Shown here in pieces: positions 1 to 64,000 of a stretch of DNA of 64,000 nucleotides. The notes under the pieces are model-generated. The model worked only from the letters and a program-made list of their open reading frames with translations. It was not told the DNA's origin and did not search any database. Both the position numbers and the translations under genes were made by a program. How positions within the stretch are numbered: position 1 is the first letter of the stretch; each line of letters begins with the position of its first letter. Source of the stretch: Bacillus sp. KH172YL63 (GTDB taxonomy: Bacteria > Bacillota > Bacilli > Bacillales > Bacillaceae_B); NCBI RefSeq assembly GCF_011398925.1, contig NZ_AP022842.1:1724001-1788000 (forward strand), given 5' to 3'.

Positions 1-104
1 ACGTTACATCAATCATAAAGGGGGAAGGGAAATCTCTATAAGCGGACTTCCTATTGGAGCGTCTCAACAGCTTCAAACAGACATTAAGCGCCAGTGCTAC
101 AAAG
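1..104. other. Unresolved edge of window; possible tail of an upstream gene
   Basis: The window opens inside unidentified sequence. One forward frame from base 3 ends at a stop at 39-41; another from base 2 runs to a stop at 131-133, but it would pass through the 5' arm of the terminator that follows. Neither tail (at most 43 residues) is recognisable. The terminator at 105-150 shows that a forward transcript ends here. Confidence 0.3.
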
Positions 105-150
105 AAATCCGAACGGCTATGTTTATCCAATAACCCGTTCGGTTTTTTTA
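105..150 (+). terminator. Rho-independent terminator with ATCCGAACG-type stem
   Basis: AAATCCGAACGG pairs with CCGTTCGG across a loop of about 20 bases and is followed by seven T. It is the first of about nine hairpins in the window built on the same outer stem sequence. Confidence 0.8.
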
Positions 151-271
151 TTGGCAAAAACCTCTTTGTCCGGGGGAATATTATGTGGTGAATAAATGCA
201 TTCCCCTGTACAGGAATGGGTGTCTTATCTATTCATATACATGAAGAAGGACGTATTACAGGGGGGAGAGC

Positions 272-781
272 ATGGGAAAAAAGCCGTCGGTGTATGTGAT
301 CAATCCTGCATTTCAAAGCGAAAAGGGCAGACTGTTTGCCGGTACTTCCGGGGTGTTAAAGACGAGTGCCAGCAAACAGGCATGGGCGCAACTTGTCAAT
401 CCGGAAGACTCCAAAGTGAATTTATATGTTTCTTTTTTTGCATTAACGAATTTCTCTATCAAATTGGTAAAGGCCGATTTTGTTGTCAATGCCATTCCAC
501 CCGGCACCCCCATAGAATCATCAGAAGTGAGCGTGTTGAAATTAGGCTCTGACGTTCAGCCTGTTGGCAGGATCTATTATCATCCGTCAGTGTCAGGGGC
601 CTTCACCGGAGGGAAAATCGTCGGGACCAGGGCAATGACGCCATTAACGACGATCCCCGGATTCCGGGTGGATGGCCGGTTGATCATTGAACCAGGTACC
701 AACGCCATGTTTTTTGTGTACAGTGAATCCTACGCTGAATCCCAAATAGAATTCGAATGGTTCGAGAGCGATCATCTTTAG
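272..781 (+). CDS. DUF6143-like protein
   Basis: A 169-residue soluble protein with no signal peptide or membrane segment. A strong ribosome binding site (AGGGGGGAG, about 259-266) sits just upstream of the ATG. The composition is rich in beta-prone stretches (residues 45-75 and 100-165), which suggests an all-beta fold. I recognise it as similar to the DUF6143 proteins of Bacillus, whose role is unknown; that assignment is from memory of the family and moderately sure. It stands alone, between the terminator at 105-150 and a bidirectional hairpin at 800-838. Confidence 0.7.
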   Translation: MGKKPSVYVINPAFQSEKGRLFAGTSGVLKTSASKQAWAQLVNPEDSKVNLYVSFFALTNFSIKLVKADFVVNAIPPGTPIESSEVSVLKLGSDVQPVGRIYYHPSVSGAFTGGKIVGTRAMTPLTTIPGFRVDGRLIIEPGTNAMFFVYSESYAESQIEFEWFESDHL

Positions 782-799
782 CAACGTGAACAATGCCCT

Positions 800-838
800 C
801 AGTAAAAAACAGCTCCTTTTGGGGCTCTCTTTTACTGT
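800..838. terminator. Bidirectional terminator
   Basis: CAGTAAAA...AGCTCC pairs with GGGGCT...TTTTACTG around a TTTT loop. It lies between the convergent genes ending at 781 and 855, with A and T tracts on both sides, so it can serve both. Confidence 0.75.
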
Positions 839-854
839 ACATATAATCAAGGAT

Positions 855-1406
855 TCAATGACCTAAAGGAATATCAATATATTTTTCGTACTTTTGTTTA
901 TCAAGGTTCAATACGTAGACCCTGATAAAATTCACTTCAAACTCGGGGTAGGGTGCCAAATCCAATGGAGCTGCATTTTCCATTTCTTTTAATTGCTGGT
1001 GAGAAAGTCCATCCGTGATGTTTCGTCCATAGTGTTCTTTCCCAAGAGTTAAATGAGGGACAAAGTCGTTTCCTTCAAAATATTGTTGTATTTCTTCTTC
1101 TGTAGGTGAGATTGCCTGTACAATTTTCTGATGCAATCTGTGCAGATTATTTGAATTTACACTTAAGTATAAGATGGTATCCCCAAAGTATTTCGGTTCC
1201 TCCAGGGAGGCAGGAAAGGGTGTGAAGCCTTCACATACACGCTGAACCGCTTCCATCCACTTTTCATCGGGCGTAAGCCCTCCTTGTGCCTTTAACGTAA
1301 TGTGAGGTTCTACACCTGGTTTGGCTATCCATTTTCCTTGAAATTGTTCAATCCGTTCTAAGTATTCTGGGGGTGGGACAATTCCGATAAAATAATCTTT
1401 CTCCAC
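855..1406 (-). CDS. 2'-5' RNA ligase family / 2H phosphoesterase (YjcG-like)
   Basis: 183 residues carrying the two HxTL motifs of the 2H phosphoesterase superfamily: H35-I-T-L and H118-L-T-L. In this superfamily the two histidines act together on 2',3'-cyclic phosphate or related bonds. The length matches the bacterial YjcG-like subgroup. The start is a GTG preceded by GGAGGAG at good spacing. It is cytosolic, with no membrane segment. The substrate cannot be told from sequence. It is a single gene, convergent with the DUF6143-like gene. Confidence 0.85.
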   Translation of the reverse strand: MEKDYFIGIVPPPEYLERIEQFQGKWIAKPGVEPHITLKAQGGLTPDEKWMEAVQRVCEGFTPFPASLEEPKYFGDTILYLSVNSNNLHRLHQKIVQAISPTEEEIQQYFEGNDFVPHLTLGKEHYGRNITDGLSHQQLKEMENAAPLDLAPYPEFEVNFIRVYVLNLDKQKYEKYIDIPLGH

Positions 1407-1692
1407 TTTGTTCTCCTCCTCTTATTCCATTAATGTACATTTATTGAATTTTCACCCTTCATTTCATCCTCTAGTAACAGTATCCTAAAATCATGAAAAT
1501 AAAAACCATTTATTTATAATATTTGTAATATTTAAACTTTGGCGAAATCTACAACTATTTCTTTACCAACGGTTTATGCCCATGATAAGATACTTTTTGC
1601 CGGCTTATGATAGGTAAAGTAAGCGATTTCGCAATGAGGCCGCTTGCCTTGATACATGTAAAGGAAATGGACACTGAGAGGAGAAAACAACG

Positions 1693-2208
1693 ATGAAAAA
1701 ATTATGGTTATTAGGACTGGGATTATCTTTGGTATTGGCAGGATGTTCTGATTCAGGATCTGACAAAGAGGCCAGTGACAATGCTTCAGTAAATGAAAAT
1801 CTTGCAGGGGACTTGATGGATTACTATTTGAATCTGACAACGACCGTCAATGGTGTTGATATCGAGCTGAATGGCTACGAAGAAGCGATGGCCGGAGAAG
1901 AACCACCTGCAGGTGAGGAATTGGCTGAACTGAAAGCATCAGCAGCTGCCTCGGCAACGGCTTCTGCGGAAGCAGTTGAAGAGATTGATATTCCGAAAGA
2001 CCTTGGAGAGCAAAAGGAAGCTGTTGAAAACTTTAAACAGACACTTTCTGAATCCTATACGATGAAAGCTGAAGCACTTTCTAAAGAAGGCGAAGCAGAT
2101 TTGTCAGCCGCAGAAGAAAAAATGAATGAAGCTGAAAATCAAATCAAAGCAATTCTTGAAGATGCTGGATTAGTAAGCTCAAGCTTGATCAGCGACCTAA
2201 ACGGATAA
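1693..2208 (+). CDS. Putative lipoprotein of unknown function
   Basis: 171 residues beginning with a lipoprotein signal peptide: two lysines, a hydrophobic stretch and the lipobox LAGC with the lipidated cysteine at residue 18. The mature part is acidic and helical, with Ala/Glu-rich stretches (about residues 75-165) that look like a coiled or helical bundle, probably on the outer face of the membrane. GAGAGGAG precedes the ATG. It is a single gene ending in a clear terminator at 2217-2253. I do not recognise the family. Confidence 0.8.
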   Translation: MKKLWLLGLGLSLVLAGCSDSGSDKEASDNASVNENLAGDLMDYYLNLTTTVNGVDIELNGYEEAMAGEEPPAGEELAELKASAAASATASAEAVEEIDIPKDLGEQKEAVENFKQTLSESYTMKAEALSKEGEADLSAAEEKMNEAENQIKAILEDAGLVSSSLISDLNG

Positions 2209-2216
2209 TTCGAATG

Positions 2217-2253
2217 AAAAGCAAATCCTTCTTTACGACGGATTTGCTTTTTT
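2217..2253 (+). terminator. Rho-independent terminator
   Basis: AAAAGCAAATCC pairs with GGATTTGCTTTTTT around an 11-base loop, just after the lipoprotein gene. Confidence 0.9.
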
Positions 2254-2312
2254 AATAGAAGTATCCTTTTTCCTTTTCTTTTCCTATATAAAGGGTGAGA
2301 GGGGGGGAGAGG

Positions 2313-2450
2313 ATGGAGTCCATCATATCGATTGTTTCGGAAGTGGGCTTTCCGATTGTGGTCACGATGTATCTGCTATATCGGATCGAAACGAAGCTTG
2401 ATGCCGTTATCACATCGATTCAAGCACTTCCGCAGAAGCTGAGGGAATAA
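2313..2450 (+). CDS. yvrJ: YvrJ family small membrane protein
   Basis: A 45-residue protein too short for most gene finders: one N-terminal hydrophobic segment (about residues 4-23) followed by an amphipathic helix with a TKLDAV stretch. This pattern, V-x-x-x-GFP-(I/V)-V-x-x-YLLYR-(I/M)-E-x-K-L, is that of the Bacillus YvrJ family. A very strong ribosome binding site (GGGGGGAGAGG) lies directly upstream. The role of the family is unknown. It is followed by a long-stemmed terminator at 2476-2537. Confidence 0.8.
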   Translation: MESIISIVSEVGFPIVVTMYLLYRIETKLDAVITSIQALPQKLRE

Positions 2451-2475
2451 CCGAAGAGGCCGTGTATAGGCAATG

Positions 2476-2537
2476 GGAAATCCGAATGATGATTCGACAT
2501 TCTGTAGTGAAGGTCGCATCATCATTCGGATTCTTTG
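2476..2537 (+). terminator. Terminator hairpin, ATCCGAATGATGAT stem
   Basis: AATCCGAATGATGAT pairs perfectly with ATCATCATTCGGATT and is followed by a T-rich tract. It is a variant of the recurring ATCCGAA stem. Confidence 0.8.
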
Positions 2538-2744
2538 TTTTCATACAGCTGGCGTATAGCTTTTGTAGTGGAAACCTGGCATAAGGGGGACTCTTCGCCG
2601 GGAGAAAGTGCCTGCCCGGAAATCAAATGCGTTCGAAGTAGTTTGTGAGTTTCCTTCACATTGCATGACTTTTCCTTATACGTGGATCTTGCCAGTTTGA
2701 TATAATCTTGAGAGAGAGTGTTGAGATCGGAGGAGAGGTTCACA

Positions 2745-3890
2745 ATGAAATTTATACATACCGCAGATTGGCACCTTGGCAAACTGGTGCACGGAATTTA
2801 TATGACAGAAGAACAGCGCTACATACTGGAGGAGTTTATCAACCTTGTGAAAGAGGAAGCACCGGATGCAGTCATTATTGCAGGCGATCTTTATGATCGG
2901 TCGGTTCCCCCGACAGAAGCGGTGGAGCTTTTGGATGAAGTTCTGTTCCGCATCAATGTGGAATTGAACACACCGATCGTGGCGGTGTCAGGCAATCATG
3001 ATAGTGCCGAGCGTTTATCCTTTGGATCATCATGGTACAAGCACAGTCAATTTTACCTGAAAGGGAAGATTACAAAGGATTTCACACCGGTCAAGATCAA
3101 AGGAGTGAATTTTCACTGCGTCCCTTATGCTGAACCGGGGACAGTCAGACAGGTTCTGGAAGAAGAAGGGGTATCCAGCCATCACGGGGCAATGGAAGCC
3201 ATTGTAAAAAGAATCGAAGAGAATATGAACCCTAATGAACCACATGTGTTTGTCGGTCATGCTTTCGTCCTCGGAGGCAAGACGTCAGATTCAGAAAGGA
3301 CGCTTTCGGTAGGTGGATCAGGATGTGTGGGGGCAGAGGTGTTCGAGCCTTTCCATTATACTGCGCTCGGTCATCTTCATAGTCCGGATGCGATTAAGCA
3401 CGATAAGATCAGATATTCAGGATCTTTATTAAAGTACTCCTTTTCGGAAGCGAAGCAGCGGAAATCCGTCACCATTGTTGAGATGGAAGACGACGGTTCC
3501 TTCCAACTGAGGGAGAAAGTACTCCAGCCAAAGAGGGATATGAGAGAGGTAGAAGGGTTCATGGAGGAATTGCTTGACCCTCTGTTCTACCAAACGCAAA
3601 GTGTTCATGATTATTTGAAAATCACCCTTCATGATCAAGGTACCTTGATTGATCCCATCAATCAGCTCCGTCAGGTTTATCCGAATGTTCTTCACCTTGA
3701 ACGGAAACTCGATCTTGTTGATGCGAAAAAGAAGCACACATTCCAGGTGTTGGAGGATAAGAAGAAATCGGAAATAGATTTGTTTATGGAGTTTTACCAA
3801 GACATGACAACGAGTGAGTTTACTGAAGATAAAAAGGAAATGGTTGAAACAGTGATTGAAAAAGCAAGGAAGGAGGTCGATCCCGCATGA
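2745..3890 (+). CDS. sbcD: Exonuclease SbcCD subunit D
   Basis: 381 residues. This is the Mn-dependent nuclease subunit that pairs with SbcC to cut hairpins and blocked DNA ends (bacterial Mre11). Phosphoesterase motifs are clear: HTADWHLGK at the N-terminus, GDLYDR, then GNHD, and GHxH as ALGHLHSPD. I chose ATG 2745 because GGAGGAG at 2729-2735 is well spaced for it; a GTG 27 bases upstream is in frame but has no ribosome site. Its last four bases (ATGA) overlap the sbcC start, so the two subunits are translationally coupled. Confidence 0.96.
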   Translation: MKFIHTADWHLGKLVHGIYMTEEQRYILEEFINLVKEEAPDAVIIAGDLYDRSVPPTEAVELLDEVLFRINVELNTPIVAVSGNHDSAERLSFGSSWYKHSQFYLKGKITKDFTPVKIKGVNFHCVPYAEPGTVRQVLEEEGVSSHHGAMEAIVKRIEENMNPNEPHVFVGHAFVLGGKTSDSERTLSVGGSGCVGAEVFEPFHYTALGHLHSPDAIKHDKIRYSGSLLKYSFSEAKQRKSVTIVEMEDDGSFQLREKVLQPKRDMREVEGFMEELLDPLFYQTQSVHDYLKITLHDQGTLIDPINQLRQVYPNVLHLERKLDLVDAKKKHTFQVLEDKKKSEIDLFMEFYQDMTTSEFTEDKKEMVETVIEKARKEVDPA

Positions 3891-6800
3891 AACCACTTCA
3901 ACTCATTATGCAGGCGTTCGGTCCATATGCAGGCAGGGAAACGATTGATTTCCGGGCGTTGGGAAATCGGACCATGTTCGTCATATCCGGAAAAACCGGA
4001 TCAGGAAAGACAACGATTTTTGACGGGATTTCATATGCCATTTATGGGAAGGCGAGCGGAGAGGACCGCACACCGACCGAATTGAGAAGTCAATTTGCAA
4101 ACGATGAAGATATAACGGAGGTTGAACTTCTTTTCAGTCTAAGGGGAAAAACATACCGAATCTGGCGCTCACCTCAACAGGATAAGAAGAAGGCCAGGGG
4201 CGAAGGATATACCACGATCAATGCTAGAAGTGAACTTTATGTATTCGATGAAGACGGAAAAGAACAGCTCCTTGCAGCAAACGTCAGGGATGTAGATGAG
4301 AAAATCAAAGGTCTGATCCAATTGGATGCCAATCAGTTCAGACAAATCCTGATGATTCCTCAAGGTGAATTCCGAAAACTGCTCACATCTGACAGTAAGG
4401 ATAAAGAGCTCATTCTACAGAGGTTATTCCATACTGAAATTTACAGGAGCATTCAAGAAAAGTTAAAAGCAGAAGCAGACGACTTGAAAAAAGCAGTGGA
4501 AACCTCCATGGAGGAAAGGACGAGGGAGTTAGTAAGAATCCATGCGGAAGGACATGAAGAGCTGCGGGATTTGCTGTTGCAAAATCCATTGAATGATCAT
4601 CTGATCCTCCAATTGCTTCCGGCTCATATTGAAGATATGGAAAAGAGTGAAAAAGACCTTCAATCCCGATATGAAAAAGTCCAGTCGAAAAGAGACCAGC
4701 TTCAAAAAGAACTTGCCGAAGCAAACCGATTGGCTGAGCTCTTTGAACAGCAGGAAAAGCTGTCGAAACAAAAACAAAGCTTAGAGGAAAAGAAACCGGA
4801 AATTGAAACAATTGAAAAAGAGATCCTGCTCGCCCAGCGGGCATCGGTGCTCGTACAGCAGGACGAATATTGCCATAAATTGAATCGAAACCTGAATGAA
4901 TTGAATGGTCAATTGAAAACACTGATGAAAGAAAAGGAAGAGCTTTCACAAACACTCCTTGCAGCCGAAGAACGATTCAAAGAGGAAAGAGAAAAAGAAT
5001 CGCTGCGAAATGAAGTGGCAAAAAAAGTAACGCAGCTTGAAACAATGGAAAAGGATATCTTTTCTTTAGATTCCTTGTCAAAAGAGACCGGTGAACTAAA
5101 AAGTAAACACGAAAGGCAGCAAGGGATCGTAAAGAAACAAACAGAACAGATTGCATTTTTACAAAAAGGCATCAAAGAGAGGGAATACACCATAGAAAAA
5201 GGTGAAAATGCCCAGAATATTGTCTTCCAACTGGATAAAAAGTTGCAGGAGCACCAATATCTTCTGGAACTGCTCAGTGAAATGAAGACATTGGATCTGG
5301 AGGTTAGAAGGCAGCAAAACACCACGGAACAGGTGAAAGAACAACATAAGAAGATTCAAGAGCAGGTCCAGGATGCATCAGAAACACTGGATTACTTAGA
5401 GGGGAAATGGAAATCGGCACAAGCAGCCATTCTGGCAAAGAGCCTGAAGCAAGGGGATCCATGTCCGGTCTGCGGGTCGGAGCATCACCCTCATGCGGCA
5501 AGTGATACAGTCTCTTTACCGTCTGAAGAAGACCTTAAAGTGGCAAAGACCAAACTTCAGGAACTGGAAAAGGACGAAAAGCAGTGGAGCTTAAGGAACG
5601 CTCAGGAAGAGCTCAAACTTCAAAATGTCCAGGAACGGATAGACGGCATCACATTGAAGGTAAGGGAGAGAGAAGAAGGATTTGAACAAAGTGATTTCGA
5701 ATCTGCGCTTTCTCAAGTTAAGCTGGATATTGATGCATTAAAGAAAGATATGGCTGAAAAGCGGGACGAAGCAGAACAAGTGTTGAAAATGAGGGAAGAG
5801 GTTAAAAAAGGAAGAGAGAAGCTGGAAGAACTTGAAGTGTCAAAAGTGCAGGCACAAGAACTGCTGCACGATCTTCATGCATCATTTCTGACAAGTAGTA
5901 CTACCCTCGAAAAGGTGAAAGCATCCATTCCTGAAGAGCTGAGGACGATGAATGGGTTCAAAGAGGTTCTGTCAGAGACGAAGAGTAGGTTAGAAGCATT
6001 GAAGGCTTCGTTCGAACGTGCACAAAATGAGTATTATGAACTCAAGAATCAATTGAGTGTCAAGGAATCACAAGTGAAAGAGAATGAATCCAGGGTGATC
6101 CAGGTGGAAACAGAAATGAAGGAAGAGCGTGATCGTTTTGTTGCCCTTCTTTCCGATCAAGGATTCGCTCATTATAAAGCATTCCAGGAAGCAAGAATGT
6201 CTGAATCGGACATCATGCTGCTTCAAGAAAGAGTCAAACATTTCGGAGAAGAGCTCCGTTCGGTTTCCGACAGGCTATCTGATCTGTCACAACATCTAGA
6301 AGGAAAAGAGAGGCCGGAAGTAAACGGGATCCATGAGAAAATATCCGCAGTGGCTGAAGAAATGAGTACCGTAAATGATCAACTGAATGAAATCAAGACA
6401 AATCGGAAAGACAACTCGCTCATCCTTTCCAGGGTCACTGCCATCAACGAAGGAATAAAAGACCTTGAAAACAACTATCGAATGGTCGGCCATCTTGCAG
6501 AAGTCGCCCGGGGGCAAAATGCCAATCGGATTACATTCGAGCGATACGTACTTGCCTCTTTCCTTGAAGATATTCTCAGAGTCGCAAATGAGAGATTGAT
6601 TAAGATGACTTCTGGACGATATCAGCTCATCCGCAAAACAGACAGAAGTAAAGGGAACGTGCAAAGCGGATTGGAACTTCTTGTCTTTGATCAATATACT
6701 GGACAGGAAAGGCATGTCAAGACGCTGTCAGGCGGGGAGAGCTTCAAGGCTTCACTCGCATTGGCGCTTGGGCTTGCTGATGTTGTCCAACAGTATGCCG

Positions 6801-7021
6801 GAGGAGTCTCGCTTGAAACGATGTTCATCGATGAAGGGTTCGGAACACTAGATCCGGAATCGCTTGATCACGCAATCGAGGCATTGATGGATATACAGAG
6901 CAGCGGCCGGCTGGTAGGGTTGATTTCCCACGTGCCGGAGCTGAAAGAAAGAATAGATGTCCGTCTAGAAGTTATCTCTTCACAACGGGGCAGTTCGACT
7001 GAGTTTCAATTCATGGCTTAA
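3887..7021 (+). CDS. sbcC: Exonuclease SbcCD subunit C
   Basis: 1044 residues. This is the SMC-like ATPase partner of SbcD (bacterial Rad50), which bridges DNA ends and powers nuclease access. The Walker A motif GKTGSGKTT is near residue 37. Two long coiled coils (about 180-500 and 560-880) flank a zinc hook CPVC at residues 526-529. The ABC signature LSGGES is near 947 and the Walker B FIDEGFGTLD near 980. The length is normal for the Bacillus family. Overlap with sbcD and a perfect-stemmed terminator at 7041-7093 define a two-gene operon. Confidence 0.97.
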   Translation: MKPLQLIMQAFGPYAGRETIDFRALGNRTMFVISGKTGSGKTTIFDGISYAIYGKASGEDRTPTELRSQFANDEDITEVELLFSLRGKTYRIWRSPQQDKKKARGEGYTTINARSELYVFDEDGKEQLLAANVRDVDEKIKGLIQLDANQFRQILMIPQGEFRKLLTSDSKDKELILQRLFHTEIYRSIQEKLKAEADDLKKAVETSMEERTRELVRIHAEGHEELRDLLLQNPLNDHLILQLLPAHIEDMEKSEKDLQSRYEKVQSKRDQLQKELAEANRLAELFEQQEKLSKQKQSLEEKKPEIETIEKEILLAQRASVLVQQDEYCHKLNRNLNELNGQLKTLMKEKEELSQTLLAAEERFKEEREKESLRNEVAKKVTQLETMEKDIFSLDSLSKETGELKSKHERQQGIVKKQTEQIAFLQKGIKEREYTIEKGENAQNIVFQLDKKLQEHQYLLELLSEMKTLDLEVRRQQNTTEQVKEQHKKIQEQVQDASETLDYLEGKWKSAQAAILAKSLKQGDPCPVCGSEHHPHAASDTVSLPSEEDLKVAKTKLQELEKDEKQWSLRNAQEELKLQNVQERIDGITLKVREREEGFEQSDFESALSQVKLDIDALKKDMAEKRDEAEQVLKMREEVKKGREKLEELEVSKVQAQELLHDLHASFLTSSTTLEKVKASIPEELRTMNGFKEVLSETKSRLEALKASFERAQNEYYELKNQLSVKESQVKENESRVIQVETEMKEERDRFVALLSDQGFAHYKAFQEARMSESDIMLLQERVKHFGEELRSVSDRLSDLSQHLEGKERPEVNGIHEKISAVAEEMSTVNDQLNEIKTNRKDNSLILSRVTAINEGIKDLENNYRMVGHLAEVARGQNANRITFERYVLASFLEDILRVANERLIKMTSGRYQLIRKTDRSKGNVQSGLELLVFDQYTGQERHVKTLSGGESFKASLALALGLADVVQQYAGGVSLETMFIDEGFGTLDPESLDHAIEALMDIQSSGRLVGLISHVPELKERIDVRLEVISSQRGSSTEFQFMA

Positions 7022-7040
7022 AAACATGTGTCGTAATCAC

Positions 7041-7093
7041 AAACCGAACGAATTCGAAATCATTCAGTGGATTCGAATTCGTTCGGTTTTTTG
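7041..7093 (+). terminator. Strong terminator, ACCGAACGAATTCGAA stem
   Basis: A perfect stem of about 17 bp (AAACCGAACGAATTCGA with its complement) closed by a 14-base loop and followed by six T. It ends the sbcDC operon. The outer stem again reads CCGAACG/CGTTCGG. Confidence 0.92.
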
Positions 7094-7286
7094 ATATGAA
7101 ATTAGAGGTTGTTGGATCCTATCCCATACACTGATCAGGGGTGAAGCTCCTGTCTGTTGTAAGTTGATGAAATGGACTCAATCACAGTCAGGATTTGACC
7201 TGTTTTTGGAATGAGAATATGCAGGGGATAGATTAAATTGAACATGGAAATAATTAGAGTAATACGTTAAAAAGTGGAGAGTTCTT

Positions 7287-8369
7287 ATGAAGAGTATCCG
7301 ACCTATCTTAATTCCAAGGCAATTGTTATTATTGTTGATTCTTTCAACAGGTTTGTTAAATCACGTCATGCTGATACCGAGCATCCTTCGGGCAGCGGGA
7401 AGGGACGGATGGGTGAGCATATTGATTGCTTATCCGATTCTGATCGCTATGTCGTTATTGATATACTATATTGTTAAACATTCGTCCTCTGAGGGGTTCT
7501 TTCATCTCCTTCAGAGGAAGTGGCCTAGATGGGCAGTTCTTCTATTCTCTATCCCTGTCTGTTTATTTTTATTTTCAAGTGCATACATTACCTTCGTTGA
7601 TTTAATACTATGGCTGAGCGCCTATTTTTTAACAGATGTTCCTCCCTTCATCGTCACGGGAGGAATTTTCTTCATTTGCTTTTTGATTACATGGGCTGGT
7701 ATCAAGCATATGGCGATCGCAAGCGGCATTCTTTTACCTTTGGTCATGATCTTTGGTATTTTTATTGCGCTCACCAACACGAACTTGAAAGACCCCAGCC
7801 TATTGTTTCCGATATTCAGTGATGGGTATGCCCCGGCGATGAAAGGAAGTATCTATGTATTAAGTGGACTTCTCGAAATATACCTGATTGTCCTGATCCA
7901 ACCGTATAGCGAAGGGAAAATAAAGCTGCATCACATCATCGTCCTCGGCTTGATTTTCGCTGGGTTGATGCTTGGTCCTCTATCTGCCTCAATCATGGAA
8001 TTCGGGCCGGAGGAGTCTGTTTTTCTCCGATACCCAGCCTACGAACAGTGGAGGATACTATCAATAGGAGAATTCATCACCCATCTTGATTTCTTTGCCC
8101 TATACCAATGGTTAAGCGGAGCACTAATCAGAATCAGTCTGTTTATGTTTTTATTAGCGACCCTCCTCGTGAATAATAGGAGGTATGATTACCGTCAATC
8201 CTTAAAAATCCTCGTTCCATTATTTATTGTGTTTTTCTGTCTTGTACAAATCAATGTGGATACATATGAATTTTACCACTTCCTATTTAAAGTGTTTTTT
8301 CCGCTTACCGTAATCCTTTTTATTGTACAAACCATCATTTCTGCCATCATGATCCGATTTCTAAAGTAA
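7287..8369 (+). CDS. GerAB/YndE-type spore germination permease (B subunit)
   Basis: A 360-residue integral membrane protein with about ten transmembrane segments spread over the whole length, of the amino-acid-permease-like GerAB family. The B subunit binds the germinant in the inner membrane of the spore. The conserved N-terminal stretch (ILIPRQLLLLLILSTG...) is typical. GTGGAGAG precedes the ATG. It is the first gene of a cluster that continues, with gaps of a few bases, into GerA and GerC homologues. The B-A-C gene order is found in some Bacillus receptor operons. A forespore (sigma-G) promoter is expected in the 195 bases upstream, which hold no gene, but I cannot define it firmly. Confidence 0.92.
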   Translation: MKSIRPILIPRQLLLLLILSTGLLNHVMLIPSILRAAGRDGWVSILIAYPILIAMSLLIYYIVKHSSSEGFFHLLQRKWPRWAVLLFSIPVCLFLFSSAYITFVDLILWLSAYFLTDVPPFIVTGGIFFICFLITWAGIKHMAIASGILLPLVMIFGIFIALTNTNLKDPSLLFPIFSDGYAPAMKGSIYVLSGLLEIYLIVLIQPYSEGKIKLHHIIVLGLIFAGLMLGPLSASIMEFGPEESVFLRYPAYEQWRILSIGEFITHLDFFALYQWLSGALIRISLFMFLLATLLVNNRRYDYRQSLKILVPLFIVFFCLVQINVDTYEFYHFLFKVFFPLTVILFIVQTIISAIMIRFLK

Positions 8370-8381
8370 AGGGTGTACGCG

Positions 8382-9836
8382 ATGAAGAAAAAAATGAAAG
8401 AAGAGAATCGGGCTGAACAAGGAACGAACATACTTGATGAAATAAGGGACCTGTTTATTTCAAGTCATGATTTAATGATCAAGCCTCATTTTTTTGCTGA
8501 ACAAAAGATGACTCTCGTTTATTTTTATTCTTTGGTGGATTCTCATTATTTAGATCAATATATCCTCTCGAAGTTAGAGGACACAGATCATGAGCACTTT
8601 GTCAATAAAATGAAGAGTGTTTTTCAGGCGATCGATCTTTCCGGTCAATCGATGGAAGATGTCCAAAACTCGCTATTTTCAGGGTGTGTGCTTTTCTTTA
8701 TCGGTGAAAGAATCCTCTCCATCCATGCAGGGGATGTCCCGAAACGACTCCCGGAAGAGTCGGCCCTTGAAACGTCCATCCGGGGACCGAAAGATGGATT
8801 CGTTGAAGATCTGAATACCAATATTTCATTGATCAGAAGAAGATTAGCGACTCCTTCCCTTTGTGTGGAAAAGTATTGTGTAGGCACACGTTCCCATACA
8901 GAAATAGCTATCGTTTATCTGGAGGATGTCATCGATAAAAAGGTGTTGGAAGAGTTATACGCCAGGCTGTCTAAGGTCGATATTGATGTCATAACCGGTA
9001 ACCAACAGCTTGAGTCCCTGCTCGATGACAATCCATACTCAATCTTTACAAGTTTTGATTATACGGGAAGACCGGATTTTATCGTCGATTCCATAAACCA
9101 GGGAAGGTTTGCCTTGATTGTGGATGGATTCCCGACTGTTTCCATCGCACCGGTCAGCTTACTGTTGCAGACGAAATCACCAGAGGATGCGAGCATCAAT
9201 TATGTATATGTGTCAATGGAAAGGCTCATCCGGATGGTGGGCATTACCATCTCTGCATTCCTTCCCGGCTTATGGGTCGCTTTCTCTGCTTTTAATATCG
9301 AACAGATTCCTTATCTTCTCGTCGCCACGATTTCCATGTCTAGATTCGGTCTTCCATTATCCGCACCGGTCGAAATGTTCATCATCCTGTTCCTGTTTGA
9401 GTTCTTCAATGAAGCAGGTGTCAGGCTTCCCAGGGCAATTGGTCAAACAGTCTCCGTCTTGGGTGGCTTAATCGTCGGTGATGCGGCGATCCGTGCGGGA
9501 TTGACATCCCCGACGATGCTTGTAATTGGGGCCATCACCTATGTTTCTTCGTTTACTCTCGTCAATCAATCGTTGAAGCACGGTACGACGATTTTGAGGT
9601 TCCTTGTCCTGCTTGTCAGCACCTTCTTTGGTTTATTCGGTGTGGTGATGATGTTCATTTTATCTGTTATTTATTTATCTACCCTATCGTCATTTGGTGC
9701 CCCGTATCTGGGGACCGTCGCCCCGCTCAGCTGGTATGATACGCTCAGGTCTTTTTTCAGACTACCGATTCAACTGTATAAGAATCGGACGTCTTCGACA
9801 GCTCCTGAAGACGAAACGCGGAAAGGAAGGCCATAG
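8382..9836 (+). CDS. GerA family spore germination protein (A subunit)
   Basis: 484 residues. The A subunit of a GerA-type germinant receptor: a soluble N-terminal half (about 1-260) and a C-terminal half with four to five membrane helices (about 270-455). The family's conserved stretch around the first helix (YVSMERLIRMVG...FLPGLWVA) is present. I chose ATG 8382, with AAAGGGTG about 8 bases upstream; a GTG at 8373 is in frame but overlaps that site. It starts 12 bases after the permease gene and is separated from the C-subunit gene by a single base. Confidence 0.94.
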   Translation: MKKKMKEENRAEQGTNILDEIRDLFISSHDLMIKPHFFAEQKMTLVYFYSLVDSHYLDQYILSKLEDTDHEHFVNKMKSVFQAIDLSGQSMEDVQNSLFSGCVLFFIGERILSIHAGDVPKRLPEESALETSIRGPKDGFVEDLNTNISLIRRRLATPSLCVEKYCVGTRSHTEIAIVYLEDVIDKKVLEELYARLSKVDIDVITGNQQLESLLDDNPYSIFTSFDYTGRPDFIVDSINQGRFALIVDGFPTVSIAPVSLLLQTKSPEDASINYVYVSMERLIRMVGITISAFLPGLWVAFSAFNIEQIPYLLVATISMSRFGLPLSAPVEMFIILFLFEFFNEAGVRLPRAIGQTVSVLGGLIVGDAAIRAGLTSPTMLVIGAITYVSSFTLVNQSLKHGTTILRFLVLLVSTFFGLFGVVMMFILSVIYLSTLSSFGAPYLGTVAPLSWYDTLRSFFRLPIQLYKNRTSSTAPEDETRKGRP

Positions 9837-9837
9837 G

Positions 9838-11007
9838 ATGAACAAATATACAAAAAATGGGAAGCTGGTCGCATTCTTTCTGGTCATTTTCGTTTGTGCA
9901 GGTTGTACGGGATCCAAGAACATTCAAGATTTGGCCTATATTGTAACAATCGGATTGGATTATGATGATGAGAACGATGAGTATACGGTATATCTACAAG
10001 GGTTGAACTTTGCAAACGTGGCAAAGCAGGAAGGAAGCAAATCTCAGGAGCCGATTCCAACCTTAATCGGCAAGGCAAAAGGGAAGACCATGAATCTGGC
10101 AATCAGCAAACTGTTCAGATTATCCCGGCCCCCGCTTTTTTTTGGTCACACCAAAACGATTGTCATTTCCAAAAACATATTGACGTATAAATTCAAAGAA
10201 GTTTTGGAGGATGTCGGTAGAAATTATTCTTTAAGACCCAGTCTTGAAATCCTTGTAACCGATGAAGATATGGAAGAAGTGTTAAGCGCGAAGGGGCTTT
10301 TTGATTATCCCCCTGTCTATACTGTCTTGCTGACGAGTGAGAAATTAGAAAAGATTAAAAATGACATTGAGCCGACAAACTTGATGCATTTCCTGCGGGA
10401 ATATTATGAACCGATGGGTAGTGCATTCCTGCCGACAGTCAAATTAGATCATGACGCATGGCAGGCGTCAGAAAAGATCACTTCTCTCTATCTTGATGGG
10501 TACAGTGTGTTTCAAGGGGAAGAGTTAAAAGGGGATCTTCCTGCCAAAGATGCGATGATGGTATATTGGCTGCGGAATAAAAACAGTGCAATCTACTTTC
10601 CCCTCTATCAAGACGGGGAGTTAATGTCTACGTTTGATCTATCGGTAAATAAAATGAAGGTGAAATATCTTAAATCCAAAACGGAGTTCTCGGCGTTTTC
10701 GTTAGAAGTGGATGTAGAGGCGGAAATGCTGGAGAAAATTGCTGATATCCCATACGGTGAAATGAAGAAGGCTTTACAACAGGCAATAGAAAAAGAAATC
10801 ACTTCCGTCTATCAAAACGGTCTGACGAAGGAAATGGATTTATTGGATGTTGGGGAAACATGGTTCAGGAAGCATCCCCAGGCATTTCGAGAGTTGGAAA
10901 AAAAGGAAAATAAATTTTACCTGACAGAATCCTCTTTAAATCAAACAATGGTCAAGGTAGATATTAAACATTTCAATGCGTATCGTTATAAGAAAGAGGA
11001 TAGGTGA
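9838..11007 (+). CDS. Ger(x)C family spore germination lipoprotein (C subunit)
   Basis: 389 residues. A lipoprotein of the GerAC type, anchored on the outer face of the spore inner membrane and needed for receptor function. A signal peptide ends in a lipobox-like V-C-A-G-C with the lipidated cysteine at residue 23. The conserved NIQDLAYIVTIGLDYDDE start of the mature domain and three family domains follow. The ATG sits one base after the GerA stop with GGAAAGG upstream. Longer in-frame extensions run into gerA and are not credible. Confidence 0.93.
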   Translation: MNKYTKNGKLVAFFLVIFVCAGCTGSKNIQDLAYIVTIGLDYDDENDEYTVYLQGLNFANVAKQEGSKSQEPIPTLIGKAKGKTMNLAISKLFRLSRPPLFFGHTKTIVISKNILTYKFKEVLEDVGRNYSLRPSLEILVTDEDMEEVLSAKGLFDYPPVYTVLLTSEKLEKIKNDIEPTNLMHFLREYYEPMGSAFLPTVKLDHDAWQASEKITSLYLDGYSVFQGEELKGDLPAKDAMMVYWLRNKNSAIYFPLYQDGELMSTFDLSVNKMKVKYLKSKTEFSAFSLEVDVEAEMLEKIADIPYGEMKKALQQAIEKEITSVYQNGLTKEMDLLDVGETWFRKHPQAFRELEKKENKFYLTESSLNQTMVKVDIKHFNAYRYKKEDR

Positions 11008-11095
11008 TGGATGTGAAAGGAATATCGCATTTTCCTTTCAATTTCCAAAGAATTTGAATAACATAGAAGGTAGTAAACAGGAGGGGGAGGTCTGC

Positions 11096-11389
11096 ATGAA
11101 AATTAGTATTTATATATTGATATTATTCGTTTCGGCCGTGGTGGCAATCGGCTGGAGCTGGAAGCGGCTGTTGGATTTTAATACATATAAAAAGCCGTTT
11201 CTGGAAGGGGTTCTTCTTCAATTCCTGTTCCTGCTCTTTGCATCCGTCTGGTGGTTGTTGACTGAGGATATGACGGATGGCGTAATGGGGGTATTCTATT
11301 ATTTCCTTGCTTTTGTTACTATCATGGTTATTCATGGATACATTCTTCATTACTTATTTTCTAAACGGAAAATGAAGGAACGGGAATAA
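11096..11389 (+). CDS. Small membrane protein of the germination operon (possible D-type subunit)
   Basis: 97 residues with three hydrophobic segments (about 3-22, 38-55 and 66-88) and a basic C-terminus. An excellent ribosome site (AGGAGGGGGAGG) precedes ATG 11096. It lies 88 bases after the GerC gene on the same strand. Small membrane proteins encoded next to GerA-type receptors (D proteins such as GerKD) modulate receptor activity in Bacillus. By position this could be one, but those usually have two membrane helices, so the assignment is an inference. Its stop overlaps the coaW start by one base. Confidence 0.7.
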   Translation: MKISIYILILFVSAVVAIGWSWKRLLDFNTYKKPFLEGVLLQFLFLLFASVWWLLTEDMTDGVMGVFYYFLAFVTIMVIHGYILHYLFSKRKMKERE

Positions 11390-12210
11390 TGGGTGTCCTC
11401 GGGATCGATGCAGGCGGAACATTGACCAAAATCGTTTACGAAGAAAGGGGAAAACTTCATTATAAGACATTCCGTGGCGATCACCAACATGAATTGGAGA
11501 ACTGGATCAGGATCCTCGCGCCACAGCACAGGTTTTTCGTCACAGGAGGCCGGGCTGATCAATGGAGAAGTCTCTCTCAGGACGTTGCAGTCGTGAATGA
11601 ATTTGACGCAGTGCACAAAGGGACGGTTCAGCTGATGGCAGCGGAAAAGAATGATGCGTATCACTATTTGCTCATAAATATCGGCACAGGCACGTCTTTT
11701 ATCGCAGTAGACGAAAATGGCCCTGAAAGATTGTTTGGAAGTGGCATGGGAGGTGGGACTTTCTTAGGGCTTGGTTCAATGCTGACGGGAATCACTGACT
11801 TTCATGACCTCGTCGCCCTGTCGGATAAAGGAGTGAGGGGAAATGTGGACCTACTTGTGAAGGATGTTTATACTAAGGGGGATTCACCAGTGGACCCTCA
11901 GTTGACGGCAGCCAACTTTGGTAAAATGAGCATGAATTCATCTCATGCAGACAAACTGAGGGCACTGTCGAATATGATTGGAGAAACCATTATCCTCCTT
12001 GCCTCACAGGCAGCGAAAACCTTTCAGATAAAGGACTTCGTCTTCGTTGGGGGAGCGGTAGAATACATCCCGTCATTAAGGGAAGACCTCTCCCAATTTC
12101 AATCGATGCTGGCATATACCCCACACTTTCCCATGAGGGGATCCTTTGCAGGTGCTTTGGGAGCCTATCAGATTGGATTGGAAGGAGCACATTCACAAAA
12201 TAGACAATGA
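11389..12210 (+). CDS. coaW: Type II pantothenate kinase
   Basis: 273 residues. It phosphorylates pantothenate, the first step of coenzyme A synthesis; the type II enzymes of bacilli and staphylococci resemble the eukaryotic ones and are little inhibited by CoA. The ATP-binding GIDAGGTLTK at residues 5-14, the NIGTGTSF loop and the GGGTFLGL stretch support this. The TAATG overlap with the preceding small membrane gene suggests that it is read from the germination operon transcript. A promoter of its own inside the upstream genes cannot be excluded. Confidence 0.92.
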   Translation: MGVLGIDAGGTLTKIVYEERGKLHYKTFRGDHQHELENWIRILAPQHRFFVTGGRADQWRSLSQDVAVVNEFDAVHKGTVQLMAAEKNDAYHYLLINIGTGTSFIAVDENGPERLFGSGMGGGTFLGLGSMLTGITDFHDLVALSDKGVRGNVDLLVKDVYTKGDSPVDPQLTAANFGKMSMNSSHADKLRALSNMIGETIILLASQAAKTFQIKDFVFVGGAVEYIPSLREDLSQFQSMLAYTPHFPMRGSFAGALGAYQIGLEGAHSQNRQ

Positions 12211-12293
12211 ATCTTCTTAGGGGGGAATTGTTTTTTTCTCTACACTTTACTAACATAGAATGGTATAGATACATATATTCGGAGGAGATAAAG

Positions 12294-12890
12294 ATGTTAA
12301 AAACCAAATCATTCATTGTGGTGATGACCATCATCGGGATTCTCCTTGCAGGTTGCAGCAACAGTGACTTCCAAGCAGAAACAGATTATGACGTGAAGGA
12401 TTTTTCCTATACGAATCAAAACAACGAGAAAGTCAGTTTAAAAGACTTAAATGGTCAAGTATGGATCGCTGATTTTGTATTCACCAGCTGTGAAACCGTA
12501 TGCCCCCCAATGACGTTTAATTTAGCAAAGCTACAAGCCAAGCTGAAAGAAGAAGGTGTGGAGGATTACAGAATCGTTTCGTTCAGTGTTGATCCAGAAA
12601 AAGATACACCGGAAGTGTTGAAGGAATATATATCAGGCTTTGAAGCAGACACAAGCAAATGGGATTTGCTCACAGGTTATGAGTTTAATGAAGTGAAAGA
12701 TCTCGCTGAACATTCTTTCCGTTCTATCGTGGCAGATGACCCGAATTCTGATCAAATGATCCACGGAACAAGTTTCTACCTTGTCAATCAGGAAGGAACG
12801 GTCGTCAAAACGTACAGTGGAAACAGCGATGTCCCTTACGATGAAATGGTTGAGGATATGAAAATCCTGATTAAAGAAGGCTCTGAATAA
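12294..12890 (+). CDS. SCO1/SenC family lipoprotein (copper or disulfide chaperone)
   Basis: 198 residues. The thioredoxin-fold Sco family helps assemble the CuA site of cytochrome c oxidase outside the membrane. A lipobox LLAGC puts the lipidated cysteine at 21. The copper ligands are present: C66-E-T-V-C70 and H157. FxxTSCETVCPPM and SVDPEKDTP are family hallmarks. I chose ATG 12294 because GGAGGAG lies 8 bases upstream; an earlier in-frame ATG has no signal peptide. It is a single gene ending in a hairpin at 12905-12938. Confidence 0.94.
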   Translation: MLKTKSFIVVMTIIGILLAGCSNSDFQAETDYDVKDFSYTNQNNEKVSLKDLNGQVWIADFVFTSCETVCPPMTFNLAKLQAKLKEEGVEDYRIVSFSVDPEKDTPEVLKEYISGFEADTSKWDLLTGYEFNEVKDLAEHSFRSIVADDPNSDQMIHGTSFYLVNQEGTVVKTYSGNSDVPYDEMVEDMKILIKEGSE

Positions 12891-12904
12891 TTGAGGATAC
12901 AAGG

Positions 12905-12938
12905 AGAATCACTGATTTAATGGGTGATTCTTTTTTTC
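12905..12938 (+). terminator. Rho-independent terminator
   Basis: GAATCAC pairs with GTGATTC over an AT-rich loop and is followed by seven T, just after the Sco-like gene. Confidence 0.85.
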
Positions 12939-13020
12939 TGTGAACAAATCCCTTATTTTTCATTCCAAAATAAGGTTGATAAGGATTATAATGATAAAAA
13001 TGGATGAAGGAGCGTTTATT

Positions 13021-13566
13021 ATGAATATCCGGCCGATTGAAGTAAGTGATGCAGGAAGAATCGTGGAAATCATGCGTCAAAAAACTGTATTGCCCAATAT
13101 CATTGCGTTGCCAAGCTTGAGGGTTGAGAAGTTTGAAAGCAGGTTGAAGAGCCCGGCACCAAATCAGCATGATTTTGTTGCAGAGATAGACGGTGTCGTC
13201 GTTGGTCTGTGTGGGCTGACTCAAGGTCTTGGCCGGCGTGCACATACCGGCACACTTTTCCTTTTCATAGATGAACAGTATCATAACCGGGGCATCGGTA
13301 CAGCGCTGATTCATCATGCAATCGATCTGGCAGATAACTGGTTGATGCTTGAAAGAATCGAATTGACGGTCATTGACGCCAATCAGAGGGCAAAAGCGCT
13401 TTATGAGCGATTAGGCTTTGAAGTTGAAGGCTTCAAACATGGCTCCATCGTACGAAACGGCCGCTATGCAGGGGAATGCTGCATGGCCAGGTTCAGACCC
13501 GATGGAGCAGTAAAGAAGGAATATGATAAACTAAAAGAAACAGAACAGATGGAAAGCAGCAGGTGA
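13021..13566 (+). CDS. GNAT family N-acetyltransferase
   Basis: 181 residues with a complete GNAT fold: N-terminal IRPIEVSDAGRI, the acetyl-CoA loop NRGIGTALIHHAI (Q/R-x-x-G-x-G/A type) and the C-terminal NQRAKALYERLGFEVEGFKHG. The sequence resembles the phosphinothricin/YhhY-like group, but the substrate is unknown. ATG 13021 follows AAGGAG at about ten bases; a longer in-frame reading starts within the upstream terminator region and is unlikely. Confidence 0.9.
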   Translation: MNIRPIEVSDAGRIVEIMRQKTVLPNIIALPSLRVEKFESRLKSPAPNQHDFVAEIDGVVVGLCGLTQGLGRRAHTGTLFLFIDEQYHNRGIGTALIHHAIDLADNWLMLERIELTVIDANQRAKALYERLGFEVEGFKHGSIVRNGRYAGECCMARFRPDGAVKKEYDKLKETEQMESSR

Positions 13567-13590
13567 GGATTCATTCGAAAAAACAAAGGG

Positions 13591-13743
13591 TTGTTGATCA
13601 TTGATATTAGTATCACCCTATTTATACTGATTTGGGTCGTCAATTCATATTCTGAGGGTGAAATATGGAGGGGAACAATTTTCTCCGTATGCTTTGCCAT
13701 CATGGTTGGTGTACTACTATTCAGATTCAAAAAGAAAGCGTAA
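13591..13743 (+). CDS. Possible small two-helix membrane protein
   Basis: In the same frame as the acetyltransferase and just after its stop, about 50 codons are open. They encode two hydrophobic segments split by a short polar loop (SYSEGEIW), ending in FRFKKKA with a positive tail, as in a small hairpin membrane protein. The start is unclear: TTG 13591 or 13594 lies too close to AAAGGG at 13585-13590. Codon content and topology suggest a real gene or the remnant of one; I do not recognise it. Confidence 0.4.
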   Translation: MLIIDISITLFILIWVVNSYSEGEIWRGTIFSVCFAIMVGVLLFRFKKKA

Positions 13744-13860
13744 CGGGTGGGGAAGCTGCCCTGAACGACTTGACAATGTTCAGAGGAACGGCGTCATACT
13801 TCATCGTTTTCCCGAACATGTACAATCATGCAGCAAAAAATGAAAGTAGGATTAGCAGTT

Positions 13861-14418
13861 ATGAAAGAATTATGGAGCGCTTTTAGCTGGGTCATCCCGA
13901 TTCTCTTGTTGGTGACAATCTCCCTTATCTTTGCGGTTTCCTTTTGGAAGAAAAGAAGGGGAAAGGGAAGATGGATGAACCTGCTCCCTATCATATTTAC
14001 ATTTATTTCGGCGGGTGCGATTTGTTTGATCACATTAATACCCGTAACTTCCGGAAATGTCGCCGACGGGTCAGTGAATTTCGATCCCTTTTCAAACCTG
14101 AAATTGAACCTGGTTTATCGAAATCACCTGGATGTCCCGATCAGGAATTTGTCGGCAAACATTTTATTGTTTATCCCGTTTACCTTTTTTCTATCCTGGT
14201 GGTTACGGCATTCCAGGCAGCTTGTCGTCATGGTCACTTTTTTAGGGGCGATGTTTTCCTGCGGGATAGAATTTGCCCAATACTACCTGCCGCTGGGAAG
14301 GGCGACAGATATAGATGACTGGATCATGAATACGCTGGGTGCATTTATCGGAGGATCTCTCTTCGTGATTGTTAAATACATTTATTCAGTGATTGTCATC
14401 AACAAAAGACGGCAATAG
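13861..14418 (+). CDS. VanZ family protein
   Basis: About 185 residues with four membrane helices. The VanZ-like signature is visible: a first helix, the conserved FDPFSNLKLN segment after helix two, ILLFIPFTFFL, and the final E-F-A-Q-x(n)-R-A-T-D-I-D-D-W-I-M-N-T-L-G-A-F-I-G-G. VanZ relatives occur beside glycopeptide resistance genes and alone in many Firmicutes, with an unclear envelope role. ATG 13861 has an AGGA about 9 bases upstream; an in-frame ATG at 13828 lacks a ribosome site, so the start is uncertain by 11 codons. Confidence 0.85.
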   Translation: MKELWSAFSWVIPILLLVTISLIFAVSFWKKRRGKGRWMNLLPIIFTFISAGAICLITLIPVTSGNVADGSVNFDPFSNLKLNLVYRNHLDVPIRNLSANILLFIPFTFFLSWWLRHSRQLVVMVTFLGAMFSCGIEFAQYYLPLGRATDIDDWIMNTLGAFIGGSLFVIVKYIYSVIVINKRRQ

Positions 14419-14535
14419 TAGACGGTACAACTCTAAGATCTCCTATTAAAAATGTGGTTTGGTTTCCAGCTGCTGATTTTCGTGCAGCGCCTCTCCACAA
14501 CGGTTGGAACCATCTCAATACGAATGAGCTATGGC

Positions 14536-14582
14536 ACGAAAAAATCCGAACGGGGCTGATGTACCTGTTCGGATTTTTTTCT
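14536..14582 (+). terminator. Terminator with ATCCGAAC stem
   Basis: AAAAAATCCGAAC pairs with GTTCGGATTTTTTT, with an inner GG/CC pair and a short loop. It lies about 120 bases after the VanZ gene in a 400-base gene-free stretch that also holds a MITE copy. Confidence 0.85.
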
Positions 14583-14622
14583 TGGTGAATCTTATTGTTA
14601 CGGCCTTTAGCTAGTATTAAAA

Positions 14623-14732
14623 GGCTCTTTTCGCATAGATTGTTGCTATTATTTAACGCTAATATGAGCATCTCTCGCTACAATCAACCGCACCTCGCTT
14701 GTTTAAAAGCCACAATGTTGACGAAAACAGCC
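14623..14732 (+). repeat. MITE-like element, copy A (internally deleted, 110 bp)
   Basis: It has the two ends of the family (GGCTCTTTTCGCATAG on the left, the inverted GGCTGTTTTCG on the right) with almost nothing between. The flanking octamers TATTAAAA and TGTTAAAA match at 7 of 8 positions, as expected for an aged 8-bp target duplication. The inner junction is a single GAGCATCT where complete copies have two, so a deletion between these direct repeats explains it. It ends 88 bases upstream of the cardiolipin-synthase-like gene. Confidence 0.75.
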
Positions 14733-14820
14733 TGTTAAAAAAATCCATATTCCCCAGTAAAGGAATAACCCGGGCCCGGAAACCAAAGAATAACACTACA
14801 TACGAAGGTGGTGGGTTCTG

Positions 14821-16035
14821 GTGGTGAAAAAAGGGTTAATAGGCATCCTGCTGACTGTCTGTCTGTTGGGGATATTCATCGTGATCATGCACGTGGATGT
14901 GAAAAACGGGGTGAAGCAATTTGGTGAATCCCATCCCATCAGAGAAACGGCGACCCGTAACGCCGACATCAGCATCTTCAAAACCGGAGAAAGCTTCTAT
15001 GAAGCATTATTCGAAGATTGTAAGGCTGCAGAGGAACATATTTGGATCCACTTTTTCATCATCAGGGATGATTCAATTGCAAACGAGTTATTTGATCTGC
15101 TGATTGAAAAAGCCCAGAGGGGAGTCGATGTCAGATTATCGGTGGATTTTCTGGGATCGGATATTCGGGAGAGTACAGTAAAGAAACTGAGAGAGGGCGG
15201 TGTGTATGTGTTAAAAAGCAGGCCTGCAAGGATTCAAAACATCTCCTATTCCCTGCATCATCGTAACCACCGCCGGCTCATCTCCATCGATCAGCAGATC
15301 GGCTACATAGGGGGCTTCAATATGGGGGAGGAGTATTTGGGCAAAGACCCGAATCTGGGCTATTGGAGAGACTACCATCTCCGCTTGAACGGAAGCGCAG
15401 TTTATGAAATATCCAGGCAGTTCGCGATGGACTGGAAAGAAGACGGTGGCGGGCACATCCCTTATCCATTGCCGCCTGAATCACCTTTCAAAGAGTCAGG
15501 CAGCCCGGTGAAGTTCCTCTTTTCATCAGGGGAGGGGCTGGTTGATAAAACAGTCGGATGGATCAATCGGGCAGAAGAGAGCGTGACCATCACGACCCCT
15601 TATTTCATCCCCGATGAAAACCTTGTTTCTGCATTGAAGGATGCAGTGGAAAGGGGGGTGAAAGTAAATGTACTCGTACCCGATGATACAGATGCATGGT
15701 TTACAAAACCTCCGAGTTACGCCATTGAAGAAGAATTATTAACTAGCGGCGTTAACTTCTATTTATATCAAAAAGGCTTCTTTCATGGAAAAGTAATCAT
15801 CATCGATCATCAGTGGGCGGACGTGGGGACGGCTAATTGGGATTCGAGAAGTTTTCACTTGAATGATGAAAGCAATGCAATCATCCAGGATGCTGAAGTG
15901 GCCCTCAAGCTGGAAGCGTTGATAAACGAAGATATGGAAGACAGTGCGAAGCTTACGATGGAATCATTTGATCAATTACCAATATGGCAATGGGTCTTGA
16001 AAAGTACACCAGGGTGGCTTTCTTATTATTTTTAA
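14821..16035 (+). CDS. Phospholipase D / cardiolipin synthase-like protein
   Basis: 404 residues: an N-terminal membrane anchor (about 4-24) then two phospholipase D domains. Family members join two phosphatidylglycerols to make cardiolipin at the membrane. The second HKD motif is intact (HGKVIIID, with GTANWDSRSF after it). The first reads H-R-R-L-I-S-I-D, with arginine in place of the usual lysine, then GGFNMGEEY. The GTG start follows AAGGTGG; a second GTG three bases on is equally possible. MITE copies lie on both sides in the same orientation, and the stop codon is part of the target duplication of the downstream one. Confidence 0.88.
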   Translation: MVKKGLIGILLTVCLLGIFIVIMHVDVKNGVKQFGESHPIRETATRNADISIFKTGESFYEALFEDCKAAEEHIWIHFFIIRDDSIANELFDLLIEKAQRGVDVRLSVDFLGSDIRESTVKKLREGGVYVLKSRPARIQNISYSLHHRNHRRLISIDQQIGYIGGFNMGEEYLGKDPNLGYWRDYHLRLNGSAVYEISRQFAMDWKEDGGGHIPYPLPPESPFKESGSPVKFLFSSGEGLVDKTVGWINRAEESVTITTPYFIPDENLVSALKDAVERGVKVNVLVPDDTDAWFTKPPSYAIEEELLTSGVNFYLYQKGFFHGKVIIIDHQWADVGTANWDSRSFHLNDESNAIIQDAEVALKLEALINEDMEDSAKLTMESFDQLPIWQWVLKSTPGWLSYYF

Positions 16036-16270
16036 TGGCTCTTTTCGTATAGATGGTTGCTATTATTAGACGTTAATGTGAGCATCTTCAGTAATTTGAG
16101 ACTGCTTAATAAATCATCGAATCAAGGGCAATGAACCTGAATTAAATTTATCACTACTATTCAGAAGATGAATAAGCAGTTAGTTAAATTGATTTTTGGT
16201 TTTTATCTTCGATGGTTGATTCTCGCTGCAGATGCTCGACTCCTGCGGGAACTGATGGACAGGTGAGACC

Positions 16271-17793
16271 CACTGGCTTTGCATAAGTGTAAATCAATTT
16301 CAATTTAAGTAAAAATATTACAGTTTGTTTTACCTGTGGGAACAAAAAAGAGAAACTCTATATAAGATTATTGTTTGTTCCCATTTTTTGTAATATTATT
16401 TTATCATCCTTTTAACCTGTTTCTTTCTTTGCTTGACGATGAGAGCGACGGATCCAAAATCTACTTCTTTTGGAGGTTTGTCGGGGATCTTCTGCCTGCC
16501 TCTCGAAGTTCTTTTTGGTGTGTAGTCCAAGGCAGCTTGGAGGTCCCCCCATGTCCGATGGAGGTAAATCTGAATATGTCTAAGGATAGACAACATACTT
16601 TTTTGAGATTTCGTCTTCAACTTCACCATCAAAGTAAGAATATAGGTAATCATTGCGATAAACATTTGGTTCCAGATGCCTTTCGGTTTGGTACTCCAAA
16701 CATTCACAAATCTTAGAGATTGTTTGATCCACTTAAAAAATATTTCAATGATCCAACGGTTTTTATAGATGTCTGCGATCTCACTTGGCGTTAAGTCCCA
16801 TCTTGTCGTAGCTACTTTATACACTTTTCCATTCTCATCCTGATATTCCACTAATCGTACCGGCTCCATTTTCTTTTCTACACCTAATATTACTTTGGCA
16901 TCTCTTAAGATTTGATCCCGACTCCCTTCAGGGATTTCACGCTCTTCCTCGACTTGTATGCGAATATCATTCTTTAATCGAATCACGAATTTAATGTTGT
17001 TTTTAATCCATTGATTCATCCTGATTTTATCCATATATCCACGATCCATCACATAGGTGGCATCGCTTGATTCGATTAAGAATTCTCCCCCTTCATGATC
17101 TGAAGCTTTCCCGTTGAAGGGACAATTTTATCGGGATAATATACATCCGGTGAGGCCACCACCAGACGGGTGTGCATTTTGACAACGTTCCAACCCTTGG
17201 TGACATAGGCCCATTCAGACAATACAGGCGGTAGCTTAATATGGGTCGCATCAACAATATGAAGTTTTCCGATATTCGGAAGGCCTGAAAATGAGTGCAT
17301 ATAGGGCTTTAGGTTATTGAGAACTTTGAAAAAAAGAGTTTGTAGAATAGTGGTATCTAATTCGTTTATCCTTCTACTTAGTTGAGAACTACTTATACTC
17401 TCGATTCCAATGTCATTCATAAAGTCCTGGTTCGCTTGCATTTGGGTGTCAAATTCAGGATACGATCCCCATTTATCCAATTGAGCCGTAACAAAAATTT
17501 TGACTAACTGTTCAATCGAAAGCTTTTTATTATTGTAATTTAAAAGTGGACAAGCCAAACCCTCGGTAGGTAATAACGATAAACATTGACTAATGACTGA
17601 TTTTTGAGTTATCATAATGAGGTTAATTTGGTGCTCCTTTGTAGATAGTTTGTTTTTGGGAACAAACGCTCAACATATCTACAATAGGAGCTTTTTTTGT
17701 GTTTGTCTATCTATCAACGTGCCAAAAGAATAAAGAACTACAGCGCTTACTTGATATATAATTACTTTTTTTGGAAGTTACGCAAAGCCAGTG
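16271..17793 (-). mobile_element. IS4-family insertion sequence
   Basis: 1523 bp, bounded by a perfect 12-bp terminal inverted repeat CACTGGCTTTGC (16271-16282 and its complement 17782-17793). It is flanked by a 9-bp direct duplication GGTGAGACC (16262-16270, 17794-17802); the empty site is seen in the intact repeat near 52330. It encodes one transposase on the minus strand, split by a frameshift. GGGAACAAA/TTTGTTCCC hairpins lie near both ends, outside the coding part. Confidence 0.92.
16396..17615 (-). pseudogene. IS4-family transposase, frameshifted
   Basis: Two reading frames join into one DDE transposase of about 400 residues. The upstream part (17615 down to about 17095) holds the first catalytic aspartate in HIVDATHIKLP. 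The downstream part (to 16396) holds the second in YVMDRGYMD and the full IS4 signature Y-(2)-R-(3)-E-(6)-K in IYKNRWIIEIFFKWIK. Loss of one A in a short A-run near 17093-17097 breaks the frame: restoring it would read ...STGKASDHEGGEFL. It is either an inactivated copy, a sequencing error, or less likely a programmed shift, since IS4 elements normally use a single frame. Confidence 0.88.
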
Positions 17794-18031
17794 GGTGAGA
17801 CCCCGCAGGACGAAGTCCGAGGAGGCTCACCGCCATCCCCGCGGAAAGCGAGCATCTCTCGCTGCAATCAACCGCATCTCGCTTGTCAAAAAGCCACAAT
17901 GTTTACGAAAACACCCTTTTTAATAGAAATGTTTATAGGGGAGGAAAACATTTTGATTGAAAATGAAAATATGGTAAAGTGTTCTCATATATTGAAGATG
18001 TAACCACCTCTCTTAAAGAAAGGGATTGTTC

Positions 18032-18211
18032 ATGAGCGAGCTCCTGTTTATTGCTTTGTTTATCTTTTCACTGCTGGTCATGACATTTTTGAACATTTTA
18101 AAAATGAGGCATGTTTCAAAATCCAGAAAATCTGTGGCGCTCAGTATTGTTATCTTCTCATTGATCGGCATGATGCTGACCGTCTTTTTTTATCTGCCGA
18201 ACGCCTCATAA
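18032..18211 (+). CDS. Small membrane protein of unknown function
   Basis: 59 residues: two hydrophobic helices (about 3-22 and 36-55) separated by a basic loop (KMRHVSKSRKS), a typical helical-hairpin membrane protein. AAAGAAAGGG precedes ATG 18032 at good spacing. I do not recognise the family. It follows the right end of MITE copy B by about 115 bases. The 286 bases after it, up to the HAD gene, hold no convincing gene or terminator. Confidence 0.6.
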   Translation: MSELLFIALFIFSLLVMTFLNILKMRHVSKSRKSVALSIVIFSLIGMMLTVFFYLPNAS

Positions 18212-18497
18212 TGAAGAACAGACAAGGTACCAAGAGAATGGAAAATGCTAAAGGCACCGGGGAGAAGCCTCGTGTGTCTTATTTTTGTTTTCGTCAGGAT
18301 ACATATCATTATCACCCTGTCTTCACAAAGGGTGATCGGCATCATTCCAGGCGGTTCTGGTTGATAAAAAGCCCCTTCCCGTTCTGCAAAGCGGCGGAAT
18401 TTGATATGATAAGGAAATGGATAGGACAAGTCATTTAATATGTAAGAACAGATCGTTCAAAGTAGAATTGAATGACTGGGATTAAAGGAGAGTACGC

Positions 18498-19157
18498 ATG
18501 AAAGCAGCAATGATATTTGACATGGATGGAACAATTTTTCAAACGAACCGGATTCTTGAAAACGCATTACAAGATGCCTTTCAGTATCTGCGAGACCAAG
18601 GGATGTGGAAGGGGGCGGCGCCATTGGATGAATATAAAGAGATAATGGGTGTGCCCCTTCCCGTCGTCTGGGGCACACTGCTTCCCCATCACCCGGTGGA
18701 TGTGAGGAAGACGATGAACGAAATTTTTCACGAACGATTGATTGAAAATATATACAGAGGAAACGGTTCGCTGTATCCACACGCTGCTGACCTGTTTGAA
18801 TACTTATCACAAAGAGGATACCCAATTTATATTGCCAGTAATGGACAGCCCAAGTACTTAAAGGCAATCGTAGAGCATTACAGGCTGGGCAGATGGATAT
18901 CAGATTATTACAGCATCCAGAGTATTCAATCGGGGGATAAAGGTGAATTGATCCGGAGTATCAAGGAGGAACATCAACTGTCTTATGGAATGGTGATTGG
19001 TGATAGACTTTCAGATTTTATGGCGGCACACGCGAATCAGTTTCTTTCCGTCGGATGCGCATTTGATTTCTCCCAGGCACATGAATTAGCTGAAGCCGAT
19101 ATTGTTGTGGATGATTTGATTGAGGTCAAAAAGTTCTTGGAGAAAGTCAAGGAATGA
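18498..19157 (+). CDS. HAD superfamily phosphatase
   Basis: 219 residues with all four HAD motifs: D8-M-D10-G-T nucleophile, IASNGQ as motif II, the lysine in GDKGELI, and GDRLSDFMAA as motif IV. An alpha-helical cap lies between motifs I and II, as in the phosphoglycolate/beta-phosphoglucomutase-like group. The substrate is unknown. AAAGGAG precedes the ATG. The next gene's ribosome site overlaps its stop codon, so it is coupled to the NUDIX gene. Confidence 0.9.
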   Translation: MKAAMIFDMDGTIFQTNRILENALQDAFQYLRDQGMWKGAAPLDEYKEIMGVPLPVVWGTLLPHHPVDVRKTMNEIFHERLIENIYRGNGSLYPHAADLFEYLSQRGYPIYIASNGQPKYLKAIVEHYRLGRWISDYYSIQSIQSGDKGELIRSIKEEHQLSYGMVIGDRLSDFMAAHANQFLSVGCAFDFSQAHELAEADIVVDDLIEVKKFLEKVKE

Positions 19158-19171
19158 CAGGAGGGTTAGCG

Positions 19172-19798
19172 ATGGAAGACGAGAAGTTAAAAATATTTGA
19201 TGAAAACGGAAATGAGCGGGGTGCAGCAAGCAGGGCAGAAGTCCATCGCAAAGGATATTGGCATGAAACCTTCCACTGCTGGATTACCCATTTCGATGAG
19301 GCGGCAAAAGAAACCTATATTTATTTCCAATTGAGAAGTAAGGGCAAAAAGGATTATCCTGGCCTGCTTGATATCACAGCGGCAGGACACCTGCTGGCTT
19401 CAGAAACGATTGAAGACGGTGTCAGGGAGCTTCATGAAGAGTTGGGTCTAGACATTCCCTTTCATCTTCTGCAGCCACTTGGCAAGCTGAAGGGGGAACT
19501 TCATCAACCAGGCATGATCGACAGGGAAATCACCCATCTGTTCCTTTATTCAAAACCTGTCGATTATGGTGAATTTCATCTCCAATTGGAAGAAGTATCA
19601 GGCATCTTTCGGTCTACATTAAAAGATTTTAAGGACCTGCTCCTTGAAGTGATAGAGGAAATCTTCGTGGAAGGCTTTGAAATAAACGGGGAAGGGGAAA
19701 AGAAATTCCTCGGACGAAAAGTAGGGTTTCACCATTTCGTACCCCATGAAAAATCCTATTTGTTAGAAGTACATAAACGCATTTCCCAGTTTCTTTAA
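19172..19798 (+). CDS. NUDIX hydrolase
   Basis: 208 residues. The NUDIX helix is near residues 70-95: AAGHLLASETIEDGVRELHE (then ELGL), one residue shorter than the canonical G-x5-E-x7-REUxEExGU spacing but with the RE..EE metal-binding core. The N-terminal KIFDENGNERGAASRAEVHRKG resembles isopentenyl-diphosphate isomerase-like and YfcD-type NUDIX proteins. I chose ATG 19172 because AGGAGG lies 8 bases upstream. It is the second gene of a pair with the HAD phosphatase; both suggest nucleotide or metabolite house-cleaning (inference). Confidence 0.9.
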   Translation: MEDEKLKIFDENGNERGAASRAEVHRKGYWHETFHCWITHFDEAAKETYIYFQLRSKGKKDYPGLLDITAAGHLLASETIEDGVRELHEELGLDIPFHLLQPLGKLKGELHQPGMIDREITHLFLYSKPVDYGEFHLQLEEVSGIFRSTLKDFKDLLLEVIEEIFVEGFEINGEGEKKFLGRKVGFHHFVPHEKSYLLEVHKRISQFL

Positions 19799-19892
19799 GA
19801 AAGTGATTCTTCCTGCCCATGGTCATAGAGGAGTGAAAAAGGGTATGATATTCATTTAGTACATACCAATCGGTGGAAATAGGGGGACTCAA

Positions 19893-20519
19893 TTGAACGG
19901 CACAGCACATATGGCAATCGGAGCAGCAACAGGATTTACCGTGGCCAATTCATTCGGTTCAGATCCCGGCATCACAGCGACACTCGTCACGATCGGAGGG
20001 ATCTCTGCCCTTATGCCAGATATGGATATTGATGGGAAACTCAGCAACAAACTGACTTTCTCTTCCTCCATGATAAAGGCAGTGGCGCAGATCATCGGGT
20101 TTCTTATGATGGTGTACAGCTATCTTGAGGGCTTTGGAAGGGAACGATGGCTCGGCATTGGATATGGTGCCGGCATGATGATCCTTTCAGCATTCATTAC
20201 ACAAAGAAGGATGCTGACAATCACAGGTATTGGAGTGACCGCCTGCGGATGGCAGTTGGATGAAACCTGGTTATGGTTGATCGGACTATTCATCTTCATC
20301 GCTTCCTTCGTTTCTCACAGAAGCTATACCCACTCGATCCTTGGTATCCTTTATTACGGAATTGTGGCCCATTACTTAGAGGCTTCCCTCATGATAGACG
20401 GTGTATTTGAGGCGTGTGTGACAGGGTACGCAAGTCATTTGATAGGGGATATGAAATTCCTTCCCTTCAATAAAAGGGGCATCAAGCTTTTCCTTCCGTT
20501 GTCTACGAAAGAACTGTAA
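19893..20519 (+). CDS. Metal-dependent hydrolase-like membrane protein (YdjM family)
   Basis: 208 residues, TTG start with AGGGGGAC upstream. Four to five membrane helices plus conserved histidine and aspartate motifs: MNGTAHMAIG, ALMPDMDI, the central HRSYTHSILG and YASHLIGDMK. These define the YdjM/DUF457 family of inner membrane proteins annotated as metal-dependent hydrolases. Family members in enterobacteria are LexA-regulated; no such box is evident here. The true activity is not established. It is a single gene followed by the trpS leader. Confidence 0.88.
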   Translation: MNGTAHMAIGAATGFTVANSFGSDPGITATLVTIGGISALMPDMDIDGKLSNKLTFSSSMIKAVAQIIGFLMMVYSYLEGFGRERWLGIGYGAGMMILSAFITQRRMLTITGIGVTACGWQLDETWLWLIGLFIFIASFVSHRSYTHSILGILYYGIVAHYLEASLMIDGVFEACVTGYASHLIGDMKFLPFNKRGIKLFLPLSTKEL

Positions 20520-20536
20520 AAATAAGCAATTGCCTA

Positions 20537-20565
20537 TTGACCATTATTTTCCCATACATTAAAAT
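20537..20565 (+). promoter_or_regulatory. Sigma-A promoter of trpS
   Basis: TTGACC (20537-20542), 17-base spacer, TAAAAT (20560-20565), placed just before the T-box leader. Confidence 0.75.
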
Positions 20566-20569
20566 AATG

Positions 20570-20857
20570 GAAACAGTTGTATATGGATATGCAATGATGA
20601 AGAGAAGTAACCGGTCGGAATACTGAAGAGAGCTGATGGCAGGTGGGAATCAGTGTAGGAAACCCGGTGAATGGACTTCTGAGCATCCATGCCGAACATA
20701 AGTAGGCTTTGGCGGATCCGGCCCACCGATAAAAGGGCAAGTGTATCGGAGTTGAACTCCAGTACATGACAAGTGCGTTTGCGAAATTGCAAACGAATGA
20801 AGGTGGCACCACGGGTTTCTCGTCCTTTTTATAAGGACGGGGAGCCCTTTTTGTGTT
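20570..20857 (+). promoter_or_regulatory. Tryptophan T-box leader with terminator
   Basis: A classical T-box riboswitch: stem I with the specifier loop GAATGGAC, in which TGG at 20672-20674 is the Trp codon, and the T-box AGGTGGCACCACG near 20801-20813. The terminator is GGGTTTCTCGTCC/GGACGGGGAGCCC followed by T. The T-box base C after TGG would pair with a G discriminator, as expected for tRNA-Trp. Uncharged tRNA-Trp should stabilise the antiterminator and turn on trpS. Confidence 0.95.
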
Positions 20858-20886
20858 CCTGAAAACATAAAGAGAGGGGAATCGCT

Positions 20887-21879
20887 ATGAAAAAACAAGT
20901 ACTGACCGGCATCAAGCCAACCGGACGCATTCACCTGGGAAATTACATCGGCGCCATCAAACCCGCCATGAAGCTTGCAGATTACGAGACCTATGAAACA
21001 GCTTATTTCGTAGCCGATTATCACGGTCTTACAAAGATACATGACCGGGATGAAATGAAGGATCTTTCCTACGGTGTGGCAGCTGCATGGTTGGCACTCG
21101 GCCTGGATCCAGAAAGGTCGATCTTTTACAGGCAATCGGATATTCCGGAAATCTTCGAGTTAAGCTGGATACTTGCATGTTTTGCTCCGAAAGGATTATT
21201 GAACCGTGCCCATGCCTACAAATCGATCGTGGAAGAAAATGCCGTTGCCGGCCGGGAGTCCGATCATGGAGTGAATATGGGGGTGTTCACGTATCCGATC
21301 CTGATGGCCGCAGACATCCTCCTCTTTCAAACAGAATTGGTCCCGGTGGGAAAAGATCAGGTCCAGCACGTGGAAATTGCACGGGACATCGCTGAGAATT
21401 TCAATAAAGTCTACGGGGAAACATTCACTCTGCCAGAGTATGTCATAGAAGAAGATACGGCTGTCATACCAGGATTGGACGGCCGGAAAATGAGCAAAAG
21501 CTATAATAATACGATACCTCTATTTGAGGAACCGAAAAAGCTGAAGAAATTAATCAATAAAATCAAAACAGATTCTTCATTGCCTGAAGAACCGAAAGAT
21601 CCTGACACATCGATCATTTTTTCCTTATATAAAGAATTTTCAACTCCTGAACAAGCGGCTGTCATGAAGGAAAAGTATCATTCAGGAATCGGATGGGGTG
21701 AAGCCAAATCAGAGCTGTTTCAAGTGATGGATTCCTACTTAGAGAAACCAAGGTCCAGATATAACGAATTGATGGCCAATCCGCACGAAATCGACCGGAT
21801 TTTACAAAGAGGAGCGGAACGGGCGAGGGAAAAGATCACTCCATTCATGAAGGAAATCAGAGAAAGAATTGGCATGTGA
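20887..21879 (+). CDS. trpS: Tryptophanyl-tRNA synthetase
   Basis: 330 residues, the normal Bacillus length. It charges tRNA-Trp with tryptophan in the cytosol. The class I signatures are clear: TGRIHLGN at residues 12-19 (HIGH-type) and GRKMSKS near residue 200. AGAGAGGGG lies before the ATG. It is transcribed alone under its own T-box and ends at a bidirectional hairpin shared with the dehydrogenase gene on the other strand. Confidence 0.98.
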   Translation: MKKQVLTGIKPTGRIHLGNYIGAIKPAMKLADYETYETAYFVADYHGLTKIHDRDEMKDLSYGVAAAWLALGLDPERSIFYRQSDIPEIFELSWILACFAPKGLLNRAHAYKSIVEENAVAGRESDHGVNMGVFTYPILMAADILLFQTELVPVGKDQVQHVEIARDIAENFNKVYGETFTLPEYVIEEDTAVIPGLDGRKMSKSYNNTIPLFEEPKKLKKLINKIKTDSSLPEEPKDPDTSIIFSLYKEFSTPEQAAVMKEKYHSGIGWGEAKSELFQVMDSYLEKPRSRYNELMANPHEIDRILQRGAERAREKITPFMKEIRERIGM

Positions 21880-21884
21880 TCAGG

Positions 21885-21919
21885 AAAGAGCCGCATCCGG
21901 GGAAAGATGCGGCTCTTTA
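21885..21919. terminator. Bidirectional terminator
   Basis: AAAGAGCCGCATC pairs with GATGCGGCTCTTT around a short loop, between convergent trpS and the zinc alcohol dehydrogenase. Confidence 0.9.
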
Positions 21920-21920
21920 T

Positions 21921-23060
21921 TTATGGTTTAAGAATGACTTTGATATTTCCATCCGCTTTCTTATCAAAAATATCATATCCTTTTGCGGCATCTTCCAGCG
22001 GCAGGACATGGGTGATGATGTCTGTAGGATCAAATTCATTGTTCTCGATCATATCATATAGTTTGGGCATCAGGTGGATGACAGGTGCCTGTCCCATTTT
22101 CAAAGAAACATTTCGGCTGAAGAAATCTCCCAATGGGAAGCGGTTGGCTTCCGTTGCATACACGCCGGTCAACTGAACAGTCCCAAATTTACGGACGGCT
22201 TGTGAAGCGGTTTTAATCGGGCTGATTGTCCCGAACTGATTATCGAACTCAGAACCGAATGTTTCATTTGGCTGGACGGTTCCATCCATCCCTACACAAT
22301 CAATCACAACATCAGCACCGCCCTTTGTATCTTCATGTAAAAGGGAGCCGATATCTTCATAGTTTTTGAAATTATAGATGTCCACTTGATTGGTCCGTTT
22401 CGCATGATCAAGACGGTGATCGACCTGGTCGACAGCGATGACCCTTTCGGCACCTTTCAATTTAGCGAATTTCTGTGCCATCAATCCAATCGGCCCACTC
22501 CCAAGTACGATGACCGTATCTCCTTTTTTGACGCCACTGTGCTCTACACTCCAAAAGGCGGTAGGGATGACATCTGACAGAAACAGGACGCTTTCATCTT
22601 CCAACTGACTTGATTCAGGGACTTTGAATGATGTGAAATCGGCATAAGGAACGCGTAAGTACTGAGCCTGACCTCCGGGATATCCCCCGTTCATTTCAGT
22701 GAAACCGAACAGACCCCCTACCTCACCATGAGGGTTGGACTCATCGCATTGACTCTCCATCTGGTTCTCGCAGAAAAAGCAGCTTCCACAGCCAATGTTG
22801 AAAGGGATAACGACGCGGTCTCCTTTTTTCAGTGTTTTTACGTCAGGTCCGACCTCTTCTACGATTCCCATCGGTTCATGACCAACCACGTAATCCTTCT
22901 CAGGCTCGATCCCTCCTTTATAAAGATGAAGATCAGAACCACATATGCCACTAGCCGTAATTCTCACAATCATATCTGTTCGTTCTTGAATGGCAGGGTC
23001 CTCTACTTCTTTCACGACCATTTTTTCTTTTCCTTGAAATGTAACACCTTTCACCTTCAT
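21921..23060 (-). CDS. Zinc-dependent alcohol dehydrogenase, formaldehyde-dehydrogenase-like
   Basis: 379 residues of the medium-chain dehydrogenase family. The catalytic zinc site is GICGSDLH...GHEPMG; the structural zinc site has the four cysteines CGSCFFCENQMESQC; the NAD-binding motif is VLGSGPIGLMA near residue 190. The long insertion after DCVGMDG (PNETFGSEFDNQ...) is typical of glutathione-independent formaldehyde dehydrogenase-like proteins. I chose the ATG at 23060 because AGGAGTG sits just upstream; a start four codons earlier overlaps that site. The 340 bases upstream hold no gene. Confidence 0.9.
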   Translation of the reverse strand: MKVKGVTFQGKEKMVVKEVEDPAIQERTDMIVRITASGICGSDLHLYKGGIEPEKDYVVGHEPMGIVEEVGPDVKTLKKGDRVVIPFNIGCGSCFFCENQMESQCDESNPHGEVGGLFGFTEMNGGYPGGQAQYLRVPYADFTSFKVPESSQLEDESVLFLSDVIPTAFWSVEHSGVKKGDTVIVLGSGPIGLMAQKFAKLKGAERVIAVDQVDHRLDHAKRTNQVDIYNFKNYEDIGSLLHEDTKGGADVVIDCVGMDGTVQPNETFGSEFDNQFGTISPIKTASQAVRKFGTVQLTGVYATEANRFPLGDFFSRNVSLKMGQAPVIHLMPKLYDMIENNEFDPTDIITHVLPLEDAAKGYDIFDKKADGNIKVILKP

Positions 23061-23349
23061 CACTCCTGTCAATTTTGTAAGATTCTTCTATGTGTATACA
23101 CCATTTCCATGGGACGTAAACCAACGAATGTTTTAAACCTTAGGGGATCACATCCTTGGTGTTCAATAAACGTTGCTAACCAGCAGTGTGAAAAAGCATA
23201 AGTATGGAATGAATTACCAAATGCATGGTGTGGAAGATTCAATGAGAACATTCCACATTGATCTAAAGTTTGTTCTGTTAAATGACCGGTTGTGAGTCAT
23301 AGCGAATAAAAAGTAATTGCGTTTCTTTTTTAAAAATTCTCACTTTTCA

Positions 23350-23378
23350 TTGACAGCCATGCTTACTTGTTATAAAGT
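23350..23378 (+). promoter_or_regulatory. Probable promoter of the metI operon
   Basis: TTGACA at 23350-23355, followed after 15 bases by TATAAA (23371-23376) or after 17 bases by TAAAGT, about 35 bases upstream of the SAM riboswitch. Confidence 0.6.
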
Positions 23379-23411
23379 ATGAGAAAGTTAAACTTCACAC
23401 AATCAAATAAT

Positions 23412-23570
23412 TTCTTATCTAGAGAGGTAGAGGGACTGGCCCGACGACACCTCAGCAACCAGCCGCAGTTACAGGTATGGTGCTAATTCCAGCAAGTTGA
23501 TGTCAACTTGGACGATAAGAGGGAGAAAGAATAGACAAAACCTTCTTATTTTATAAGAAGGTTTTTTGTT
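23412..23570 (+). promoter_or_regulatory. SAM-I (S-box) riboswitch and terminator
   Basis: All the S-box landmarks are present in order: the P1 strand TTCTTATCTAGAGAGGTAGA, GGGACTGGCCCGACGA, ACCTCAGCAACCAG, GGTATGGTGCTAATTCCAGC and the closing GACGATAAGAGGGAG. A terminator AAAACCTTCTTAT/ATAAGAAGGTTTTTT follows at about 23537-23570. High SAM should end transcription before metI. This leader controls the four-gene methionine operon. Confidence 0.97.
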
Positions 23571-23613
23571 TTTTCCCTTTTCGATTTCAGTGGAAGAAAA
23601 GGAGAGAATGAAC

Positions 23614-24735
23614 GTGAGTAAACATATTGAAACGTTGCTTGTTCAAGCGGGTAACCGGAAGGACCCTGCTACGGGAGCGGTGAGTCCGCCCATTCATTTA
23701 TCGACCGCTTATGAACATAAGGGAATCGGGCAATCGACCGGTTATGATTATTCAAGAACAGGGAATCCGACGAGAGCCACGTTAGAGGATGTGTTGGCCG
23801 GACTGGAAGAAGGTTATGGTGGATTTGCCTTCAGTTCAGGGATGGCAGCGATTCAGGCCGTTTTGTGCCTTTTCTCTTCAGGGGACGAACTGGTTGTCTC
23901 GAAAGATCTCTATGGCGGCAGTTACCGTTTATTTACTCAATATGAGAAGCAGTATGATATGATCTTTCATTTTGTAGATACAAGTGATATTGCAGCCATC
24001 ACCAATAAAGTGAACGGAAGGACGAGGGCGATTTTTCTTGAAACGCCTACCAACCCGTTGATGAATGAAGCTGATATTTCGGAAGTTGCACACTTTGCGC
24101 AGGATAATGGGTTACTTCTGATCGTAGACAATACGTTTTATACTCCGGTTCTGCAGAAGCCATTAACAGATGGGGCAGATATAGTGGTCCACAGCGCCAC
24201 CAAGTATCTGGGCGGACATAATGATGTATTGGCGGGGGCAGTGATCGTACAGTCCAGGGAGCTCGCTGAAAAAATCTATACGATCCAAAATTCAATCGGA
24301 TCGGTGTTGGCACCCTTTGATTGTTGGCTGTTACTGAGGGGGATGAAAACACTCAGCCTCAGAATGCGCCAACATGAGGAAAATGCCCGTGCACTTGCCC
24401 GCTATCTTGAAGAACACCGGTGTGTAACGGACGTACTGTATCCGGGAAGGGGAGGCATGCTTTCTTTCCGCCTTGAAAAAGAAGAATGGGTCTCCCCGTT
24501 CCTTCAAAGGTTAAAGGTCATTACGTTTGCAGAAAGTCTCGGCGGCGTGGAAAGTTTCATCACCTATCCAGCCACCCAGACGCATGCGGATATTCCGGAA
24601 GACGAACGAAACAAATTGGGCATTTGTAACCGGCTGTTAAGATTTTCAGTAGGAATCGAGCATATCGACGACTTAATCGAGGATTTGGAGAATGTTTTTC
24701 ATCAATTGGAAAAAGAGGTGCATACGTATGAGTAA
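23614..24735 (+). CDS. metI: Cystathionine gamma-synthase / O-acetylhomoserine thiolyase
   Basis: 373 residues, the same length as Bacillus subtilis MetI. This PLP enzyme joins an acylated homoserine with cysteine (or sulfide). The PLP lysine is in SATKYLGGHNDVLAG, and the YSRTGNPT and GMAAIQA stretches are family hallmarks. GTG 23614 is preferred because GGAG at 23601-23604 is 9 bases away; an ATG at 23608 is too close. It is first in the S-box operon and overlaps metC by 8 bases. Confidence 0.95.
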   Translation: MSKHIETLLVQAGNRKDPATGAVSPPIHLSTAYEHKGIGQSTGYDYSRTGNPTRATLEDVLAGLEEGYGGFAFSSGMAAIQAVLCLFSSGDELVVSKDLYGGSYRLFTQYEKQYDMIFHFVDTSDIAAITNKVNGRTRAIFLETPTNPLMNEADISEVAHFAQDNGLLLIVDNTFYTPVLQKPLTDGADIVVHSATKYLGGHNDVLAGAVIVQSRELAEKIYTIQNSIGSVLAPFDCWLLLRGMKTLSLRMRQHEENARALARYLEEHRCVTDVLYPGRGGMLSFRLEKEEWVSPFLQRLKVITFAESLGGVESFITYPATQTHADIPEDERNKLGICNRLLRFSVGIEHIDDLIEDLENVFHQLEKEVHTYE

Positions 24736-25912
24736 AAAACCATTTTCAATTCAGACGTCACTCATCCATTCCCACGGTATCCATAAAGAAACAGGGGCAG
24801 TTTCAACACCGTTACATCATGCCACCACATTTCATCAACAGGATTTTGATCAGTACGGCAAGTACGACTACAGCCGATCAGGAAACCCGACAAGGGAAAC
24901 AGTGGAAGAAACCATCGCTGAGCTTGAAGGTGGCGTGAGGGGCTTTGCCTTTTCATCGGGAATGGCGGCCATCTCAACAAGCTTTTTATTATTATCGAGC
25001 GGTGATCATGTGCTTGTATCTGAAGAAGTTTATGGAGGAACTTATCGCATGATCACAGAAGTCCTGACCAAATTCGGCATAGACTATTCGTTCGTAAACA
25101 TGAAAGATCTTCATGAAGTCGCCTGTTCAATCAAAGAAAACACAAAAGTGATTTATATGGAGACACCATCGAATCCACTCCTGAACATCACGGATATACA
25201 AGGGGTAGTGAAGCTGGCAAGGGCGAATGGATGTATGACATTCCTGGATAACACATTCATGACGCCCCTTCTTCAAAGGCCGATCTCCCTGGGTGTGGAT
25301 GTTGTGCTGCACAGTGCAACAAAATTCCTTGCCGGACATAGCGACGTTCTGGCGGGCCTTGCTGTGACGGGAAGTGAAGAAATTGCAGAGAAGCTTTCCT
25401 TCCTGCAAAATTCATTTGGTGCCGTATTGGGTGCACAGGACTGCTGGCTTTTGTTGAGAGGTTTGAAAACACTTCATGTACGATTGAAGGAATCGTCAGA
25501 ATCGGCTTATAAGATCGCTACGTTTCTGGAGAAAAGAAAAGAAGTCGAGGAAGTCTACTATCCAGGTTTGAGCTATCATCCTGGACGGGAGATTCAGATT
25601 CGCCAATCAGAAGGTCCGGGAGCGGTGCTTTCGTTTAAGTTAAAGGGAGAAGAAGAGGTAAAAAGATTCATAGAGAATATCAATATACCTGTTTTTGCAG
25701 TAAGCCTCGGGGCGGTCGAATCGATCCTTTCCTACCCTAGCAGGATGTCCCACGCCTCTATGCCGAAAGCAGAAAGGGAAAGGCGGGGAATCACCGATGG
25801 ATTATTGAGGCTCTCGGTAGGGCTTGAGAACGCCGAGGAGCTTATAAAAGACCTTGAACAGGGGCTGGACAGTTTAAATAGAAATAAAGGAAACAGCGTC
25901 ATTAATTTATAG
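24728..25912 (+). CDS. metC: Cystathionine beta-lyase
   Basis: 394 residues. A second Cys/Met-metabolism PLP enzyme, which splits cystathionine to homocysteine, pyruvate and ammonia. The PLP lysine is in [26 protein letters not shown] and [17 protein letters not shown] are conserved. It resembles the neighbouring MetI along its whole length, as expected for paralogues. ATG 24728 follows AAGAGGTG inside the end of metI, so the two are translationally coupled. It feeds homocysteine to the two downstream methyltransferases. Confidence 0.95.
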
Positions 25913-25925
25913 AGAAGGAGGGAAT

Positions 25926-27776
25926 GTGTTGAAACCGTTACTGGATGCACTGAAAGAAAAGATACTGATCGCAGACGGGGCGATCGGGACCCTGCTGTAC
26001 TCATACGGAGTGGACCGATGCTTTGAAGAGTTGAATCTGTCTCATCCGAATGAAGTGGTAAAGGTTCACAGGGAATATATCGAAGCTGGAGCCGATATCA
26101 TTCAAACGAATACGTACGGAGCGAACTATCAGAAGCTGTCAAGGTACGGCCTTGAGGACTCTGTGAAGGAAATAAACACTGCGGCGGTCCGTCTTGCCAG
26201 AAAAGCAGCAGGTCAGGACACATACGTTCTTGGCACCGTCGGCGGGATCCGGGGGATCAAGCAAAATGTCCCCTTGGAGGAAATCAAAAGAAGCTTTCGG
26301 GAACAGCTTTATTGTTTATTATTGGAGGGCGTCGACGGGCTCTTGCTTGAAACGTATTATGACTTTGAAGAATTGACAACTGTATTGAAAATTGCCAAAC
26401 GTGAAGCAGACATCCCTGTGGTTGCACAAGTTTCCCTTCATGAAACCGGTGTGCTGCAAAATGGCATGGAGGTAGGGGAAGCGCTGAAGCAGCTGGAGTT
26501 ACTCGGAGCGGATGTCGCAGGAATAAACTGCCGAATGGGACCGTTTCATATGGTCAACTCACTGGAAGAGGTCCCATTACCGAAAACAGCTTTCTTATCG
26601 GTTTATCCGAATGCAAGTCTCCCGAACTATGAAGAAGGCCGCTTCTATTATTCTGCTGAACCGGGGTATTTCGGGGATATCAGTAATGAACTGAGGCTGC
26701 AGGGGGCAAGGATCATCGGCGGCTGTTGCGGTACAACACCCGACCATATCCGGTCTGTTGCCGAAAAATTAAAGAGCAGGGAACCGGTGACTGAAAAAGT
26801 GGTGAAAAGAAAAAAAGCCGTGGAAATTTCTTCACCAGCAATCAGGGGGAAACTGCTTCATGAACAAGTGAAGGAAAAGAAAACAATCATTGTGGAACTC
26901 GATCCGCCGAAACATCTCGATACCACATTGTTTTTTCAAGGGGCGAAGGCTTTGAAGGAGGCAGGAATCGATGCGTTGACCCTTGCTGATAATCCGCTTG
27001 CCTCACCTCGTATCAGCAATGATGCCATTGGGAATCTGATCCACTCGAAATATGACCTTACCCCGCTCGTTCATATTACGTGCCGGGACCGGAACTTGAT
27101 CGGACTTCAATCCCACCTGATGGGGCTTCATACGCTTGGCATCCATAACATACTCGCAATCACCGGTGACCCTGCAAAGATCGGGGATTTTCCGGGAGCG
27201 GCTTCAGTGTATGATTTATCTTCCCTTGAACTCATAGAGTTGATTAAACAGAATAATGAAGGTTTATCTTTTTCGGGTAAATCATTAAGGGAGAAAACAA
27301 GATTCTCGGTGGGGGCTGCATTCAATCCGAATTTCCGACATCTGGACGCTTCTGTTAAAAGACTGGAAAAGAAAAAGAAGGCCGGTGCAGATTATTTCAT
27401 TTCTCAGCCGGTCTTTGGAAGGAATCAGCTGATGCAAATTCACGAAGCTACGAAGCATCTGGACATTCCCATCTTCATCGGGATCATGCCTCTGATCAGT
27501 TCTAGAAATGCCGAGTTTCTTCATCATGAAGTACCGGGCATCAACGTTCCTGAAGAAACAAGGAGAAGAATGAAAGAAGCGGGTGCTGATCCTGTCATAA
27601 CAAGGTCGGTCGGAATGGAAATGGCCAAAGACCTGCTTGAAACAGCACTTGAATTATTCAACGGGATTTATCTTATCACACCATTTGTAAGATACGACAT
27701 GAGTATCGAATTGATCCAGCATATCCAACAACTCAATGCAGAAAGAGAGGTTCCCTATGGCCATCACATTATTTGA
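25926..27776 (+). CDS. yitJ: Bifunctional homocysteine S-methyltransferase / methylenetetrahydrofolate reductase
   Basis: 616 residues. The N-terminal domain (about 1-290) is a homocysteine-binding methyltransferase barrel with the zinc cysteines in GINCRMGP and GGCCGTTP. The C-terminal domain (about 315-600) is a MetF-like reductase barrel ([12 protein letters not shown]..., [14 protein letters not shown]). It makes 5-methyl-THF and can donate methyl groups. The GTG start follows GAAGGAGGG. It lies 13 bases after metC and overlaps metH by 20 bases, which couples methyl donor supply to the MetH reaction. Confidence 0.95.
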
Positions 27777-30700
27777 AGAACAACTGAGAAAGAAAATACT
27801 TGTCCTTGATGGGGCGATGGGAACAATGCTTCAGCAGGCCAATCTATCCCCTGAAGATTTTGGCGGGGAAGCGTTTGAAGGGTGTAATGAAAACCTTGTA
27901 TTGACAGCTCCGGAAGTCATTCACCGCATACATTCAGAATACCTGAAGGCAGGGGCTGATGTGATTGAAACGAATACATTTGGTGCAACGCCTGTCGTGC
28001 TTGATGAATATGATCTTGGCTATAAGGCGTATGAAATCAACCGGGTGGCAGCAGAAATAGCCAGGAATGCAGCAGATGCTGTTACTACACCTGAATGGCC
28101 CAGATTTGTCGCCGGGTCCCTCGGCCCCACAACCAAGACACTATCGGTTACAGGGGGGATCAGTTTTGACGAGCTGACAGAGAATTATCGCATTCAAGCC
28201 GAAGGCCTCCTTGACGGGGGAGTGGATGTGCTGCTCCTTGAAACAAGTCAGGATGCCTTAAATGTGAAAGCCGCGAATCTCGGAATACGATCGGCATTTG
28301 CATCAAGGGGGATCGAGATTCCCATCTTATTATCAGGTACGATTGAGCCAATGGGAACGACACTGGCCGGTCAGAATATCGAATCATTTTATATTTCCCT
28401 GGAGCATTTAAATCCATTGGTGGTTGGCCTGAATTGTGCGACGGGCCCTGAGTTCATGCGTGACCATATCAGGACTTTATCGAATCTCGCCACATCCTAT
28501 GTTAGTTGCTATCCCAATGCAGGATTACCGGACGAAGAGGGTAATTATAATGAAACGGCCGAGTCATTAAGTGTGAAAATGAAAGGTTTTGCCGAGAAAG
28601 GCTGGTTGAACCTTGTTGGAGGCTGCTGCGGTACGACGCCTGAACATATCTCTGCCCTTTCAGAAGCCGTGAAGAATTTTCCTCCACGAAGGCCAAACGT
28701 CTCCCATCCTCATGCCGTTTCTGGGATTGAAGCATTTGTTTACGAGGATGAAGACAGAAGGCCGATTCTAGTAGGTGAACGGACCAATGTCATCGGTTCA
28801 CGCAAATTCAAGAGACTGATAGCAGAAGGGAAGATTGAAGAGGCATCAGAGATTGCCCGGGCTCAAGTAAAGAATGGGGCACAGGTGATCGATATTTGTC
28901 TTGCCGATCCCGATCGTGAAGAAGAGGAAGATATGGATCAATTTATTCAAGAGGTTGTAAAGAAGGTGAAAGTTCCCCTCGTTATAGATTCGACTGATGA
29001 AAAGGTGCTTGAGACAGCATTGAAATATTCTCAGGGGAAAGTGATCATCAATTCAATCAACCTCGAGGACGGGGAAGAGCGGTTCGAGAAGGTTGCAGAG
29101 CTCATGAAGCAGTACGGGGCCGCGGTAGTGGTCGGAACGATTGATGAGAAAGGGATGGGGGTATCTGCTGAAAGAAAAGTGGACATCGCTGTCCGGTCTC
29201 ATCAGCTCTTAACCGAGAAGTATGGCATCGCGTCTGAAGATATCATTTTCGATCCCCTCGTCTTCCCTGTCGGCACAGGTGATCAGCAATATATCGGATC
29301 TGCCAATGCAACTGTAGAAGGGATCAGGCGGATCAAGGAAATCTTGCCTGAATGCCCTCATATATTGGGGGTGAGTAACGTTTCGTTTGGTCTCCCGCCA
29401 GTCGGAAGGGAGGTTCTCAATGCGGTATATCTTTATCACTGTACAAAGGCTGGCCTTGATTACGCGATTGTGAATACGGAAAAGCTGGAGAGGTTTGCTT
29501 CCATCCCGGAAAAAGAAGTGAAGCTTGCCGAGAAACTGTTATTTGAGACGACAGATGCTACCCTGGCTGAATTTACTGCATTTTATCGTGGGAAAAAGAA
29601 AGAAGTCAAAGTTCCCGTCAATACGATGAGCCTTGAGGAGCGGCTTGCACATTACGTGGTGGAAGGAACGAAGGAAGGACTGCTGCAAGACCTTGACCTG
29701 GCCCTTGAACAATATGAAGCCCCCCTTGATATCATTAATGGTCCGCTCATGGAAGGAATGAGTGAAGTCGGCAGATTATTCAATGACAATCAACTGATCG
29801 TCGCAGAAGTATTACAAAGTGCAGAAGTGATGAAGGCTTCGGTTGCACATCTGGAACCGCATATGGAACAAAATGAACATTCCTCTTCAAAAGGGAAAGT
29901 AATCCTGGCTACGGTAAAAGGTGATGTTCATGATATCGGGAAAAACCTGGTAGACATTATTCTCAGCAATAATGGCTATAACGTCATTGACCTGGGTATC
30001 AAGGTGACGCCACAGCAGTTGATCGAGGTCATCCGTGAAGAAAAGCCGGATATTGTCGGTTTATCAGGCTTGCTTGTAAAGTCTGCCCAGCAAATGGTCA
30101 TCACTGCCCAGGATCTGAAGCAGTCGGATATTTCCGTTCCCCTTGTAGTAGGAGGAGCAGCGTTGACCCGAAAATTCACCACTGGCAAAATCGGTCGTGA
30201 ATATGACGGTCTAGTGCTATATGCAAAAGATGCAATGGATGGTCTTTCTATCATGAACGGAATCCAGCATGAAGAAACCAGGCAGCAGTATGAAGAAGAA
30301 AGCAGGGAAAAGCTCAGTAAACTTTCAATAAGCGAGGAAACAGTGGACCAGACAGATTCCAGCGTAGCGCTCAAGGTCAAATCGGATGTATCAAAGGACG
30401 TTAGGGTTCATGTACCTTCAGACCTTGATCCACATACCATCAACGGTTTTTCCCTTGATCAAATCCAGCCGTACATCAATCAACAAATGCTCCTTGGTCA
30501 TCATCTTGGGATCAAAGGAAAAATCAGCAGATTGTTGGAAGAAAGAGATGAACGTACTGTCGGATTGAAAAACATGGTAGATGAATTATTTCAAAGTGCA
30601 AAAAGAAAAGGCATGATTCAGGCATCGGCCCGTTATCAGTTCTTTCCTGCACAGTCTGATGGGGATGATGTGATCGTTTATCATCCGGAAGATTTCTCTG

Positions 30701-31203
30701 TCGAGATCGAACGCTTTCACTTTCCGAGACAAAAAGGAAACCAGCATTTATGTTTGGCAGATTATTTACGATCTGTTGATAGTGGAGAAATGGATTATGT
30801 CGGCTTTTTTGCCGTTACCGCAGGTGTAAAGATCAGACAGTGGGCAGCTGAACTCAAGCAGGAAGGCAGATTTTTGGAAAGTCATGCATTACAGGCGCTG
30901 GCATTGGAAACGGCAGAAGGCTTGGCTGAAAGGGTCCATGAAATGATGAGGAGCCGCTGGGGATTCCCGGATCCGGTGGATATGACGATTCAAGACCGGT
31001 TCAGGACCCACTACCAAGGTCAGCGATTTTCATTTGGCTATCCTGCCTGTCCCGAACTTGATGATCAGAAGAAGCTGTTCAAACTGCTTCAACCGGAGAA
31101 AATCGGTATCCAATTGACGGACGGATGCATGATGGAACCGGAAGCATCAGTAACAGCCATGGTATTTGCCCATCCGGAAGCGAGATACTTTAATGTTTTA
31201 TAA
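27757..31203 (+). CDS. metH: Cobalamin-dependent methionine synthase
   Basis: 1148 residues with all four modules: homocysteine domain (about 1-320, GLNCATGP and GGCCGTTP zinc cysteines), pterin domain (about 345-610, [13 protein letters not shown]), cobalamin domain ([11 protein letters not shown] with the cobalt-ligand H725), and a C-terminal reactivation domain to residue 1148. It transfers the methyl of 5-methyl-THF to homocysteine. ATG 27757 follows AGAGAGG 8 bases upstream, inside the end of yitJ. A reactivating flavodoxin system is not in the window. A terminator follows at 31209-31243. Confidence 0.96.
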
Positions 31204-31208
31204 GAAAA

Positions 31209-31243
31209 GAAAAGGCAACTCCTAAAAATGGGGTTGCCTTTTG
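31209..31243 (+). terminator. Terminator of the methionine operon
   Basis: AAAAGGCAACTCC pairs with GGGGTTGCCTTTT around TAAAAAT. Confidence 0.9.
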
Positions 31244-31388
31244 GTGTAAATATAGTTGAAAGTCTGTTCTAATCGCATAAATTGAAAGTGATTGACGAAA
31301 AATTGGTGTTCGACAGTGGTGGCAATTCAATATACATGAGAGAGAAGAGTTTGGAGAATATGATAGGGAAATACGATGCTTGTAGAGC

Positions 31389-31712
31389 TTAGCCTTCTTT
31401 GGTAAGAGGATTTTCACAATAATTTGCTTCGATTATTTCTAGAATTCTTTCATCCGAGAATCCGGTGATTAAGGATAGATTCGTTATAGTGGGTTTGATC
31501 CCGATAGAATCGCAAAAATCATATGCGCTTTGAATACTAAGGTTTTCAATGGACCGTCTTGATAGATTATTTTTCATTCTCTCATCAGCTCCCAACTTTA
31601 ATAACGAAGAAGGAGGGATACGAAATTGGATAAGATCTGTTGCAGGAATCTTATACGAGAATCTCAATTTCAAGATCGTGAAACTTTCTAAGTTATTAAC
31701 CCCATTATACAC
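31389..31712 (-). CDS. Uncharacterised small protein, possibly a gene remnant
   Basis: 107 codons are open from a GTG at 31712, but no ribosome site precedes it. A shorter reading from an in-frame ATG at residue 46 (about 62 residues) has a GGAG some 11 bases upstream. The C-terminal half (...IGIKPTITNLSLITGFSDERILEIIEA) looks like a helix-turn-helix of the kind in sigma factor region 3, and the RIP before it is also reminiscent. This likeness is weak and is only an inference. The region is more AT-rich than its neighbours. It may be a fragment of a lost gene. Confidence 0.35.
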   Translation of the reverse strand: MYNGVNNLESFTILKLRFSYKIPATDLIQFRIPPSSLLKLGADERMKNNLSRRSIENLSIQSAYDFCDSIGIKPTITNLSLITGFSDERILEIIEANYCENPLTKEG

Positions 31713-31866
31713 TTTATATTTTGAATTGTAAGAGGGAATCTCATTATTTTATGGAATTTTTAGAATCATCCTATAATTACCGCGGAAATCTATATAATCA
31801 GAAGTAAGTATATGGAAAGACATCTGACAGAGAATGATTGAACTATTGTTTCAGGGAGGGGAATCT

Positions 31867-32691
31867 GTGAGGAACCAACAGGTGAATATTCAGGGAATTC
31901 TAAAAGAATTGAAAGTTGGTGAAGTGGAGTCCTTCACTTCAATATCTAATGGAACGGCGAGCATTGTATGGAAAGTCAGCAGGAAATGTGGCAGGTCACT
32001 TGCTGTCAGATTGGTAGGAAGCGGCCAGCTTCATCAATGTCGAAAAGAACAGAAAATTATGGAAGTGATGCGGGAGGAGGGGATGCCCGTCCCAATCGTC
32101 CATCAGGTCAAGGAAGTGGACAGGTATGCTGTGATGGTATTGGACTGGGTCGATGGAAAAACAGTGGTTCAGCATCTGCTCGAGAGGCCGGGGGATGCAC
32201 ATGTGATAGGGGGTGAATTCGGAGAGATGCAGGCTGCGTTACATCGTCTCCCCCTGAACTTTGAACCATCAGGTGAAGGGGACTGGCTGACAGCTGAAAC
32301 CCCTGCGGAAAAGGAGCTGTTTATCCACTTGAATACGGGGGATCGTTCATATCTCCATCTTGATTATCATCCTTTGAACGTCATGCTTTCTGAAAGAGGG
32401 ATCATTGACTGGACAAATTTCGCTTTGGGTGATTACCGTTTTGATCTGGCCAGAACATTATCAATACTAGAAATTCATGGAGGGCAATACTTTTCGGAAG
32501 AAGTGCTTCACTCTTTTATAACCGGCTGGAAAGAAGGCTATAAATCGAAACGGGGATCGATCGGGAAACTGACCTCCTATATTGCGTGGGCAGGGGAACG
32601 GATGAAGAGGGATCTTGGTGATTCTATGGATAAAGAAGTGGAAGCAAGGATCGATGATTGGGTGCATAAACAAAGAGGGGAGGGCTTTTAA
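31867..32691 (+). CDS. Phosphotransferase (APH) family protein
   Basis: 274 residues of the aminoglycoside-phosphotransferase/choline-kinase fold. The catalytic loop is YLHLDYHPLNVM, with D as base and N for metal, and the metal-binding aspartate is in GIIDWTNFALGD. The N-lobe has a short glycine-containing loop (SNGTASIVWKV). The substrate is unknown; such proteins also act on sugars or amino acids. I chose GTG 31867 with GGGAGGGGA just before it, over an unsupported ATG eleven codons earlier. The next gene starts 1 base after its stop. Confidence 0.87.
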   Translation: MRNQQVNIQGILKELKVGEVESFTSISNGTASIVWKVSRKCGRSLAVRLVGSGQLHQCRKEQKIMEVMREEGMPVPIVHQVKEVDRYAVMVLDWVDGKTVVQHLLERPGDAHVIGGEFGEMQAALHRLPLNFEPSGEGDWLTAETPAEKELFIHLNTGDRSYLHLDYHPLNVMLSERGIIDWTNFALGDYRFDLARTLSILEIHGGQYFSEEVLHSFITGWKEGYKSKRGSIGKLTSYIAWAGERMKRDLGDSMDKEVEARIDDWVHKQRGEGF

Positions 32692-32692
32692 T

Positions 32693-33298
32693 ATGGGGTC
32701 GAGGGTGATGCATAGTATTATCGCTTATCAACTTGCAGCCAAATTCAGGTGTGAAAATAAAGCATCGTTTGTCATTGGGGGGATCGCTCCGGATGCCGTC
32801 ACTTACAAAGATAGAAGCCACTTTTATACAGGAGATGTAGAGGATCATTCAAGAGAAATCGATTATGAAGGGTTTCGGGGTAAGTACGCCTCCCGTCAAC
32901 ACACGCCATTTATCACAGGGTATGCAGCACACCTCATTGCCGATGACTTATGGCTACAGGGATTCTATTTGCCATGGCTGAAAAATCGACTGACAGCCGA
33001 TCCCTCCCTGCATGAAGCATATCATCGGGATTTTAGAAGATTGAATGCCCAATTGATACATCACTATAATCTGAAAGAAGAATTCACCCATCTACTCCGT
33101 GAAGTGTTTGATTATGTTGAAATAGAGGAAGTGAGCAGAGTGGAGCTGGAAGAGTTTCTCCCGTTATTGAGAGGGGACCTTGACTATGACCCTATAGACA
33201 TTCAGCAGCCTTTATCTGTCTTCACCCTTCCACAAATCATCGGTTACATGGAAACATCCATAGAGATTGCCGGGCAGAAATTACGTATCGGAGTATAA
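32693..33298 (+). CDS. Zinc-dependent phospholipase C-like hydrolase
   Basis: 201 residues. Motifs of the zinc-dependent PLC-like family (PF00882 type) are visible: SRVMHSIIAY near the N-terminus, GGIAPDAV, the metal-binding SHFYTGD and GYAAHLIADDLWL. There is no signal peptide, so it is probably intracellular, unlike secreted phospholipase C. GAGGGGAGGG inside the end of the preceding gene serves as ribosome site, making a two-gene operon. Substrate unknown. The 230 bases after it hold no gene. Confidence 0.85.
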   Translation: MGSRVMHSIIAYQLAAKFRCENKASFVIGGIAPDAVTYKDRSHFYTGDVEDHSREIDYEGFRGKYASRQHTPFITGYAAHLIADDLWLQGFYLPWLKNRLTADPSLHEAYHRDFRRLNAQLIHHYNLKEEFTHLLREVFDYVEIEEVSRVELEEFLPLLRGDLDYDPIDIQQPLSVFTLPQIIGYMETSIEIAGQKLRIGV

Positions 33299-33529
33299 CA
33301 GAGGCTCCATTTCTAACTCAGGGGTTTGGAGACTGATCAATCATGTGATTGGAAAAGTTCCCTCGATCTGTTATATAATAGTGGTTGGTAAGGGAAGTGT
33401 CGAAAAATTCTTGATACATGGACGCCTATAGCGTTTCTTTAAGTACGGTATGGTTTCCCACCTGTTTGCAAGCCTGAATGAACCTTAATAGAGAGAGTGA
33501 ATATTTAATAATTTAAGGAGGGATCATAC

Positions 33530-34372
33530 ATGCATCGAAATAAGGAACTACATACATATCTATTGAGTAAAGCCCGTCAATTAACAGATGAATGGTATGA
33601 ATCACTTGATAAATCCACCGCCTCAGGTGTGTATTCATCCAATGATCCGAAGGTGATCAATAGATTAAAAGAACAGAATTTTGAGTTTCACGGCATCCTT
33701 TGCAACATTTTCGCTGAGGACAAAGAAACCTTTAAAAAGCATCTAGATGAGTGGGTATTATCCATTGCGACAGATAAAGAACATCTGAACACACCAAACC
33801 ATTCCATCCTTTACGAGTTCATGAGAGTAAGGAATCAATACCTTGAATTTGTGTTGGAATATGTGAAAACTCATTTGGACTGTGACATATTTGAGCAATT
33901 CAACCTGTGGAATGATGTCATTATCGAAGCGTTTGACCAGGTGATGCTGCGATATGTGGAACTGCAGACAGAGGTGATTGAGCAGCAAATTCATACCCAG
34001 CAGGAAGTGATCAATGAATTAAGCTCGCCGATCATCAGCCTGAATGCACATACAGCACTTCTGCCACTTGTTGGAAATATCGATCCAACAAGAGCCGGTC
34101 TGATCTTGGAAAACGCACTTCAACAATGTGTCAGTAAAGAAGTGTCCCTTCTATTCATCGATTTATCTGGCGTGGTGTTGATCGATACGATGGTTGCCCA
34201 TCAGATTTTCCAACTCATAGATGCCCTCAAACTGATCGGTGTGAGACCCGTCCTTTCAGGGCTGCGTCCTGAAATCGCCCAAACCGCAGTGCAGCTTGGC
34301 TTGAATTTTGACAATTTAACGATCACGTCGACTTTGTCACAGGCTCTGACCATTAAGAATAATGATGTGTAA
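33530..34372 (+). CDS. RsbR paralogue, stressosome protein
   Basis: 280 residues. The N-terminal half (about 1-150) is a variable helical sensor domain; the C-terminal half is a STAS domain with the RsbR-type start EVINELSSPIISL and the segment LLFIDLSGVVLIDTMVA with the phosphorylatable threonine region. Such proteins build the stressosome with RsbS and control RsbT and sigma-B. It looks closest to RsbRD (YqhA) type proteins. It stands alone, away from any sigB operon. AAGGAGGG precedes the ATG. Confidence 0.9.
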   Translation: MHRNKELHTYLLSKARQLTDEWYESLDKSTASGVYSSNDPKVINRLKEQNFEFHGILCNIFAEDKETFKKHLDEWVLSIATDKEHLNTPNHSILYEFMRVRNQYLEFVLEYVKTHLDCDIFEQFNLWNDVIIEAFDQVMLRYVELQTEVIEQQIHTQQEVINELSSPIISLNAHTALLPLVGNIDPTRAGLILENALQQCVSKEVSLLFIDLSGVVLIDTMVAHQIFQLIDALKLIGVRPVLSGLRPEIAQTAVQLGLNFDNLTITSTLSQALTIKNNDV

Positions 34373-34416
34373 AGGGTCAAGGAAGCTTGCACAAATGTAT
34401 ACAATAAAAAATGACG

Positions 34417-34451
34417 AAAAAACCGTTCGAAACATTCGGATGGTTTTTTTA
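34417..34451 (+). terminator. Terminator with CCGTTCGA...TCGGATGG stem
   Basis: AAAAAACCGTTCGA pairs with TCGGATGGTTTTTTT around AACAT, shortly after the RsbR paralogue. Confidence 0.85.
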
Positions 34452-34492
34452 TACGTCCAAAACGATATTAACCTATAAACCTCGAAATAAAA

Positions 34493-34525
34493 TATCTTGA
34501 ATTAAAGATAAAAACCGTGTATGAT
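34493..34525 (+). promoter_or_regulatory. mhqE promoter with MhqR-type operator
   Basis: TTGAAT (34497-34502), 17-base spacer, TATGAT (34520-34525). The inverted repeat TATCTTGAATTAAAGATA (34493-34510) covers the -35 and fits the known MhqR box pattern TATCT(n)AGATA-like. MhqR binding there would block polymerase; quinones and electrophiles relieve MhqR repression in B. subtilis. Confidence 0.8.
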
Positions 34526-34566
34526 CATATTAGAGAATGAACACCTTTATAAGGAGTGAATGCAAG

Positions 34567-35547
34567 ATGAACATTAAACCATTAAAAGGGCAGCATCATG
34601 TTTCTGCCATTACAGCCAACGCAAAAAAGAATTTTGAATTTTATACAAAAGTACTCGGTTTAAGACTTGTAAAAAAATCCATCAACCAGGACGACACATC
34701 CGTCTATCATTTGTTTTATGCCGACGAACGAGGAAATCCGGGGACGGACCTCACATTTTTTGAAATTCCCCATGCGGGACAAACGTATAAAGGGACCAAC
34801 TCGATCTCTTTAACTTCCCTTCGGGTGAAAACGGATAAAGCATTAACATACTGGAAGAAGCGCCTGGAAGAATACGGAATCGAGCATGATGGTATTTCAG
34901 ACAGAAGCGGACGTGCGACGTTGCGTTTTCAAGATTTTGAAGGGCAGCGTCTCATGCTGGTTTCAGATGAACATAACAAGGGAGTCCCTGGTGGGAAACC
35001 GTGGGATAAAAGTCCGGTACCTGTTGAATACGGCATCATCGGCCTTGGTCCGATCACATTGACAGTCGCACAGAGCGAAAGTACGGCAGCAGTACTGACA
35101 GACCTATTAGGGTTTAAAGAGACTAGAAGTTTTCCATCAGATCAACAGGGGCAACCGGACATCCGTGTGTTTGAAACAGGAGAAGGAGGAACCGGTGCAG
35201 AAGTGTTCCTCGAAGAACGCAGTGATCTTCCACGGGAAAGACCAGGCAGGGGAAGCGTTCATCACGTTGCCTTCCGGGTAGAGGATGAAGAGGAATTGAA
35301 GAAATGGGTGAAATGGATTTCGGAGAATCGCCTGCCGAACTCCGGGTTTGTGGAACGGTATTATTTCCGTTCACTCTATTTCCGTGAGCCGAACGGTATC
35401 TTATTTGAACTTGCGACAGACGGCCCTGGATTTGAAACCGATGAAGAGTTTAACAGTTTAGGGGAGAACTTATCGCTACCGCCATATTTTGAAAATCAAA
35501 GAGAGTCCATCGAGGCGAAATTAAAGCCGTTGGAGACAAAAGAGTAA
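34567..35547 (+). CDS. mhqE: Ring-cleaving dioxygenase, VOC family (MhqE/MhqO-like)
   Basis: 326 residues made of two paired glyoxalase/VOC modules: GQHHVSAITANAKKNFEFYTKVLGLRLVKKS at the N-terminus and a second copy from about 150 (GLGPITLTVA...VHHVAFRVEDEEE) with a metal ligand in GILFELATD. This family breaks down hydroquinones and related aromatics. AAGGAGTGA lies upstream of ATG 34567. The pairing with a carboxylesterase and an MhqR-type operator match the mhqED operon of B. subtilis. Confidence 0.92.
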   Translation: MNIKPLKGQHHVSAITANAKKNFEFYTKVLGLRLVKKSINQDDTSVYHLFYADERGNPGTDLTFFEIPHAGQTYKGTNSISLTSLRVKTDKALTYWKKRLEEYGIEHDGISDRSGRATLRFQDFEGQRLMLVSDEHNKGVPGGKPWDKSPVPVEYGIIGLGPITLTVAQSESTAAVLTDLLGFKETRSFPSDQQGQPDIRVFETGEGGTGAEVFLEERSDLPRERPGRGSVHHVAFRVEDEEELKKWVKWISENRLPNSGFVERYYFRSLYFREPNGILFELATDGPGFETDEEFNSLGENLSLPPYFENQRESIEAKLKPLETKE

Positions 35548-35558
35548 GGAGGGAAAGC

Positions 35559-36164
35559 ATGAAACATATTTATAAAGAAGGGAATAAGCAATTACCTACA
35601 CTTCTATTGCTACACGGCACAGGTGGGGATGAACGTGATTTACTTCCCCTTGCACAAATGATTGCGCCGGAGTGTGCTGTTCTGAGCGTGAAGGGAAACG
35701 TGGATGAAAACGGGATGGCACGCTTCTTCGCACGCCTCCGGGAAGGTGTATTCGATGAGGAAGATTTATTATTCCGTACAAAAGAGCTGAAAGAATTTAT
35801 AGATGACAGCTCTGTTCAATATGGCTTCGACAGGGAAAATGTGGTGGCATTAGGGTACTCGAACGGTGCAAATATAGCCGCGAGCTTAATGTATCATGAG
35901 GATGCTTCACTAAAAGGCGGTATATTGTTTCACGCGATGGTGCCGAGACGTGGAGTCGACCTGCCTGATTTGAGTAAGGTGTCAGTTTTCATCGGAGCCG
36001 GTAAAAAGGATCCTCTGATTCCGCCTGATGAAACCAAAGAACTGGTAAAGGACCTGCAGAATGCAGGTGCACCTGTAACTGAGTATTGGACCGATGGTGG
36101 CCATGAGCTCCGCCGTGAAGAAGTGGAAGCTGCGGCACAGTGGTTCGACAATCAATATAAATAG
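35559..36164 (+). CDS. mhqD: Phospholipase/carboxylesterase (MhqD-like)
   Basis: 201 residues, alpha/beta hydrolase. The nucleophile elbow is G-Y-S-N-G within VALGYSNGANIA, the oxyanion loop LLLHGTGGDERDL, the acid in GAGKKDPLIP and the histidine in DGGHELRREEV. It starts 11 bases after mhqE with AAGGAGGG upstream. Known MhqD proteins help survival under quinone-like stress, but their substrate is not settled. Confidence 0.93.
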   Translation: MKHIYKEGNKQLPTLLLLHGTGGDERDLLPLAQMIAPECAVLSVKGNVDENGMARFFARLREGVFDEEDLLFRTKELKEFIDDSSVQYGFDRENVVALGYSNGANIAASLMYHEDASLKGGILFHAMVPRRGVDLPDLSKVSVFIGAGKKDPLIPPDETKELVKDLQNAGAPVTEYWTDGGHELRREEVEAAAQWFDNQYK

Positions 36165-36170
36165 GAATGC

Positions 36171-36203
36171 AAAACGCCGGAAGTTTCAATTCCGGCGTTT
36201 CAT
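36171..36203. terminator. Bidirectional terminator
   Basis: AAAACGCCGGAA pairs with TTCCGGCGTTT around GTTTCAA, between convergent mhqD and the gene ending at 36209. Confidence 0.9.
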
Positions 36204-36208
36204 TCGTT

Positions 36209-37117
36209 TCAGACCAGGCCGTATGCTTGATATGTTCTCAACATTTCAAGAGTCAAAATCCCCCTCCATTCTTTTTCTGCAATCGGCCATGTTTCATTGA
36301 ATTGTCCAAACCATGTCCAATTGGGCTGCCAATAGCCTTCTTCAGATTGTGTTCTTGTTTCATGCTCCAGCTGAAGAAGGATGTCTGCTTGAAGAACTCC
36401 GAAAAATGGTGAAGATGGACTGCCTGCCATTTGGAGTGGTTTGGCGACATATTCATTCCACCGGGCCGGATCTGAACACACCGTCCCATTGATGCTGGAA
36501 GAAAGAATATCAAATAGATACGTTTTTACTTCACCTGTCACAACATCCATAAGCCGCTGATAACAAAGGAAATCGTGCATCCCGATAGGAAGGGACATTG
36601 ATGAAAGTTCATCCTTGGCTCTTTCCGTCCACTCATGAAGACGGGGATGATCTGGCCTGAACAGATGGAAATAGCTCACGATTTCTGCATTGGGATTTGC
36701 CCAGGTCGTTTGTACGCCACAACGGCCTTTTTCCTCATCGACATGCCACCACGGTGCATGGGGGACCGAATTGACTTCTTCAGGCACGGCATTCCATCCA
36801 TGCATCCCTTCATCATATGACGCTTCTAAATAATTCATTGCTTTTCTGACAATGGGATTCTCCATTGATAGCCCAAGCTCTTTCACGTGTTGTAAACCAA
36901 TCGTCGTGGCAAGGGGAGATGAAGCTTCCAGTCGAAAATCAGGTTCGATGGAACGGCCGAAACCGCCGTCCGGATTTTGGAAGTGAGATAACTCTTTTAT
37001 GACATCCTCTTTACTCCCGTTTTCAAAATAAAAGGTGAATAATTTTTGTTCCAGTGGCCTTGCGTGCGTTTTGATGAAGGATTTTGCATTTTGCCATTGT
37101 TGATGGGTTAATTTCAT
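36209..37117 (-). CDS. Prenyltransferase/terpene-cyclase-fold (alpha-alpha toroid) protein, function unknown
   Basis: 302 residues, soluble. The early HFQNPDGGFGRSIEPDFR motif and the repeated helical pairs resemble the QxxDGGFG repeats of squalene cyclases and prenyltransferase subunits, so an alpha-alpha toroid fold is likely. The DXDD or zinc residues of the true enzymes are not evident. I chose the ATG at 37117 because TAGGAGAG sits before it; a longer reading lacks a site. Such orphan proteins are common in bacilli and uncharacterised. Confidence 0.65.
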   Translation of the reverse strand: MKLTHQQWQNAKSFIKTHARPLEQKLFTFYFENGSKEDVIKELSHFQNPDGGFGRSIEPDFRLEASSPLATTIGLQHVKELGLSMENPIVRKAMNYLEASYDEGMHGWNAVPEEVNSVPHAPWWHVDEEKGRCGVQTTWANPNAEIVSYFHLFRPDHPRLHEWTERAKDELSSMSLPIGMHDFLCYQRLMDVVTGEVKTYLFDILSSSINGTVCSDPARWNEYVAKPLQMAGSPSSPFFGVLQADILLQLEHETRTQSEEGYWQPNWTWFGQFNETWPIAEKEWRGILTLEMLRTYQAYGLV

Positions 37118-37296
37118 GTGGGACTCTCCTAACATGGTTGGATTGATTCTATAAGTATACATTTTGCTTCTTTTGCATTAAATCCTTCTTTTTACGAAAG
37201 GGAGGTCCGTCCCTCATGAATGAGAGCAATCATGAAACTTTTTAAGGAGTTGTTACGTAGGTAGAAGAAATAGCTTTTTTAAAGAGGGGGAATTTT

Positions 37297-37842
37297 ATGT
37301 TTTTTGTTTTAGGGTGTGTGTTGCTTGGAATCGTCGCAGTATTCATTGTGGCTCGGAGGGTAGCCCCCCAGTCGGAGTTGATGAATTCATTCAGCAGGGC
37401 AAATTCGTTTCGCAATGTGATCACTTCGTTGGTGGTGCTTGCAGGATTATTGTTCATCGTTCAATTTTTTGTAGCCCAAAGGGAAGAGTGGAGAGAGGAT
37501 GCCATTATCCAGATTGAAGACAGTGACGGGAAGATCAATCTATTTCAAGGTGAAGAGCATAAAGCGGCCATCGCCTTTGATGAGATACCACAATCAAAAG
37601 TGGAATATCAAACGTCTTTGCTGTTGTGGAGGCAATATAACGACCTGTCGATCATCCTGAGTGAAAAAGGGTATGAAGAACAAGGTGAAAAGATTGACGT
37701 GGATGAAGCGAAAACATCATCATTCAACGATGAGACCCATACAGTTCCAGTCTCCCTATTGTTCGAAAGGGCAGGAACCTGGAAGATCACCGTTGAAAAT
37801 GCTGGGGAAACCGTCGGTGACATCGTAGTAGAGGTAGAATAG
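37297..37842 (+). CDS. Membrane-anchored protein of unknown function
   Basis: 181 residues: two hydrophobic helices (about 1-20 and 43-63), then a soluble domain of about 115 residues rich in charged residues and predicted beta strands (VPVSLLFERAGTWKITVENAGETVGDIVVEVE looks like an Ig-like strand pair). By topology the domain probably lies outside the membrane. AGAGGGGG precedes the ATG. No family recognised. It ends at the hairpin 37863-37900. Confidence 0.7.
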   Translation: MFFVLGCVLLGIVAVFIVARRVAPQSELMNSFSRANSFRNVITSLVVLAGLLFIVQFFVAQREEWREDAIIQIEDSDGKINLFQGEEHKAAIAFDEIPQSKVEYQTSLLLWRQYNDLSIILSEKGYEEQGEKIDVDEAKTSSFNDETHTVPVSLLFERAGTWKITVENAGETVGDIVVEVE

Positions 37843-37862
37843 GTCTTCACAGAGTCATCTTA

Positions 37863-37900
37863 AAAATAGATGCCTGATTTTCGGCGGCATCTATTTCTTT
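37863..37900 (+). terminator. Rho-independent terminator
   Basis: AAATAGATGCC pairs with GGCATCTATTT around an 11-base loop, followed by T-rich sequence. Confidence 0.85.
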
Positions 37901-37943
37901 TGACCGCTATACTATAAGTAATAAGAAAAGCGGAGGGTTGAAG

Positions 37944-39005
37944 ATGATATCAAAAGGGCATCAAAAGGAATATTATCAAGCGCTCGTTGACAAGAAGACA
38001 GAGTATGAAGGAGTATTTTATGTAGGGGTCAAGACGACAGGTGTATTTTGCAGGCCCACTTGTCCGGCCAGGAAACCAAAATTTGAGAACTGCGAATTTT
38101 TCGAGTCTGCAAAAGATGCATTGCTTGCATCATTTCGCCCCTGTAAAAGGTGTAAGCCTTTATCCCATCCGAACAGCGTCACAGACGTTGTAAAAAGACT
38201 GGTGGAAGCGGTAGAGGCAAATCCTGAAAAGCGGTGGAGAGATGCGGATTTTCAAGCACTGTCGATTGATGCGTCTACAGCCCGCCGGCAGTTCAAGAAA
38301 AGATTCGGGATGACGTTCGTTGAATATGCACGGTCAAGAAGGATGGGGGTCGCCATGAAACAGATCAGGTCCGGCGGTTTAGTGCTTGATGCCCAGCTTT
38401 CGAGCGGATATGAGTCAGGGAGCGGCTTCAGGGACGCATTTTCTAAAATCATGGGTGCTCCCCCGGGACTGTCCCAAAGTTATCAAGTACTGAAAGCTGC
38501 GTGGATCGATACGAAATTGGGTCCGATGATCGCTATCTCAGATGAGAAGACCCTTTTCCTGTTGGAGTTTGTAGACAGACGTGGCCTGGAGCTTGAGGTG
38601 GTCAGGTTAAGAGAGAAAACGAAATCAGCCATCATACCGGGGATGACGGAACCGCTGCATATGATTGAAAAGGAACTGAACGCCTATTTCAACGGAGAGT
38701 CTGCGGTGTTTCAAACCCCGATTTCTACCATTGGTTCCCCTTTTCAAACATCTGTGTGGGAAGAACTTCAGAAAATCCCGTCCGGGGAAACCCGCTCCTA
38801 CACCGACATCGCTGAAAAAATCGGCAATCCGGCAGCAGTCAGGGCCGTCGCCAGGGCGAACGGCTCAAACCAGCTCGCCATCATCGTCCCTTGTCACCGG
38901 GTGATCAGGTCAAATGGTGATTTAGCAGGCTACGCCGGGGGATTGGCCAGGAAAAAGTGGCTGATTGATCACGAAAGAAAAATGAAGCCCGGTAGTCTAA
39001 CATAA
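37944..39005 (+). CDS. ada: Bifunctional Ada: methylphosphotriester sensor/regulator and O6-methylguanine-DNA methyltransferase
   Basis: 353 residues with three parts. The Ada zinc domain carries C36, C40, C67 and C70, of which C36 would accept the methyl from phosphotriesters. An AraC-type helix-turn-helix spans about 90-170. The C-terminal methyltransferase has the active site P-C317-H-R-V. B. subtilis splits these jobs between AdaA and AdaB; here they are one polypeptide as in E. coli Ada. GCGGAGGG lies about 7 bases before ATG 37944; an in-frame TTG two codons earlier abuts that site. The ASCH gene follows by 21 bases. Confidence 0.95.
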   Translation: MISKGHQKEYYQALVDKKTEYEGVFYVGVKTTGVFCRPTCPARKPKFENCEFFESAKDALLASFRPCKRCKPLSHPNSVTDVVKRLVEAVEANPEKRWRDADFQALSIDASTARRQFKKRFGMTFVEYARSRRMGVAMKQIRSGGLVLDAQLSSGYESGSGFRDAFSKIMGAPPGLSQSYQVLKAAWIDTKLGPMIAISDEKTLFLLEFVDRRGLELEVVRLREKTKSAIIPGMTEPLHMIEKELNAYFNGESAVFQTPISTIGSPFQTSVWEELQKIPSGETRSYTDIAEKIGNPAAVRAVARANGSNQLAIIVPCHRVIRSNGDLAGYAGGLARKKWLIDHERKMKPGSLT

Positions 39006-39026
39006 GCTTGAAGGAGGCTACATAGC

Positions 39027-39470
39027 GTGCATGAAATGTGGAAAGATTTCCTGACCAAACAGCAGCTGTCCCTTGAGACGCCGTATGAATCCTGGCATTT
39101 CTGCATTGAAAAGCAGGATGCGGATGAACTAGCGTCCCTTGTGCAAAAAGGGAAAAAAACTGCAACCTCCTCATTACACATCTTGTATGATGCAGAAAAT
39201 GAACCGCTCCCTGAGGTTGGTGAATATCACATCATCACCGACTATGACGGTGATCCAAAAGCTATCATCCAGACTGAAAAAGTAACCATCGTACCTTTTA
39301 GGGATGTGGGAGAGGATTTTGCCCGGAAAGAAGGAGAGGGCGACCTGTCGCTGTCGTATTGGAGGAAAATTCATATAGACTTTTTTATGAAGGAATTAAC
39401 AGCGATCAACAGGTCCTTCACAGAAGATATGTTGGTTGTATGTGAAGAATTTAAAGTCGTGCACACTTGA
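39027..39470 (+). CDS. ASCH domain protein
   Basis: 147 residues, GTG start with AAGGAGG 9 bases upstream. The ASCH (PUA-like) fold is recognisable from ADELASLVQKGKKTATSSL, VGEYHIITDYDGDPKAIIQTEKV and the late EGEGDLSLSYWRKIHIDFF. Some ASCH proteins are ribonucleases, others amidohydrolases of modified nucleosides; function here is open. Close linkage to ada suggests co-transcription. Confidence 0.88.
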   Translation: MHEMWKDFLTKQQLSLETPYESWHFCIEKQDADELASLVQKGKKTATSSLHILYDAENEPLPEVGEYHIITDYDGDPKAIIQTEKVTIVPFRDVGEDFARKEGEGDLSLSYWRKIHIDFFMKELTAINRSFTEDMLVVCEEFKVVHT

Positions 39471-39472
39471 AT

Positions 39473-39514
39473 GTGAGCCCCATTGATGAGGAGGCTCACG
39501 CAGCTGTTTTTGCC
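39473..39514 (+). terminator. Weak hairpin after the ASCH gene
   Basis: GTGAGCC pairs with GGCTCAC around CCATTGATGAGGA. The T-tract is displaced (CTGTTTTTG), so termination is possible but not certain. Confidence 0.4.
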
Positions 39515-39542
39515 CCGTACAGGAGTTCACCTGGCCGCATAC

Positions 39543-40319
39543 TTAAGATAGTTCCTTCAAAATAGACTTGACCGTATGGGACGGCGAGTTTTCGAACAGT
39601 GAGATATATTGAAAAAGTTTATTTTTGGGCAGCAGATGTTTTCGGATTTCTTTGGCCGATTTCCCCTCTGTGTAAGCGGCGGTGACGGCATCCTGAAGCT
39701 CTTGAAGGTAGTCCCGTTTCTTCTCCAGAAGCCTTCGCCCATGTTTTAAATATCCCTGATGGGAACAATATACTTCTTCAAAAGAATACGACAGCGTTTT
39801 GTTGATGGACCGTATGAGTTCCGGTACAGATTCAAAGGAGAAATTTGAGGTAGGGGAATGAAACAGGTACAGGTCCCCTGAGAAGCAAATCCCTCTTTCT
39901 TCATCAATCAAAACGATGTGGTCGTCTGCATGTCCAGGTGTATGAACAATACGAAACGAGTGATGCTTGGTTTCGAAAACGGTACCTTGAAGGGATTGTG
40001 GCTTGAAAGCAGGGCGGTTATGCCAGAACATCGCCCGGTAAAACGGGAGTCTTGTTCTTTGTACGCATTTTTCCACCCCTGACGGATGAATCCACTGGGG
40101 AATACCGTAGAAACGTTCTATCCAGGCGCTGTTGCCTGTATGGTCCTCATGATGGTGTGTATGGATGACTTGTTTCACATCAAGCTCTTTGAAGATTGTT
40201 CGTACTTCCTTTTTCATACTGAACGGTCCTGTATCCACAAGAACATCGTCGACTTGAAAGATATAGACCGGCATTTTCTGTCCAAGGGTTTGGACGTTTA
40301 ATTTAAATGGTTGTATCAC
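39543..40319 (-). CDS. MBL-fold metallo-hydrolase
   Basis: 258 residues of the metallo-beta-lactamase superfamily: H-x-H-x-D-H in IHTHHHEDHTGN, a further histidine in HTPGHADDHIVLI and the metal-bridging aspartate in CFSGDLYLF. A C-terminal helical extension (about 190-258) resembles the substrate cap of glyoxalase II-like or LACTB2-like nucleases. GTG start with AAGGAG 9 bases upstream. Substrate unknown. A gene-free 400 bases follow upstream, holding MITE copy C. Confidence 0.9.
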   Translation of the reverse strand: MIQPFKLNVQTLGQKMPVYIFQVDDVLVDTGPFSMKKEVRTIFKELDVKQVIHTHHHEDHTGNSAWIERFYGIPQWIHPSGVEKCVQRTRLPFYRAMFWHNRPAFKPQSLQGTVFETKHHSFRIVHTPGHADDHIVLIDEERGICFSGDLYLFHSPTSNFSFESVPELIRSINKTLSYSFEEVYCSHQGYLKHGRRLLEKKRDYLQELQDAVTAAYTEGKSAKEIRKHLLPKNKLFQYISLFENSPSHTVKSILKELS

Positions 40320-40415
40320 ATCAGTTACTCCTTATGAAATAGTGTTATAGTACATAATTCGGATGAAATCCCTGGATTCCTGCATGAAGTCATATTTTTT
40401 TGCTCTCTTTTAAAA

Positions 40416-40615
40416 GGCTCTCTTCGCATTTTGCTATTTTTATACGTTATGTGAACATCTTCGGTAATTTGAGGCTATGGAATGAATAATTTCCAAGCAA
40501 TGAATCAAGGGCAATGTACTTAAATTACGTTGATCACTACTATTCAGAAGATGATTAAAGCGGAAATCAACCGCATCTCGCTTCTCTAAAAGCCACAATG
40601 TTTACGAAAACATCC
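40416..40615 (+). repeat. MITE-like element, copy C (core deleted, 200 bp)
   Basis: The left half of the family sequence is kept from GGCTCTCTTCG through TCACTACTATTCAGAAGATGA, and then the sequence jumps to AGCGGAAATCAACCGCATCT and the right end (CGAAAACATCC). The nested palindromic core is thus missing. No convincing target duplication is left. It ends 105 bases before the zinc-finger gene. Confidence 0.7.
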
Positions 40616-40720
40616 GAAATGAGAGGAGGCGGCCCTGAGCATGGCTGGACAGGTTCTATTCCTGGAGGACAGAAAGTGGTAAACAGGAGGGAGACAGAAG
40701 ATTTTTTAGGGGGATTTTGT

Positions 40721-41017
40721 GTGCAGTCATGTGATCGTTGCCATCATTCATTTCAATGGAAAGAAATATTATTCTCGATTTGGGGATCGTATAAACCGAT
40801 AGAGTGTAAACAGTGTGGGAAAAAGCATACAATCAGTTTCACATCGAAATTTTTCGTTTCGTTCCTTATCATTGTACCGGCCGTTCTATTTGGATTAGTG
40901 TTGGCCCCGGAGAAAGGCCTCTCAAAACCTGTGACATTTGCCATCATTGTTTCTATGGCATTTCTCATTTCACTGGCTTTACCATTCTTTGTGAAGTATG
41001 AGAATAAGAGCGGCTGA
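40721..41017 (+). CDS. TIGR04104-type zinc-finger membrane protein
   Basis: 98 residues, GTG start preceded by TAGGGGGA. An N-terminal CxxC (C4, C7) and a second CxxC about 21 residues later (ECKQCGKK) match the cxxc_20_cxxc family. Two membrane helices follow (about 43-65 and 70-92). It would sit in the membrane with a zinc ribbon in the cytosol. Function unknown. A longer in-frame reading begins within the MITE and is not credible. Confidence 0.75.
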   Translation: MQSCDRCHHSFQWKEILFSIWGSYKPIECKQCGKKHTISFTSKFFVSFLIIVPAVLFGLVLAPEKGLSKPVTFAIIVSMAFLISLALPFFVKYENKSG

Positions 41018-41096
41018 TCAAGCATGACAGCTATACCATAAATGTGGCTGGTACAGCGTGCGTAAACAAGCTGTTTCAGTTCTCGACTTTCACCAT

Positions 41097-41158
41097 TCTA
41101 AAAAAATCCGAACGCCTTCGATTTTCATCAAGAATCTCGAAGCACGTTCGGATTTTCA
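41097..41158. terminator. Bidirectional terminator, ATCCGAACG stem
   Basis: AAAATCCGAACG pairs with CGTTCGGATTTT, with an inner stem CTTCGA/TCGAAG, between the convergent zinc-finger gene and glpQ. Confidence 0.9.
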
Positions 41159-41195
41159 TTTGCTAATTGTTTTCCCGAAAGAGCAGTATGAATTT

Positions 41196-42089
41196 TCAAT
41201 GTCCCTTCTTATACTGGTCAAGCACTTCGTCCAACCGATCTGGGTAATTCGTGAACATCCCTGTCACGCCCCAATCCAACAATCTTTTCATGTCTTCTTT
41301 CTCAAGCACCGTATAGGGATGGATCAGCAATCCGTGTTCCCGCACTTTTTTCACATATTCCTCATCAATTTTCTTATAGCTCATGCCAAGGCCCACAGCA
41401 TAGGTTTCATAATGGTCCAGTTCTTCATCTGTAATGGAAGCTTCGGTTTTGTAATCGATAAGCTGGACAAGGGGAATATGCCCGTTTAAATCATGTATCT
41501 TTTGCAGGCTTGCTTCACTGAAAGATTGAATGATCACCCTTTTGGTTGTTTTATTCTGTCCCGTCAGTTTATATTCCTCCAAAATCTTCAGTAACTTCTC
41601 TTCCATTCCTGGATAGACGTCAGGTGATTTGGTTTCGATATAGTAGTGTTTGTTTTTTCCAAAATGCTCTATGATTTCTTCAAGCGTCTGAACCTTTAAA
41701 TCCTTATAGGCAGGATCCGCTTTTTCCGGATATGCTTCATTAAACCATGAACCTGCATCCAAACTCTTTATTTCTTTCAATGTATGGTCCTTTGCCAGTC
41801 CTGTTCCATCCGTCGTCCTGTCCAAGGTCTCGTCATGCATGGCCACCAACTCGCCGTCTTTAGTCATTTGAAGGTCAATTTCTATGTAGTCTCCACCCAT
41901 GTCTTCACCAAGCTGATAAGAAGGGAGTGTATGTTCCGGAGCGTAAGCAGAAGCCCCCCGGTGTGAAATATTCAGGATGTTGGCCTTCTTGTGCGAAAAA
42001 TGGGATTGTGCCAATGCGGGCTGGGCAACTGAAGCACCGAGACCGATGATGGCTGCTGACAGACAAAGCTTTTTGATGTGCTTATTCAT
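41196..42089 (-). CDS. glpQ: Secreted glycerophosphodiester phosphodiesterase
   Basis: 297 residues. A signal peptide ends at A-L-A (about residue 27). The catalytic motifs of the GDPD barrel are present: ISHRGASAYAPEHT, EIDLQMTKDGELVAMHD with TLDRTTDGTG, and IETKSPDVYPG. It releases glycerol 3-phosphate from deacylated phospholipids, and in Bacillus GlpQ also acts on teichoic acid. AAGGAGG precedes the ATG. Single gene; a PhoP- or glycerol-type control is plausible but no site was found. Confidence 0.95.
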   Translation of the reverse strand: MNKHIKKLCLSAAIIGLGASVAQPALAQSHFSHKKANILNISHRGASAYAPEHTLPSYQLGEDMGGDYIEIDLQMTKDGELVAMHDETLDRTTDGTGLAKDHTLKEIKSLDAGSWFNEAYPEKADPAYKDLKVQTLEEIIEHFGKNKHYYIETKSPDVYPGMEEKLLKILEEYKLTGQNKTTKRVIIQSFSEASLQKIHDLNGHIPLVQLIDYKTEASITDEELDHYETYAVGLGMSYKKIDEEYVKKVREHGLLIHPYTVLEKEDMKRLLDWGVTGMFTNYPDRLDEVLDQYKKGH

Positions 42090-42304
42090 GATTTTATCCT
42101 CCTTGATTTGAATTCATTTCAAGGATAAGGAATGAATATTGAATGAAATCCGAGTTTTAGCAAACACAATGTAAACATTGGATTAAGAGAAGGTGACAGA
42201 TCATACCTTTGGCACAGGTCAAAAATCAGGGAAAGATAAACGAAAATAGGGGATATTTTACAGGATTAGGAAAATAATAAAGAAAAATGAAAAGGAGCCG
42301 GAAG

Positions 42305-43306
42305 ATGGAGAAAAAAGACATACGATTGACGACGGCAGAAATCTCCGCCATGTGGACAACTTATATTAAGAGCTCGGCATTGAATTGCTTTTTTGCTCAT
42401 TTCCTTACATTTCTAAAAGATGAAGAAATTAAGAAGCTTACGCAAGAAAGTCTGGACGCAAACATAGAAGTCATGAAGAAGATTGAGAACCTGTTCCATT
42501 CTGAAGGTTTTCCGGTTCCACATGGATTTACAGAGAAAGATGTGGATTTGTCTGCACCACCCTTATACTCTGATTTGTTCGCACTGAGCTTTGTATACCG
42601 GGGGGGACAGGTGACGAGCGATCATTACACCACATTGGTTGGAATGGTTGCACGGACCGATATTTATGATCTCTTTGAGAACGCATTGAAAATCAACTTG
42701 GCTATTTATAAGAAATCCTTGGGGTTGATGCTCGAGAAAGGCATTTATGATCGCCCGCCTAAAATGAATTATCCCGATTCCATTCAATATACTTCCCACC
42801 AGCCTTCTCTGTTTGAGAACTGGTTTGGGGACAGAAGGCCATTGAATGCACTGGAACAGAGCGAGTTATTTTTCGTGATCGAACGAAACTGCATAGGCAT
42901 CATCCTGCTGAAGGGATTCATCCAGACTTCGAGAGACAAGGAAGTGAAAGAATATCTGAAAAAAGGGAAGAAGCTGAGTGAAAAGCAGATCACCACCTTC
43001 AACGAGGTGCTGGTGAAAGATGATTCTTTTCCCACTTATCCTGTTTCCATGGAAGTGACTGATTCGGTGATCCCGCCATTTTCAGAGAAGCTGATGCTGT
43101 TTTTCATCTCTTCCTCAAATTCTGTGGGTCTATCGACTTTATGCCATGCCATCACGATGTCTACCAGGAAGGACTTAGCCGTGCACTATTCCCTGTTTGT
43201 GACAGAAATCATGAGATATGGTGCATCAGGCCTTAAATTATTGGTTGAGCGGGGGTGGCTGGAACAACCCCCGCAGCAAAGGGATAAAGACAAACTGTAT
43301 GAATGA
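42305..43306 (+). CDS. DUF3231 family protein
   Basis: 333 residues made of two similar halves of about 165 residues, each beginning with L-T-x-A-E/L-x-x-x-W/F and continuing in a four-helix-bundle pattern (first: LTTAEISAMWTTYIKSSALNCFF; second: NALEQSELFFVIERNCIGIILLKGF). This is the DUF3231 duplication common in Bacillus, thought to be ferritin-like but without known function. I chose ATG 42305, with AAAAGGAGC upstream. Single gene with a terminator at 43363-43396. Confidence 0.87.
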   Translation: MEKKDIRLTTAEISAMWTTYIKSSALNCFFAHFLTFLKDEEIKKLTQESLDANIEVMKKIENLFHSEGFPVPHGFTEKDVDLSAPPLYSDLFALSFVYRGGQVTSDHYTTLVGMVARTDIYDLFENALKINLAIYKKSLGLMLEKGIYDRPPKMNYPDSIQYTSHQPSLFENWFGDRRPLNALEQSELFFVIERNCIGIILLKGFIQTSRDKEVKEYLKKGKKLSEKQITTFNEVLVKDDSFPTYPVSMEVTDSVIPPFSEKLMLFFISSSNSVGLSTLCHAITMSTRKDLAVHYSLFVTEIMRYGASGLKLLVERGWLEQPPQQRDKDKLYE

Positions 43307-43362
43307 ATAGATTCGCTTTCCTTCCGATGGAGGTCCCGTGAAAACACGAAAGCTGAGTACCA

Positions 43363-43396
43363 AGAAAAATCCATGTCTTTACAGGCATGGATTTTC
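43363..43396 (+). terminator. Rho-independent terminator
   Basis: AAAAATCCATG pairs with CATGGATTTT around TCTTTACAGG, after the DUF3231 gene. Confidence 0.85.
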
Positions 43397-43458
43397 TATT
43401 GGTTATGAAGGATTTTTAATGGATAATGGAGAGAAGACGATAGAAAGCGGGTGATGAA

Positions 43459-44319
43459 GTGACGATCACATACGAATATTATCAAAATGAAGAAGATATA
43501 AAGCGCCAATATGATTTTTGGAAGGAAGTTACACGGAATCTTCCTTATGCGTGGAAACCGACGAAGTCTCCGTTAATGTTCAGGGAACAGGCAGAGTTTG
43601 ATCCGAGAACAAGGTGTTTCGCATACGAGGATGGGAAGCTGGTCGGCTATATGAGTTTCACCGGCAGAGGGGATTTCGTTTCTTTAGGATATCCGTGGGT
43701 CTTACCCGGATATGAAATCATTCAGGATGAATTGTTTCATCACGTTCATGATTTTGCAGTAAGCAATGAATATGGGGGAAGATTCCTTGCTCAACGTTTT
43801 AGGCACCAATGGGAGGAACACATCCTCTATTTTGAACAAAAGGGGTTCGAAATCAGAAATGAATCTGATATCATCGGCTGCACTTTGACTGAAGAAAATA
43901 TTCCGGAAGAAACGTCACTTGAATGGCGACGTTCCACAGGTTTGCCGGTGGAGGAATGGAAAGGGATCGTAAGAGGAAATGAAGAAGCGTCAGAAGCCCA
44001 GATCAGTATGATGGAAGAATACTATGAATCGGTTGATTGGGACGGATCCCTGATTTTCTCCTGTGAAGGAAATACCGTTGGGGTAATGGCATTTACGATA
44101 CGGGATGATACAGCGTACAGTGAAGTATTGGCTTTTGGTATTTTACAAGAGTTCGAGGGTTTAAAGAGAAATATGATCCAAAGGCTGATGAAGGAAGTCG
44201 CTTTATCAGGTGGCAGAGTGATAGCCTTTCACGCATCAGATATTCCGGATGAGGATATGAAGAATGAGCTGGGACTTCAACTACTGACAAAAGATGTCAT
44301 GCTGGTAAAGGAAGTGTGA
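43459..44319 (+). CDS. GNAT-like acetyltransferase, two-domain
   Basis: 286 residues, GTG start. An N-terminal half with FAYEDGKLVGYMSFTGRGDFVSLGYPWV and a C-terminal half with ISMMEEYYESVDWDGSLIFSCEGNTVGVMAFTIRD...SEVLAFGILQEFEGLKRNMIQRLM both read as GNAT-like strands and the acetyl-CoA helix, though the R/Q-x-x-G-x-G/A loop is poorly kept. Function is unknown and the assignment rests on fold-like pattern only. Confidence 0.65.
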   Translation: MTITYEYYQNEEDIKRQYDFWKEVTRNLPYAWKPTKSPLMFREQAEFDPRTRCFAYEDGKLVGYMSFTGRGDFVSLGYPWVLPGYEIIQDELFHHVHDFAVSNEYGGRFLAQRFRHQWEEHILYFEQKGFEIRNESDIIGCTLTEENIPEETSLEWRRSTGLPVEEWKGIVRGNEEASEAQISMMEEYYESVDWDGSLIFSCEGNTVGVMAFTIRDDTAYSEVLAFGILQEFEGLKRNMIQRLMKEVALSGGRVIAFHASDIPDEDMKNELGLQLLTKDVMLVKEV

Positions 44320-44407
44320 CCTCCATCAAAGAACTGATTTCCTCCTTGAAAGTGAGCGTGCCTGGGGGATTTCTCACAAAATGTTCGGAAAATATTTAGG
44401 ATCACAT

Positions 44408-44437
44408 ATGACAAACCACCCGTATATAGGATAGAAT
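44408..44437 (+). promoter_or_regulatory. Possible sigma-A promoter upstream of the alpha/beta hydrolase
   Basis: ATGACA (44408-44413), 18-base spacer, TAGAAT (44432-44437). It would give a leader of about 150 bases before the ATG. Confidence 0.5.
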
Positions 44438-44470
44438 GGTAGGTACATAAAGGTAAGGCTTCAAGAGCTT

Positions 44471-44560
44471 AGAATGGGACATGCGTATCGAATGAAACCC
44501 TTTTTTACAGGAAGTAGTAAAAAGGTGCTCGGTCGCACGCCTGACCCATTCCATTCTTTT
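44471..44560 (+). promoter_or_regulatory. Structured leader (nested hairpins) of unknown type
   Basis: GAATGGG (44472-44478) can pair with CCCATTC (44545-44551), ATGCG with CGCAC inside it, and an inner arm of about ten pairs forms between TTTTTTAC and GTAAAAA. A TTTT follows the outer arm. It matches no riboswitch class I know; it could be an attenuator or only a terminator-like fold. Confidence 0.4.
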
Positions 44561-44592
44561 GGTAGGTTGTGCTGTTTTTAAGGAGAGAATGG

Positions 44593-45390
44593 ATGCTAGA
44601 ATACAATGTTCAACAGGGAGTCGGCAAAGAATATGTAGTGTTCCTCCATGGAATCGGAGGGAACTCGAAGATTTTCTGCAAACAACTGGAAACGTTCAAA
44701 GAGTTCTATAATATTGTGACAATCCACTTACCGGGCCACGGCAGGTCTCCGGGGATCGAATCCTATCAGGAGCCGTTCACGATCGATTTGATTGTACGTG
44801 AAGTGGTCGCCGTTCTTGATGAGATCGGGATGGAAAAGGCTCACTTTGTCGGGATATCGCTGGGATCGGTGGTCATTCATGAATTGATGCAGAAAGTTCC
44901 CCACCGTGTAAAATCGGCTGTCATGGGAGGCTGCATCACCCGGTTCACGTTATTTTCAAACACACTTCTGAAAATCGGTCACGCAGTAAAGAATATTGTA
45001 CCGTTCATGTGGTTATATAAATTATTCGCATATGTCATGATGCCGAAGAGTAATCATAGAATCTCAAGGAAGCTGTTCATCCGGGAAGCCAAAAAGATGA
45101 GGCGGAAAGATTTCCTCGGATGGTATCGACTCACTCCGTATGTGAAATCAACATACGCAGACGTTCAGGAACGGGCTGCACATGTTCCTAAGCTTTATAT
45201 TTCCGGGAAAGAGGATCATCTGTTTGTCCGTTCACTCACCGAGGATACAAAGGGAGACAGCGCGGCAACGAGAGTGTTTCTTGATGGCTGCGGACATGTA
45301 TGCAATGTGGAGAAGCCTGTTGAATTCAACAAGCTGGCACTTGAGTTTTTATACAAGCATCAGGATGTATCACTGCGACAGGTTCAGTAG
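44593..45390 (+). CDS. Alpha/beta hydrolase
   Basis: 265 residues. The N-terminal VVFLHGIGGNSKIF is the oxyanion HG motif, HLPGHGRS follows strand four, the nucleophile elbow is G-I-S-L-G-S, the acid lies in ISGKEDHLF and the histidine in DGCGHVCNVEKP, all in the usual order. The cap domain spans about 130-195. Cytosolic; substrate unknown. ATG 44593 has TAAGGAGAG upstream. A terminator follows at 45394-45435. Confidence 0.9.
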   Translation: MLEYNVQQGVGKEYVVFLHGIGGNSKIFCKQLETFKEFYNIVTIHLPGHGRSPGIESYQEPFTIDLIVREVVAVLDEIGMEKAHFVGISLGSVVIHELMQKVPHRVKSAVMGGCITRFTLFSNTLLKIGHAVKNIVPFMWLYKLFAYVMMPKSNHRISRKLFIREAKKMRRKDFLGWYRLTPYVKSTYADVQERAAHVPKLYISGKEDHLFVRSLTEDTKGDSAATRVFLDGCGHVCNVEKPVEFNKLALEFLYKHQDVSLRQVQ

Positions 45391-45393
45391 CGT

Positions 45394-45435
45394 GAAACCT
45401 CCCAGGCCGGATTCGGTTTGGGAGGTTTTTCTTTT
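45394..45435 (+). terminator. Rho-independent terminator
   Basis: AAACCTCCCA pairs with TGGGAGGTTTTT around a 14-base loop after the hydrolase gene. Confidence 0.88.
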
Positions 45436-45524
45436 TCAGGATTTTGGAGGTCCGTCCCTAATTAAAGGGATAGGCGCCTTGTTGGGAGAATATTGTATAA
45501 ATAAGGTAACAAGGAGGGAGCCTT

Positions 45525-46241
45525 TTGCTTGGAGGGTTATTCGGTTTTGAAGTTGAGGGGTATGCTTTTAAGTTATTTTCGGTGTCGCACGTTGCTGCAT
45601 TGATCATCTCTGCTGGCTTGATGGTCGGTTTATATGTATACAGGTCGAGTATAAAGGGGAGTAGGAAAAGTGGAGTGAAATGGACGCTGATTACGCTTCT
45701 CTTTATGAGTGAAGCGTTCTTTCACATGTGGTACTTCGTCAACGGCCGATGGGATGTAACCATCAACTTGCCACTGCAGCTATGCTCAATCTCATTGTAT
45801 CTTTGTATGATCATGCTTTATACAAAAAGCTACCGAATCTTTGAAGTGGCATTTTTGGTCAGTATGTCAGGGGCGTTGATCGCGATTATCACACCTGAAT
45901 TATTTTTTGGGCTCCCTCATTTACGTTATTTTCATTTTTTCATCGCTCATGGCGGGATCGTTCTGTCGTGTCTGTATATGGTATGGGTAGAACGGTATAG
46001 ATTGACATTCTCTTCCGTCTTCAGGGCATTTGCTGTGCTGAATGGAATCGCACTGCTTGTATATGCGGTGAACAGGTACGTTGATGCGAATTACATGTTC
46101 CTCCTTCACAAACCCCATCACACAAGTCTGATTGATTTCCTCGGACCTTATCCATGGTATCTTCTGTCTCTCGAAGCAGTCAGCCTGATGCTGTTTTTCC
46201 TTCTGTATATGCCGTTCCATTACGTACAGAAGAGGGGATAA
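45525..46241 (+). CDS. TIGR02206/YwaF-like membrane protein
   Basis: 238 residues with about seven membrane helices, TTG start with AAGGAGGGAG upstream. LPLQLCSISLYLCMIML, the F-F-x-H-G-G-I-V region and GPYPWYLLSLEAVSLMLFFLLYMPF are characteristic of the YwaF family of Bacillus integral membrane proteins. Function unknown. It is followed after 47 bases by the plsY-like gene on the same strand. Confidence 0.82.
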   Translation: MLGGLFGFEVEGYAFKLFSVSHVAALIISAGLMVGLYVYRSSIKGSRKSGVKWTLITLLFMSEAFFHMWYFVNGRWDVTINLPLQLCSISLYLCMIMLYTKSYRIFEVAFLVSMSGALIAIITPELFFGLPHLRYFHFFIAHGGIVLSCLYMVWVERYRLTFSSVFRAFAVLNGIALLVYAVNRYVDANYMFLLHKPHHTSLIDFLGPYPWYLLSLEAVSLMLFFLLYMPFHYVQKRG

Positions 46242-46288
46242 ATGAAAAGTTCTGATCATCCCATCACTTAAGAAAGCCGGGTGTCTCT

Positions 46289-46855
46289 ATGTTGATATTG
46301 ACGGTACTCATTTTATATTCCTATATTCTGGGCAGCGTGACGGGAGCTTATTTTGTTGTTAGGATGCTCACTGGAGAAGATGTCCGGAAGCTCGGCAGCG
46401 GCAATGTCGGGGCGACAAATGCCGGCAGGATCGCAGGTAAGAAAGGTTTTTTGCTTACTCTATTGATTGATGCCCTTAAAGTGTACTTCGCTTTGTCATT
46501 GACTGCCCATTTGGCAAATGGGGAAATGTATGTCGTGTTAAGCGCCATATTCGTTATGATCGGACATGGATTTCCGGTGGTACTCGGATTTCACGGCGGT
46601 AAGGGGGTCGTGGTATATTTGACAACTGCCTTGATTTTTTGCCCATGGAGCATCGTCATCTTTTCCCTTGTCATGGGGAGCCTCTATTTAATCATAAGGA
46701 GGTATAAGTTCTCAGGATTTGTTTCCATGGCTTCTATCCCTTTGACAGCTTATATGATGGATGGGTCACTTATCATGTTCTCAGGATTAGCGGCTCTATT
46801 CTTCATCATGCTGCTTTTGCATAAACGTTCCATACTTCAACCGCTGAGTCCATAG
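46289..46855 (+). CDS. plsY: PlsY-like glycerol-3-phosphate acyltransferase
   Basis: 188 residues, five membrane helices. Three PlsY loops are present: LGSGNVGATNAGR, the GHGFPVVLGFHGGKGV loop that binds the acyl phosphate, and a shorter third one. PlsY acylates glycerol 3-phosphate, the first step of membrane lipid synthesis. Bacilli normally have plsY near parE/parC; no such neighbour is here, so this may be a second copy. The ribosome site is weak (GCCGGGTG). It ends at the hairpin 46906-46962. Confidence 0.85.
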   Translation: MLILTVLILYSYILGSVTGAYFVVRMLTGEDVRKLGSGNVGATNAGRIAGKKGFLLTLLIDALKVYFALSLTAHLANGEMYVVLSAIFVMIGHGFPVVLGFHGGKGVVVYLTTALIFCPWSIVIFSLVMGSLYLIIRRYKFSGFVSMASIPLTAYMMDGSLIMFSGLAALFFIMLLLHKRSILQPLSP

Positions 46856-46905
46856 GAAATGAAACTGGGAAGCATGGCTGTCAAGTAAGGTCTTTCAATA
46901 AAAAA

Positions 46906-46962
46906 TAAAAATCCGATCGATTTCGGATCCATCTGTGGATTTCGAAAACGATCGGATTATTA
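46906..46962 (+). terminator. Terminator, ATCCGATCG stem
   Basis: AAAATCCGATCG pairs with CGATCGGATTATT; an inner GGATCC/GGAT fold lies in the loop. It sits between the convergent genes ending at 46855 and 47012. Confidence 0.8.
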
Positions 46963-47011
46963 TATAGATAAACCATAATTACATTATGTAAACTTCGCTA
47001 AATTTTATTCC

Positions 47012-47353
47012 TCATTCATTTAAATGGGTCGGATAAAACCTGCCATTGAATCCGACTGCCTGAATATGGTGGATGTCTCCGGATTCTTTTATACTCTCGT
47101 AACGTCCATTGACCTCAACCGTAAATATGCCTTCGGAGAAAGCAAGGGGTTCTGTGGCAACCAGGATATATGGGAGGCTGGTTCCATCGCTGGATTCACC
47201 CGTTAGTATCGAACAATCTTCATTACACGATAAGGAATATTCTTTCCTCAGCCATTCTGCATATTCATCCTGAGTCGGTTTGTTGAGGATCGTGACGGCA
47301 GCGAGCATGAAGCCCGTTGCAAATAAAAAGAGGAAAGTCCACTTGAAGCTCAT
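47012..47353 (-). CDS. Membrane-anchored or secreted small protein (DUF4359-like)
   Basis: 113 residues: an N-terminal hydrophobic segment (about 5-24) and then LNKPTQDEYAEWLRKEYS, which resembles the NP(S/T)xxxYxxW motif of DUF4359 proteins. The rest is a small beta-rich domain with two cysteines (SLSCNEDCSIL) that could form a disulfide outside the cell. GGAGACGATG lies before the start. Function unknown; assignment tentative. Confidence 0.6.
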   Translation of the reverse strand: MSFKWTFLFLFATGFMLAAVTILNKPTQDEYAEWLRKEYSLSCNEDCSILTGESSDGTSLPYILVATEPLAFSEGIFTVEVNGRYESIKESGDIHHIQAVGFNGRFYPTHLNE

Positions 47354-47542
47354 CGATCATCGTCTCCTTGTGACGTATTTTAATATCTTGATAGTGTGAG
47401 TGTATCACAAATTACCGTGGTGGTAGCGGAAAACGACGGAGGAATATGAACATTCATAGGGCAAAGAAGACAGGAGATAAAGCATGTTTCCTTTTAATCT
47501 ATTAAAAAAATGAGGTTGGGACAAAACGGTGTTCGTCAATAG

Positions 47543-47592
47543 AAAATCCGAACGAGTGATTTATCATAAATCTACTTCGTTCGGATTTTTTG
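47543..47592 (+). terminator. Terminator, ATCCGAACGA stem
   Basis: AAAATCCGAACGA pairs with TCGTTCGGATTTTTT, with an inner ATTT/AAAT pairing. It stands alone in a gene-free region of 350 bases, 5' of the palindromic repeat and not directly behind any gene. Confidence 0.8.
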
Positions 47593-47701
47593 TGCTGTCA
47601 CTTCTTATATGTATGTAGCAGGTTCCAGCTGTTGATTGGAGTGCAAGGCGGAGACTCCTACGGGAAAAGCGGGGTAGGTGAGACCCCGCAGGAGCGTCAG
47701 C

Positions 47702-49370
47702 GAGGCCACTGATAATATGCCGATTATAAAAATTTAATGAGTGTTTTAGAACAAAAAAAGAGTGGATCTTGGGATTTCTATCCCAAGATCCACTCTTTTC
47801 CTTTGTTTATTCTTACTTTTTGTCATTTATTAGTTTTATGATTCGTTTGATATTTACCGCGAAGATGGAAGTGGCGCCTTGTATTTGCATACCTAATAGA
47901 CCCGCGGCGTGGGCTTTATTGTACCCGTGTCTATTTTTAAGTTCACTATTCTTAGCTTCTATTTTATATCGGGAACGTGCGAGTTCTTTGAACTCTTCAG
48001 AATGTTGGAAGCTCTCGTGCTCCGAATGTTCCTTTGACTTAATGGTCAGAGAGTAGCTCTTTGTCTTCGCCCCTTCTGTGTAACACCCCTCTCGTATCGG
48101 ACACTTTTACATTTTTCTATGTCCCAATAGAACTTAATTCTTGTGTTGCGATTTTTATCTCTTTTAATGTGCCCGTCGTTTTTAGACAAATGGCCTGCCG
48201 GGCACATATATCGCCCTGCATCTTTATTATAAATAAATTTGTCGTCTTTTCTTGTGCCATTGGTTATAAGTGGATGTAGCTTAGAAACGAGCTTGAATTT
48301 TTCTTTATTGGCATAAATGATGTTCTCTTTTCGAGTAAGCTGTGTCACCAATAACCGCCTCAATTTCCACCCCGTTGTTTTTCGTTTTTCCAATTAAGTC
48401 TGGAAGATAGTTACCATCCGATTTTTCGCCTGAAGTAATAATGGCCGCAGTGATAATTCTTTCATCCGAAAGGGCAAGATGGGTCTTATACCCAAGGAAA
48501 GAATGGTCTTCAGATTTGTGTCCGACTCTCGCATCTGGATCTGTTGAAAAATGGGTATTATGTTTACTATCTTCAACAGCTTCTTTTAATACGTTCATTT
48601 TTTCCCTTCACGGAAGGTACTTTAGCGATTGTTGGAGTTTGTTCAATCACGGACACTAACTGTTCGGTGTACGCGAGCTCTTCTTGGAAGCCCCCACCGA
48701 CTGGTTTACTGGGGAAGTGTTCTTTCATCTTTTCATCATATTCGAAAATTGTCTTACGAAGCTTTTTGGACAGTTCTTGTAAGTGTTGGGTAGCTGACTT
48801 AGCGTTATAGCGGGAAGTGGAATGGGTGGCGTCTATGATAATAGATTTTCCTAATAAAAGATTGTGTTCAAGTGCTATTTCAACGGTCTTCCCGATTAAT
48901 AAATCAAGTAAATTCATATCCTTAATACGCAACCGGCGGAATTTAGTAAGAGAACTTGGATCAATAACTGGATCCTCTGGGGCCATATCGAGGAAATACT
49001 TAAATGACAGATCGTATTGAGCGCGTTCGACAACATCGACATCTGATAAGTTATAAAACACTTTAAGTAAGAGATATTTGAACATACGAATGGGTGGTAT
49101 GGCGTTTCGGCCATGATCGATACTATAATTCGTTTTCAGTTCGTCCAAGATAAACGAGAAATCAACCAGTTCTTTCGTTTGTCTAAGTAGGTTATCTTTG
49201 GGACGACAAGGTTGTATAGCTCGTTGTAAGGACTTAAAATAAACTCTTCTTGTTTTGATAACATTAAGAACACCACCTATTCACTAATGTTTTCATTATA
49301 ATAAAACAGTTATACATGCTTCATAAAAATGAAGCATGTATAACTGTAAAAAGACTTTTTCAGTGGCCTC
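47702..49370 (-). mobile_element. IS1182-family insertion sequence, decayed
   Basis: 1669 bp with 11-bp terminal inverted repeats GAGGCCACTGA (47702-47712 and complement 49360-49370) and a 9-bp target duplication AGCGTCAGC (47693-47701, 49371-49379). A 19-bp hairpin (arms 49306-49347) lies near the transposase start, and a terminator GAGTGGATCTTGGGA with its complement at 47753-47799 lies after its end. The transposase is destroyed by frameshifts. Confidence 0.9.
47813..49264 (-). pseudogene. IS1182-family transposase with several frameshifts
   Basis: Pieces in different frames join to one protein of about 480 residues: MLSKQEEFILSPYNELYN at the start, then ...IPPIRMFKYLLLKVFYNLSD, IIDATHSTSRYN (first acidic residue), GYKTHLALSDERIITA, the AVIGDTAYS stretch, and the C-terminal KIEAKNSELKNRHGYNKAHAAGLLGMQIQGA. 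I place single-base indels near 49196, 48608, 48330 and 48100. An intact copy elsewhere could still mobilise it through its ends. Confidence 0.9.
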
Positions 49371-49508
49371 AGCGTCAGCGACGAGGAGGCTCACCGCCGC
49401 CCGAGGAAAGCGAAGCCTTGCACGGAAATCAACAGCGGCATATCAAAAAATAGCATTTTTTATAGTTCGTATTTTGAGTAGGAGAGCATAGTGATGTCCC
49501 AGCCTTAT

Positions 49509-50765
49509 TCATTGTGGTTTTGACGTAAGAGGAAGCTTGATTTTAACGACCGTCCCCTTATTCAGTTCACTTTCATATTCAATCATCCCGCCCATTTCAC
49601 GGACGAGCTTATTCGTGACCATACTGCCTAAACCTGTCCCTTTGGTTTTGGTTGTATAAAAAGGTAATCCGATTTTCTTTAGTTCATCCCCGGTCATGCC
49701 TTTTCCGTTATCGGTTATGATGATGATGATGGAATGGGGAAATAGATCTTCTTTTAGCGTTATATTGATTTCCCCATGTTGTTCGATTGATTCGATGCCA
49801 TTTTTGATCACATTCATGATGGCTTGTTTAATATGATCTTCATCACCTTTTATATAGTTGCTCCCAGATCCGTCAAATATAATCGATGTCCCTGAATAGG
49901 AAGCGAAGGGACTGAGAAGATCAACACAGTCCTGAATGATGTTCTCAAGATTCAAGGTCGATAATTGAGAGCCGCTTGGCTTTGCCACACTCAGGTAGTC
50001 GGTGATGATTTTATTCGTCCGGTCCAACTCAGTTAAGATGAGGGGAGAGTATTTTTTTAATTGTTCGTCTTTCGTGTCTTCGCTCAAATGCTGGATGAAT
50101 CCCCTGACGGTCGCCAGTGGATTACGGATTTCGTGAGCAATGGATGCTGCCATTTGCCCCACCATATTCAACTTGTCCAGATACACCATTTCTTCTATTT
50201 GTTTATTCGTCCGGATCAGGTGTTCAATGATGAAAACGAGAGCGATAAACGTAAAATAGAAAATAGTAAAATATGTAAAGTAGAATGGTAGATGAAGAAT
50301 CGGTATGAAAATATTAATAATGATCACGTAAATCAACGTATGAAAGAGAAAGATGAACGTAGAGACAATTAACTTATATTGTGTGTTCAGTAGCTTTTTT
50401 CGAAAGAGGACTCCGATTACAAATGCCAATATGGAAACAGCGATGCCCACCGTCACATATGGTCCGCCAATTAAATAACGGAAGATGATGACACACGTAA
50501 GAACCATCGATCCCGATAATAGCCCGGCATAAATGGTCACAATCAAAATGGCGATCATCCTTAGATCAAAATGGGTCTCACCCAGTGTTTCAATGGGATA
50601 TAACATACACAACAAAGCACCGAATGAAGCGACAAGACCATATGTAATCTTGTGTTTGAACGGGGCTTCCTTCTTTTCTTTAAATGGAAATAATACGTTG
50701 GCATTATAAGTAAATGAAAACAATATCGTAATATTGACCAATAGAGATTTGATTAATGTAATCAA
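49509..50765 (-). CDS. Sensor histidine kinase with 5TM-LYT-like membrane domain (KinB-like)
   Basis: 418 residues. The N-terminal third has five to six membrane helices of the 5TMR-LYT kind, without PAS or HAMP. The HisKA box is SIAHEIRNPLATVRGF with H211, followed by ATPase motifs N (NVIKNGIES), G1 (DNGKGM), F and G2 (TKGTGLGSMV). KinB-like kinases of this form feed the sporulation phosphorelay, which is plausible here because no response regulator gene is adjacent. I chose a TTG at 50765 because TTGGAGGAT lies directly upstream. Confidence 0.9.
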   Translation of the reverse strand: MITLIKSLLVNITILFSFTYNANVLFPFKEKKEAPFKHKITYGLVASFGALLCMLYPIETLGETHFDLRMIAILIVTIYAGLLSGSMVLTCVIIFRYLIGGPYVTVGIAVSILAFVIGVLFRKKLLNTQYKLIVSTFIFLFHTLIYVIIINIFIPILHLPFYFTYFTIFYFTFIALVFIIEHLIRTNKQIEEMVYLDKLNMVGQMAASIAHEIRNPLATVRGFIQHLSEDTKDEQLKKYSPLILTELDRTNKIITDYLSVAKPSGSQLSTLNLENIIQDCVDLLSPFASYSGTSIIFDGSGSNYIKGDEDHIKQAIMNVIKNGIESIEQHGEINITLKEDLFPHSIIIIITDNGKGMTGDELKKIGLPFYTTKTKGTGLGSMVTNKLVREMGGMIEYESELNKGTVVKIKLPLTSKPQ

Positions 50766-51184
50766 AGAAAATCCTCCAAAACCTGATTTGCCTAAGAACA
50801 CCAAACGTTCCCAGCCTTTACAAAACATGTACATACAACTAATAAAAATACTTCATTTTTCCCTATTAGTCAAATCCTAACACTGACTGAGGGACGGACC
50901 TTCATTTGTGGATTACAATAAAAGGAAATTATATCTCTAAAGTCAGTATTAAAGCGGTTTCTTATGAGTATAGCAAACTTATTGGGAGTGGGGTGTAGAG
51001 GTTTAGAGAGGTCCGTCCCTCTTCTTTGGAAGGAATTATGTGGTGGGGGAGAGAATATAGTAGGTAATACAAGCTTTTGCTGGGTTTTGATTTTGTGTGG
51101 TGTTTTACATATAAAGGGTGAACTTTCGGTGTGGAGGGGTTGTGTGCTGCTGTCACGGAGAATGATTGATTGGGGAGGAGAGGG
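50766..51184. other. Divergent intergenic region with paired AGGTCCGTCCCT motifs
   Basis: 419 bases between the kinase gene (minus) and yitT (plus). No gene is supported. AGGGACGGACCT at 50890-50901 and its inverse AGGTCCGTCCCT at 51009-51020 could pair across 107 bases. The promoters of both genes must be here but are not clear to me. Confidence 0.5.
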
Positions 51185-52093
51185 ATGAGAATGATAGAGG
51201 GACAGGTCATGAATGAGCGGCAGCAGGTCAAGGTGATGCATAAGAAGATTCCCCTGAATGAGGTGCTGAAAAGGGCTTTTCTGATCACAATAGGTGCTGT
51301 GATCATGGCGGTGGGTCTGGAGATTTTTCTTGTGCCCAACCAGGTCATTGACGGGGGCATCGTCGGGGTTTCCATCATGCTGTCCCATCTGAGCGGAATG
51401 AACCTCGGTCTCTTTATCTTCGTACTCAACATCCCCTTTTTCTTCATCGGTTATAAACAAATCGGAAAGACCTTCGCTTTATCTACATTATACGGAATCA
51501 TCGTCTTATCGGTATCCACCACTTTTCTGCATCCAGTTGCAGCATTTACACAGGATATTCTGCTCGCTTCATTATTCGGTGGGATTGTCCTCGGAATCGG
51601 GGTTGGTCTTGTGATCCGTTATGGCGGTTCACTTGACGGTACGGAAATCCTAGCCATCCTATCGAGTAAAAGACTGCCATTTTCCGTAGGTGAAATCATC
51701 ATGATCGTCAATCTTTTCATCCTAGCTTGTGCAGGTTTTGTGTTCAGCTGGGACCGTGCCATGTATTCCCTTCTTGCGTATTATGTTGCCTTCAAGATGA
51801 TCGACATTACGATCAAGGGGCTGGATGAGTCCAAATCGGTATGGATCATCAGTGAGAATCATGAGCAGATCGGCGATGCCCTCCTTCATCGATTGGGGAG
51901 GGGGGTCACCTACTTGAAAGGGGAAGGGGCTTTCTCCGGGGATGATAAGAAAGTGATATTCTGCGTGATTACAAGATTGGAAGAAGCGAAGCTGAAAGAC
52001 ATTGTCGCAGAACATGATCCTTCTGCCTTTCTCGCCATCGCCGATATTGCAGAAGTAAGAGGGGGTAGATTTAAGAAGAAAGATATTCATTAA
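51185..52093 (+). CDS. YitT family membrane protein
   Basis: 302 residues. Five to six membrane helices (about 28-195), then a cytosolic DUF2179 domain (about 215-300: SKSVWIISENHEQIGDALLHRLGRGVTYLKGEGAFSG and VIFCVITRLEEAKLKDIV). NQVIDGGIVGVSIMLS and GGSLDGTEILAIL are family hallmarks. Transported substrate unknown. ATG 51185 is six bases after GGAGG; the ATG at 51191 is also possible. A MITE copy lies 25 bases after the stop. Confidence 0.92.
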   Translation: MRMIEGQVMNERQQVKVMHKKIPLNEVLKRAFLITIGAVIMAVGLEIFLVPNQVIDGGIVGVSIMLSHLSGMNLGLFIFVLNIPFFFIGYKQIGKTFALSTLYGIIVLSVSTTFLHPVAAFTQDILLASLFGGIVLGIGVGLVIRYGGSLDGTEILAILSSKRLPFSVGEIIMIVNLFILACAGFVFSWDRAMYSLLAYYVAFKMIDITIKGLDESKSVWIISENHEQIGDALLHRLGRGVTYLKGEGAFSGDDKKVIFCVITRLEEAKLKDIVAEHDPSAFLAIADIAEVRGGRFKKKDIH

Positions 52094-52118
52094 ATTTGCA
52101 CGGCTGTTTTTAAAAAAA

Positions 52119-52462
52119 GGTTCTTTTCGCATAGATTGTTGCTATTAGATGTTAATGTGAGCAACTCCAGTAATTTGAGACTGCGTAATAAATCAATGAA
52201 TCAAGGGGAATGTACTTGAATTAAGTTTATCACTACTATTTAGAAGATGAATAAGCAGTTAATTCCGTGGATTTTTGGTTTTTATCTAGGATGGTTGATT
52301 GGAGCGGAAGATGCTCGACTCCTGCGGGAACTGATGGACAGGTGAGACCCCGCAGGACGAAGTCCGAGGAGGCTCACCGCCATCCCCGCGGAAAGCGAGC
52401 ATCTGTAGCGGAAATCAACCGCATCTCGCTTGTCTAAAAGCCACAATGTTTACGAAAACAGC
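52119..52462 (+). repeat. MITE-like element, copy D (complete, 344 bp)
   Basis: Left end GGTTCTTTTCGCATAGATTG, right end the inverted GCTGTTTTCGTAAACATTG, giving imperfect terminal repeats of about 28 bp. Both sides carry TAAAAAAA (52111-52118 and 52463-52470), an 8-bp target duplication. It contains the undisturbed palindromic core at 52293-52420, which shows the empty site of the IS4-family insertion in copy B. No protein is encoded. Confidence 0.85.
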
Positions 52463-52535
52463 TAAAAAAAATTACTGAAACATTCAGGTGCAGATGTCCC
52501 TCCGATCTGGATGCATTGGAAAATGAAAGAAAGAA

Positions 52536-52564
52536 TTGACATATTGAAAATATTGCCATATAAT
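52536..52564 (+). promoter_or_regulatory. Consensus sigma-A promoter for the thrS leader
   Basis: TTGACA (52536-52541), 17-base spacer, TATAAT (52559-52564): a perfect consensus, about 50 bases before the first T-box. Confidence 0.9.
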
Positions 52565-52611
52565 TTCAATAACATATTGAGAGAATATTGAATATATTAT
52601 GACAAAGCATT

Positions 52612-52846
52612 GAAGAGGACATGATTCATTCCGGAGTCTCTTTGTCAGAGAACAGGGTCATCGGCTGAAAGCCCTGAAGAGAAAAAGAATGCATTACCAC
52701 CTCGGAGCTATTATGGAGAACAGCGCAGTATCCATGATCGGTATAACCGTTATCTTACTTAAGCGAAGCATAAGTATGCTTCGGAATTTGGGTGGAACCA
52801 CGACCGCACTCGTCCCTTGGTTAGGGACGGGTGCGGTTTTTTATTG
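52612..52846 (+). promoter_or_regulatory. Threonine T-box leader 1
   Basis: Stem I with CAGAGAACAGGGTCATCGG, the specifier ACC (Thr) at 52696-52698, the T-box TTGGGTGGAACCACG ending near 52802, and a terminator ACCGCACTCGTCCC/GGGACGGGTGCGGTTTTTT. The T-box base after TGG is A, which calls for a U at the tRNA discriminator. Confidence 0.93.
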
Positions 52847-52851
52847 ATATA

Positions 52852-53098
52852 ATACGCGATGAAAAGGACATGAATCATCTTCACTTTTCTTTCCAGAGAA
52901 CAGGGTCACCGGCTGAAAGCCCTGAAGAAAACAAGGTGATTTACCGCCTGGGAACATTCGTGGGGAACATGGGAGTATCCACGAACGGGAAGACCGTTAT
53001 CTTAGAAGAGCGAGGCACTCCGGATGGAGAACCTCGGAATTAGGGTGGTACCACGACCGCATTCGTCCCTTGCATAGGGATGAATGCGGTTTTTTTAT
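52852..53098 (+). promoter_or_regulatory. Threonine T-box leader 2, in tandem
   Basis: A second full T-box, clearly a duplicate (CAGAGAACAGGGTCACCGG and GGCTGAAAGCCCTGAAGA recur). Specifier ACC at 52943-52945, T-box AGGGTGGTACCACG at 53042-53055, terminator ACCGCATTCGTCCC/GGGATGAATGCGGTTTTTTT. The base after TGG is T, matching an A discriminator, unlike leader 1. Two in series demand two tRNA-sensing events for read-through. Confidence 0.93.
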
Positions 53099-53121
53099 AT
53101 AACATACTGGGAGGAATGAAC

Positions 53122-54327
53122 ATGTCGATTCAATCAGAGGTAGAAAAGAGAAATCATCGGAAGATCGGTCAAGAGCTTGAGTTATTTGTATCAATGGAGG
53201 AAGCCCCGGGAATGCCTTTCTTTTTGCCGAAAGGGATGCAATTGAGAAATGAGCTTGAAGATTTCTGGAAGAGAGAGCATCGGAAGGCAGGATACCAGGA
53301 AGTCAGAACACCGGTGATGATGAAACAACATTTATGGGAACAGTCTGGTCACTGGGATCATTATCATGAAAATATGTACTTCTCAGAAGTGGATAATCAG
53401 CAATACGCAATCAAGCCCATGAGCTGTCCAGGGGCCGTATTGATATACAAGCATAAAAAGCGCAGTTACCGGGAATTGCCCATCCGCTACGGTGAGCTGG
53501 GCTTGGTGCACCGCCATGAACTGTCAGGGTCGTTGAGTGGATTATTAAGGGTCCGTTCTTTCACTCAAGATGATGCCCATCTGTTTGTAAGGGAAGATCA
53601 AATCCGTGCTGAATTGCATCATGTGCTGGATTTAATCGATTTGTTTTATAGTCGATTCGGATTCGACTATAAAGTGGAACTGTCAACACGTCCAGAAGAT
53701 TACATGGGATCTCTCCCATTATGGAATCAGGCCGAGGAAGATCTGGAAACAGTATTGAAGGAGAGAGGGATCAAATATCAGCTCAATGAAGGTGATGGTG
53801 CTTTTTATGGACCTAAAATCGATTTTCATATTCTCGATTGTCTTGGCAGGAGCTGGCAATGCGGAACAGTGCAACTCGATTTTCAAATGCCTGAGAAATT
53901 CGGATGTGAGTATATCGGGGAAGACAGCCAGGTACACAGGCCGATCATGATTCATCGGGCGATTTACGGATCTCTCGAGAGATTCATGGCGATCATCATT
54001 GAACATTACGGCGGAGATTTTCCTCTGTGGCTAGCCCCCCATCAGATCAAGATCCTGCCAATTTCCGAAGGGCATATGTCATATGCAGAAGAGCTGAAGT
54101 TCCAATTTGAGAAAGAAGGGTTCCGGGTGGAGTTAGACAACCGGGTTGAAAAGGTTGGTTTGAAAATCAGGGAGGCTGAGATGCAAAAGGTACCCTATAT
54201 GTTCATCATTGGTCAGAAAGAAGTGGAGGAGGGGTCTGTTTCTCTCCGTAAAAGAAAAGATGGAGATCTCGGCATGTTCAAAGTGGGAGAAATCATAAAC
54301 AAGCTGCATGAGGAATGTGCGAAATAG
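53122..54327 (+). CDS. thrS: Short threonyl-tRNA synthetase lacking TGS and editing domains
   Basis: 401 residues, against about 640 for ordinary bacterial ThrRS. It starts directly at the catalytic core (RNHRKIGQELELFVSMEEAPGMPFFLPKG) and continues to the C-terminal anticodon-binding domain (about 300-400, PHQIKILPIS...). The zinc ligands are all kept: C102 in MSCPG, H153 in DDAH, H278 in HRAIYGS. Class II motif 2 (RYGELGLVHRHELSG) is intact. ATG 53122 follows GGGAGGA, and nothing like a TGS or editing domain is encoded upstream, where the T-boxes lie. It should charge tRNA-Thr but cannot remove serine by itself. A full-length ThrRS is expected elsewhere. Confidence 0.93.
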   Translation: MSIQSEVEKRNHRKIGQELELFVSMEEAPGMPFFLPKGMQLRNELEDFWKREHRKAGYQEVRTPVMMKQHLWEQSGHWDHYHENMYFSEVDNQQYAIKPMSCPGAVLIYKHKKRSYRELPIRYGELGLVHRHELSGSLSGLLRVRSFTQDDAHLFVREDQIRAELHHVLDLIDLFYSRFGFDYKVELSTRPEDYMGSLPLWNQAEEDLETVLKERGIKYQLNEGDGAFYGPKIDFHILDCLGRSWQCGTVQLDFQMPEKFGCEYIGEDSQVHRPIMIHRAIYGSLERFMAIIIEHYGGDFPLWLAPHQIKILPISEGHMSYAEELKFQFEKEGFRVELDNRVEKVGLKIREAEMQKVPYMFIIGQKEVEEGSVSLRKRKDGDLGMFKVGEIINKLHEECAK

Positions 54328-54462
54328 CGTTGGCGATATGGAAAGATATGCTCCATTGTGAAATTCAATTGAAAAAATTTACAATCATTCTTGAACGGGG
54401 TTATTATTTTCTATACACTAACAGAAGAATAATACAGAATATTCTGATGAGAGGAGAAACAA

Positions 54463-54978
54463 ATGAGCTATCAGTTTACAATCATGAGCCAGGAGCAGGC
54501 GGAGGAAATCGCATATCAATGGAAGTATGATGGAGAATATGCCTTTTATGATATGACGGCAGATGAAGAAGATTTGTCTGAATTCCTCGACGACAAGCTC
54601 CGCGGGCATACTACCTATTCTGTGCATCATGAAGGGGAAATGATGGGTTTCTTCACTTATCATGAATCCCCAAAAGGGACGGTTGATATCGGTTTGGGTA
54701 TGAAGCCGTCACTCACTGGAAATGGAGGGGGGATGGCGTTTGCGAAGGCAGGCATGGATTTCGCCGGGACACTGTATGACGTGGCATATTTCACCTTGTC
54801 TGTGGCGGCGTTCAATAAGCGTGCAATAAAGGTTTATACCAAATTGGGCTTTGAACCCCAACATCATTTCAGTCAGCAAACAAACGGAGGCAATTATGAA
54901 TTCATTAAAATGATCCTCACCGTGGGGAAGGGAGGGCATCAACATGAACATCACCATCCAAAACGAATTTACCCCTGA
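54463..54978 (+). CDS. GNAT family N-acetyltransferase
   Basis: 171 residues. GNAT strands FTIMSQEQAEEI..., then GLGMKPSLTGNGGGMAFAKAGMDFA (a degenerate acetyl-CoA loop) and LSVAAFNKRAIKVYTKLGFEPQHHF. GAGAGGAG precedes the ATG. Substrate unknown. It overlaps the next acetyltransferase gene by 35 bases in another frame; the overlapping tail is rich in histidine (HQHEHHHPKR), which probably reflects the shared sequence rather than function. Confidence 0.87.
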   Translation: MSYQFTIMSQEQAEEIAYQWKYDGEYAFYDMTADEEDLSEFLDDKLRGHTTYSVHHEGEMMGFFTYHESPKGTVDIGLGMKPSLTGNGGGMAFAKAGMDFAGTLYDVAYFTLSVAAFNKRAIKVYTKLGFEPQHHFSQQTNGGNYEFIKMILTVGKGGHQHEHHHPKRIYP

Positions 54979-55363
54979 TCTGATTGAAGGGATAAAGGAG
55001 GTGTACATGTCAGTCGGATGGGAGAAGCATACCCCGGAAATGATCGAAAAAATCTATGGCAGAAGTGATATCGTGTGTATTGCAAAGAAGAATGGTTTGA
55101 TCACAGGAGTGGGACGGGCACTGACAGACGGAGTTTTCAATGCTAGCATTTACGATGTCGTTGTCCACGCAGACTTTCAAGGAAACGGGATCGGCAGTTT
55201 GATCCTGGAGGACATCCTTTCACAACTAAGGGAGATTTCCTGTATTATGTTGATCGCTACAACCGGAAATGAAGGCTTCTACAGGAAACATGGAATGAAA
55301 CATGTAAAAACCGGGATGGCCCGCTACTTGAAACATTCCCTTGAAAATGAGTATTTGGAATGA
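54944..55363 (+). CDS. GNAT family N-acetyltransferase
   Basis: 139 residues: a compact GNAT with YDVVVHADFQGNGIGSLILEDIL (Q-x-x-G-x-G acetyl-CoA loop) and the C-terminal GFYRKHGMKHVKTGMARY. It resembles the small YitH/Yjcf-like GNATs. GGGGAAGGGAGGG inside the previous gene is its ribosome site. Co-transcribed with the acetyltransferase upstream; substrate unknown. Confidence 0.88.
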   Translation: MNITIQNEFTPDLIEGIKEVYMSVGWEKHTPEMIEKIYGRSDIVCIAKKNGLITGVGRALTDGVFNASIYDVVVHADFQGNGIGSLILEDILSQLREISCIMLIATTGNEGFYRKHGMKHVKTGMARYLKHSLENEYLE

Positions 55364-55424
55364 AAAGGTAATAGGAACCAAGTGATGAATGGCTTTATGC
55401 CCCGCCCTAAAAAAAGCAGTCAAA

Positions 55425-55447
55425 CAAAAAACGCCAATTCAGGCGCT
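55425..55447 (-). terminator. Terminator of the small membrane gene
   Basis: Read on the minus strand, GCGCC and GGCG arms close around TGAATT and are followed by six T. Confidence 0.7.
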
Positions 55448-55451
55448 TCAT

Positions 55452-55676
55452 CTAGAGATTTTCTGTTTTTTCTTTAGGGTCCTGGAGTTTCATCCGCTCC
55501 AATTCAAGACGCATTTTTTGCGTTTCAATAACGAAATTTTCGTGCTTAAGCTTTTCAAGCTCCAACTCATCCACAATCATCTTTTGTTTAAGCTTGGACT
55601 GCTTTTGAAAATGGTCGGTGATGATCCCGAGAATGGGAATGGAAAAAATCATGATCACAGCAATGGTTCCAGTCAT
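55452..55676 (-). CDS. Small membrane protein with coiled-coil tail
   Basis: 74 residues: one N-terminal membrane helix (about 3-22, GTIAVIMIFSIPILGIITDHF), then a charged helical coiled coil to the end (QKQSKLKQKMIVDELELEKLK...). This form recalls phage-shock-like PspB proteins, but the sequence is not a clear match. I chose the ATG at 55676, with TTAGGAGGG before it. The 275 bases upstream hold no gene. Confidence 0.65.
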   Translation of the reverse strand: MTGTIAVIMIFSIPILGIITDHFQKQSKLKQKMIVDELELEKLKHENFVIETQKMRLELERMKLQDPKEKTENL

Positions 55677-55951
55677 AGTAACCCTCCTAATCTCCAGTTC
55701 AGATTCAGATATCATAGTTAAATTATAACAAAATCCAAGCTGGAAAAGTATAATGTGTACCATATATATTGAAACGATATACATGATATACGAAATAAAG
55801 GTTGTGAGGGTTTCAAGTAATTGAAAAAAGGGGAATGGGCGATGGTGGCAAGCCGTCGTCTCGGCGGAAGCCCAGGCGGTGGGGGAATGAAACCGGGGAC
55901 AGGGTTTGACTTAAAAAGTGATGCACGATGACAGGGGAAAAAGAGATATTG

Positions 55952-56428
55952 TTAAAAATTCCATTTTCTGTGTACGAAGGTTAGCATGTTACCCCGGTAG
56001 CGTCTGAAAACTGAATTCATGATGGTATAGATGAGGAATCCAAAGATGAAAATATTGATCAGCATACCTGTCACAAAAACTTTTCCCAAGTGTAATCCCA
56101 TTCCCATCACGTCACCGGTAGAATGCACGGTATGCATTGTCGGGTTGATGCTGTCAATTGGGTAAATGAGATGGCCGACAACTAGATTCAAATAGAAGAA
56201 AAAAGGAAATGCCCATATCAAAGAAACGCCGCCGATCAATCCTGCAAAGGAGTTTCCTTTGAAGATCCTGGCACAGGCGGTAGAAATGACCGGACCGATC
56301 CCGAATGAAGGGACGAAGTTTATTAGTAAACCCACAGTAAACCCGAGCGCTATGCTGTGTGCATTATCTTTGAGACGCAATAGCTTAAGGGTGAGGCATT
56401 TGAATTGGCGTAATTTTTTTCTTATCAT
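55952..56428 (-). CDS. DUF2062 family membrane protein
   Basis: 158 residues. HSIALGFTVGLLINFVPSFGIGPVIS followed by FAGLIGGVSLIWAFPFFFYLNLVVGHLI is the DUF2062 pattern: four membrane helices with conserved proline and glycine. Function unknown; in other bacteria it is linked to envelope or glycosyltransferase genes. The start is uncertain: ATG 56428 has GGTGATGAT upstream, and an in-frame ATG exists 15 codons earlier. Confidence 0.82.
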   Translation of the reverse strand: MIRKKLRQFKCLTLKLLRLKDNAHSIALGFTVGLLINFVPSFGIGPVISTACARIFKGNSFAGLIGGVSLIWAFPFFFYLNLVVGHLIYPIDSINPTMHTVHSTGDVMGMGLHLGKVFVTGMLINIFIFGFLIYTIMNSVFRRYRGNMLTFVHRKWNF

Positions 56429-56632
56429 CGTATCATCACCATTTATGTCGATATTTTGCATAAAGTCTGTCATCTGTCCTAATATATAGTATGGCTATTC
56501 GGCTGGATTGTAAATGGGATTGGCCGATTTTTGGTGATGTTTTATGAATTTTTTTGTCCGAACGTCAATACGGGCATGAATTCCATGGTATTCTAGTAGA
56601 AAGAGAATTTTTTGACAGAGCGAGGATGAAAA

Positions 56633-57307
56633 ATGAAATTTACGAAAAAGATACCCAATATGGTGACCTTGGGGAATTTATATTGCGGATTCTTATCGAT
56701 TGGATTCGCCGCAAATGGACAATTTAAGAACGCAGCCGTCCTCATCATCATCGGCATGATGCTGGATAGTATGGACGGAAGGCTTGCAAGGATGCTAAAT
56801 GCAGACAGCACCCTTGGGAAAGAGCTGGATTCACTGGCAGACATCGTCACATTCGGTGTTGCACCATCTTTTCTTGTGTATTATACATATTTCTTTCAAT
56901 TCGGATTAATTGGATTCATCGTTGCAGGATTATTTCCATTGTTCGGTGCATACAGGCTTGCCCGCTTTAATACAAGTCCCCCGAAAGCGTCTCTCCATTA
57001 TTTTGTCGGGGTACCGATCACGGCCGCCGGGGGGATACTGGCGATTCTCACTCTTTTCGGCGAGTGGATCCCGAATATCGTGACGACAGTCATCTTCACC
57101 GGGATGTGCTTCCTTATGGTAAGCAGGATCAGAATACCAAGTTTGAAAGAAGTACCGCTTCCGAAATATGGCACGATCGTGACGGTCTTTATCGGAGCAT
57201 TGTTATACGTCATCTACAAAGGGACATATGAAGAATTCCCTTATTTAATCTATATTGCGACACCGTTATACATTGCTTATCTTGCATACCGATTCATTAA
57301 AAGATAA
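56633..57307 (+). CDS. pssA: CDP-diacylglycerol-serine O-phosphatidyltransferase
   Basis: 224 residues with seven to eight membrane helices. The CDP-alcohol phosphotransferase motif D-G-x(2)-A-R-x(8)-G-x(3)-D-x(3)-D is present as DGRLARMLNADSTLGKELDSLAD. PNMVTLGNLYCGFLSIGFAA is typical of PssA. It makes phosphatidylserine, the precursor of phosphatidylethanolamine; no psd gene follows here, unlike the usual psd neighbour. GAGGATG precedes the ATG. A strong terminator follows. Confidence 0.92.
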   Translation: MKFTKKIPNMVTLGNLYCGFLSIGFAANGQFKNAAVLIIIGMMLDSMDGRLARMLNADSTLGKELDSLADIVTFGVAPSFLVYYTYFFQFGLIGFIVAGLFPLFGAYRLARFNTSPPKASLHYFVGVPITAAGGILAILTLFGEWIPNIVTTVIFTGMCFLMVSRIRIPSLKEVPLPKYGTIVTVFIGALLYVIYKGTYEEFPYLIYIATPLYIAYLAYRFIKR

Positions 57308-57312
57308 AGCAC

Positions 57313-57353
57313 CTAAAAAGGAGGATCTGGTAAATGCCAGATCCTCTTTTTTA
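57313..57353. terminator. Bidirectional terminator
   Basis: AAAAAGGAGGATCTGG pairs with CCAGATCCTCTTTTTT around TAAATG, between convergent pssA and the gene ending at 57351. Confidence 0.92.
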
Positions 57354-57818
57354 TTCCCGTATGATAAAGATCGTTTCCTGCCATTTGTGGTAACCGTATA
57401 TGACAAACGATAGCCCGTAGATCACCAGAAGGTACTGCCAAGGTGAAATCGAGTGGTATTCAGCAATACCGAGCAACGACAATAATGGAAGAGCTGCAAA
57501 ACTCATAAAGACATCCATAATGAAATTGACAACCGTATAAACAAGGAACTTGTGGGAAGTGAATCGGAATATCCAAAACGTCCCGACAGCGAATATACCA
57601 TAGGCAAAGCTTACATCGATCATATAGCCCCAAGGAACAATATACTCATGTATGATCCACCATTTATATGTATAAGCAATCTGAAAAATGACCGTCATGA
57701 GTAAACAGGTCAAGATGGTGACCGGCATGAACCTTTTAATCGTTTTTGATGAAGCGAAAAATAAACTGAACCAAGGCAGCAGAAAGGCAATGAAAAGAAT
57801 CAATTTGACATGCATCAT
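57351..57818 (-). CDS. CBO0543-like membrane protein
   Basis: 155 residues with five membrane helices. The pattern, including WGYMIDVSFAYGIFAVGTFWIFRFT and YHSISPWQYLLVIYGLSFVIYGYHKW, fits the CBO0543 family of small Firmicute membrane proteins, function unknown. TTTGGAG lies 5-8 bases before two successive ATGs. That site abuts a hairpin (57828-57863), so translation could be structure-sensitive. Confidence 0.7.
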   Translation of the reverse strand: MMHVKLILFIAFLLPWFSLFFASSKTIKRFMPVTILTCLLMTVIFQIAYTYKWWIIHEYIVPWGYMIDVSFAYGIFAVGTFWIFRFTSHKFLVYTVVNFIMDVFMSFAALPLLSLLGIAEYHSISPWQYLLVIYGLSFVIYGYHKWQETIFIIRE

Positions 57819-57827
57819 AAAAACTCC

Positions 57828-57863
57828 AAACGTTGTGTTTAGGAATAGTTTTACACAACGTTT
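57828..57863 (-). other. Hairpin beside the ribosome site of the CBO0543-like gene
   Basis: AAACGTTGTGT and ACACAACGTTT form an 11-bp stem around 14 bases. On the minus strand it is followed by GGAGTTTTTATG, the gene's ribosome site and start. It may also act as a weak terminator for the upstream chrA remnant. Confidence 0.5.
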
Positions 57864-57890
57864 GGAGGGATATACGTCTATATTGAGTTG

Positions 57891-58965
57891 TTATAAGTAC
57901 CCTAACAGAAGACCGCCGACTGCACCTGTCAGTACAACGATCCAGGGTGGGAGTTTCCAAAACACCAGCATGCTGAACAATACAGCGGCAAAAGCAAAAT
58001 CAATGGCCGTTTGGATGGAAGATGTCCAAATCGGCTGATAAAATGCCGATATCAGGATTCCGACGACTGCTGCATTCACACCCATCAATGCAGCTTTAAT
58101 CTTTGGATTTTTCCGCATGGAATTCCAGAAGGGAAGACTTCCGAAAATAAGCAGGAATGCAGGCAGGAAGATTGCGACCGTGGCAATCAATCCGCCCTTC
58201 CATCCATCAATGACCGCCCCAATATAGGCAGCAAAGGTAAAGAGTGGACCAGGAACTGCCTGAGCGGCACCATACCCGGCTAAGAAAGCTTCCTCCGATA
58301 ACCAGCCTGTCGGAACAAATTCACGTTCAAGCAATGGCAACACCACGTGTCCACCACCAAAAACCAGGGACCCGGAACGATAAAAGCTGTCAAACAGGGC
58401 AATCCAGTGGAGAGAAGTCATTTCTCTCAAAATGGGCAGGAGAATGAGTAATCCAAAAAACAGCGACAAAGAAATCAAGCCAAATTTACGGGAAACCGGG
58501 AAATCAAGCTGTTCAACTTCCTCTGCTGCAGCATGTTTATATAGAAAAAAGCCTATCAATGCTGATAATAAGATGACGATGATTTGGGAGACGGACGTTT
58601 GCCAAATTAATATCGTGACAAGAGCGAACAGGGCAATGGCTTTCCGATTTAAATCAGGCGTCAATTTTTGTGCCATCCCCAAGATGGCATGTGCGACCAC
58701 GGCGACCGCAACGATCTTCAATCCGTGAATCCAACCTGCATCACTTCCTGGAGAAGCCGAGGGCAATCACTTCCTGGAGAAGGAGTAATATGAGGGCAAT
58801 CACAAGGTCAGCATACGTTTTGTCATCCATCCACTTTCGCCGGCGAACATATTCTTCGTGAAAGTATCCGAGATGTGCGACCGGTCCCCCGAATGATGAG
58901 AACCCCAGCTTGGAGGAGATGAGGAGAAGTTCAATCAGGGTTTTGATGTTAATATTTCTTTTCAT
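57891..58965 (-). pseudogene. chrA: Chromate transporter ChrA, disrupted
   Basis: The first 55 residues (MKRNINIKTLIELLLISSKLGFSSFGGPV ... KTYADLV, shown in parts) are a normal ChrA start. The C-terminal two thirds, from DAGWIHGLKIVAVAVVAHA to the end, includes the second half's FGGGHVVLPLLEREFV and QAVPGPLFTFAAYIG. Between them the segment with the first LPGPAS loop and about one helix pair is gone, the frame is broken near 58750, and the joint holds an imperfect duplication of GATTGCCCTC...CTTCTCCAGGAAGT. Transport of chromate is probably lost. Confidence 0.85.
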
Positions 58966-58978
58966 TATTTCACCTTCT

Positions 58979-59290
58979 TCATTCGTCTTTGATTTCTTTA
59001 AAAAGTTCGTACGCTTTTTTTCTTGCTTCGATCAATACGGCTTCGCCTTTTTCGGTGGTCGTATAATATTTTCTGATTTTACCGTCAACGTTTTTCTCGT
59101 TTTTGATCAGTAGATTGTCTGTTTCCATTGAATGCAGGATCGGGTACAATGTCCCGGAACTGATGCTGTACCCATGTTCCTTTAATTCTTCCAACATCCA
59201 GGACCCGTAGATGGGCTGCTCCTTTGCATGATGAAGAATATGGATATGGATGAATCCGAGAAACAGTTTTCGCATAACTCTATCTTCCAA
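58979..59290 (-). CDS. PadR family transcriptional repressor
   Basis: About 103 residues: a winged helix (LGFIHIHILHHAKEQPIYGSWMLEELKEHGYSISSGTLYPILHSMETDNLL) with the PadR signature SSGTLYPILH, followed by a short dimerisation helix. PadR proteins with chrA neighbours (ChrR-like) control it. A TTG at 59290 has GGAGG 7 bases upstream; an ATG six codons later is an alternative. It lies first in the transcript, 13 bases before chrA, and its promoter holds a matching operator. Confidence 0.88.
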   Translation of the reverse strand: MEDRVMRKLFLGFIHIHILHHAKEQPIYGSWMLEELKEHGYSISSGTLYPILHSMETDNLLIKNEKNVDGKIRKYYTTTEKGEAVLIEARKKAYELFKEIKDE

Positions 59291-59308
59291 TGTCACACCT
59301 CCATACGC

Positions 59309-59373
59309 CGATATCGAAAACCGATATTGGAAATCAATATCGGAATTATACATCATAATAGGACTCATTTCAA
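59309..59373 (-). promoter_or_regulatory. padR-chrA promoter and operator
   Basis: On the minus strand TTGAAA (59368-59373), 17 bases, TATAAT (59345-59350). Directly after the -10 is a palindrome with arms CCGATATTG and CAATATCGG (59321-59343), and a further self-complementary CGATATCG at 59309-59316. Position and symmetry suggest autorepression by PadR. Confidence 0.8.
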
Positions 59374-59410
59374 TGATTATCTTATTGATGTATATGGAAA
59401 AGGGATAAGC

Positions 59411-59442
59411 AAAAAGCCATACCGTTATGCTTGGTATGGCTG
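59411..59442 (-). terminator. Terminator overlapping the end of the DHODH-like gene
   Basis: On the minus strand AGCCATACC pairs with GGTATGGCT around AAGCATAAC and is followed by TTTTTG. The stop codon lies in the loop. Confidence 0.8.
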
Positions 59443-61215
59443 CGATTCATCCTTGGTGAGATGAAAATATGGATATGACCTGATCAATCCGAACACATAT
59501 AAGCTCAGAGCAAAATAGGCAGGTAGGAGATGGATGAAAGTTGTATAGCCAATCGCAAAGTGAATATAAATACCAGCGAAGAAGGCAGGTATGCCTCCAA
59601 TGAGAAGGGTCCGCCATACCCATCGGTTTCCTTGCTGGAATCCCCAAAGGGAAAGCGTCAATACGAGCAGCCCGACGCTGAAGAGCGCACTTCCAAACCC
59701 TGCCCGGTCATGGGCGATGACTGGAATCAGTTTATCGTTGAAATCTGAGAGCATCTCAGGCGGCATACAAAGGTAAAGCAGGTCTGTTGGTACAAAAACA
59801 GAAGTGATGCCAAGATACGAGATGACAATGCCTCCGGTCAGGAACGAAAAACCGAGCAGTACAAAAGCAAGCTGACCCTGGAGTGAATGGGCCCAGCCTT
59901 TATGGTTCCGGCGATTTCCTGAAGATGGGGTCCCGTAGATTCCTTTCGTTCGGATCCAACCGTGCACGTGAAAAGGAAGTAACAGCAGCCAAAATAATAG
60001 GTGCAGCCAGTCGAAATAGCCGTATCCGATGAACAGGAAAATACCCAAAAATCCTGTCAAAGCTGCCAAGTCAATCGCCTGTTTGGCCCATAGAAGGCCA
60101 TTCCTCACACCGTGATAAGCGAGCTGGCAATATACAATCCCGCCTGATATCATCGTTCCCGCCAACGTCATGCGATCGTGGGCCATGAATGGGATGATGC
60201 GTTCATTGAATAAGTAGATACTGTCCTTCGTCATCCCTAAATAGAATTCATCATAGGACAGCATCACCGAAGTTAAGCTGAAAATGAGGGCAAGCAATCC
60301 GCCAAGCACAATGAATAACCCGAAAAACCAATATGATAGCCAACCGCTCTGCGCCTTTCTCGGTGCATCTATTTCATCCATCAATGCTTCCGTGATTCTC
60401 TTTGGCAATCCTGGACCTGAAAACACATATCCGTCAGAGAGAAGGATAAAATCTGCCCCGTTTTCCAACAAAGAGAGAGCTTGAGCCGGTTCGTGGATAG
60501 CGCCTGATGCGATGATGGTCATGGAGAGGAAAGCTTTTCTGAAATCAGAGAGTGTTTCTAAAAGAGTAAGATTGTCATTGTACTCAAATAGAAAACCTTC
60601 TATACCGTTCCGATCCATGTTTTCTGCCCGATCCATCGTTGGATTGATGATGAAAACGGGCTTAGTCCCATTTGAAATAGGAAGGGGATCATCTGAATGA
60701 ATGACATAGCCGTCAGCATATGGACTGAGTGTATCCATCATGGTGGATATTTCTTCTTCCGTACCGGTTAACCTGAAAAGGAAAGGCTGCTTCTTATGGA
60801 CCCCCTTTATTTTCTTTACTGTCCTCTCAAGACCGGCCGATTCAAGTGGCGAAGGGAAAATGATCTGTTCTTCTTGATGAATCACAACCGGAGTGGCAGG
60901 ATTGGTTTCCTTCGATAGCGTGACCGGTCCAATTTCAATGAAGCCAAACCCCAAATTTGCAAACGCGGAAGTACCTGACAGAAGCGGGTCGATCTTTCCG
61001 CAGAGTCCTACAGGGTTGGGATATGTGATTCCATTCATTTTTTTCTCCAAATGAGGAGAACATTCTTCCCGGCCAAGGAAATGTATAAGAGCAGGACCTC
61101 CGGGAAGAGAAGCGATTGCATTCATCCCTCTGTGGATCAACTCTCTTGAAAATACCGGGGGAGCTTTTGACAATAAAGGTTTGAATATATTGTGATAAGA
61201 CCAATCTGGCATCAT
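59425..61215 (-). CDS. Dihydroorotate-dehydrogenase-like domain fused to a duplicated membrane domain
   Basis: About 596 residues. Residues 1-290 follow the class 2 DHODH plan: an N-terminal helical arm, NPVGLCGKIDP...LGFGFIEIGPVTLSKETNP, and IIASGAIHEPAQALSLLENGADFILLSDGYVFSGPGLPKRITEAL. The FMN-side AGFDK is replaced by CGKIDP and the usual catalytic S/N stretch is not seen, so orotate synthesis is doubtful. Residues 300-590 hold seven or eight membrane helices in two similar modules of about 120 residues, each with TSV...D..YL.M...L...N..IIP..AHDR and later a GY...HLL segment. ATG 61215 has GAGGAATGC upstream. Function unknown. Confidence 0.8.
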   Translation of the reverse strand: MMPDWSYHNIFKPLLSKAPPVFSRELIHRGMNAIASLPGGPALIHFLGREECSPHLEKKMNGITYPNPVGLCGKIDPLLSGTSAFANLGFGFIEIGPVTLSKETNPATPVVIHQEEQIIFPSPLESAGLERTVKKIKGVHKKQPFLFRLTGTEEEISTMMDTLSPYADGYVIHSDDPLPISNGTKPVFIINPTMDRAENMDRNGIEGFLFEYNDNLTLLETLSDFRKAFLSMTIIASGAIHEPAQALSLLENGADFILLSDGYVFSGPGLPKRITEALMDEIDAPRKAQSGWLSYWFFGLFIVLGGLLALIFSLTSVMLSYDEFYLGMTKDSIYLFNERIIPFMAHDRMTLAGTMISGGIVYCQLAYHGVRNGLLWAKQAIDLAALTGFLGIFLFIGYGYFDWLHLLFWLLLLPFHVHGWIRTKGIYGTPSSGNRRNHKGWAHSLQGQLAFVLLGFSFLTGGIVISYLGITSVFVPTDLLYLCMPPEMLSDFNDKLIPVIAHDRAGFGSALFSVGLLVLTLSLWGFQQGNRWVWRTLLIGGIPAFFAGIYIHFAIGYTTFIHLLPAYFALSLYVFGLIRSYPYFHLTKDESQPYQA

Positions 61216-61386
61216 GCATTCCTCGCAATGTAGAGATAGTAACCTCATTTTAACAGGAAATGGGAGGATGTGCGGGGTAAGTTGAATACTGTGGAGGACC
61301 TTTGAATGCGGATGAGATAAATGTTAAAGAGGATCGTTGGCTGTTTGTAATAATCCTACAAAAGGCTGTAGAACAATCCTGAAGGT

Positions 61387-61447
61387 GAAAAAATCCGAAT
61401 GTTGATTCGAAAACTTCTGCGAAGATCGAGTCCATTCGGATTTTTGA
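61387..61447 (-). terminator. Terminator, ATCCGAATG stem
   Basis: AAAAAATCCGAATG pairs with CATTCGGATTTTTG around a partly paired GATTCG/CGAGTC centre; it lies 3' of uspA on the minus strand and could serve it. Confidence 0.85.
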
Positions 61448-61454
61448 TTTCTTC

Positions 61455-61871
61455 CTATTTAACAATCATCACAGGACATTTTGCCCTTTTCGCCACTTTG
61501 TGGCTGACGCTGCCGAGCACCATTTCCTGAAAAGTATTTAATCCCCGGCTTCCGATGACGACCGCATCAAATTGATGTTTATTTGCATATTCGACAATGG
61601 TCGGTCCCGGTTCACCGTGTAAAAAAACTGTTTCGAAGTGGATTCCTTCATGTTTCGCCTTTTGCTCAATCAGCTGCAGCTTTTGTTTTCTCTGATCTGC
61701 TGCATCTAGTCCCCAGTGATGTAATACATCTTCTTTAGAATGCTTTCCATCGATCACATAAATGATTTCCATTCTTGAGCCTTCATGGCATTTTGCGAGA
61801 GCAATCGCTTTTTCTCCCGCCCGCAAGGAGTGTTCGGACCCATCTGTTGCAAGAAGAATATTATTGAACAT
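61455..61871 (-). CDS. Universal stress protein UspA family
   Basis: 138 residues, a single Usp domain: NILLATDGSEHSLRAGEKAIALA at the start and the ATP-binding VIGSRGLNTFQEMVLGSVSHKVAKRAKCPVMIVK (G-x2-G-x9-G-S type) at the end. Probably an ATP-binding stress protein. GGGGGAAA precedes the ATG. It is divergent from the SulP transporter, sharing a 270-base control region. Confidence 0.94.
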   Translation of the reverse strand: MFNNILLATDGSEHSLRAGEKAIALAKCHEGSRMEIIYVIDGKHSKEDVLHHWGLDAADQRKQKLQLIEQKAKHEGIHFETVFLHGEPGPTIVEYANKHQFDAVVIGSRGLNTFQEMVLGSVSHKVAKRAKCPVMIVK

Positions 61872-62040
61872 CGTGTTTCCCCCTATCCAATGAAAGCGTT
61901 AAGTATGTAGTTCTCTCTTATTATATAATTTCCTCCATAGAAACTTAATCTTTTTTACACATTTTTGATTAAGGGGTGAATTCAGAAGAAAAACGATGAA
62001 AAATGGAGTAAGTGAGTTGTGTGGGCGCTTTCTCTGATGG

Positions 62041-62069
62041 TTCACAAATTGTCCCATCCATTATATAAT
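62041..62069 (+). promoter_or_regulatory. Probable sigma-A promoter of the SulP gene
   Basis: TTCACA (62041-62046), 17-base spacer, TATAAT (62064-62069). Confidence 0.65.
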
Positions 62070-62140
62070 GTCCCTTGTGTTTAACGGCCCCGACTTTCAT
62101 GAGAGTTGAAAGTCACAAAGAAAGAGGAAGAAGGTGCATT

Positions 62141-63622
62141 ATGAATTTAAGTGAAAAAATTAAATATGAATGGTTTGGTAATGTGAGAGGGGATGTGCTC
62201 TCAGGTATCGTTGTTGCAATGGCTCTGATTCCAGAGGCGATCGCGTTTTCCATCATTGCCGGCGTTGACCCTATGATCGGATTGTATGCTTCATTCTGTA
62301 TCGCTGTGGTCATTGCGTTTGTTGGTGGTCGTCCTGGAATGATTTCCGCAGCGACCGGGGCAACTGCCCTGCTGATGACGACGCTTGTAGCAGATCACGG
62401 GTTGCAATATCTGTTAGCTGCAACGATTTTAACAGGGGTGCTTCAAATTATCATGGGTGTCCTTAAATTAGGACGTTTAATGAAATTTGTGCCACGCTCT
62501 GTCATGGTAGGATTCGTGAACGCATTGGCCATCCTGATCTTTACGGCTCAATTGCCTCACTTTGTCGATGAGACATGGATCATGTATGCGATGGTAGCAG
62601 GTGCGCTTGCAATCATCTATATCCTGCCACGTTTCACAAAAGCTGTGCCGTCTGCTCTGGTTGCGATCATTGCGGTGACTGTGTTCGCAGTTCTGACAGG
62701 AAGCGGTGTGCGTACAGTCGGGGATATGGGTGAACTAACGCAAACCCTGCCGATTTTCTTGATTCCGGATATTCCGTTTACGTTTGAAACATTACAAATC
62801 ATTTTCCCGTATTCCTTATCGATCGCGATTGTCGGATTGGTTGAATCCTTGCTGACTGCTTCCATCGTTGACGATATGACTGATACATCCAGTAATAAGA
62901 ATAAAGAAGCAAGAGGACAGGGGATTGCCAATATCGTGTCTGGATTCTTCGGAGGAATGGCAGGTTGCGCAATGATTGGACAATCTGTCATCAACGTGAA
63001 ATCGGGAGGAAGAGGCAGACTCTCAGCTCTTGTTGCCGGGGTATTCTTGATGATCCTGATCCTTGTATTGAATGATTTCCTTGTACAGATTCCGATGGCT
63101 GCTCTCGTTGGCGTCATGTTCATGGTTTCGATCGGGACATTTGATTGGTCTTCATTGAAGAACCTTCACAAAACACCATTTACCGACACACTTGTTATGC
63201 TTGTGACGGTTGGTACCGTATTATTGACACATGACCTATCTAAAGGGGTCCTTGTTGGAATCATCTTAAGCGCAGTATTCTTCGCTTCAAAAATTTCAAA
63301 GGTGAAAATCACTACAATGGCTTCAGAAGAAACCCATAAGAAAGTGTACAGAGTGTCTGGACAGCTGTTCTTCGCTTCTGTTACTGAGTTTGTAGAAAGC
63401 TTTGATTTTAGTGAAAATATCTCTGAAGTGACGCTGGATCTGACTCATGCCCACCTTTGGGATGACTCAGCTGTAGGCGCGATTGATAAAATCGTGATTA
63501 AGTATCACCAGAATGGGGTAAAAGTAAATTTGATCGGCTTGAACACAGAAAGTAATCAATTGATTGACAAACTGGCTGTTCATAATAAGCCGGGCGGATT
63601 GAATAAAGCTGCCAATCATTAA
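62141..63622 (+). CDS. SulP family inorganic anion transporter
   Basis: 493 residues. About 10-14 membrane segments (residues 20-390) with the SulP motif [29 protein letters not shown], and a C-terminal STAS domain (about 405-490: [16 protein letters not shown]...[20 protein letters not shown]). Substrates of the family are sulfate or bicarbonate; pairing with a Usp gene is frequent but does not fix the substrate. ATG 62141 has GAAGGTG upstream; a longer in-frame reading lacks support. Confidence 0.93.
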
Positions 63623-63630
63623 TGATATAG

Positions 63631-63665
63631 TAAAAGCCCTTGGTCGATCTGACCAGGGGTTTTTC
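63631..63665 (+). terminator. Rho-independent terminator
   Basis: AAAAGCCCTTGGTC pairs with GACCAGGGGTTTTT around GATCT, after the SulP gene. Confidence 0.9.
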
Positions 63666-63693
63666 TGTACATATTCAGAATGGAGGAAGAGGG

Positions 63694-64000
63694 TTGACAA
63701 AAATACATTCAAATCTCCCATTTCAGTCAAAAACTTACTATGGATGGTCCATCGTGGCAGTATCTGCCCTTTGTGTCTTTTTTTCAGGACCGGGACAAAC
63801 TTATTCGGTTTCTGTTTTCATCGACGCGTACATAAAGGAATTTGGTTGGGGGAGGTCTGAAATTTCCAGTATATACTCTGCCGCGACCCTGCTGGCAGGG
63901 TTATGCATGTTTATGATCGGTCGACTCATTGATCGATATGGGCAGAGGACAATGTTGGTTACGGTGTCGTTTCTGCTTTCCTTTGCATGCTTCTTTAATA
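63694..64000 (+). CDS. MFS transporter (5' part, runs off the window)
   Basis: The first 102 codons of a major facilitator protein. TTG start with TGGAGGAAGAGGG upstream. Three hydrophobic segments are visible: YYGWSIVAVSALCVFFSGPG, then SIYSAATLLAGLCMFMIG and MLVTVSFLLSFACFF. Between helices two and three lies the MFS motif A as GRLIDRYGQR. The N-terminal GPGQTYSVSVFID resembles oxalate/formate-antiporter-like permeases. The substrate cannot be judged from this part. Confidence 0.88.
   Translation, partial: MTKIHSNLPFQSKTYYGWSIVAVSALCVFFSGPGQTYSVSVFIDAYIKEFGWGRSEISSIYSAATLLAGLCMFMIGRLIDRYGQRTMLVTVSFLLSFACFFN

Follow-up and report, generated by a model that had tools for sequence, protein, structure and literature searches.

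Four repeats in a 64,000-nucleotide stretch of the Bacillus sp. KH172YL63 genome (hereafter the window) are, with a probability that we put at roughly 93%, non-autonomous MITEs of the IS1595 family that would be moved in trans, have a composite interior and sit, in about a third of insertions, in the T-tracts of terminators. A preliminary description of the window had placed the four copies, A to D, correctly (Table 1), and its octamer duplications, perfect at B (TTTTTAAT) and D (TAAAAAAA) and identical at seven of eight positions at A (TATTAAAA and TGTTAAAA), are those we find. The right boundary of copy D is ambiguous by one base, and with an end at 52463 its duplication would be 7/8. Copies A and C are internally shortened; the left end of copy C is degenerate, and comparison of its flanks (TTTTAAAA and GAAATGAG) gave no duplication. 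Copy B begins one base past the gene that lies upstream (14821-16035), and the stop codon of this gene is inside the left duplication.

Table 1. Repeats, target duplications and nested features in the window
Feature	Positions	Strand	Sequence or remark
Target duplication left of copy A	14615..14622	.	TATTAAAA
Copy A, 110 bp, internally shortened	14623..14732	+	
Target duplication right of copy A	14733..14740	.	TGTTAAAA
Target duplication left of copy B	16029..16036	.	TTTTTAAT
Copy B, full-length, interrupted by nested IS	16037..17916	+	
Left 9-bp duplication of nested IS, inside hairpin core	16262..16270	.	GGTGAGACC
Nested IS4-type insertion sequence, 1523 bp	16271..17793	-	ends CACTGGCTTTGC
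Part of nested IS transposase gene (DDE_Tnp_1)	16396..17052	-	Pfam PF01609
Other part of nested IS transposase gene	17076..17615	-	IS4 model NF033592, 57.8 bits, below cut-off 115
Right 9-bp duplication of nested IS	17794..17802	.	
Target duplication right of copy B	17917..17924	.	TTTTTAAT
Copy C, degenerate, 200 bp	40416..40615	+	no target duplication
Partial core, other context, behind terminator-like hairpin	47540..47720	+	no IS1595 ends by eye
Target duplication left of copy D	52111..52118	.	TAAAAAAA
Copy D, near full-length	52119..52462	+	right end possibly 52463
126-bp hairpin core within copy D	52294..52419	+	
Target duplication right of copy D	52463..52470	.	TAAAAAAA

The family size of four copies given previously is the window's share alone. 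Searches of the genome with copy D and with the ends alone returned many more: copy D gave at least 40 scored matches among 120 candidates, 30 of them with loci, and the end pattern, allowing up to two mismatches, occurs 96 times against 0 for the reversed pattern. Pairing of the ends delimits 47 elements, a count that includes at least one probably spurious pairing (L034:651-2836) and from which copy C is missing, the script having passed over it. Octamer duplications with no more than one mismatch flank 28 of these 47 elements, compared with 5.7% in a flank-permuted control on the same elements, a result that upholds the proposal of a MITE-like family with 8-bp duplications and that, together with the 96 ends against none reversed, rules out chance repeats. 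The octamers so duplicated are variable in sequence. The ends measure about 25-28 bp, in keeping with the inverted repeats of about 28 bp first proposed, and in the consensus of the 28 full-length copies 22 of 28 positions agree between them. These full-length copies average 88% pairwise identity, which indicates that most of them are not recent.

Empty sites in relatives, a check that had been suggested at the outset, are present for copy B, the one copy that the comparison covers: the site is empty in all 12 orthologues examined (L180-L191), seven short matches (L192-L198) having been left out. That the repeats encode no protein does not hold for copy B, whose interior houses an IS4-type insertion sequence with transposase frames; these frames belong to the nested element, which has its own ends and its own 9-bp duplication, and its transposase gene, as read from the frames, is apparently split in two. 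The statement does hold in the sense that no IS1595 transposase lies in the repeats, and the corollary that an outside transposase must move them proved sound, the single IS1595-domain match of the whole genome being located elsewhere, in the element L031.

L031 is the full transposon with the same ends that the preliminary description had proposed to look for. It spans 1521 bp, has the same kind of ends and a perfect 8-bp duplication (AAATAGAA), and carries a frame that scores 204.8 bits against the NCBIfam IS1595 model NF033547 (cut-off 75) and 59.6 bits against Pfam PF12762 (cut-off 27), with a score under the cut-off for Pfam PF12760. Of 25 positions, the left end of the MITE shares 23 with the end of L031 on the transposase side; the right end shares 22 with each of the two ends, which weighs against the IS1595 reading. 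Among the 120 homologues listed, the nearest ISfinder-style name is ISBsm2 of Bacillus smithii, at 61% identity to the transposase; a comparison with solved structures gave no meaningful match, the three hits at E 0.14-0.15 being unrelated proteins. In an alignment from which L077, L081 and L107 were left out on account of stops, the first two catalytic aspartates align in close relatives and the third position is a histidine there, a further point against that reading, glutamate being found only in the distant L145. The third-acid position is variable among IS1595 subgroups.

The most likely driver of the repeats, judging from these similarities, is thus an IS1595-type transposase. The repeats would retain a pair of ends, close to GGCTCTTTTCGCATAGATTGTTGCT and GGCTGTTTTCGTAAACATTGTGGCT, for such an enzyme to recognise, and the transposase, supplied in trans, would insert the element through an 8-bp staggered cut, leading to duplication of an AT-rich octamer. 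The preliminary description had left the family open among IS6, IS1595, IS256 and IS66, of which IS1595 is the one now found with these ends. That a transposase of one of the other three moves the repeat, the likeness to IS1595 being secondary, strikes us as most improbable. It is true that IS6, IS256 and IS66 are likewise compatible with 8-bp duplications and with ends that start with GG, that the N-terminal zinc domain of L031 passes the IS256-named model NF048018 (41.8 bits, cut-off 27) as well as the IS1/IS1595 model NF050000 (41.5 bits, cut-off 28), and that the L031 gene, when set beside relatives 335-336 aa long, has a frameshift close to its N-terminus, which in the genome's only IS1595-domain gene counts against a working resident source. 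However, the IS1595 elements here and at foreign loci share the ends, the duplications and the left-end polarity of the repeats, and we set the three families aside on one ground, namely that the transposase accompanying such ends is of IS1595 type.

Outside this genome, 35 of 77 foreign transposase loci are bounded by such ends (up to four mismatches) and an 8-bp duplication (up to two mismatches; 29 of the 35 perfect), a raw, unpermuted count, in which the duplication itself contributed to the score used to pick the best end pair per locus, so that good duplications are favoured. Many of the 42 loci that failed are fragments or are cut by contig ends. Thirty of the 35 elements contain another frame, 60 aa or longer, of varied kind and not in every case a likely gene; ten frames were chosen from these 30 elements for a passenger scan, and PADLOC gave no match for five passenger or cargo proteins. 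The ends occur in 47 of the 61 genomes searched. Three of these genomes (G002, G008 and G033) have 200-358 ends and no transposase match, and another, G028, has 476 ends in all. In G028, 71 ends without a mismatch were listed, and sampling around the first 63 of them took in 60 loci, eight of which yielded no pair; a perfect duplication flanks 32 of the 59 paired elements as against 0.4% after permutation. An orphan repeat family is now linked to a transposase family, and up to 476 ends in one related genome are accounted for.

The insertions are enriched at terminators. By the criterion of a terminator-like hairpin with a T-tract at the junction (score of at least 12), a terminator adjoins 17 of the 47 own elements, compared with 4.6% of 1257 control positions, 11 of the 35 transposase-bearing elements, compared with 5.7% of 3705 (10 of 34 once L105 and L107, whose near-identical flanks are one site counted twice, are deduplicated), and 18 of the 59 G028 elements, compared with 2.1% of 822. 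The controls were AT-rich octamers outside open frames at the same loci, and control positions within one locus are not independent, so that Fisher values, which assume independence, carry no weight here; when the flanks were shuffled over 60 rounds, the mean was 0.45 and the maximum 2 of 47. In about a third of insertions, the element would accordingly enter a T-tract directly 3' of a terminator-like hairpin; termination would probably be preserved because the duplication copies the T-tract, and for that reason such a site may serve as a safe harbour.

This enrichment could be due to selection. The elements might insert into any AT-rich DNA, the copies behind terminators surviving as harmless, so that selection and not target choice would set the pattern, a reading to which we give a little less than an even chance. 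It is consistent with the octamers duplicated by the 35 transposase-bearing elements, which are AT-rich at every position, and with the majority of junctions, at which the same scanner finds no terminator (30/47 own, 24/35 transposase-bearing and 41/59 G028 elements). By rough frame calls, moreover, 28 of 30 own contexts lie behind the 3' end of at least one flanking gene (22 tandem, six convergent and two divergent). Yet the AT-rich, non-coding controls from the same loci, where insertion should harm about equally little, show terminators at 2-6%, and elements with three different interiors all display the association. It is tempting to propose, more tentatively, that the transposases of this IS1595 subgroup themselves target the T-tracts of intrinsic terminators, by recognising the DNA of the hairpin, that of the T-tract or the terminating transcription complex. 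Miniature elements would then accumulate at operon ends, with hundreds of ends per genome, each duplication rebuilding the upstream T-tract, and the conserved hairpin of one lineage would work at those 3' ends. Terminator targeting, if confirmed, would tie a transposition target to transcription ends.

The sequence shows an interior of composite make-up, in which a left half is joined to a widespread hairpin repeat that forms the right half and is present in most full-length copies. The 126-bp core of this repeat adjoins the right end of the element. The left half was not seen among the matches listed for other genomes; the core was found in 55 of the 61 genomes searched, is widespread in Bacillus-like bacteria, and matches 14 plasmid records from Bacillales. 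The MITE would have captured this hairpin, itself a separately dispersed repeat. The window holds one partial core in another context (Table 1), and a similar context recurs at loci L162-L168.

Could the core, with the IS1595 ends a mere vehicle, be the functional or mobile unit and act at gene 3' ends, as a structured RNA or as hairpin DNA? We consider this rather unlikely, even though several observations are in its favour. The core alignments were built from hand-chosen copies (26, 27 and 35 rows), and in the 35-copy set both partners vary in 14 of 30 pairs, a count that none of 500 shuffles equalled, the structure having been predicted from the same alignment as was used for the pair count, which tempers its weight. 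Identity to the own-genome consensus is 96.9% for the core as against 90.2% for the left body, and the core is present both away from paired ends in the genome studied here and in genomes, G003 and G026 among them, in which no ends were detected. Nevertheless, such conservation and covariation may also arise by gene conversion among copies or by hairpin-templated repair, and a core match is found in only 2 of the 59 paired G028 elements, so that movement does not need the core. The captured-hairpin reading, on which the IS1595 ends define the mobile unit, remains the one we favour. Against Rfam 15 the element gave no match at the gathering score, and on that result we discounted the idea that the core belongs to an Rfam family already described; one match below threshold was to mir-2576 (25.7 bits against 83, E 0.11). 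The core had no match in a phage collection, and a literature search with a sequence word from the core brought up unrelated papers. With its presence in 55 of 61 genomes, the core is a candidate for RNA work.

Compared with known systems, the repeats resemble IS1595 insertion sequences in their transposase family, inverted ends and AT-rich 8-bp duplications, and differ from them in being devoid of a transposase. According to the excerpts of two papers, 8-bp duplications are usual at the flanks of the IS1595 family (PMC8101967), those of ISApl4 of the IS1016 subgroup are preferably A/T-rich (PMC12561309), and neither excerpt mentions a terminator preference for the family. The present subgroup often has a further, varied frame and a histidine at the expected third catalytic acid. 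An insertion by a DDE transposase tied to a transcription signal also recalls TnGBS-like elements and ISKra4-group ISs, which, in the excerpted text of PMC3942029, insert near promoters; those are Mutator-type transposases and sigma-A promoters, whereas here IS1595 and terminators are involved.

As high-copy, mostly intergenic stem-loop repeats of Bacillaceae, the elements are also akin to bcr1-bcr18 of Bacillus cereus and to Bhal-1 and Bhal-2 of B. halodurans, as these are outlined in parts of PMC6542083 and PMC2267715. The bcr repeats, which the former associates with a TTTAT motif and confines to the B. cereus group, were set apart by that description, the duplications here being variable and the ends and core occurring in 47 and 55 of 61 genomes; Bhal-1 and Bhal-2 are likened by description alone, and the core may equal one of them. 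Among the open-access papers listed on IS1595 MITEs, terminator targeting and dispersed repeats of Bacillaceae, none has this family described in its title or in the abstract as shown. Like MITEs, the repeats are short, lack a transposase and have ends in common with an autonomous element. One element of this genome, L032 (813 bp), is bounded by ends of this type and by a perfect duplication; it holds a lipoprotein-like frame and no transposase, and fits the term mobile insertion cassette as used in the excerpt of PMC6542083. Unlike MITEs and mobile insertion cassettes, the family has a composite interior, one part of which is a covarying hairpin that is also dispersed on its own.

The four repeats of the window (see table) are a MITE family derived from IS1595; the repeat observation of the preliminary description is confirmed, all four copies being borne out at their coordinates on re-check of the window sequence, and a driver family is now assigned. 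In the genome holding the window (one contig of 4,251,700 bp, the window being 1724001-1788000), copy D gave 40 matches, scored out of 120 first-look candidates, and the end pattern occurred 96 times at up to 2 mismatches, against 0 for the same pattern read backwards as a control. A pairing script, run on 71 sequences (the window plus 70 fetched loci), yielded 47 distinct elements bounded by such ends; a perfect 8-bp duplication flanks 16 of them and one with at most one mismatch 28, compared with 0.9% and 5.7% when flanks were permuted. Mean pairwise identity among 28 full-length copies is 88% (range 81-95%).

Features of the window
Feature	Position	Remark
Copy A	14623-14732	internally shortened element
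Gene 5' of copy B	14821-16035	putative cardiolipin-synthase-like product
Copy B	16037-17916	full-length element with nested insertion
T-box leader	20585-20830	Rfam
SAM riboswitch	23412-23521	Rfam
Copy C	40416-40615	shortened and degenerate; without target duplication
Partial core	47540-47720	core outside a full-length copy
Copy D	52119-52462	near full length
Core of copy D	52294-52419	hairpin
T-box leader (second)	52601-52820	Rfam

The assignment of the driver comes from L031, a locus of the same genome where one pair of the same ends, 1.5 kb apart, encloses a transposase of the IS1595 family (NCBIfam and Pfam), the sole match to the IS1595 domain in this genome. The perfect 8-bp duplication AAATAGAA on both sides indicates that L031 moved at some time. 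As assembled, this resident source is probably not alive: the first ~35 residues of its transposase and the remainder lie in different frames, the longest listed homologues having mostly 335-336 aa, and a sequencing error or recoding may be behind the frame change. A further 813-bp element (L032), with ATTTCAAA at both sides, carries a lipoprotein-like frame and lacks a transposase. Relatives of the L031 transposase are encoded at 77 loci of named genomes, 35 of which are bounded by IS1595-type ends (up to 4 mismatches) and an 8-bp duplication (up to 2 mismatches), with lengths of 1133-2488 bp; the duplication is perfect in 29 of these 35, and 30 hold another frame that is 60 aa or longer. Five of ten such frames scanned scored above the Pfam cut-off (a metallophosphoesterase, two acetyltransferases, DUF6882 and a helix-turn-helix protein). 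In close relatives of the transposase at L031:1202-2062 (minus strand), a histidine (NNFHNRLK) aligns with the third catalytic acid, and their elements have clean duplications. Among the 61 genomes searched, the ends are present in 47 and a transposase match in 21, many of these being fragments with stops; in the same-genus relative G028 transposase fragments lie near 99.5-99.8 kb of one contig. No transposase match was found in G008, G033 and G002, which have 358, 294 and 200 ends, respectively. The founding paper of the family is reportedly Siguier 2009.

Copy B starts one base past the stop codon of the preceding gene, whose product was named from HKD motifs read by eye, and its duplicated octamer spans that codon. 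The comparison with relatives proposed in the preliminary description found the site empty in 12 of 12 examined orthologues, all with recognisably the same downstream sequence and none with an IS1595-type end 3' of the gene. Copy B encloses an IS4-type element, 1523 bp long and with matching ends of 12 bp, the 9-bp duplication of which sits within the hairpin core described below; its transposase is split over two separate frames, and the earlier statement that no protein is encoded thus fails for copy B. Another copy (L033) is broken by an IS with DDE_Tnp_1-type frames. In G028, two miniature elements stand side by side, 8 bp apart (L239:396-784), as if the second had used the target duplication of the first, and the elements of L243 and L260 lie within sequence resembling the end of another element.

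Among the matches listed, every one from another genome covers copy D from position 154 onward only, mostly 176-344, and this shared right half holds a 126-bp imperfect hairpin, the core. In an alignment of 35 chosen copies, pairing holds for 98.0% of cells and 14 of 30 pairs are altered on both sides, values attained in 0 of 500 shuffles; sliding the partners destroyed the pairing, a comparison biased toward the unslid version by prediction of the structure from the same alignment. In full-length copies of the genome the core has 96.9% identity to consensus; the left body reaches 90.2%, and the two ends reach 92.6% and 94.1%. Selection on structure, gene conversion or hairpin-templated repair can each produce this pattern; conserved unpaired bulges argue against repair to a perfect palindrome as the sole cause. 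The core is found in 55 of the 61 genomes, including G003 and G026, in which no IS1595-type end was detected, and in other contexts of the window's own genome. Accordingly, it is most likely that the MITE captured an older repeat, and since 2 of 59 paired G028 elements match the core, the core is dispensable for movement. In a second context (L162-L168 and the partial core of the window), a terminator-like hairpin (CGAACGA..TTCGGATTTTTT) is followed by GTTCCAGCT and a variant of the core in which stem pairs are altered; at L156:870-1540, also in the window's genome, a segment holding a terminator-like hairpin and a core variant occurs as two tandem copies, 3' of a gene that is tuf-like by eye. 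G026 carries the core in tandem arrays (L229:909-1959, 226 bp x 4.6 copies; L230:925-2069, 238 bp x 4.9); by eye, its clustered copies are mostly on the minus strand at left and the plus strand at right.

Many element flanks look like a GC-rich hairpin with a run of T's behind it. A simple purpose-made scanner (score at least 12) called terminator-like junctions at 17 of 47 elements of the genome against 4.6% of 1257 AT-rich non-coding control positions of the same loci, at 11 of 35 transposase-bearing elements of other species against 5.7% of 3705 controls, and at 18 of 59 G028 elements, whose interior differs, against 2.1% of 822, neighbouring control positions being not independent; by this scanner the majority of junctions are without such a terminator. 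Shuffling the flanks, with their last 12 bases kept, left a mean of 0.45 calls among 47 (at most 2 in 60 rounds). Because transposase-bearing elements have it too, the effect goes with the transposon family rather than with the MITE, and selection against insertions elsewhere is a live alternative source of the association. The points worth pursuing are this terminator preference and the captured hairpin with its covarying pairs. Background was drawn from parts of PMC8101967, PMC9208149, PMC2267715, PMC1590033, PMC6542083, PMC12561309 and PMC3942029.

Copy C (region 40319-40645) lies between divergently read frames, by eye just 5' of a GAGGAGG ribosome-binding-like site, and its presence may influence the promoter downstream. 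The end of copy D lies 138 bp 5' of the second T-box leader.
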